From positions 1-22,057 of IMG/VR virus record IMGVR_UViG_3300037882_002138: 22,057 nucleotides of DNA. The stretch is one strand, 5' to 3'. The notes below the pieces were generated by a model. It was not told the DNA's origin. It did not search any database and saw nothing but the letters and a program-made list of their open reading frames with translations. Numbering within the stretch: the stretch's first letter is position 1; each line of letters starts with the position of its first letter. Origin of the DNA: a virus. A program made the translations under genes and the position numbers. Shown here piece by piece: positions 1-22,057 of this stretch.

Positions 1-2
1 CG

Positions 3-56
3 CAAACAGAGTACGAAACCGCCGCAATGTGGGCAGTAAAGGCTGCGACAGCCTAA
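3..56 (+). CDS. 3' end of an upstream gene (partial)
   Basis: An open frame enters the window and stops with TAA at 54-56, giving the C-terminal residues QTEYETAAMWAVKAATA. The composition is plausible for a real protein end. The stop lies just ahead of a run of stem-loops ending in a strong terminator, as expected for the last gene of an upstream operon. The other two forward frames also run in (stops at 37-39 and 95-97), so the frame choice is an inference. No function can be assigned from 17 residues. Confidence 0.3.
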   Translation, partial: QTEYETAAMWAVKAATA

Positions 57-63
57 AGATTAT

Positions 64-94
64 GCCGCTATCGGATATTTTGTTCGGTAGCGGC
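64..94 (+). other. Stem-loop 1
   Basis: GCCGCTATCG (64-73) pairs with CGGTAGCGGC (85-94), giving a 10-bp stem with one G-U wobble and an 11-nt A/T-rich loop. No T-tract follows it. It begins 8 nt after the stop of the partial upstream gene. It may be a 3' mRNA stabiliser or part of a structured RNA. Confidence 0.5.
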
Positions 95-103
95 TAACTC
101 CAA

Positions 104-141
104 GTTTCCCGCAACTTGCGCATAGCAAGTTGCCGGGAAAC
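104..141 (+). other. Stem-loop 2
   Basis: GTTTCCCGCAACTTGC (104-119) pairs with 125-132 and 134-141. The result is a 16-bp stem interrupted only by a bulged C at 133, with the loop GCATA (120-124). It is the longest stem in the gap and has no T-tract. Both its length and its place between two other hairpins are unusual. Confidence 0.6.
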
Positions 142-159
142 GACAGTTCGCCGCAATAC

Positions 160-191
160 GCCTCTATGCCCCGCATAGGGGCTTTTTTTTT
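160..191 (+). terminator. Rho-independent terminator
   Basis: GCCTCTATGC (160-169) pairs with GCATAGGGGC (173-182), forming a 10-bp stem with one G-U wobble and a CCC loop. Nine T's follow directly (183-191). This is a strong intrinsic terminator in the + direction and closes the operon that enters from the left. Confidence 0.85.
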
Positions 192-201
192 ACCCAACCC
201 G

Positions 202-320
202 ACCCACCCATCCCATCCCATAATCCCCTCATCCCCCCAAATCCCCGTCAAGACAAATAACCCACTCATCACATCCCGTAATCCCCTCATCCCCCAAAAT
301 CCCCGTCAAGACAAATAACC
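202..320. repeat. Tandem 58-bp C-rich direct repeat, two copies
   Basis: The unit at 202-259 is repeated immediately at 260-317. I count four mismatches over the 58 positions (at 208, 213, 220 and 238 of copy 1), and identity runs on to 320. The core TAATCCCCTCATCC...CCCCGTCAAGACAAATAACC is at 221-262 and 279-320. The minus strand carries repeated G3-G6 runs with quadruplex potential. Position upstream of a regulatory-looking gene and outside any ORF suggests a cis-acting site (operator, packaging or recombination site), but nothing proves this. Confidence 0.85.
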
Positions 321-414
321 TCATACATAACCCTATACCTTGCCAAACAAAATACTTTTCTTTGCAAAGTATAGCACGATATTTGCTGCACGTTCGCGCA
401 AACATAATCCTAAT

Positions 415-1212
415 ATGAAGTCTGTTACCTTAGCCGTGCATCCCCTTTCCAGGGCTGTGCTATGCACCCAGTACGGGGTGCATCCCTTTGCGATCAAGAA
501 CGGCGATCCGCTGTTCGACATTTTCACCGCCACATCCGCGAGGAAATGCAACCCGGTGAACCTCTCCGAGTTTTCCAGTACCATCACCGTCATCATGAAT
601 GACCGCGCCGCGCAGTCCGTGGATCGTTATTCGGCCCGCATCGCGCAGCGGCTCTACAGGTGGCACCGCGAGCAGATGTGCTGGTACACAGTCGGCTGTG
701 TAGCGGCCAAGGCACAGGCCAAAGCCAGCCTCGCCAACTGGCTCGCGGCCAACAAGGTCAGCGAAGATGACTACTCGCTTGATGCCGCAATAAAAACGTG
801 GCAAAGATTTGGGTGGGATTTTGATAAAAAAAACGCCGAAAAATTCGGACACCTGCGGCGTATGTCGGCGCCGAAAGTGTCCAAGAAAACGGGGCGGCGT
901 GCCAAGTCTATTTCCCCACCGCAGGCACTCGCGTGGAAGCGCAGCGAGGTGGATGCGGAACTCGTGATCGGCCGATTCCTTGCCTACTACTCCGAGACCT
1001 TCCGAAGAGTGCCCCGCAGCCTTGCCCAACAGGCGAAGTGCTACACCTATATAGTATATAAGCAACTAAGCGTAAGGCAAGCCGCCGCACGCCTGGGACT
1101 AAAGCGCAGCTCTACCGGATACGCACTCAAAGCCATGCGCACCCGCATGGCCAAAAACCCGACCGTATCACGGCTGATGGAGCAAGCACTCGACCTTCCA
1201 ACGCCCGCGTAG
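415..1212 (+). CDS. Helix-turn-helix protein of unknown role
   Basis: The protein is 265 aa from the ATG at 415. A TTG 75 nt upstream is in frame but would add a Lys/Arg-rich tail that looks like untranslated leader, so I prefer the ATG. The N-terminal third (about 1-60) looks beta-rich. The middle (65-135) is helical and rich in Trp, Tyr and Arg. Residues 150-170 form a basic linker. Residues 218-241 (LSVRQAAARLGLKRSSTGYA and following) have the spacing of a helix-turn-helix. From memory it resembles uncharacterised proteins of Bacteroidota phages and prophages; I know no demonstrated function. Standing alone ahead of the structural genes, it is a candidate transcription regulator, which is inference only. 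Its 3' end contains the first late-promoter-like site, so its own transcription is probably separate. Confidence 0.75.
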   Translation: MKSVTLAVHPLSRAVLCTQYGVHPFAIKNGDPLFDIFTATSARKCNPVNLSEFSSTITVIMNDRAAQSVDRYSARIAQRLYRWHREQMCWYTVGCVAAKAQAKASLANWLAANKVSEDDYSLDAAIKTWQRFGWDFDKKNAEKFGHLRRMSAPKVSKKTGRRAKSISPPQALAWKRSEVDAELVIGRFLAYYSETFRRVPRSLAQQAKCYTYIVYKQLSVRQAAARLGLKRSSTGYALKAMRTRMAKNPTVSRLMEQALDLPTPA

Positions 1213-1226
1213 TGCCGCCACTTTTG
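1190..1226 (+). promoter_or_regulatory. Late-promoter-like site P1
   Basis: The upstream element GACCTT begins at G1192. The -7-like CACTTTTG ends at G1226, 34 nt G to G. The four bases TGGC then lead directly to GTG at 1231. This is the weakest upstream match of the family (GACCTT rather than GTCCTT) but the spacing is exact. The site lies inside the 3' end of the preceding gene. The six-bp inverted repeat CGCCAC/GTGGCG (1216-1221 and 1226-1231, loop TTTT) spans the -7 element. Confidence 0.5.
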
Positions 1227-1230
1227 TGGC

Positions 1231-2049
1231 GTGTTCCAGACCTTACATCATATTGCCCGACAATGCACCCGACAAATGGGCGGCATTAAGGATATTGCGC
1301 TCATTGACCCTGATGATATTCAGAGCCAGGGAGCGCAATATCTGCAACCGAACATCAGCGGCATCACCCTGAAATCGGGGAAGTTCATGTACCTGTTCCA
1401 ACAGGCACGGCTCACGGGCCGATTTCAGTACCAGACCAACACCGATGCCCGCGCAGGGGATTATGTCACCTGCGAACTAAGCGCCCAGGTGCGAGGGGTG
1501 GCACTGGATCGCGATTGGATCGTTCAAAAATTCATGAATCGAAGGATACATGCAGTAGTAACATATCTCAACGGTACGCAGCGCTTCGTAAAGAACCTAC
1601 GCTTCCGGGCCACGCATGACAGCGGAGCCCGCAGGCAGGATAGAGTTTCATACTCATTTACCGCCACGTCCCGACTACTGCTACCACCCCCGCTCATCGC
1701 GGCCCCGCTTAATCTGCCGTATGTCTGCACAGGCGCAAGCGATAGCGGCCCTTGCGACTGTACCGAAACGACTATGATTGAAATCACTACTTCAGCCCCT
1801 AACACCTCCTACACTGTACCACAGGGGAGGCTTGTAACCGCGATACAGGTGCAAGGCACTGCAAATCAAACCGTGAATGTAGGCATCAGCAACGGCGGCG
1901 GCGAGATCGCGCAGGATATACCGCTCCTGGCTAATCAGGACATGTTGACGGGCAATAACGCTTTGTATGCGGATGTGACAAAAACGATATACTTCACCGG
2001 CCTACAGGGCAACAACACTATCAGGATATGGCTTTTGCACGACGCTTAA
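1231..2049 (+). CDS. Tail-associated beta-rich structural protein (putative)
   Basis: The protein is 272 aa if it starts at GTG 1231, or 257 aa from ATG 1276. The GTG is favoured because it lies exactly 4 nt after a -7-like element, the geometry seen at four other genes here. Two parts are visible. Residues about 17-150 (start near KDIALIDPDD) are a mixed domain with many aromatic and charged residues. Residues about 175-272 are rich in Thr, Asn, Gly and Val and look like a beta-sandwich. It lies immediately before fibre genes and overlaps the next gene by 22 nt, suggesting translational coupling. A baseplate or fibre-attachment role is plausible, but I do not recognise the family. Confidence 0.6.
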   Translation: MFQTLHHIARQCTRQMGGIKDIALIDPDDIQSQGAQYLQPNISGITLKSGKFMYLFQQARLTGRFQYQTNTDARAGDYVTCELSAQVRGVALDRDWIVQKFMNRRIHAVVTYLNGTQRFVKNLRFRATHDSGARRQDRVSYSFTATSRLLLPPPLIAAPLNLPYVCTGASDSGPCDCTETTMIEITTSAPNTSYTVPQGRLVTAIQVQGTANQTVNVGISNGGGEIAQDIPLLANQDMLTGNNALYADVTKTIYFTGLQGNNTIRIWLLHDA

Positions 2050-2801
2050 TTATGCTCGCGCTGCTCATAGCAGCGCACACCGCCGCCGCGCAAACGCTCA
2101 CCGTAGACTCGAAGGACGTTCAAATCGCGCGAAAAAAACTACAGATCGGCACGGACACGGCTCGCAACTTCATCAGTATTGTTTCCGTGATTGTATCCAG
2201 CGCCACCCAACGGCAGGCCCCTACGGCCAAAGCCGTGTATGATGCCATCCAAGCCATCGCGGCCCAAGCCGCCGCATCAGGACTGGCCAATGCCGCAAAA
2301 ATCCGCCTGAATAATACCAACACTACCGGGATAGACCTGCAAGGCACGGACGGACTCCGTTTTGCGCAATCATCCGGCACGCTGATAACTGCAAGCATCC
2401 GCGACACATCTATATCGCTTTCCAAAATAAACCGCTCCGGCGCATTAGATAATAACTCTATCAGGTGGAACGGGACCAATTGGGTAGCCTCCGCCCGAAA
2501 CCTATATGATATAGTGAGCGCGAACTACACCGTAGCGGCCTCCCTGAACGAGGTATTCGTAGAAGGCCAAACGGCAGCCATCACGCTGAATCTGCCGCCG
2601 TGCAACACGGCCAACAACGGCGCGAAGTTCATCATAACAAAATCGGGCGGGGACACCTTCAGTATAAGCATAGACCCCAGCGGTTCAGAGACCTTTCAAG
2701 ACGGCGCCGCCGTAAAGCGGCTCTACTCACAAGGAACATCCGTTTCCTGTACCTGCACATTTATTTCTGGGACAGGGAAATGGCATTTTTCAAACATGTA
2801 A
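2028..2801 (+). CDS. Fibre-like protein 1 with signal peptide
   Basis: The protein is 257 aa from ATG 2028; ATG 2052, two bases after the previous stop, would give 249 aa. The longer start supplies two arginines ahead of a hydrophobic stretch and an AAA-Q junction near residue 21, a good Sec signal peptide for signal peptidase I. Residues 60-100 are Ala-rich and helical, and 100-150 resemble fibre-shaft sequence. The last 90 residues (ITLNLPPCN, GDTFSISIDPSG, ETFQDGA, LYSQG) match the C-terminus of the protein encoded at 2819-3934 domain for domain. It is probably a fibre, decoration or exported adhesion protein. A signal peptide on a phage structural protein is odd, because virion proteins normally assemble in the cytoplasm. 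Confidence 0.7.
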   Translation: MAFARRLIMLALLIAAHTAAAQTLTVDSKDVQIARKKLQIGTDTARNFISIVSVIVSSATQRQAPTAKAVYDAIQAIAAQAAASGLANAAKIRLNNTNTTGIDLQGTDGLRFAQSSGTLITASIRDTSISLSKINRSGALDNNSIRWNGTNWVASARNLYDIVSANYTVAASLNEVFVEGQTAAITLNLPPCNTANNGAKFIITKSGGDTFSISIDPSGSETFQDGAAVKRLYSQGTSVSCTCTFISGTGKWHFSNM

Positions 2802-2818
2802 ATTTCATTATTAGCAAC

Positions 2819-3934
2819 ATGAAAAAACTCATTTTTTCAATCATTTTTTCATTTTTCGCGCTGTTCTCCTTCGCGCAAGTGCCGAGCATCACGGATGCGA
2901 CGCTCATCAAGTTTCTCTCCGGGGATAACTCCTTCCTGCGCAGCGCGTTGGATCTAAAAAACTACATCGCTCCTGGCGGTGGTACAGGTACGGTCACCAG
3001 TGTGGGCCTCGGCTTGCCTGCGGAGTTCACGGTCACAGGTAGCCCCGTCACCACATCCGGTACACTCACGGGCGCATGGGCCACCCAAACGGCCAATCTG
3101 ATGTTCGCAAGCCCTAACGGTAGCAGTGGCACTCCTTCTTTCCGCGCCATGGTCGCGGCGGATGTACCTACATTGCCTGCGAACAAGATCACAGGCGCAA
3201 ACTTGACAGCGGCAACGACGAAAATCACGGTCACAGGCGGCACAGGAGCCGTACTGTCCGCTGCTACAGTGGACGTCAACGAGGCGAATCTTACGCTTAA
3301 TAATATAGGCGGCACACTTGGCGTCACGAAAGGCGGCACAGGCCTCACGGCTGTCGGCGGCAACGGTACAATATTAGGCAGCGACGGCACAGCCGCCCTA
3401 TACCTCAATCCGACCATCACCACTACAGCGGCGGCTATCGCCTTCGCCCGAAGCGGCAGCAACCTGAACCTTAATATCCCGGATGCAGATGCGACCAACA
3501 GGGGGACAGTAGGTACAGGCGCACAGACGTGGGCAGGGGCCAAAACATTCACCGGTCAGGTGATCGGTAACGGCGGCGTACAAGGTGCGGCCACGGCTTC
3601 TTTGGCCGCCGTGGACATAAACGGCGTTGAAGACGGCGCATGGGCAAGCACAACGGCCACGCTCACGCTGGATCAGACCAACAACATGGTCAACATCGGC
3701 ACCCTTACAGCAGGTATCACGATCAACCTACCCGCATGCAATAGCACGCGGGATGGCTGGACGTACAGTTTCTACAAGTCTGGCACCGACACCTTCGCGG
3801 CTACCATAGACCCTAACGGCACGGAGACCTTCGTGGACGGCGCTACCACTAAGGTGCTGTACAGCCAGTATAATTCTGCGCAGTGCAAATGCCGTTTTTC
3901 AGGCTCCGGCGCATGGTTTTTCATTCCTCAATAA
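2819..3934 (+). CDS. Tail-fibre-like protein 2 with signal peptide
   Basis: The protein is 371 aa from the ATG at 2819. An in-frame extension upstream to about 2600 is Arg/His-rich and overlaps the preceding gene, so I reject it. Residues 1-19 (MKKLIFSIIF..FSFAQ) form a clear signal peptide. Residues 21-50 (TDATLIKFLSGD) match the start of the next protein. The shaft (about 55-250) carries classic fibre repeats: GTGTVTSVGLGLP, FTVTGSPVTTSGTL and the KGGTG spacer. The last 100 residues are the domain shared with the preceding gene (ITINLPACN, IDPNGTETFVDGA). Shaft motifs of this kind are common in receptor-binding proteins. The encoded protein is probably trimeric. It lies 17 nt after the preceding gene and 7 nt before the next. 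Confidence 0.8.
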   Translation: MKKLIFSIIFSFFALFSFAQVPSITDATLIKFLSGDNSFLRSALDLKNYIAPGGGTGTVTSVGLGLPAEFTVTGSPVTTSGTLTGAWATQTANLMFASPNGSSGTPSFRAMVAADVPTLPANKITGANLTAATTKITVTGGTGAVLSAATVDVNEANLTLNNIGGTLGVTKGGTGLTAVGGNGTILGSDGTAALYLNPTITTTAAAIAFARSGSNLNLNIPDADATNRGTVGTGAQTWAGAKTFTGQVIGNGGVQGAATASLAAVDINGVEDGAWASTTATLTLDQTNNMVNIGTLTAGITINLPACNSTRDGWTYSFYKSGTDTFAATIDPNGTETFVDGATTKVLYSQYNSAQCKCRFSGSGAWFFIPQ

Positions 3935-3941
3935 TTTTAGC

Positions 3942-6900
3942 ATGCAGAAATTCCTTATCATATTTTTGGCGGCATTTCTGCTGCCTTTTTTCATTTCCGC
4001 ACAGCCCGTGGTCACCTCCGCCACCCGCGTGAAACTTTTCAAGGGGGATAGTATTTTTACAGCTCCGCTGTCGGGCTTGGCATCGGCTATCGGGGCGGGG
4101 GGGAATAGGCCGGATTCGGCGTTCGCAATTGGGGCGTATGCTACACCAGGTTACTGGAGTAAGACGGTCAATTCAAATTTGTGGAAGAAGGGCACGCTGT
4201 CTTTTCGGACTGCGGATACCACGGGGATGCTGACATTACACCAAGCGGATTCTGCAAATTTGAAACCGTCACTGTATTTCTCCGGGGACGGGGAATATAT
4301 CTGGAAAATTAAGAAAGATAGTCGCTCTGGCACAGGAACAGATTTCAATTTTGTAAGGAAATACGGCCCTTCTGGTTCAGATGGGCTGAATAACAATCAA
4401 ATTTTTGCGTTTGGTTGGAATGTAGCACCTGGCGGGGGCATGGAAAACCCATCATTCCCTTCCTGTTCTTACAGGATAGAGGAAAATTTCAAAAATGGCG
4501 TAAATAATGCAAACGCATTTGAATGTCACCTTCCTCACATTGAATTTTCAAATAATACTGGAAGAAGGCCATTAAGTGGTTATTTTTCAAGAAATCACAT
4601 AAATCCGACAGGAAACTGGTCATTCTCATCCGATTTTATAACCTTTAGCGATTATCAGACCAATACGCCTAAAGGCGTTTGGGCGTTCGGTACAAATACA
4701 GGATACGTTAAGGGTATCACATTTGCCGATACCGCAAATGTGATGATGGCTAAAAACAATGTGGGCGGGCTTTGGCAGCGAAATGCGGCTGACAACGCAT
4801 TCATTAGAATGTTGATGGTTGATAATGAAGATCGGATTTTATTAGGCGCGTCTGGCCCCGCCTCAAGGGTAGCAGCCTATAATGAGGTTCAAATTACAAA
4901 CGGCGGATACCTTTGGAATGAACTGGCCGAATTGAAGATTGGTAAAAATACAAGCACAGAAGGCGTTATTACATATTTTAATAGTGAAAGTAATGATAAC
5001 GTGTACTTTAGCAACCCGCTGGCCAGTAATTATCTTCGGATAGGGACTACAAACGAGGGGAGTGGCAATTACATGACTACCTTGTTTTCAGCGACGGGAG
5101 AAAGGTATTTCCAGGCCCGTCAAGATGTATCAGACCGCCTGCTAAATCTCGCAGGCAGTAAGGTTGCTATCAATGCTTATGCTCCAAGCCAAACCCAAAC
5201 CTTCACCGTTAACGGCACCACGCAATTGGGGACAGGGTCGGATGCAAATGCTAATAGCATATTGAACCTAAAAACTAATGCTTACAATGCAGACATTTTC
5301 GTTAATAACCAAAGCCCGGAAGCATTGTCTACCTCTGCGGTAGGCGGCATCGCACTTATCAATGACGGAGGCGTCGGGGCTTTGTATGGGAAATATTCAG
5401 GATCAGGGAATACGGGCTGGGCCAAATTTCTAAACATGAAAGATCCTAACGGAGCAAGCACAAACCAAGTACTGCAGTGGAACGGCACCACATGGGGCCC
5501 CGCTTCTGTAGGCGGAATTGGAGGGTCAGGCACCACCAATTTCGTGACAAAATTCACAGGCCCAAACAGCATTGGAAACTCTACAATAACAGATGACGGC
5601 ACCGACGTGGGGTTCAATTGGGGCAGTAAAGTCCGTATCTATTTTAGCTCAAACTATAACATGGGAATGCAAAGGGGGACAGGTAGAGACCTTATCTTGT
5701 TTGCTAACTCTCCGGACAACGATGCAAAAGTTTCTTTGGTCGCGGCGAATATCACCGCACTTACGGCAGATCACTTAGGGAATGTAGGGATCGGAACCAC
5801 ATCGCCATCGGCTTCCTACAAGTTGGATATTATCGGGAAAGCCCGCGCACAGGGGCTTCGCGCCGAAGGCACCACCATGCAGCCAAGCCTCGAACTCGCA
5901 AACACGACGCCCACAACGGGCAAAACATTCACGCTCGGAAGCAGCAATACAGGCAACTTCTACATCAGCAGCGATGTGGCGGGTGATGCGATCTCCGTAA
6001 CACACGCTACGGGGGATGTGACGATCACGCCGAAATTAAAACTAACAACTGTAGGCACCGTCGCGACCTCCTTGGTCGGGCGAAATGCAGCGACGGAGGT
6101 TGCAGGGGTAACAATAGGAAGTGGGTTGGGGCTTACGGCTGGCACGCTCAGCGCCACGGACGCCTCCACCACAAACGAACTGCAAACGCTTAGCAACACC
6201 TCTGATGCAACATCACACACTGCTACACTATCCAACAGTGGCGGCAGCCTGAAACTTGTAGAAGGCAGCAATATTACCATCGCGACAACAGGAACAGCGC
6301 TGGATGGGATAGTGACAATAAGCGCCACAGGCGGGGGAAGTAGCCCCGTAATAATTACCCCGGCGGCCATCACGGTAGACCAAAATAATTACAGCCCGAC
6401 CGATTGGTCTACGGCGACCATAGTCAGGATTTCAGGAACGACACAAATTTGGGGGATCACAGGATTCTCTTCCTCCGGATTTTCTGGGGGGCACACAAAG
6501 AGAATAATTAATGTAGGGGCAAAATCTATCTATTTCGCAGGCGAACACCCATCCAGCACCGCCGCGAACAGAATATCCGCCACAAATGATTTTGTATTAG
6601 GGGCAAAAAAAAGCATGAATATAATTTTTGATGCTACCCTAAGCAGGTGGATTATAGAAGGCACAGAACGAGTGCCGGAAATAGAACATAATTGGAGTGC
6701 TGCGAGCCAAACAGGTAGTGAATTTGAAAACACTGCTTTTACGGCGATTGGTACGGGGACAGTGAATACGGGGGGGAATGCGGCGACGGAAGAACCCGCA
6801 ACAACAAAAATTAGCACAGGGACAACATCAAGCGGCGGCGGCAGCATTACCCTCGGAAAAACTGTAGCCCCCATAGCCACACGGCTTGGACACAAATATG

Positions 6901-7328
6901 TTGAAGGGTATTTCACGTTACTATCTACAAGCAACGCCTCGAACCGATATACGGCTGGATTAATAATCAGCACTACTACAACAGGTACATTTGGGGCGGC
7001 TAACACCTGTGGGGTACGCTATACAGACAACGTGAACTCCGGCCGATGGGAACTGTACAGCATCAATAATGGCGGCACCACCGTCACGCAAGATCTCGGT
7101 ATAACTGTTTCATCAGCGCCTACGAAAATAAGGATAGAGATGGATGATGCAGGGGCTACAATACGCGCCTACTTAAACGAAGAAATGAAGGGGCAAATAT
7201 CAGGGTCATCATCACTGCCAACCGAATTTGGCAATTATTTTGGAAAATTGCAAATAATCAAATCCGTAGGCACTACGGCTGTCGTTATGGATTGTTATAG
7301 CATGAAATCTGGCATACATACCTATTAA
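3942..7328 (+). CDS. Large tail fibre / receptor-binding protein with signal peptide
   Basis: The protein is 1128 aa. Residues 1-20 are a signal peptide ending ISAQ. Residues 21-50 (TSATRVKLFKGD) match the N-terminus of the preceding fibre. The stretch at about 110-480 is beta-rich, and its DNA is visibly more A/T-rich than the flanks, suggesting a module of different origin. Residues about 540-630 contain TNFVTKFTGPNSIGNS and GNVGIGTTSPS, motifs typical of Bacteroidota fibre proteins. A Ser/Thr-rich shaft follows. Residues about 914-1128 resemble a lectin-like beta-sandwich (GRWELYSINNGG, IRIEMDDAGATIRAYLN). Proteins with GIGTTSPS repeats often end in an intramolecular chaperone of the S74 type; none is seen here. 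This is the best candidate for host recognition. The stop codon overlaps the next start by one base. Confidence 0.8.
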   Translation: MQKFLIIFLAAFLLPFFISAQPVVTSATRVKLFKGDSIFTAPLSGLASAIGAGGNRPDSAFAIGAYATPGYWSKTVNSNLWKKGTLSFRTADTTGMLTLHQADSANLKPSLYFSGDGEYIWKIKKDSRSGTGTDFNFVRKYGPSGSDGLNNNQIFAFGWNVAPGGGMENPSFPSCSYRIEENFKNGVNNANAFECHLPHIEFSNNTGRRPLSGYFSRNHINPTGNWSFSSDFITFSDYQTNTPKGVWAFGTNTGYVKGITFADTANVMMAKNNVGGLWQRNAADNAFIRMLMVDNEDRILLGASGPASRVAAYNEVQITNGGYLWNELAELKIGKNTSTEGVITYFNSESNDNVYFSNPLASNYLRIGTTNEGSGNYMTTLFSATGERYFQARQDVSDRLLNLAGSKVAINAYAPSQTQTFTVNGTTQLGTGSDANANSILNLKTNAYNADIFVNNQSPEALSTSAVGGIALINDGGVGALYGKYSGSGNTGWAKFLNMKDPNGASTNQVLQWNGTTWGPASVGGIGGSGTTNFVTKFTGPNSIGNSTITDDGTDVGFNWGSKVRIYFSSNYNMGMQRGTGRDLILFANSPDNDAKVSLVAANITALTADHLGNVGIGTTSPSASYKLDIIGKARAQGLRAEGTTMQPSLELANTTPTTGKTFTLGSSNTGNFYISSDVAGDAISVTHATGDVTITPKLKLTTVGTVATSLVGRNAATEVAGVTIGSGLGLTAGTLSATDASTTNELQTLSNTSDATSHTATLSNSGGSLKLVEGSNITIATTGTALDGIVTISATGGGSSPVIITPAAITVDQNNYSPTDWSTATIVRISGTTQIWGITGFSSSGFSGGHTKRIINVGAKSIYFAGEHPSSTAANRISATNDFVLGAKKSMNIIFDATLSRWIIEGTERVPEIEHNWSAASQTGSEFENTAFTAIGTGTVNTGGNAATEEPATTKISTGTTSSGGGSITLGKTVAPIATRLGHKYVEGYFTLLSTSNASNRYTAGLIISTTTTGTFGAANTCGVRYTDNVNSGRWELYSINNGGTTVTQDLGITVSSAPTKIRIEMDDAGATIRAYLNEEMKGQISGSSSLPTEFGNYFGKLQIIKSVGTTAVVMDCYSMKSGIHTY

Positions 7329-7552
7329 TGCGCATATTTCTCCTCCTCCTAATCCTTCACCTATCCTTTGCCTGCGCCCTGGCACAGGCAAGCCGCGACA
7401 GAGTCCGCACGGTGGATACCGTTACGGTTCGGGCGCGGCGGGTGCTTAGATATGTATCTATGTCATCGCCGTGGGATACGGCATCATGGAAGCGGATGAA
7501 TATGCCGCCCCTTCCTGCGGACACCACCCGCCACAAAAAGCCCCGAAAATAG
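7328..7552 (+). CDS. Small exported protein of unknown function
   Basis: The protein is 74 aa and its ATG overlaps the preceding stop by one base (TAATG), indicating coupling. Residues 1-20 (MRIFLLLLILHLSFACALAQ) form a strong signal peptide. A Cys at position 15 sits in SFAC, which is not a canonical lipobox. The mature part is about 54 residues, very basic at the end (RHKKPRK), with a Pro-rich stretch near 60. Small, exported, Pro-containing proteins include outer-membrane spanin subunits, but evidence for that is weak. The stop codon lies in the loop of a terminator, so this is the last gene of the adhesion block. Confidence 0.6.
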   Translation: MRIFLLLLILHLSFACALAQASRDRVRTVDTVTVRARRVLRYVSMSSPWDTASWKRMNMPPLPADTTRHKKPRK

Positions 7553-7563
7553 CGGGGCTTTTT
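7535..7563 (+). terminator. Rho-independent terminator overlapping a stop codon
   Basis: AAAAAGCCCCG (7535-7545) pairs with CGGGGCTTTTT (7553-7563), an 11-bp stem with the loop AAAATAG. The TAG stop of the preceding gene (7550-7552) lies in the loop, so the last codons form the left arm. It ends the adhesion operon 18 nt before late-promoter-like site P2. Confidence 0.88.
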
Positions 7564-7580
7564 GCGTGAAAACACAGCCT

Positions 7581-7618
7581 TTGTCCTTTTTCTATGCCTG
7601 ATCCGTGGCCCATTTTTG
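7581..7618 (+). promoter_or_regulatory. Late-promoter-like site P2
   Basis: TTGTCCTTTT lies at 7581-7590, and the -7-like CATTTTTG ends at G7618. The G-to-G distance is 35 nt, one longer than in the other members. GGCT then leads to ATG 7623. It stands behind the terminator at 7535-7563 and would drive the head operon with a near-leaderless mRNA. Confidence 0.65.
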
Positions 7619-7622
7619 GGCT

Positions 7623-8759
7623 ATGAACGTGCAGGACTTACAAAATACACGATGGTTTCGCAGCGGCCCGGCAGCATTAGGACTTGCCGCAGGCGGCATT
7701 GACACAGAGGGGCGCATGCTCCGCGATGTGGTGATGGTGCAGGAAGGCGAAGCCCTCGGCCACGGCGTACACCTCGAGGCCGAGTTCGTAGAAAGCGTGA
7801 TCGCTTACGATCAGGCGACCTACGGCACCACAGGTCTGAAAGCCCGCCTCGGACACCCAACGGCAAGTGGCGACACCATGGGGACGCAGTTGGGCGTATT
7901 CACCAACTTCCGAAAACGCCGCAAAGACGGCAAGATGCAGGGCATCGCCGACCTGCAAATATTGCAAGCCGCTGATGAAAGCCCCACCAAACCGGGCATG
8001 GGCAAATGGGTGATGCAGATGGCGCAGGAGCGCCCCGACTTCATTATGAGCAGCATCGTTTTTGTGCCATCCGGCTACTACCAGAAAAAGCCAAACGGTC
8101 ACAAAAAAAAGGTGGCGGGCATGGAGGATTATGATGCCGAATTGCCCCTGTATGTTGACTTCGATGCGGAGGCCGGCGCACAGCACCACTACACTGACCT
8201 CGTAGAACAGGGAGCCGCTACGGATAGCCTGTTCAGCCATACCGCAAACACACACCTCCTTAGTGTGCAGGTGGAAAACTGGCTGAATGAAAACCCGCAA
8301 ATCACAAATTTTCTTAAACAAAACCCTGAAGCGGTAGCCAAATGGCTGAGCCGTGCGGGGTATAGCATCACAAAAAAAATGAGTTTCAACCTAAAAAAAT
8401 GGCTATTCGGCGAGGATGACGCGGGCCTGCCTACCGCCGAAGATGTGGCACAGTTGCGCACGGCACTGACCGAAGCCCGCGACGAAATCAAGGCCCTGCG
8501 CACGGAGCGCGATGAGTTCAAAACAAAATTTGAGGAAGCCGACAAGCGGGCCTCCGAACTCGCTACGGAAGCCGAAACCCTGCGCAAACAGGTGGAGCAA
8601 CTTAGCGCGGACTTGAAAGACATCCAGACCCGCCTATCAGTCGTGGAAAAATCCCCTGCCGTACCATCGGTGGGTGGGGACACGCCTCCGGCTGATTTGC
8701 AAACCGGACGGGCCTACAAAAATACAGGCATGGCTAAGCGCTTTTCCAAAAACGCATAA
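7623..8759 (+). CDS. Prohead protease with C-terminal scaffold region
   Basis: The protein is 378 aa from ATG 7623. A GTG 18 nt upstream is in frame but lies inside the promoter-like site. Residues about 20-190 resemble the serine protease fold of capsid maturation proteases. A conserved-looking His is at 78 (LKARLGHP), and a candidate nucleophile Ser is at 143 or 144 (FIMSSIVFVPSGY). Residues about 200-255 are a linker. Residues about 272-342 form a long charged heptad coiled coil typical of phage scaffolding proteins. The basic C-terminal tail (KNTGMAKRFSKNA) could bind the capsid protein. Immediately upstream of the major capsid gene is the usual place. The family is known to clear the scaffold and trim capsid proteins during maturation. 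Confidence 0.75.
   Translation: MNVQDLQNTRWFRSGPAALGLAAGGIDTEGRMLRDVVMVQEGEALGHGVHLEAEFVESVIAYDQATYGTTGLKARLGHPTASGDTMGTQLGVFTNFRKRRKDGKMQGIADLQILQAADESPTKPGMGKWVMQMAQERPDFIMSSIVFVPSGYYQKKPNGHKKKVAGMEDYDAELPLYVDFDAEAGAQHHYTDLVEQGAATDSLFSHTANTHLLSVQVENWLNENPQITNFLKQNPEAVAKWLSRAGYSITKKMSFNLKKWLFGEDDAGLPTAEDVAQLRTALTEARDEIKALRTERDEFKTKFEEADKRASELATEAETLRKQVEQLSADLKDIQTRLSVVEKSPAVPSVGGDTPPADLQTGRAYKNTGMAKRFSKNA
8379..8759 (+). CDS. Possible nested scaffold protein from an internal start
   Basis: An in-frame ATG at 8379 (residue 253 of the protease-scaffold protein) follows a run of eight A's, like the A-rich leaders at other starts here. Translation from it would give a 126-aa protein, MSFNLKKWLFGEDDAG onward, containing exactly the coiled coil and basic tail. 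Lambda C/Nu3 uses this arrangement to make free scaffold from the protease gene. The domain boundary and start fit this model; actual use of the start is inference. Confidence 0.4.
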   Translation: MSFNLKKWLFGEDDAGLPTAEDVAQLRTALTEARDEIKALRTERDEFKTKFEEADKRASELATEAETLRKQVEQLSADLKDIQTRLSVVEKSPAVPSVGGDTPPADLQTGRAYKNTGMAKRFSKNA

Positions 8760-8797
8760 GCCGCGAACCATAATTTTCATATTATAAAGAATACTCT

Positions 8798-9748
8798 ATG
8801 AGTGCTACCTTAACGAGCGTCGCGGCGTTCAGAGATTACGTGCAGGATTTTGCCGATGATCTCATTATCCGCGCTTTTTACAGCCCTAAAACCACCAGCA
8901 TGGCCACCGTGCATGAAGATTTGAAGGGCAAACTTACCATGACCCGCCTCAAATTTGCGACCGGCAAAGCCGTAGCATGGAGTGAGACCTTCAGCGCAGC
9001 GGCGGGCGCTGTTGTGTTTGAACCCCGACACCTTGATGTGGTGGGAATCAAACGCGACCTCTCCTTTGTGCCGCAACTTTTTGAAAGCACATATCTCGGA
9101 TACCGTCGTCGTGCTGGCCAGAACCCTGGCGAAGATCTGCCATTTGAAGGATTCATCCTTGACACCATCCTTCGCGGCCATGCCGAGGAGTTGGAAAACT
9201 CCCTTTGGGCTGGCGTGAAGGCTGGATCTGTTACGCCTGGCACCACTCCGATGGCCCAATGTTTTGACGGTTTTCTTGAAATCATCAAAGACGAAATCAC
9301 CGCTACTACCATCACTCCTGTAGTAACCCCTACGGGTGCTGTCACTACGGGTAACGTGGTAGCGCTCCTCGAAACCATGTGGCTCAACCTGGGCAATGGC
9401 TACAAAGAAGGAGCGGTGGACATTTTCATGTCGTGGACGAATTTCCAGAAGTACCAGCAAGGATACCGCGAGGCTTACGGAAAGTATGTTTCGATGAACA
9501 AGGATGCCACGGTGACGCTTGATTTCTCGCAGAATGCGCGGATCATCCCTATGCCTGGCATGGGCAATTCCAATCGCATCGTGATGACTCCTTCAAGCAA
9601 TTTGCATGTAGGTTTCGACCAGATCAGCGACCAAATGTTCGAGTTCGAGAAAAACAAGCGTGCAATGGACTTCTGGCTCGACTTCAAAGTCGGCGCACAG
9701 ATTGGCCAGATTGACGAAGGCGCGTTGGTTGTAAATGATCTCCTGTAA
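8798..9748 (+). CDS. Major capsid protein
   Basis: The protein is 316 aa and begins after a 38-nt A/T-rich leader without a Shine-Dalgarno sequence. Its length, position directly after the protease-scaffold gene and composition fit an HK97-fold capsid subunit. An N-terminal helical stretch comes first (residues about 8-30). A beta-rich segment containing WSETFSAAAGAVVFEP is near 68-83. A central part follows with DIFMSWTNFQKYQQGYREAYG (split here as residues near 208-228). The end is a beta-rich segment (GVGAQ-type core read as FKVGAQIGQIDEGALVVND). No decoration or Ig-like insertion is seen. It forms the icosahedral shell, and its N-terminus could be a protease target. Absolute family assignment would need a profile search. 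Confidence 0.85.
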   Translation: MSATLTSVAAFRDYVQDFADDLIIRAFYSPKTTSMATVHEDLKGKLTMTRLKFATGKAVAWSETFSAAAGAVVFEPRHLDVVGIKRDLSFVPQLFESTYLGYRRRAGQNPGEDLPFEGFILDTILRGHAEELENSLWAGVKAGSVTPGTTPMAQCFDGFLEIIKDEITATTITPVVTPTGAVTTGNVVALLETMWLNLGNGYKEGAVDIFMSWTNFQKYQQGYREAYGKYVSMNKDATVTLDFSQNARIIPMPGMGNSNRIVMTPSSNLHVGFDQISDQMFEFEKNKRAMDFWLDFKVGAQIGQIDEGALVVNDLL

Positions 9749-9766
9749 CTTTTTCAAAAAATAGAC

Positions 9767-10090
9767 ATGGCAAATCAAAAAAAAGCAACACACGCAAGCC
9801 CGGCAGATGCGATTGAAGCCGCCACCGCCGTATTGGGCGAAACGGTGGCGGAATTAAAGGCTGACATGGATGCGCTGAAGGCTAAAAGCCTCACAGTGAA
9901 ATCCGAATCAGATCAGCCAGCGCAACTGCCGGAAGCGGAAGAGTTTGTGGTGGGCGGTAAAAAATACCGCTTCACCATCAAAAAATTCATCATCGAGGCC
10001 GATGTTATTCTCGCACACGAAGCGGCAAAAAACAAGGAATTACGCGAAAGGATAGTTGAAAACTATCCGGGCGTAGTGGCCGAAGTGTAA
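9767..10090 (+). CDS. Small head-operon protein, function unknown
   Basis: The protein is 107 aa and starts 18 nt after the capsid stop, with an A-rich leader. Residues 10-45 are Ala/Glu/Lys-rich and likely helical (ADAIEAATAVLGE, LKADMDALKAK). An acidic linker follows (about 50-60). A compact C-terminal part (FVVGGKKYRFTIKKFIIEAD) is probably alpha/beta. Position between the capsid and probable tail tube genes is where connector or chaperone proteins are often found. I do not recognise the family. Confidence 0.6.
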   Translation: MANQKKATHASPADAIEAATAVLGETVAELKADMDALKAKSLTVKSESDQPAQLPEAEEFVVGGKKYRFTIKKFIIEADVILAHEAAKNKELRERIVENYPGVVAEV

Positions 10091-10123
10091 ACCCTATTTT
10101 TAAACAATTAATTTTCAAACAAT

Positions 10124-10636
10124 ATGGCATGTGAATGCAACGTGGCGGTGATTGAACGCGAATGCGGAAGGAATGCCGCCTCCATCAAGCCGACATGGAA
10201 GGTTACCTGCGAGGACGAAATTACCAGCATCGGGGCGGCTACGGATCACTCTGTCAGCACAATCACGATGCGGGCGGCTGCGGTTGGCCCTCCTGCGGTT
10301 ACGGCGGGCAAGTTTTACGCCTTTGCCGGCAGCCGAAAAGACGCGGACTTTAAAAGCACGCAAGACCCTGAGACGGGCATCTGGAATACAGAATCCAAAC
10401 TCTTCATCCCGAAACAGGCCAGCGCGAAAGCGGTGATCTTAAACAACTTAGGCGAAGACAATAACATTGTAATCGTTCAGGACATGAACGGGGCAAAGCG
10501 TATCCTCGGCGAAATGGGCAACCCTGCGAACATTACCGTAGAAGAAACCACGAATCCGAAAAACGGATACACTCTGACGGCGACCTGGCAGAGCGGTTAC
10601 AGCCCTTATTTCTTCACCGGAACTGAACAGGAATAA
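10124..10636 (+). CDS. Probable tail tube (major tail) protein
   Basis: The protein is 170 aa and starts 33 nt after the preceding gene, behind an A/T-rich leader. It is beta-rich throughout. The order AGKFYAFAGSRKDADF, ESKLFIPKQASAKAVILNNL, NIVIVQDMNGAKRILGE and PKNGYTLTATWQSGYSPYFF follows a pattern I associate with Bacteroidota siphophage proteins lying between capsid and tape measure. There, a strand, a helix, a strand ending in a turn and an NGYTLT strand occur in order. The N-terminus is Cys-rich (CECN, EREC). The proposed role is polymerising the tail tube around the tape measure protein. The assignment is by resemblance and context; a head-tail joining protein is the main alternative. 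Confidence 0.5.
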   Translation: MACECNVAVIERECGRNAASIKPTWKVTCEDEITSIGAATDHSVSTITMRAAAVGPPAVTAGKFYAFAGSRKDADFKSTQDPETGIWNTESKLFIPKQASAKAVILNNLGEDNNIVIVQDMNGAKRILGEMGNPANITVEETTNPKNGYTLTATWQSGYSPYFFTGTEQE

Positions 10637-10872
10637 TGAAAGAAAATATGAAATTGAGATCGCCGGAGAAAACCCCGGCGATCTCTAACGAAACCAGCGA
10701 GGTAACGCCAGCCAACCCACGCAAGTGGGCGTACACAGGCCATGCATACCGCTTCGGCATTATATTGCCCGGCACAACTACACAGTTAAAGCCCGCAGAT
10801 ATGACCGATGCCGAAATAGATACCCTGATACAAGCCAACCCTGTCACACGGGAGTGGTTCAAGTTGATCTAA
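10636..10872 (+). CDS. Small protein, function unknown
   Basis: The protein is 78 aa and its ATG overlaps the preceding stop by one base (TAATG), so translation is probably coupled. An ATG four codons later is an alternative. Residues 1-28 are polar and probably flexible. Residues 30-78 (KWAYTGHAYRFGIILPGTTT, then DAEIDTLIQANPVTREWFKL) look like a small folded domain. A short domain that ends in an xxDxLI..NP..xxWF pattern occurs in small proteins of Bacteroidota phages as I recall, without an assigned role. It is likely structural by context. Confidence 0.6.
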   Translation: MKENMKLRSPEKTPAISNETSEVTPANPRKWAYTGHAYRFGIILPGTTTQLKPADMTDAEIDTLIQANPVTREWFKLI

Positions 10873-10908
10873 TCCTATTCATTTTGCCCCCCGCAAAAGT
10901 GCTGTACT

Positions 10909-11118
10909 ATGGAGCAACAAGCAATTAATAACCTCGAGCAAATCGAGAACCCCATCCTCGCCCTGCTGCTTATCGTACTTATTGTGGCGCACATATTTCA
11001 GTATCGGGAGCGAACGAAGTTACAGGAGCGCCTGTACATCATAGCTACCGAAAGCGTGGGTGCCATCAAGGACGTAACCACACGGCTGGAGGATATTGAG
11101 GAAAAACTTAACTCATAA
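10909..11118 (+). CDS. Holin-like small membrane protein
   Basis: The protein is 69 aa. Residues 13-32 (ENPILALLLIVLIVAHIFQY) form one strong transmembrane helix. A charged RERTKLQER segment and an amphipathic helix to the C-terminus (VTTRLEDIEEKL) follow. A short N-terminus, one transmembrane helix, a basic stretch and then a coiled coil is the layout of BhlA/UviB-type holins, which permeabilise the inner membrane. The similarity is topological and no search was possible. No endolysin is seen anywhere in the window, so the lysis cassette would be split. A membrane-anchored superinfection or assembly factor is the main alternative. Confidence 0.5.
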   Translation: MEQQAINNLEQIENPILALLLIVLIVAHIFQYRERTKLQERLYIIATESVGAIKDVTTRLEDIEEKLNS

Positions 11119-11136
11119 TCTTTACACCGTTTCAGT

Positions 11137-11304
11137 ATGAAAAAAATTGACAGTGTGATCCAGCAAATCACCGATGCCCGCAAAGCCCTGCAAAAAAAGG
11201 ATGAGACCACTAAACCAAAACAGATGAAAGTGTCAGCCAAGCGGCTGCCGCCCAAAGCCAAGACCATGGAGGCTCTTATGCCGCCTGCGGCTGTGGCCCT
11301 CTAA
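11137..11304 (+). CDS. Very small basic protein
   Basis: A 55-aa reading frame starts at ATG 11137, 18 nt after the holin-like gene, and stops with TAA at 11302-11304. It begins MKKIDSVIQQITDARKAL and ends MPPAAVAL. It is Lys-rich and helical at the start, with a basic middle (KVSAKRLPPKAK). Position between a gene and a terminator 33 nt downstream makes it the last gene of the head operon. No function is recognisable. Confidence 0.55.
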   Translation: MKKIDSVIQQITDARKALQKKDETTKPKQMKVSAKRLPPKAKTMEALMPPAAVAL

Positions 11305-11336
11305 GGGATTTTGGCAGAGTTTGTTTTTTAATGATG

Positions 11337-11378
11337 AAAACCCCGCACTGATCATTTGGTGTCGGGGTTTTTGTTTTT
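11337..11378 (+). terminator. Rho-independent terminator of the head operon
   Basis: AAAACCCCG (11337-11345) pairs with CGGGGTTTT (11363-11371), a 9-bp stem with a short inner CAC/GTG helix. TTTTTGTTTTT follows. It closes the transcript beginning at P2. Confidence 0.85.
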
Positions 11379-11401
11379 CCTGTATTATACAATGATATTT
11401 A

Positions 11402-11433
11402 TTTGCTGGATTACGTACAACGATGTATCTTTG
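11402..11433 (+). promoter_or_regulatory. Host-type Bacteroidota promoter
   Basis: TTTG (11402-11405), a 20-nt spacer and TATCTTTG (11426-11433) match the Bacteroidota vegetative promoter consensus TTTG-N19/20-TAnnTTTG exactly. Transcription would begin near 11440, leaving a leader of roughly 140 nt before ATG 11582. It lacks the GTCCTT element of the late sites, so the downstream gene pair may be expressed independently of the structural genes. Confidence 0.75.
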
Positions 11434-11463
11434 CACCGACAACCCAATCGCATTCTATGCGCT

Positions 11464-11471
11464 TATCTTTG
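11464..11471 (+). promoter_or_regulatory. Second possible -7 element
   Basis: A second perfect TATCTTTG lies 38 nt downstream of the first. No TTTG is found at the proper upstream distance, so it is either a weak secondary promoter or a pause-like repeat in the leader of the first transcript. Confidence 0.35.
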
Positions 11472-11581
11472 CGCCTTAGTTTGCACATCAATTTTATGTA
11501 AATAAATCGGCTGCTTGGTGCCTCTTGTTCCTTGGGTGCATTTGGGTTGTCCACCTTGCGGCCGAGCAAACTAATTCTGTT

Positions 11582-11809
11582 ATGACAACTAACAGCACCA
11601 CGGTATTCGCCGAAACACCAGAAACCTTCACCGCCTTCTCCAAAGAGGAGGGCGAAACCACTCTGCAACACACACTTAACCTCATGATGCTGGCCACGAA
11701 AGATGCCCCCACCATCGAGCCGGATGAGGCGGCATCGCTGCACTGGATGGCCTACTTTGCAGGGCGGCTTGTCAGTATGATTCTTAACGATAAACAGGCT
11801 ACCGCATGA
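11582..11809 (+). CDS. Moron-like small protein 1
   Basis: The protein is 75 aa from ATG 11582. An upstream in-frame start at 11525 would add a hydrophobic segment (MFLGCIWVVHLAAEQ) that falls in the leader, so I prefer the shorter form. Residues 1-27 are Thr/Glu-rich. Residues 28-70 are probably two helices (TLQHTLNLMMLATK and LHWMAYFAGRLVSMIL). Its stop overlaps the next start in ATGA, indicating coupling. No family is recognised. It lies between the head and tail operons with its own promoter and terminator, so it is probably an accessory rather than a virion gene. Confidence 0.6.
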   Translation: MTTNSTTVFAETPETFTAFSKEEGETTLQHTLNLMMLATKDAPTIEPDEAASLHWMAYFAGRLVSMILNDKQATA

Positions 11810-12153
11810 CACCACTAAACGATGAGGAGTTTAAAGGCAGAAATCTTCAATTACTTTTTGAACGTCTTTTCAAAGAACTTCTGGACAAGGATATAGAAGC
11901 ATACGCGACTTTAAATTTACGCCCGGATAGTTTTTTAATTTCCGCTCCGAAATCTTTAGTTTTAGATATAACTACAATCGGCACCGACCTGCATACTCAC
12001 GGGAGTGGCGGATATGCGTTCCGAGGCGTACGTATTATAGAAGCAGATCTGAAGGATCTGTATATTTTAAGGCTAAAAAATGAAGATCTTAAAGATTTGG
12101 TATATATTAAAATTGATAGGCGCGAAGGCAGATGGGTTAAAACAGGCCCGTAA
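11806..12153 (+). CDS. Moron-like small protein 2
   Basis: The protein is 115 aa and is coupled to the previous gene by an ATGA overlap. The DNA is visibly A/T-richer than neighbouring structural genes, with many TTA, ATA and AAA codons, as expected for an acquired gene. Residues 8-35 form an amphipathic helix (LLFERLFKELLDKD). Residues 38-60 are beta-rich. The C-terminal half has a short internal similarity (LKDLYILRL then LKDLVYIKI at about 82-103). No known domain is recognised. Together with the preceding gene it may alter the host, for example through defence evasion or exclusion; this is inference from context only. Confidence 0.65.
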   Translation: MTPLNDEEFKGRNLQLLFERLFKELLDKDIEAYATLNLRPDSFLISAPKSLVLDITTIGTDLHTHGSGGYAFRGVRIIEADLKDLYILRLKNEDLKDLVYIKIDRREGRWVKTGP

Positions 12154-12180
12154 TTATCAATAAGTAGGCATTACGTTTAC

Positions 12181-12218
12181 AAAAACGCTCGGCATGTTCA
12201 ATCGTGGCGGGCGTTTTT
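12181..12218 (+). terminator. Rho-independent terminator
   Basis: AAAAACGCTCG (12181-12191) pairs with CGGGCGTTTTT (12208-12218), an 11-bp stem with one G-U wobble and a 16-nt loop. The A/T ends make it potentially active in both directions. It closes the accessory pair and stands two bases before site P3. Confidence 0.8.
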
Positions 12219-12220
12219 CT

Positions 12221-12257
12221 TTGTCCTTTGGGGTGGTGGTTTGGTGGCCGATTATTG
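12221..12257 (+). promoter_or_regulatory. Late-promoter-like site P3
   Basis: TTGTCCTTTG (12221-12230) and the -7-like GATTATTG ending at G12257 give the standard 34-nt G-to-G spacing. The TTTG at 12227-12230 also fits a host -33 element with a 19-nt spacer. This is the one member without an adjacent start codon; ATG 12292 lies 34 nt after the G. Confidence 0.55.
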
Positions 12258-12291
12258 TGTTCTAATTATTTTTTCACACAAAACACACATC

Positions 12292-12660
12292 ATGGAACAA
12301 GAAAAAATCGGCATCAAAGAATCTGCCGAACTCCTCGAATTTCTGGGCGCATTCGCCTCTCAAACCGACGCCGTACTCGCTGACGGCAAGGTGGTCACTA
12401 CCGAACTGATCGGATATTGGACTACCCTCACAAAAGTGAAGCCCGCTATAGAAGGCCTGAAAGAGGTGCCTCGTGAATTGGCCGATCTGGATGATACAGA
12501 GCGTTTCTTCCTTGTTAGCGTATTGGCTGATGTCCTCAAAATGCGCCGCACTGACGTGGAATTAATCTTCGAGGATGGCTTTGATCTTGCCCTCCGTAAT
12601 GCGCAGTTCATCAAACGGGTGGGCCAATTGCGCAGGCCAACTCCAGAAGCCGTAGCGTGA
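12292..12660 (+). CDS. Tail assembly protein (putative)
   Basis: The protein is 122 aa from ATG 12292. A TTG 51 nt upstream is in frame but lies before the -7-like element and is rejected. It is predominantly helical and acidic (IKESAELLEFLGAFASQTDA, ERFFLVSVLADVLKM). It overlaps the next gene by four bases (GTGA). Position between the head block and the tape measure gene, and pairing with a longer overlapping gene, resembles the tail assembly chaperone pair of siphophages. No slippery heptamer was found at the overlap, so a lambda G/GT frameshift is not supported. Function is inferred from position. Confidence 0.5.
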   Translation: MEQEKIGIKESAELLEFLGAFASQTDAVLADGKVVTTELIGYWTTLTKVKPAIEGLKEVPRELADLDDTERFFLVSVLADVLKMRRTDVELIFEDGFDLALRNAQFIKRVGQLRRPTPEAVA

Positions 12661-13547
12661 TCAAAATTGAAGTCGCCCCGGCGCGACGCTTATGGCTGTG
12701 GCCCTGGCGTCGTGTCTGGGTACTTCATGTCCCAGAAGAATGGGCTGAAATCCCCGAAAAAAAACGGCGCAGGTGGTGGGCTTTGGCGGTTCTACATGGT
12801 GACCGCTCTGCACTCGTACGGGAGTGTTTGCGCCCGCTGCCTGCACCCGTTCGTCGTTTGTTTTCGGAGGAGGATCGGCAGGCCATAGCGGCCAATCTGG
12901 CGTGGGCCGTACCTGCGCCGAATTGTGAAAATCTGGTAATTGACAGGGTGCGTATTTGGCTGCGAATATTTCGGATGCCGGAGCCAAAGGGGCAAAATAT
13001 GACCGCCTTGGAGTTCGCGTACTGCAATGATCTGTATGATAAGTATGTGACCTCTGGCGATGTGGAAGCCGCGACGCTTTTGGCCGCGACCTTGTGGAGG
13101 CCCATGAGGATGTGGCCAAGCGAAAGACGAAAAGCGGGGGATGATCGGGTGGGGTTTTTCGCGAGTGCGGAGGCGAAGGCAAGGGTGAATCGGATGCAGC
13201 CGGATATGATCGTGCAGGCATTGTTTTACTTCGCGGGCTTCAAGGACTTGCTGATAAAAACCTACGGGGCCTACCTTTTTGATGCCGATGAAGCGGATGA
13301 GAGTGCCGCATCCGATGAAGATCAGGACGAATATGCGAATAATGAACCCACAACGCCTTCCGGCGAATCTGACAACTACCCTGATTTTGGGTGGTGGGGC
13401 ATCATGCAGGCGGTAGCGGAGGTTGGTTTGTTTGGAAATATGGAGCAAGTGTACCAGACCAGTATCCACGACCTGTGTATCTATCTGGTCAGAAAAGAAA
13501 TCGAAAATCAGCGCATGAAGCGCAATATGCCTACAAAACATGCTTAA
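12657..13547 (+). CDS. Tail-region protein, possible tail assembly chaperone
   Basis: The protein is 296 aa from GTG 12657, which overlaps the previous stop in GTGA. Residues 1-60 are unusually rich in Trp and Arg (RRLWLWPWRRVWVLHVPEEW). Residues 95-190 are helical and contain the aromatic FAYCNDLYDKY. Residues 220-250 form an acidic low-complexity linker (DADEADESAASDEDQDEYAN). The C-terminus holds WWGIMQAVAEVGLFGNMEQV followed by an amphipathic helix, a pattern I associate with unassigned tail-region proteins of Bacteroidota phages. It may be a tape measure chaperone; the evidence is positional. It overlaps the following gene by eight bases. Confidence 0.55.
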   Translation: MIKIEVAPARRLWLWPWRRVWVLHVPEEWAEIPEKKRRRWWALAVLHGDRSALVRECLRPLPAPVRRLFSEEDRQAIAANLAWAVPAPNCENLVIDRVRIWLRIFRMPEPKGQNMTALEFAYCNDLYDKYVTSGDVEAATLLAATLWRPMRMWPSERRKAGDDRVGFFASAEAKARVNRMQPDMIVQALFYFAGFKDLLIKTYGAYLFDADEADESAASDEDQDEYANNEPTTPSGESDNYPDFGWWGIMQAVAEVGLFGNMEQVYQTSIHDLCIYLVRKEIENQRMKRNMPTKHA

Positions 13548-13989
13548 TACCTATCAGCAATTGGTTGATTATTTCATCGCACTGCCTACGAATGTGCCAG
13601 GCGTGGCACAAGTGACCGTGGGTGCGGATGAGGAGGAACTGAACGCGCAGACGAACTACATTAAGTATCCACATTTGCGCGTGGATACCCCTTCCATCAC
13701 GTTTGTGGGCAATGACGAAAACCCCGGCATCCGTTTTGGTTGCCGTATTTGGTTAATGAAAACGGTGCCAGAGGTAAGCAATTACCAAAAGGAAAACGAG
13801 GCGCTGAGTGAAATGCTTACGCTATTGCGCAAGGTGTACAGGCAGATACAGGCAGATGCCGATGCCGACACTTTTGATCTCGTTATAAGCGAAAACTCCG
13901 GCGATGTAGTAAGGCGATGGAGCGGTGATAATTTGTTCGGGTGGTATCTGGACTTACAGATAGACCTGCCGGAGTGCTGCGATTGTTAG
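13540..13989 (+). CDS. Possible tail terminator or completion protein
   Basis: The protein is 149 aa and overlaps the preceding gene by eight bases. An N-terminal helix (YQQLVDYFIALP) is followed by beta strands (YPHLRVDTPSITFV, GIRFGCRIWLMK), a long helix (residues about 85-110) and a final strand (LFGWYLDLQIDLPECCDC). The order helix-strands-helix-strand and the final W-x-xDLxIDLP strand resemble small tail-completion proteins. The C-terminus is Cys-rich. A terminator begins 27 nt after the stop, making this the last gene of the P3 transcript. The function is tentative. Confidence 0.45.
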   Translation: MLNTYQQLVDYFIALPTNVPGVAQVTVGADEEELNAQTNYIKYPHLRVDTPSITFVGNDENPGIRFGCRIWLMKTVPEVSNYQKENEALSEMLTLLRKVYRQIQADADADTFDLVISENSGDVVRRWSGDNLFGWYLDLQIDLPECCDC

Positions 13990-14015
13990 CATATAGGATT
14001 GTGTGTTATTTATAC

Positions 14016-14047
14016 GCCCCTGTCGGAGATACACGACAGGGGCTTTT
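14016..14047 (+). terminator. Rho-independent terminator
   Basis: GCCCCTGTCG (14016-14025) pairs perfectly with CGACAGGGGC (14034-14043), leaving an 8-nt loop. TTTT (14044-14047) follows. The last T's are also the first bases of late-promoter-like site P4, so terminator and promoter share sequence. Confidence 0.9.
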
Positions 14048-14082
14048 GTCCTTTTGGGCGCATTTTAAGCCCCCGAAATTCG
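14046..14082 (+). promoter_or_regulatory. Late-promoter-like site P4
   Basis: TTGTCCTTTT (14046-14055) and the -7-like GAAATTCG ending at G14082 are 34 nt apart G to G. TGGC then leads straight to ATG 14087. The -7 element is the least like consensus (TTCG), but both spacings are exact. Confidence 0.6.
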
Positions 14083-14086
14083 TGGC

Positions 14087-14614
14087 ATGACACCTGTAGA
14101 TCAGTTGCGCGAATACATACACGCCGAAGCGCAAGCGTGGGTGGCGGACTGGGTAGCGCGGCGAAAAGCCGTGCTGGCCAAACGCGGCATTAATGCGAGC
14201 GGCGAACTGATCCGCAGCATGGAGTATGCAGCGGTTCAGGTATTCAATCAGGCTATTACCAATACAATAGAAATCGCATTCGATGAGCATGGCCGATATG
14301 TGGACATGAAGCGGCTGAATGTGCCGGACGGCGGCGTGGATATGATACAGAACATCGCGTCATGGATCGTGAAAAAGGGCCTGTATGATCGTTTCGTGCA
14401 AGGCTATATCCAGCGGCGCAAACTGAAAAAGGCCCCGCCATCCGTGCTGAATAATATGGCGTGGGCGATTGCTATCAAGCGGCGCAAAACCCGACGCTCG
14501 CGAGCCTGGTACAACAAGAGCAAGAGCGCGGCCATTACCGACCTATTCAACAAGGTGGCGGCAGGTATGCCGGAATTGGTGTCCGACGAAATCAAAAAAG
14601 GATTCACACAATAA
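14087..14614 (+). CDS. HK97 gp10-like neck / tail completion protein
   Basis: The protein is 175 aa with ATG 4 nt after the -7-like element. An N-terminal helix (VDQLREYIHAEAQAWVADWV) is followed by a basic segment (RRKAVLAKRG) and a beta-rich middle. The C-terminus is strongly basic, with WAIAIKRRKTRRSRAWYNKS ahead of a final helix. Size, a basic C-terminal half and position ahead of the tape measure gene fit neck proteins that join the tail to the head. The assignment is by resemblance; a search against HK97 gp10-type profiles would decide. It lies 12 nt before the tape measure gene. Confidence 0.5.
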   Translation: MTPVDQLREYIHAEAQAWVADWVARRKAVLAKRGINASGELIRSMEYAAVQVFNQAITNTIEIAFDEHGRYVDMKRLNVPDGGVDMIQNIASWIVKKGLYDRFVQGYIQRRKLKKAPPSVLNNMAWAIAIKRRKTRRSRAWYNKSKSAAITDLFNKVAAGMPELVSDEIKKGFTQ

Positions 14615-14626
14615 TACATATATGAT

Positions 14627-17542
14627 ATGGCAGTTCGGCAAGATCAGGTACGACTTAGGCTCGATTTCATCACGGATGAAAGTCAGCAATTGGCTAAGAC
14701 GCTACAGACAACAAAAGAATATAATCAGCAGATCAAAGAAGCCACGACCAACGTGGCAAAATATGAGCGCGAACTACAGAAAACGGGCGTCAGTGAGGCG
14801 AAGCGCGCCCAACTCCTGAAAAATATAGAGGCCGAACAAAGGCGCATCGCGGGTGCCGAGCGGGCTATATACGAGGAGGGAAAGAAGATAGAAAAATTAG
14901 ACCTGAACAAGGTCGCGCCGGCGCAGTTGGAGCAACGCCTGAAGCAGATACGGCAGGAGATAAAACTCATAGCCGATCAGAGCAGCCCGGCTTTCAAGTC
15001 GTTGCGAGAAGAGTCTCAGAGGATTGAGGAGCAATTCCGCAAAATAAAGGGCCTGAACGCAGGAGGCGGCACTGGTGGCGGCGGCTTGTTGGGTAGTTTG
15101 GGTGGATTTGCGGGCATCGCAGGTCGGGCGCTCCCGCTTATCGGTGGCGCGGTGGCGGCTTTTGAGGGTTTGAAAAAGGCAGTGACCGGCGCGAGCGAAT
15201 TGGAACAGTTGACCATCTCATTTGAAACATTCTTAGGCAGTGCCGACAAGGCAAAGCAGGTCATACAAGACCTGAAGGACTTCGAGGTGAAAACCCCTTT
15301 TGAAGCGGAGGAGGTTAATAAGGCGGGCCGTGCCCTTTTGGCCTTCGGAACCACCACGGATGAACTGATACCGACACTGACGCAAATCGGTGACGTAGCG
15401 GCAGGCACGGGGAAGGACTTCAACGAGTTGGTATTGATCTACGGGAAAGCACAAACGCAAGGCCTGATACAGGGCGAAGAGTTGAACCAGTTGGCAGAGG
15501 CGGGCATACCGATATACAAGGAACTGAGTAAGGTGCTGAATGTCGGCGAAAAAGATATACGGAAGTTGGGCGAACAAGGCAAAATCGAGTTTTCAGCCCT
15601 GCAAAAGGTTTTTCAAAACCTTACAGGCGAAGGCGGCAAGTTTGCGGGCCTGATGGAGAAACAAAGCCAAAGCATTGGGGGCTTGTATTCCACCTTGAAA
15701 AGCGCATTTGGTGAGTTGCTCACGCAGTTGGGCACGGCATTGGCGCCCGCAATCAAAGGGATACTGGATGCCGCGATAGGGTTGGTGAATTACATCAAGC
15801 CGGTATTGATACCCGTATTTCAATTGTTAGGATCTACGGTTTCGTTTGTTTTTGACTCCATTGGTAGTGTGGCTAAGACTACTGCGGGGCTTTTTTCTGG
15901 ATTGGGATCGGGGATTGCCTCACTGATGGAGCGGGCCAAAGATATTCCTATCATTGGTACCTATTTCAAGGTGATCGGTGCCGCCATACAGGTGGTGCGT
16001 GATGCGTTCCAATCGCTTACCGCGACATTTTCGGGCATAAAAGCAGCCATAACCGACTTGTTCACAAATTTCGGGCAAAACATGGGCAACGCCTACAGCG
16101 AGGCCCGTGACGCTGTACTACAAGATGAAGCCCGACAACGCGCCGAGGATGAACGAGACAATCGCCAAGCCAGCGAGGCCGAAAAGCAGCGCGAAATACA
16201 GGCCGCGCAAGATGTAGCCAGGGCAAAAGCCGATGCACAGAAAAAAGCGAGGGAGGAAGCGAGGAAACGGGCAGAGGAAGCATTCAAAACGCAGTTGGCG
16301 GCACAGGAGGCCCACTTGCGGCGAGAGGAACTTCTGAATGAAATAGATCATATAAATAAAAATGTCTCTGAGCAACAATATCAAGAGGACATATTATTTA
16401 TAAAAAAGAAAGGATACGAGGCCCAACTTCAAGTCTACAAAAAATTTGGGAAAGAGCAGGAAAACGAGGCACTGGAACTGCAAAAGAAACTGGCCGAGAT
16501 CAACCAAGCCCTCACCATCCCGCGCACCGCACCTGTCGCCGCTATCGGTGGCCGGAATGTAGGCGGGCAGGTAAGCACAGGGCAGGACAACACGGGGCAA
16601 TTGCTGAACAATCAGCAGTTGGGCGAGGATGCACTATTGGCGAATCTTCGCTCTAAGTTTGAGCGGGCATTGATTACCGAACAGGAGTATGAACTGCGCA
16701 GGATGGAATTGAAGCGGGCGTTTCTGGCTGAAGAAATCGCGATATTGCAGGCGGCAAGTCAGCCGCAGGTGGAGGAGATACAGAAAAGGGAAGAGCAAAA
16801 GTTGAAGGTAGAGGAACGTATTTCCTTTAAACGGCTGGAAAACCAACGGGTTACGGACGAAGCGAAAGCAAGGATGGAGGAGGTGCGTTTGGATACTTTC
16901 AACGCCTCTGTGGATTTAGCAATTAGTATTTTAGGCCGGGAGGAGGCCGCAAGGCGAAAAAATGCAAGCGTAATCAAGGCTTTCAATATCGGGGAAGTTC
17001 TTGTCAATGGGATAGCAGAGGTGCAAAAGATATTTGCAAAGTATGCTGCGGTTCCAGGGGGTCAACTTATAGCCCTTGCAGAGTCCGCGCCTGCGATCAT
17101 TAGGAGAACAGCCGCAATTGTAAAAATTGCAACGACAAAGTTTGCAGGTGGTGGCTTCACTGGATCAGGGTATGGCTCAAGCGATGAAACCGGATTCAAG
17201 CCGGCAGGCGTAGTTCACGAAGGGGAATATGTAATTCCGAAGCGCATAGTAGAAAGCCAGACAGCCGCGCCACTGATCGGCCAACTCGAGCGGTGGAGAA
17301 CGCGCAAATATGCGCAGGGTGGATTTGTGGCTCCGGGCAGCACGGATTTGCGCCCGGGCGTGGCAGCGAACACCTCGCAAACGATAGTACAGCCTGATTT
17401 GATGGCCTTATATGAGGCTGTTCAACTCTTCGGTAAAAAGGTAGATGCCATGCAAACGGAGGTGAAAGCGAGGGTGGTGGTGACGGAGTTGGAAGATGCG
17501 CAAAGCGAACTGAATACGCTGCGCAGCGATGCGGCTTTGTAA
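14627..17542 (+). CDS. Tape measure protein
   Basis: The protein is 971 aa. Residues 1-140 form a long coiled coil. Residues 143-165 form a Gly-rich hydrophobic segment. Residues about 185-400 match the conserved tape measure domain, with the characteristic KTPFEAEEV near 222 and LNQLAEAGIPIYKELSKV in its middle. Hydrophobic helices follow at about 375-450, then charged coiled coils at about 490-620. The C-terminus has the GGF...GVVHEGEYVIPK pattern near 860-870 common in tape measure proteins. It sets tail length and helps DNA entry. At roughly 0.15 nm per residue a tail of about 145 nm is expected. The ATG at 14622 is in another frame and is rejected. Confidence 0.95.
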   Translation: MAVRQDQVRLRLDFITDESQQLAKTLQTTKEYNQQIKEATTNVAKYERELQKTGVSEAKRAQLLKNIEAEQRRIAGAERAIYEEGKKIEKLDLNKVAPAQLEQRLKQIRQEIKLIADQSSPAFKSLREESQRIEEQFRKIKGLNAGGGTGGGGLLGSLGGFAGIAGRALPLIGGAVAAFEGLKKAVTGASELEQLTISFETFLGSADKAKQVIQDLKDFEVKTPFEAEEVNKAGRALLAFGTTTDELIPTLTQIGDVAAGTGKDFNELVLIYGKAQTQGLIQGEELNQLAEAGIPIYKELSKVLNVGEKDIRKLGEQGKIEFSALQKVFQNLTGEGGKFAGLMEKQSQSIGGLYSTLKSAFGELLTQLGTALAPAIKGILDAAIGLVNYIKPVLIPVFQLLGSTVSFVFDSIGSVAKTTAGLFSGLGSGIASLMERAKDIPIIGTYFKVIGAAIQVVRDAFQSLTATFSGIKAAITDLFTNFGQNMGNAYSEARDAVLQDEARQRAEDERDNRQASEAEKQREIQAAQDVARAKADAQKKAREEARKRAEEAFKTQLAAQEAHLRREELLNEIDHINKNVSEQQYQEDILFIKKKGYEAQLQVYKKFGKEQENEALELQKKLAEINQALTIPRTAPVAAIGGRNVGGQVSTGQDNTGQLLNNQQLGEDALLANLRSKFERALITEQEYELRRMELKRAFLAEEIAILQAASQPQVEEIQKREEQKLKVEERISFKRLENQRVTDEAKARMEEVRLDTFNASVDLAISILGREEAARRKNASVIKAFNIGEVLVNGIAEVQKIFAKYAAVPGGQLIALAESAPAIIRRTAAIVKIATTKFAGGGFTGSGYGSSDETGFKPAGVVHEGEYVIPKRIVESQTAAPLIGQLERWRTRKYAQGGFVAPGSTDLRPGVAANTSQTIVQPDLMALYEAVQLFGKKVDAMQTEVKARVVVTELEDAQSELNTLRSDAAL

Positions 17543-17578
17543 TGTCCTTTTACACGTGTTTTTTGGCCTTCAAATTTG
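17542..17578 (+). promoter_or_regulatory. Late-promoter-like site P5
   Basis: ATGTCCTTTT (17542-17551) starts at the last base of the tape measure stop codon. The -7-like CAAATTTG ends at G17578, giving the standard 34-nt G-to-G spacing. CAAC then leads to ATG 17583. It is the only member besides P1 without a terminator in front. Confidence 0.65.
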
Positions 17579-17582
17579 CAAC

Positions 17583-17894
17583 ATGAACGAACACGCTATC
17601 ACTTATGACAGTATGTTGGCAATGATCGCCAAGGGAGGGCCGACGCCTTTCCGAATTGTGTATGTGATCGGACAGGGCAAGAACAAGGGGCAACTGCGCG
17701 AGTTTGTCGCGTATTACGGCGCGCCAAATCCTAAGGACATCAGCCCCCAAAGCGGCGGGGCTCCGCGTAGCGAACCCAAAAAATACAGCCTGAAAGCGGG
17801 CGGGAATTTGTTTTTCACGGAGTTCAGCACTCAAAGGCTGCTCACTCTTTTCTCATACAATATCATCACCATAAATGGAAAAAAAGTCATATAG
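17583..17894 (+). CDS. Small protein preceding the portal gene
   Basis: The protein is 103 aa from ATG 17583; an in-frame ATG at 17529 lies inside the tape measure gene and is rejected. Residues 20-50 (PTPFRIVYVIGQGKNKGQLR) look like a beta hairpin. A Pro/Gly/Ser-rich loop follows (about 55-72), then a C-terminal strand-helix part (GNLFFTEFSTQRLLTLFSYN). Its last 20 bases overlap the portal start, so the two are likely co-translated. The family is not recognised. Position suggests a role at the head-tail joint or in portal assembly. Confidence 0.6.
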   Translation: MNEHAITYDSMLAMIAKGGPTPFRIVYVIGQGKNKGQLREFVAYYGAPNPKDISPQSGGAPRSEPKKYSLKAGGNLFFTEFSTQRLLTLFSYNIITINGKKVI

Positions 17895-19239
17895 CCCGCC
17901 AATTGGTGAGCAATACATGGTATCCGGTAATGCCGCCGTCGTATTTTCTACCGTCGTGCCGGGTAACGCGCAGAACGATATCGGGAAACCTGAAAAAAAG
18001 GCGATAGGCGGGCAAAGCGTGGAGTACATCGCATGGGGGACAAATAACAACCTACCCTACTACCGCGAGGAGGTGGCAACGGGCAATAACATTGTAGGCA
18101 GCCTAATCCGCCGCAAACGCGACATCGTGTGCGGCCAAGGCTGGTATGCCTACCGCGAACGCTATGTGGATGATAGCAGTGGTATGATGAAGCGCGTGGT
18201 GGATGAAGTGCCGATGCCGGATGGCGCTGCGCGGTTTTTTGAGCAATTCCGGGAGGAAGCAAAGAAAATTGTCGGGGAACTGATGAAGCATGAACTGTGC
18301 GCCGTGGAGTTCATTCGCAATCGCGACGGTATAGGGCTTAATTCTGTGAATGCCACAGAAACGAAGTACATTAGGGCCGCGCCAAAAACAAAAGGGAAAA
18401 TCAAAACATGGCTGTGGTCGAACGCCTGGACAGAAGGACAGCGGAAACAATTGAGCGTATCCGATCAGGTGGTGCAACGTTTGGAAACTTATAACGGTAT
18501 CCCATCGGGCCCCGGCCAGCAGGCTGGGTTTGTGTTGGCCTTGTCGGATGATCTATTCAATGACGGCTATTATCCGATCCCGGCATGGTGGGGAGGTCGG
18601 CACTGGGTGGAATTGTCGAATATTATCCCCATTTTCCACCTCAATAACCTGAAAAACATGTCAGCGCCACGGTGGCTGCTTATCATCCCGCACGATTACT
18701 TCCTACACTACGAGAAATACAACGCGGCCACCGATGAGCCGACCCGCGCTGAAGTGTTGAAAGATGCGCAGGCAAAGAAACAGGCGTTCGTTAGCGACTT
18801 CAACGAACTTGTGACCGGCGCAGAAAACACAGGGAAAACCCTGACTATTGAATCCGTACGCGAAGAAGTGTATGGCAAGATGGTGGATAAGCGGATCATG
18901 GTAGAGCCGCTGGTGATTGACCTGCGGGATGATGCCCTGATAAAATTATATGAGAGCAGCAATGTGGCGAACATATCGGCGCAGGGGCTCCACCCTACCC
19001 TCGCGAACATAGAAACGCAGGGCCGACTCAGCAGTGGCACGGAGATACGAAATGCGTTCCTGCTTTGGCTTGTGATCGCGGCCCCGGCTTACCGGGATCA
19101 CCTTATGCGGGTGGTCAACACCGTGAAGGCTATCGAAGGCTGGCCCGCTGATATTCACTATGCTATTCGCGACGCCGAACTCACCACGTTGGCCGAAAAT
19201 CCGGGCGGCGTGAAACAAAGCGAACGCCCACCCGTATGA
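17875..19239 (+). CDS. Portal protein
   Basis: The protein is 454 aa. It resembles the portal type of Bacteroidota siphophages. An N-terminal YIAWGTNNNLPYY stretch (about 51-63) is followed by helices carrying GNNIVGSLIRRKRDIVCGQG (70-89). A central beta-rich region contains PIPAWWGGRHWVELS (about 234-248). A C-terminal helical part contains LSSGTEIRNAFLLWLVIAAP (about 385-404), probably the wing-to-crown helix. The protein forms the dodecameric channel at the vertex through which DNA is packaged. It overlaps the preceding gene by 20 nt and the next by four (ATGA). Confidence 0.85.
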   Translation: MEKKSYSPPIGEQYMVSGNAAVVFSTVVPGNAQNDIGKPEKKAIGGQSVEYIAWGTNNNLPYYREEVATGNNIVGSLIRRKRDIVCGQGWYAYRERYVDDSSGMMKRVVDEVPMPDGAARFFEQFREEAKKIVGELMKHELCAVEFIRNRDGIGLNSVNATETKYIRAAPKTKGKIKTWLWSNAWTEGQRKQLSVSDQVVQRLETYNGIPSGPGQQAGFVLALSDDLFNDGYYPIPAWWGGRHWVELSNIIPIFHLNNLKNMSAPRWLLIIPHDYFLHYEKYNAATDEPTRAEVLKDAQAKKQAFVSDFNELVTGAENTGKTLTIESVREEVYGKMVDKRIMVEPLVIDLRDDALIKLYESSNVANISAQGLHPTLANIETQGRLSSGTEIRNAFLLWLVIAAPAYRDHLMRVVNTVKAIEGWPADIHYAIRDAELTTLAENPGGVKQSERPPV

Positions 19240-19892
19240 CGGCAGCGCAATATCACGAACACCTAAAGGTCATAGAAGCGGCCAATCCTCGCGAGCCACT
19301 GCTGCACTTCCTGCGCAGCGGCTATACGGCGCTCAATGCAATCTATTTGCATCGGGCATTGAAAAACATGTCGGAAATGCCTATTTTAGTCGAAAATTAC
19401 GAAGGCGAGGCCGAAGGAAACGAAGAACTACCCGACCATGATACGGATGATGCACATGATGGCCCTACATACCAGGCACTCACGGCTGAAATAAGAAGGG
19501 CCTACAACCACATCCGGGCCTCGCGCAATGAATACCATCGGTGCCGAACCGATGACGAACGGGCTAAGGTGGCGGATCAAGTCCGCAGCGCGTGGATGAG
19601 CATTATGTTCGCGATTAAAAAACGCAAGGCTTATGCGGATACGGGGCAGATCATAGAGGTAGAGGTTGATGATGACGAACTCCCCGATAATGCCGTGATG
19701 CTGGCCAAACGACTGAACTCCATCCGGGCGCAAATAGCACAGGAAAAGCGCAAAATCCTCGAAATCGCCGCGCTGAAGGACAGTGATCCGACAAGGGCCA
19801 AGCGGCTTGACACGGCGGAGCGGCAGTTGAAGCGGCTGGAAGTGTTGAAGGGGATGGCGGTGGAGAAGTTGAATAGCATGAAAAACGAATAA
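19236..19892 (+). CDS. Acidic coiled-coil protein after the portal
   Basis: The protein is 218 aa, coupled to the portal gene by an ATGA overlap. Residues 1-45 are helical and include an aromatic-rich stretch (LRSGYTALNAIYLHRALKNM). Residues 50-75 form a very acidic linker (EAEGNEELPDHDTDDAHDG). Residues 78-215 form long charged helices with coiled-coil character, interrupted by an acidic segment (VEVDDDELPDN). Conserved-looking motifs for any enzyme were not found. Position between portal and terminase suggests a DNA packaging or head completion factor. No family is recognised. Confidence 0.6.
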   Translation: MTAAQYHEHLKVIEAANPREPLLHFLRSGYTALNAIYLHRALKNMSEMPILVENYEGEAEGNEELPDHDTDDAHDGPTYQALTAEIRRAYNHIRASRNEYHRCRTDDERAKVADQVRSAWMSIMFAIKKRKAYADTGQIIEVEVDDDELPDNAVMLAKRLNSIRAQIAQEKRKILEIAALKDSDPTRAKRLDTAERQLKRLEVLKGMAVEKLNSMKNE

Positions 19893-19896
19893 GGAT

Positions 19897-19921
19897 CCTC
19901 GCAGGAATGCGGGGCTTTTTT
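19897..19921 (+). terminator. Rho-independent terminator
   Basis: CCTCGCA (19897-19903) pairs with TGCGGGG (19908-19914) with one G-U pair, a GGAA tetraloop of the GNRA type and CTTTTTT after the stem. It starts four bases after the previous stop and leads directly into site P6. Confidence 0.8.
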
Positions 19922-19922
19922 G

Positions 19923-19959
19923 TTGTCCTTTTCTGCGCTCCCCTACCCCGGCATCTTTG
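19923..19959 (+). promoter_or_regulatory. Late-promoter-like site P6
   Basis: TTGTCCTTTT (19923-19932) and the -7-like CATCTTTG ending at G19959 give the 34-nt G-to-G spacing. CTGT then leads to ATG 19964. Its -7 element differs from the host consensus TAnnTTTG only at the first base, making it the clearest promoter of the family. Confidence 0.7.
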
Positions 19960-19963
19960 CTGT

Positions 19964-20539
19964 ATGAGAAGGGTACAAAAGCGACTATACACGCTAAAAG
20001 ACTGGGAATCCGGTGATGACTTTGACCGGATGTGGATGTCTATGCAGGAGCCAGATAGATGGGTTTTGACCCCTCGGGAAGATAGTACGCTGCAAAAACT
20101 CAAGGCGGTGTGGGCCTTGGTAATGGAAAATACCCGTCCTACTCAGCGGGTCAAAGCCATCACGGAGGCGTATGACTGCACCCCAAAAACCGCTTATACT
20201 TATATCCGGCAGGCGACCGATCTGTTTGGCGATCTGATGAATATAGACCACGAACTTGAGATGCACCTGGCTTATGATAAGGCCCTGCATCTGATGCAAT
20301 TGGCTGAACAGGACGGAGACATCGAAACCGCGCAAAAATGCCTGAAAACGGCGCAAGACATTAGAGAAAAAATAGAAAACAAAACCCCACGGCAAGCCAA
20401 ACAGTATGTGGCGATTACGATTACCAACAATCCGAAGGTTTTAGAGGCAAAAAATGCCGAATCCCTTGAATTATCACAGGAAATCGAATATGAGCCTATA
20501 TTAATCCCATCCCGCGCACATGCAGATATATCTGAATAG
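19964..20539 (+). CDS. terS: Small terminase subunit
   Basis: The protein is 191 aa from ATG 19964. A start at 19907 would run through the terminator and promoter-like site and is rejected. Residues 62-90 (RVKAITEAYDCTPKTAYTYI and following) have the spacing of a helix-turn-helix, the DNA recognition part of small terminases. Residues 95-140 are a helical, likely oligomerising region. The C-terminus ends in a short acidic tail. Overlap by 20 nt with the large terminase gene fixes its identity. It binds the packaging site on phage DNA and loads the large subunit. Confidence 0.8.
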   Translation: MRRVQKRLYTLKDWESGDDFDRMWMSMQEPDRWVLTPREDSTLQKLKAVWALVMENTRPTQRVKAITEAYDCTPKTAYTYIRQATDLFGDLMNIDHELEMHLAYDKALHLMQLAEQDGDIETAQKCLKTAQDIREKIENKTPRQAKQYVAITITNNPKVLEAKNAESLELSQEIEYEPILIPSRAHADISE

Positions 20540-21986
20540 TAAGCAGGAGGAGTTTTTTCGCAATGAAAAGCCCTACAAAATGTTCCTCGCTGGTCGTGGT
20601 ACGGGCAAAAGTACCGTGGAAGGGCTTGAACAATATGAGGCGATGGCACAAATGCCTCGCGGGCGGGGTTTCTTCGCGGCTTGTACTTATGCGAATATAT
20701 TGAACGTAGAGCTGCCCGCGCAGACAAAACTGTGGGAGAGTTTGGGCCTGATAGAAGGCGAAGATTATGTGGTGGGGAAAAAACCGCCAGCGTCATTTAC
20801 ACGATGCTTTGATGAGCCGCGCAAGTATGAAAATGTGATCAGTTGGGCCAATGGACATAGGATTATATTGTTTTCTATGGATAGACCTGATCTTAATCGT
20901 GGGGGATCGTTCCACCATGGCGGGCTGGGCGAGGCGGCTTTGGTGCCGCACGATGCCGTAACACGGGTACTTCTCCCCTCTATCCGGGGTGGCGTGAAGG
21001 ATTTTACCTCAAAAAGACGGGGGCAATTCCGGGCATATACCACCATCCCGTGGAAGCCATCGGGATATTGGGTACTGGATTATGAAGAAAAGGCAAAGAA
21101 TCCAAAGGGGATGCACCACTTCACGGAATCAAGTGCCGTGGAAAACCTTGAAATATTGGGTGCTGATTATCTGGAACGGATGCAGGCGGAGATGGGGTAT
21201 CTTGAATACCTGGTCGAAGTGCTGAATCAGAGGGTAAAAAAAGCGGCTGATGCCTTTTACCACAAGTTTGATCCTGATCGGCACACATATACCCCCCGGC
21301 ACCAGTATGGGGAATCTGATAATGGTATCATTCTGTCCGGCCAATCTGATCCAAACTACAAAGCGGATTCGCTTTTGGAGGTTTCGTTTGACTTCTCTGG
21401 ATGGTTCAACTGTGCCACGGTATGGCAGGAGGGCGCGCACAATGATGGTGTGCGCAGACATAAGTGTGAGTACTGCCTGCACCAGTTCTTTGTTAAGACG
21501 GATGAAGGCAAGGTGGGCGAGTTGGTTGACAAGATATGTCAACACTACGGATCGCATAAGACCAAACTGGTACGCCTATGGGGTGAACCTCGTGGTCATG
21601 ACCATAGGCCGGACACGCCGCAAACATTGTTTCAGCAGATACAAACCCGATTCCAAAAGAACGGATGGGGCGCGGAGATCAAGGTGCAGAACGTTCAGGT
21701 GAAGTCACACAAGGAGCGTGGCAATCTTATGAATGACGCACTCGCAGAGCAGAATGGTATGACGCTACTTAGATTCAACGACACCACGTGCAAGGATGTA
21801 GTCATCGCGATGCAGGTCACCGGGACAAAGGATGATGGTAGCAAGGATAAGTCGAAGGAGAAGGATAGGCTGTTCCCTCAGGAACATGCCCCCCACTTCA
21901 CCGATACCGTGGACTACTACTACACCCAGAAGTACGGAGCGGCGATGTCTCGAGCTAGGGTAGCATTGAATGCAGGTGTGATGTGA
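20520..21986 (+). CDS. terL: Large terminase subunit
   Basis: The protein is 488 aa. The Walker A motif GRGTGKS is at residues 25-31. Residues 127-142 hold GGSFHHGGLGEAAL at the expected Walker B place, with E138 as likely catalytic glutamate but Gly at 137 where Asp is usual. TTIPWKPSGYW (174-184) fits the ATPase coupling motif. The nuclease part has D291 (VSFDFSGW), WGEPRG around E356, and HFTDTVDYY with D462 (459-467), matching three acidic positions of the RNase H-like nuclease. It powers DNA translocation into the head and cuts the concatemer. The gene is followed by a terminator and ends the packaging block. Confidence 0.95.
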   Translation: MQIYLNSKQEEFFRNEKPYKMFLAGRGTGKSTVEGLEQYEAMAQMPRGRGFFAACTYANILNVELPAQTKLWESLGLIEGEDYVVGKKPPASFTRCFDEPRKYENVISWANGHRIILFSMDRPDLNRGGSFHHGGLGEAALVPHDAVTRVLLPSIRGGVKDFTSKRRGQFRAYTTIPWKPSGYWVLDYEEKAKNPKGMHHFTESSAVENLEILGADYLERMQAEMGYLEYLVEVLNQRVKKAADAFYHKFDPDRHTYTPRHQYGESDNGIILSGQSDPNYKADSLLEVSFDFSGWFNCATVWQEGAHNDGVRRHKCEYCLHQFFVKTDEGKVGELVDKICQHYGSHKTKLVRLWGEPRGHDHRPDTPQTLFQQIQTRFQKNGWGAEIKVQNVQVKSHKERGNLMNDALAEQNGMTLLRFNDTTCKDVVIAMQVTGTKDDGSKDKSKEKDRLFPQEHAPHFTDTVDYYYTQKYGAAMSRARVALNAGVM

Positions 21987-22001
21987 CCCCCAGCCATATA
22001 A

Positions 22002-22022
22002 CCCGCCATTTGGCGGGCTTTT
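22002..22022 (+). terminator. Rho-independent terminator after the large terminase
   Basis: CCCGCC (22002-22007) pairs with GGCGGG (22012-22017), with the loop ATTT and a CTTTT tail. It follows the large terminase stop by 15 nt. Confidence 0.82.
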
Positions 22023-22041
22023 AATTAAGTTTTTGCTAATC

Positions 22042-22057
22042 AGATCGGAAGAGCACA
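22042..22057 (+). other. Illumina adapter remnant at contig end
   Basis: The final 16 bases, AGATCGGAAGAGCACA, are identical to the start of the Illumina TruSeq read-1 adapter. This is not phage sequence. The genuine sequence ends at or before 22041. Confidence 0.95.

Follow-up and report, generated by a model that had tools for sequence, protein, structure and literature searches.

We identified an element, GTCCT followed at a fixed spacing of 27 bases by TTYG, before late genes in many temperate phages of the Bacteroidota. We put at roughly 70% the probability that these sites are late promoters, served by the host polymerase together with a phage activator and leaderless in about half of the cases. 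The motif, its spacing, its phage specificity, the position of the start codon and the co-occurrence of a regulator gene were taken from the sequence; the transcription start, the leaderlessness and the reading of GTCC by the regulator protein are what we infer.

Six sites in the phage late module

The window, that is, the whole stretch of DNA analysed here, is the complete 22,057-base IMG/VR record IMGVR_UViG_3300037882_002138. It is most closely related to IMG/VR phages and to a prophage of the Saprospiraceae genome G017 (record JAEUUT010000070.1). It contains a phage late module, and its major genes all lie on the + strand. The features discussed below are as follows.

415-1212, +, candidate late-promoter activator gene (N-terminal domain of ~155 aa and C-terminal helix-turn-helix)
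1192-1226, +, site 1, probable degenerate promoter GACCTT..CTTTTG, then TGGC and a GTG start at 1231
7538-7563, +, intrinsic terminator just before site 2 (hairpin of -12.9 kcal/mol and T-run)
7583-7618, +, site 2, putative promoter GTCCTTT..CATTTTTG, spacing 28, N4, ATG at 7623
12223-12257, +, site 3, putative promoter GTCCTTT..GATTATTG with a leader, ending in ATTG, 34 bases to the ATG at 12292
14015-14047, +, intrinsic terminator abutting site 4 (hairpin and T-run)
14048-14082, +, site 4, putative promoter GTCCTTT..GAAATTCG, ending in TTCG, N4, ATG at 14087
14627-17542, +, tail tape-measure gene of the late module (PHROG 9959, E=2.6e-61)
17544-17578, +, site 5, putative promoter GTCCTTT..CAAATTTG, N4, ATG at 17583
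19896-19922, +, intrinsic terminator abutting site 6 (hairpin of -10.9 kcal/mol and T-run)
19925-19959, +, site 6, putative promoter GTCCTTT..CATCTTTG, N4, ATG at 19964
20520-21986, +, large terminase gene of the late module (tblastn to phage records, some annotated as terminase)

An initial annotation of this DNA had proposed a six-member promoter family with the start codon four bases behind the -7 element. We found all six sites where it had placed them, with 34, 35, 34, 34, 34 and 34 bases from GTCC or GACC to the final G, and exactly four bases precede ATG or GTG at five of the six. GTCCTTT occurs five times on the + strand of the window and never on the - strand. A gapped-motif search of the window (GTCCT-N26/27-TTYG-N4-ATG) returned four matches on the + strand and none on the - strand, while the mean in 400 dinucleotide shuffles of the window was 0.0025. 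The shuffles and the opposite-strand counts rule out a chance origin of the motif and bear out the view that such constant spacing is hard to explain by chance.

Site 1, which overlaps the 3′ end of the candidate regulator gene, deviates from the others by its GACCTT. Since the relatives G001, G002 and G017 have GACCTA or GCCCTA in the corresponding position, with the same spacing and an N4 start, it is probably a true but degenerate site. The unusual spacing of 28 at site 2 recurs in its counterpart at 5269 in G001, also with N4, and the counterparts of site 3 in G003, G004, G005, G011 and G015 lie 33-39 bases before ATG. The ATG at 14087 behind site 4 has no other in-frame start upstream. 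Site 5 follows immediately 3′ of the tape-measure stop codon, and an orthologous promoter of the form GTCCTA..CTTTG was found in about 12 relatives. In many relatives, the palindrome TTAATTAA is present at the promoter before the homologue of the gene starting at 17583; as an operator in the spacer common to all sites it was rejected, because its distance to GTCC varies and other sites do not carry it.

Form and breadth of the element across phages

The constant element is GTCCT[A/T][C/T]-N20-[C/T/G]AnnTT[T/C]G, with exactly 27 bases from GTCC to TTYG. When sites were counted in motif-bearing phage contigs totalling about 1.08 Mb, ATG not being required, the spacing of 27 occurred at 141 sites on the late-gene strand and other spacings at 1-10 each, while the opposite strand gave 6. 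The proposed family thus appears to be a real promoter family, but it is far larger than six members and extends to other phages. Likewise, the fixed geometry holds for the spacing between GTCC and TTYG but not for the distance to ATG, as roughly half of the sites have a leader.

Relatives chosen by a related terminase alone, not by the motif, carry the same element with the 27-base spacing, usually followed by N4 and ATG. Each of their 35 sites leads into an ORF of 96-569 aa. For 22 of the 35, no in-frame start lies between the preceding stop and the N4 (or N5) codon; therefore, the start codons are secure. An A is present at -11, six bases before the G, in 25 of 28 sites and in ~90% (89-93%) overall, at a base that lay outside the selection. 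The base before the start codon is C or T at 34 of 35 sites, compared with 127 of 205 other gene starts in the same phages. About 20 of the 35 sites directly follow an intrinsic terminator (hairpin and T-run), so that at many sites the room for a promoter is limited to the 40 bases before the gene.

A scan of IMG/VR DNA with GTCCT-N22-CATNTTTG-NNN-CATG yielded 53 stretches, most of them with large ORFs at the ATG. Exact 12-base matches numbered 78 in 42 phage records, with up to five per record, versus 1 for the control, and only the extra sites are independent in the 41 of these 42 records that had been fished with a related pattern. We found no description of the GTCC motif in the open-access literature that we searched. 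Megablast against named phages gave no match for contig L064, and for L083 one unannotated faecal record, 3% covered.

Restriction of the element to phages

In the 6.1 Mb genome of the Saprospiraceae host G017, four of four exact motif copies lie inside the prophage, as does the best one-mismatch copy at 48081. Across 120 host-family genomes, a 13-base pattern matched 19 times, the G017 prophage accounting for two of these, and its reversed control 26 times. The GTCC element is a phage motif, found at chance level in host-family genomes, and these counts rule out a host promoter as its identity.

The whole element might still be read by an alternative sigma factor or an activator of the host, the phage protein doing something else; the -7 half is host-like, and the function of the regulator is one that we infer. 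We consider this quite unlikely. The motif is at chance level in the hosts and confined to the prophage in G017, and therefore there is no host regulon; moreover, the element varies between phage lineages, with GTCTTAA in Flavobacterium phage 6H.

The -7 half and the predicted transcription start

Compared with the Bacteroidota sigma A promoter, the 3′ half of the element agrees with the -7 element TAnnTTTG: the A at -11 is present in 89-93% of sites, TTYG being given by the selection, and the first base is not restricted to T, usually being C, T or G. The -33 TTTG was not found, its place being taken by GTCCTWY at the fixed 27-base spacing. The extra GTCC that had been proposed is thus indeed a phage-specific upstream element, but it replaces the host -33 box instead of being added to it.

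Start-site mapping in F. johnsoniae places the -7 element at -12 to -5, with its G at -5 (PMC6847099), and the G has the same position, -5, in F. psychrophilum (PMC9723704). Because the published maps put this G at -5, the predicted +1 at N4 sites is the A of ATG. The N4 arrangement and this rule together support the earlier proposal that the start codon lies at the predicted transcription start. The distance from G to start codon is 4 in 80 of 141 sites (N3 in 3, N5 in 4); once the fished sites are removed, 22 of 38 sites of the terminase-selected relatives and 38 of 87 others have this distance. In leadered sites the ATG is 7-48 bases away and the 27-base spacing is kept, site 3 and its five counterparts being examples, which indicates that the promoter and the leaderless arrangement are separable and that leaderlessness is a gene-specific choice.

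That about half of the sites lie a fixed four bases from the start codon might also suggest a signal for translation initiation or RNA binding in longer transcripts, with no promoter involved. This is extremely unlikely in our judgement, as the spacing in leadered sites holds irrespective of the ATG, many sites lie directly 3′ of terminators, and the 3′ half fits the Bacteroidota -7 element.

Taking the sites as promoters, we looked at the predicted start itself. In leadered sites, C or T is enriched at +4 (69%), as is A at +5 (51%), and no peak of the dinucleotide YA was found at the predicted start of these sites (14 of 49, versus 15 and 17 at other offsets); YA as proof of the start position was dropped here. 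The initiator signal of leadered sites seems weak, and the start position therefore stays a prediction. A real promoter could also start a few bases upstream or downstream, giving very short leaders or a start inside the codon. This weak initiator signal would agree with such a shift, as would the F. johnsoniae analysis, which allowed a gap of 4 or 5 bases from the -7 element to the start (PMC6847099). We regard it as unlikely given the strict N4 peak and the C or T before the A.

A candidate regulator that co-occurs with the element

The initial annotation had suggested a phage-encoded factor for GTCC, and the gene at 415-1212 lends this support as a co-occurring candidate regulator that would bind the box. 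Its N-terminal domain of ~155 aa is common to motif-bearing phages, and its C-terminal helix-turn-helix, which resembles DnaA domain IV and sigma region 4, was found in the window clade; outside that clade most members have a single domain and 150-190 residues. In the AF2 model (pLDDT 84), the C-terminal domain matched the DnaA DNA-binding domain (domain IV) with Z 10.2 and sigma region 4 with Z ~6, and a homologue has a C-terminal Pfam Sigma70_r4 match (E=9e-5). An iterated HMM of the N-terminal 155 residues identified one member each in 31 phage contigs, and the family includes gp8 of Bacteroides phage BT-TP2, Leef1_39, Ingeline1_41 and a gene of Flavobacterium phage 6H. Among viral models, the best structural match of the window protein was this Leef1 member (TM 0.73 on the target, E 1e-3).

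Neither PHROGs, for the members scanned, nor Pfam, over the N-terminal domain, gave a match, and naming the family from these profiles was given up. Fold searches revealed no clear known DNA-binding fold for the shared N-terminal domain; the best hit of a short regulator (Z 4.2 over 55-65 residues) is too weak to inform. The regulators of L064 and L053 had no tblastn match among named phages.

Could the phage protein take the place of the host sigma and recognise the two elements itself, as a diverged sigma factor? Foldseek gave a weak full-length resemblance to sigma factors, which points this way, as does the sigma4-like C-terminal helix-turn-helix of the window clade. However, no PDB match reached E<=0.001 in Foldseek, the region 4-like part is present in the window clade only and missing from the short members outside it, and the -7 element is nearly identical to that of the host. 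We therefore hold a phage sigma factor to be very unlikely. When sigma-70 regions 2 and 4 were looked for in one chain, region 2 was not recognised.

We favour an activator acting with the host polymerase, and the co-occurrence of regulator and motif supports it. Two Porphyromonas gingivalis prophages and the faecal phage MT835542, chosen only by tblastn with BT-TP2 gp8, have four GTCCT-27-TTYG sites each on the late strand. Prophages detected in host genomes by the regulator profile have five sites (G349) and three sites (G248) on the strand of the regulator; G302 was left out of this comparison as its contig ends just after the gene. With the regulator as the starting point, five of five phages and prophages thus have 3-5 sites. 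BT-TP2, which had been chosen by terminase similarity, carries five sites, one of them leaderless. Without the regulator family, B124-14 has 0 sites and crAss001 (first 50 kb) has 1. Phage 6H combines a divergent family member with the variant element GTCTTAA, and Leef1 has a form of the element with one base less, as would be expected if protein and site change together.

Occurring once in nearly every motif-bearing phage, the family is likely to be the activator that reads GTCC. Its role is the least certain step of the explanation, because the co-occurrence may come from a shared descent of these phages. Some clade 1 sites are located upstream of the regulator gene, which may therefore itself be partly late.

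Proposed mechanism and relation to known systems

In the mechanism that we propose as the simplest one, host RNA polymerase would recognise the host-type -7 element [C/T/G]AnnTT[T/C]G at -12 to -5, while GTCCTWY, at -39 to -33, stands in for the host -33 box. A protein of the 415-1212 family would most likely bind GTCC and recruit or stabilise the polymerase, thereby turning on the late genes; this common function would sit in the shared N-terminal domain, the helix-turn-helix of the window clade being an addition. Transcription would start five bases past the G; for about half of the promoters this base is the A of ATG, giving leaderless mRNAs, and other promoters of the same phages would give leaders of a few to ~45 bases.

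The housekeeping promoters of Bacteroidota (sigma ABfr, -33 TTTG and -7 TAnnTTTG) share with the phage sites the -7 half, including the A at -11 and a TT[T/C]G ending at -5. The phage sites differ from them by GTCCTWY at -39 to -33 in place of the -33 TTTG, by rigid spacing, by a first base of the -7 element that is often C or G, and by the absence of the element from hosts. In T4 middle promoters, the MotA box replaces the -35 element, the host -10 is kept, and a phage protein reads the box. The likeness lies in keeping a host -10-type element while a phage box replaces the upstream one; the host phylum is a different one, the box and the protein are unrelated to those of T4, and here the genes are late and often, as predicted, leaderless. 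As in MotA- and Mor-type systems, a phage-specific box, not beyond chance in the hosts, stands with a host-type -10 element. Mor at Mu Pm and Ltr of S. aureus Phi13, an activator of later genes in a temperate phage (PMC13123087), are likewise small phage proteins that turn on later genes with the host polymerase. Mor acts at a dyad with its centre at -43.5 (PMC4390567), whereas the GTCC element is a short non-palindromic box at -39 to -33.

A -10-like signal beside the start codon has been described for leaderless genes (PMC3160421), which share with our sites a start codon at the predicted transcription start. Leaderless mRNAs make up 5.5% in F. psychrophilum (PMC9723704), and 3.7% of B. theta mRNAs have a leader under 10 nt (PMC7366714); against these 3.7-5.5% of Bacteroidota mRNAs stands a predicted half or so of the promoters of the GTCC class. 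One paper notes that leaderless transcripts are common among phages (PMC5312081), so what is new is not leaderlessness by itself but the promoter class with its fixed geometry.

Taken together, we lean towards a phylum-wide class of late promoters in which a new activator family swaps the -33 contact for GTCC and the promoter is fused to the start codon, about half of its members, including those of structural operons, being leaderless. This raises the question of why half of the late promoters would be leaderless when host mRNAs rarely are. If the reading is true, it would provide a sequence rule to annotate late operons and true start codons of such phages, as well as a compact switch, specific to phages, for expressing genes in Bacteroidota. 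Late-gene control would also have been identified for the first time in a large set of temperate Bacteroidota phages, spanning gut Bacteroides, oral Porphyromonas, and marine and freshwater lineages.

Contig ends

Several independent contigs end 16-158 bases downstream of the terminase stop codon: the window (21987-22057), L005, L009, L010, L014, L016 and L018. They may correspond to a physical end of the phage genome (a cos site or a terminal repeat) or to an assembly break in common. The last bases of the window (22042-22057) are AGATCGGAAGAGCACA, which is the start of an Illumina adapter, and the first 44 bases of the related contig G001 (L033) are the other adapter; both are non-phage sequence.

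Additional structures and variants of the proposed late promoters

A palindromic sequence around TTAATTAA, whose flanking arms differ, was often found in the spacer of the promoter preceding the homologue of the window gene starting at ATG 17583, and is a possible additional operator:

L007:7107
L008:7092
L009:7112
L010:5763
L014:875
L016:7199
L026:7142

In some promoters, a spacer-internal GGAC pairs with the promoter GTCC to form a hairpin followed by T's, a predicted terminator overlapping the promoter (L066:2141-2182, L026:3591).

At late-strand genes of Flavobacterium phage 6H (L104), a phage in which the regulator is divergent, the element takes the variant form GTCTTAA and lies some 26-28 bases upstream of TTTG, TTAG or TTG:

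L104 31111 (-)
L104 29440 (-)
L104 20606 (-)
L104 13630 (-)

Promoter elements at the candidate regulator gene

Site 1, probably a degenerate promoter, overlaps the final codons of the regulator gene (window 1185-1212). Since G[A/C]CCT is retained at this position in relatives, coding and promoter sequence overlap here. In host genome G349, which carries a prophage, a GTCCT..TTCG site with a spacing of 28 lies directly upstream of the regulator gene (G349:C16:154053, minus strand), suggesting that this gene is autoregulated in some phages.

Follow-up and report, generated by a model that had tools for sequence, protein, structure and literature searches.

The fibres of tailed phages are taught to be cytoplasmic products that are attached before lysis; what, then, are signal peptides doing on a run of fibre-like genes in such a phage? 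The question is raised by an IMG/VR virus record, of which we analysed a stretch of 22,057 nucleotides (the window, taken whole). The four genes concerned, starting at 2028, 2819, 3942 and 7328, lie in the following unit, given in window coordinates with cleavage sites marked by a bar:

160..191, plus strand, terminator-like hairpin upstream of the unit (10-pair stem, then a T run)
418..1212, plus strand, gene lying 5' of the fibre block, with its ATG at 418 and a product of 264 aa (relative G001 carries a syntenic homologue; phmmer match to L114:16749-17519, E 1e-4)
1231..2049, plus strand, gene directly upstream of 2028, with no signal peptide, overlapping the 2028 start by 22 nt
2028..2801, plus strand, signal-bearing fibre-like protein 1, 257 aa (signal peptide and Q site)
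2028..2090, plus strand, predicted signal peptide codons of protein 1, AAA|Q (rule-based test)
2517..2789, plus strand, tip-like C-terminal domain of protein 1 with a conserved C...CxC (alignment A5; model of the 2819 copy)
2819..3934, plus strand, signal-bearing fibre-like protein 2, 371 aa (signal peptide; central repeats match phage fibre ORFs)
2819..2875, plus strand, predicted signal peptide codons of protein 2, SFA|Q (rule-based test)
3653..3922, plus strand, tip-like C-terminal domain of protein 2, paralogue of 2517-2789 (phmmer, alignment A5)
3942..7328, plus strand, signal-bearing large fibre-like protein 3, 1128 aa, with a GIGTTSP motif (signal peptide)
3942..4001, plus strand, predicted signal peptide codons of protein 3, ISA|Q (rule-based test)
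7328..7552, plus strand, small basic signal-bearing protein, 74 aa, about 55 when mature, not recognisably a fibre (signal peptide)
7328..7384, plus strand, predicted signal peptide codons of the 74-aa protein, ALA|Q (rule-based test)
7535..7563, no strand given, terminator-like palindrome AAAAAGCCCCG-7-CGGGGCTTTTT closing the unit, read from the sequence by eye

The closing palindrome was missed by the hairpin scanner, probably since the T run falls inside the stem. The mechanical ORF of the 2819 gene opens upstream at 2600, but ATG 2819 makes the more sensible start. The 1231..2049 product has a phmmer match at L114:17552-18286 (E 8e-5), in the same position 5' of that phage's signal-bearing fibre.

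Signal peptides were called by a rule-based test for a charged n-region, a hydrophobic core and a small-x-small cleavage site, which, among 25 reading frames tested in the window, was positive for 2028, 2819, 3942 and 7328 and for no other gene. The predicted Sec signal peptides read MAFARRLIMLALLIAAHTAAA|QTLTV in the 2028 product (cleavage AAA|Q), MKKLIFSIIFSFFALFSFA|QVPSI in the 2819 product (SFA|Q), MQKFLIIFLAAFLLPFFISA|QPVVT in the 3942 product (ISA|Q) and MRIFLLLLILHLSFACALA|QASRD in the 7328 product (ALA|Q). All three elements are present in 4/4 genes and so is Gln at +1, the 'Q-rule' specific to substrates of Bacteroidetes signal peptidase I (SPI; PMC5837995). An earlier note on this DNA, which had claimed four consecutive genes with signal peptides ending in an Ala-x-Ala-like site followed by Gln, was correct in coordinates and residues: the test picks these same four, each with AxA or a similar site and Gln. 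A lipoprotein reading of the 7328 product (SFAC) was set aside, the lipobox being poor and the ALA|Q site lying downstream of it. When the N-termini of the four were shuffled, a Q-type signal persisted in just 0.8-3.6% of trials. Across all fetched loci, the background of such signals was 65/6402 non-coding 'shadow' ORFs (1.0%) and 131/3862 called genes (3.4%); the probability of at least 4 of 24 genes bearing a signal at the shadow rate is ~1e-4, and that of a run of four is ~2e-7 at the shadow rate and ~3e-5 at the called-gene rate.

The window probably belongs to a tailed phage of Bacteroidota with a Saprospiraceae host, its terminase having its nearest relatives among IMG/VR phages and prophages of Saprospiraceae/Lewinella. 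Within genomes, the best relatives of the terminase lie in Lewinella and Saprospiraceae MAGs, at only 45% and 39% identity, and the MAG holding one of them is labelled Alphaproteobacteria. The fibre genes precede the scaffold/capsid genes within a structural gene module that is syntenic with G001, where tail genes come before. In close relatives, the homologues of the 418 and 1231 genes are followed by one small gene and then by a fibre that bears a signal (VRA|Q), has collagen-like repeats and matches the tail fibre family phrog_3904 (E 1e-14). Neither a DNA search of the whole window nor a tblastn search of 3942 gave a match among phages, and a scan of viral contigs with the 1231 product, the 7605 scaffold/protease-like product and the A5 tip domain gave no close relatives.

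The C-terminal domains of the 2028 and 2819 products share 48% identity over 91 aa, and sequence search showed the central repeats of 2819 to be common to fibre ORFs of many phages. Top structure matches of the tip domain model (2819 copy), which is of low confidence (pLDDT 57; the full-length 2819 AlphaFold model is poor, at pLDDT 36.5), include a phage tail fibre-like protein, the CBA120 tailspike and a Klebsiella phage baseplate protein. Fibre-type domains were thus found in 2028 and 2819, two of the three large proteins, the tip part by this low-confidence model. The N-terminal 110 aa of the 3942 product weakly resemble the 2819 product, and GC inside 3942 drops to 0.40-0.46 at about 4242-5440. 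Since the 2028, 2819 and 3942 products have no significant family in PHROGs, Pfam or NCBIfam, we call them 'fibre-like', outside any named fibre family. The 74-aa 7328 product, likewise without a family match in PHROGs, Pfam and NCBIfam, shows no fibre feature and may be no fibre. No NCBIfam match to a T9SS C-terminal signal was detected in the fibre products of the window.

Runs of signal-bearing genes were also found in L022, L023, L029, L033, L143 and L147, and they recur in Pachyviridae, Assiduviridae and Duneviridae, and in at least five phage groups overall. Signal-bearing proteins match the tail fibre families phrog_16053, phrog_11518 and phrog_892, and homologous fibre repeats in non-Bacteroidota phages have no signals. 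Among Cellulophaga phages, phi10:1 and phi19:1 (Assiduviridae), phi18:3 and phi46:3 (Pachyviridae) and Ingeline_1 (Duneviridae) have, like the window, 3-5 consecutive Q-rule signal genes with fibre-type bodies in a distal structural fibre/pectate-lyase block; in Ingeline_1, four such genes follow one another ahead of the S49/capsid gene, the same layout as in the window. The runs in the fibre block of phi10:1, phi18:3 and phi19:1 comprise 3-4 genes, and phi18:3 gp85-87, phi10:1 gp91-94 and phi19:1 gp101-104 have signal peptides in 11/11 cases, with Q in 10/11. The records of these 11 proteins carry the line 'annotation based on experimental MS/MS proteomics analysis', and all but one signal-bearing block gene of the three phages are recorded as virion-detected, in depositors' notes that do not tell mature protein from precursor or a virion part from tightly bound exported protein. 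These records contradict the either/or of the earlier note, in which such proteins were either exported or part of the virion.

The window, unlike these three phages, is known from sequence alone, and at E 1e-3 phmmer found no homologue of its fibre products among the Cellulophaga proteins compared, including those identified by MS/MS (Ingeline_1 left out). As the run of signal|Q genes is present and no protein homology was detected, the window is not filed as a member of the Cellulophaga type, although its block appears to work like that signal-bearing fibre block. From this likeness of arrangement, we infer that the fibre-like proteins of the window may also belong to the virion.

In the lyase family, the 20 signal codons show at most 6 synonymous and 0 nonsynonymous differences, and phi46:3 gp81 and gp82 have a common signal, their sequences parting directly past the cleavage site. 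The signals are maintained by the phages themselves, under selection and swapped as modules. Because Q-rule sites occur in 4/4 products, the signal codons of relatives are under purifying selection and the arrangement recurs in several phage families, there is good support for reading the four window signals as genuine export signals.

We consider it probable that the fibre-like proteins are exported as Sec precursors and cleaved at Q, and that they fold outside the cytoplasm and become attached to virions at about the time of lysis. The 2028, 2819 and 3942 products would be synthesised as Sec precursors and, outside the cytoplasm, cut before Gln by host signal peptidase I, and the exposed Gln would probably be cyclised to pyroglutamate under the Q-rule. 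Once cleaved, the proteins would fold there; heads and tails, themselves put together in the cytoplasm, would most likely encounter them in the periplasm or envelope as the cell lyses. By the same logic, the 74-aa product would be exported too.

The true export signals would also suit proteins that remain in the host envelope or the medium, where they would act as adhesins or mask receptors (superinfection exclusion, biofilm), the particle finding elsewhere being bound material; the authors of the Porphyromonas phage study interpret their Q-rule proteins in this way (PMC10367356), and terminase relatives of the window adjoin integrase-like genes in MAGs, which makes lysogenic conversion possible. 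We regard this as improbable, given the virion records of the three cultured phages, the position of the genes within a structural module and the phage fibre families among signal-bearing proteins. Less probable again is an uncleaved hydrophobic N-terminus that serves to anchor the fibre, in the virion or at the tail baseplate, with cytoplasmic folding preventing export. Such an anchor would agree with the presence of relatives' proteins in virions and with one Cellulophaga protein that is ~91% identical between phage families over its first 102 aa, which include the leader; the 'anchoring module' of the earlier note is nonetheless disfavoured, since a mere anchor has no need of the small-x-small|Gln site retained in nearly all proteins, and the divergence of phi46:3 gp81 and gp82 past that site indicates a leader moving independently of the adjoining domain. 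That host surface proteins of the GIGTTSP type were captured whole as phage cargo is decidedly unlikely: a host-like ORF in L161 does read ...SLA|QVGIGTTS, and 3942 has both GIGTTSP and the internal GC shifts, but wholesale capture is not supported because the 2819 repeats match the fibres of many phages and the tip domain appears akin, in its model, to phage fibre and tailspike structures, and relatives have a collagen-type fibre as the syntenic gene. It is possible that the signal segment alone was borrowed from host secreted genes. Hydrophobic N-termini arising by chance or from misplaced starts have a negligible probability: single signals do occur at the shadow-ORF rate, but four in a row, all with Q, are expected at the run probabilities above, and recurrence across phage groups refutes this explanation.

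Virion proteins synthesised as Sec precursors are familiar from filamentous phages (the coat proteins pIII and pVIII), which assemble at the inner membrane, whereas head and tail of a tailed phage should form in the cytoplasm. As a counterpoint to the proposed export, many Bacteroidota phages carry fibres without signals, and export is therefore dispensable for fibres in general. No Q-type signal peptide occurs in the distal structural and fibre proteins examined in the Bacteroidota tailed phages Leef (Helgolandviridae), phi18:1, 11b, 6H, B40-8 and phi14:2 (Crassvirales). Of these, Leef and 6H are related to the window by terminase, and phi18:1 infects the same strain as the signal-bearing phi18:3. 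Crassvirales had been considered as another group with exported fibres, but signals were lacking in those virion proteins of phi14:2 that were examined. Known Bacteroidetes SPI substrates (PMC5837995, PMC10653852) are like the window products in signal layout and Gln at +1, but they are host proteins, and PMC5837995 has no mention of phages. Our literature search, many subscription papers lying outside it, found nothing on signal peptides of Bacteroidota tailed-phage fibres. The closest earlier report is that on Porphyromonas gingivalis phages (proposed Nixviridae; PMC10367356), whose authors noticed phage-encoded signal peptides with Gln at +1 in proteins of unknown function, described no run of fibre genes and proposed a change of the host envelope.

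More broadly, we see an even chance that a widespread class of Bacteroidota tailed phages exports its receptor-binding fibres via Sec and completes its virions in the periplasm or during lysis, with fibres that would be pyroglutamate-capped and possibly disulfide-bonded and whose leader would recombine as a module of its own. The route suggested is unusual, in that fibres would be fitted onto the virus from outside the cytoplasm. If true, virion completion moves to another compartment, fibres could draw on the oxidation and folding factors of the periplasm, and unattached fibres would form a coat on cells and debris, tying adsorption, exclusion and release together. Runs of signal|Gln genes may thereby offer a simple sequence mark for the receptor-binding genes of Bacteroidota phages, which are often annotated merely as hypothetical.

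The genes starting at 2028, 2819, 3942 and 7328 encode products with one N-terminal layout: first a charged n-region, next a hydrophobic core, then a small-x-small site with Gln right after it (AAA-Q, SFA-Q, ISA-Q and ALA-Q, respectively). All four passed a rule-based signal test, in agreement with the earlier note, which had read them as signal peptides, and none of the remaining tested reading frames of the window did so. The rule was passed by shuffled versions of the four N-termini in 0.8-3.6% of trials, by 1.0% of shadow ORFs (non-coding ORFs used as background) and by 3.4% of called genes. With a chance probability of about 2e-7 to 3e-5, the run of four signals is far beyond chance. The genes are packed, with a 22-nt overlap, a 17-nt gap, a 7-nt gap and a 1-nt overlap across 1231-2028-2819-3942-7328, and together with 418 and 1231 they lie between a hairpin and a palindrome.

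Features of the window, a 22,057-base fragment of a tailed phage from a single IMG/VR virus record, with all structural genes on the plus strand
160-191: terminator-like hairpin, upstream of the unit
2517-2789 and 3653-3922: tip domains, paralogues of each other, that conserve a C...CxC pattern of three cysteines
7535-7563: palindrome read from the sequence, 3' edge of the unit
7605, plus strand: possible scaffold/protease gene
8798, plus strand: capsid gene (phrog_1623)
14627, plus strand: tape measure gene (TMP_3)
17875, plus strand: portal-like gene
20520, plus strand: terminase-like gene

Between the hairpin and the late-unit start at 418 lies a 58-nt C-rich repeat in two head-to-tail copies, 93% alike (202-317), possibly a regulatory site. 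Positions 10909-11118 encode a 69-aa protein, possibly holin-like, with a single hydrophobic stretch and a coiled-coil-like tail. The closest terminase relatives among phages are IMG/VR loci L010-L014 (44%). Since terminase relatives also occur in prophage-like loci of an uncultured Lewinella (45%) and a Saprospiraceae MAG (39%), a Saprospiraceae-like Bacteroidota is the probable host. As read from ORFs, the terminase gene in loci L128 and L129 is followed by more genes and then by chromosomal-looking genes, and L129 has an integrase-like gene on the minus strand. Of the 42 loci, one belonged to a MAG that carries the label Alphaproteobacteria.

The 2028 and 2819 products have a common C-terminal domain (48% identity over 91 aa), the conserved cysteines of which are candidates for disulfides or metal binding. 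A low-confidence structure model of this tip domain (pLDDT 57) found its matches mainly among fibre proteins and uncharacterised proteins of Caudovirales, including a 'Phage tail fiber-like protein' (E 5e-4). In the PDB it matched the tailspike TSP4 of CBA120 at E 5e-3 and, at E 2e-2, a baseplate protein from a Klebsiella phage. A C...CxC stretch (CTGASDSGPCDC) occurs in the 1231 product too, which lacks a signal peptide. Repeats of 2819 are common to fibre ORFs of many other phages; signal peptides were found in none of the 24 examined, most of them close variants of one fibre. The 3942 product, weakly similar to 2819 at its N-terminus, carries a GIGTTSP motif, and its gene has a GC content of 0.40-0.46 at 4242-5440, after the first 300 bases, against 0.53-0.57 in those bases and the flanking genes, which suggests a fibre body swapped behind a fixed N-terminus. 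No fibre feature was seen in the 74-aa product of 7328.

In the close phage relative G001 (38.7 kb), a 103-aa gene follows the homologues of 418 and 1231 (E about 1e-4), and next comes a fibre gene with the signal MKQLLSLLFLCLLCTGVRA before Q, collagen-like repeats and similarity to tail fibre family phrog_3904 (E 1e-14). A second fibre-like gene downstream (L113:2280-4040) lacks a signal. Uninterrupted versions of the signal-bearing fibre measure 776 aa in L176 and 1139 aa in L174; identity between the two is 64% in the first 455 aa and 97% in the last 293, and their middle parts differ in length. The apparent circularity of G001 may be a repeat-driven assembly break, because the exact 29-nt repeat at its record ends (L113:1 and L114:19316) falls inside the collagen-like repeats.

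More distant terminase relatives carry runs of signal genes with Gln after the site at one position, 3' of the genes for portal, adaptor and a small membrane protein: L022, L023, L029 (four genes) and L033 (two genes). Two such genes each are present in L143 and L147 (Flavobacteriaceae and Pricia loci). The first members of these runs have a common mature start, Q-[IFV]-x-[VT]-T-[KR]-E-G. Actinophage and cyanophage proteins of the tail fibre, minor tail and host-specificity types share a segment with the L033 member, and this segment is also present in tail fibre PHROGs; the L029 member matches tail fibre families (E 5e-22 and 8e-12). Locus L007 (MZ447863; recorded host Microcystis), with a capsid and terminase related to those of Bacteroidota phages, has an AGA-Q signal gene at 37136; this phage may really infect an associated member of the Bacteroidota. 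Small Q-rule signal proteins (76-113 aa), which may be periplasmic or lysis proteins, recur in L003, L008, L018, L116, L118, L037 and L087.

The earlier note had set export against virion membership. In cultured phages, the two occur together, since MS/MS notes fall on signal-bearing proteins: the runs of Cellulophaga phages phi18:3 (gp85-87), phi10:1 (gp91-94) and phi19:1 (gp101-104) have Gln at +1 in 10 of 11 proteins, and all 11 are recorded as 'structural protein; annotation based on experimental MS/MS proteomics analysis'. The reading of the signals as true export signals is well supported; the idea that export rules out a virion role is contradicted by these phages. The signal-bearing pectate lyase adjoining the phi10:1 run (gp95) lacks this note, and the gp94 family, phrog_16053, is a PHROG 'tail fiber protein'. 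The same runs occur in phi46:3 and phi19:3, annotated by similarity, and the Duneviridae phage Ingeline_1 has four consecutive signal genes 5' of its S49/capsid gene. The main rival, that exported proteins remain on the host rather than joining the virion, is weakened by these records, even if MS/MS cannot tell virion parts from tightly bound proteins. No sequence homologues of the window products were found among the MS/MS-identified proteins.

In the lyase family, up to six of the first 20 codons differ between phages, and every one of these differences is synonymous. In phi46:3, gp81 and gp82 (L120 34513-37690) have the same signal peptide, with one synonymous difference, and are unrelated from just past the cleavage site. 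By these comparisons, the leader is retained as an export signal and moves as a unit, recombining at the cleavage site. Most signal peptidase I substrates of Bacteroidetes carry Gln at +1, cyclised to pyroglutamate (PMC5837995; PMC10653852). The earlier suggestion of a virion anchoring module is disfavoured, as an uncleaved hydrophobic anchor would have no reason to retain Gln after the site.

In the proposed route, the fibre proteins are exported by Sec, cleaved before a Gln that becomes pyroglutamate, folded after export, when the C...CxC tips may gain disulfides, and joined to tails around lysis. Signals, selection, fibre domains and virion presence in relatives support this route; we infer cleavage, the compartment, the timing of attachment and the extension to the window phage. 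Q-rule signals were reported on five Porphyromonas phage genes, with function unknown there and host-envelope effects proposed (PMC10367356). A literature search found no statement of tailed-phage fibres as Sec precursors, a novelty that is provisional because coverage was incomplete. Both phi18:1 and phi18:3 infect C. baltica #18, but the MS/MS and fibre proteins examined in phi18:1 have no signals, and Q-type signals are absent from the fibre and distal proteins examined in phi38:1, phi14:2 (Crassvirales), 11b, 6H, Leef and B40-8. The host does not require fibre export; it is a strategy of the phage.
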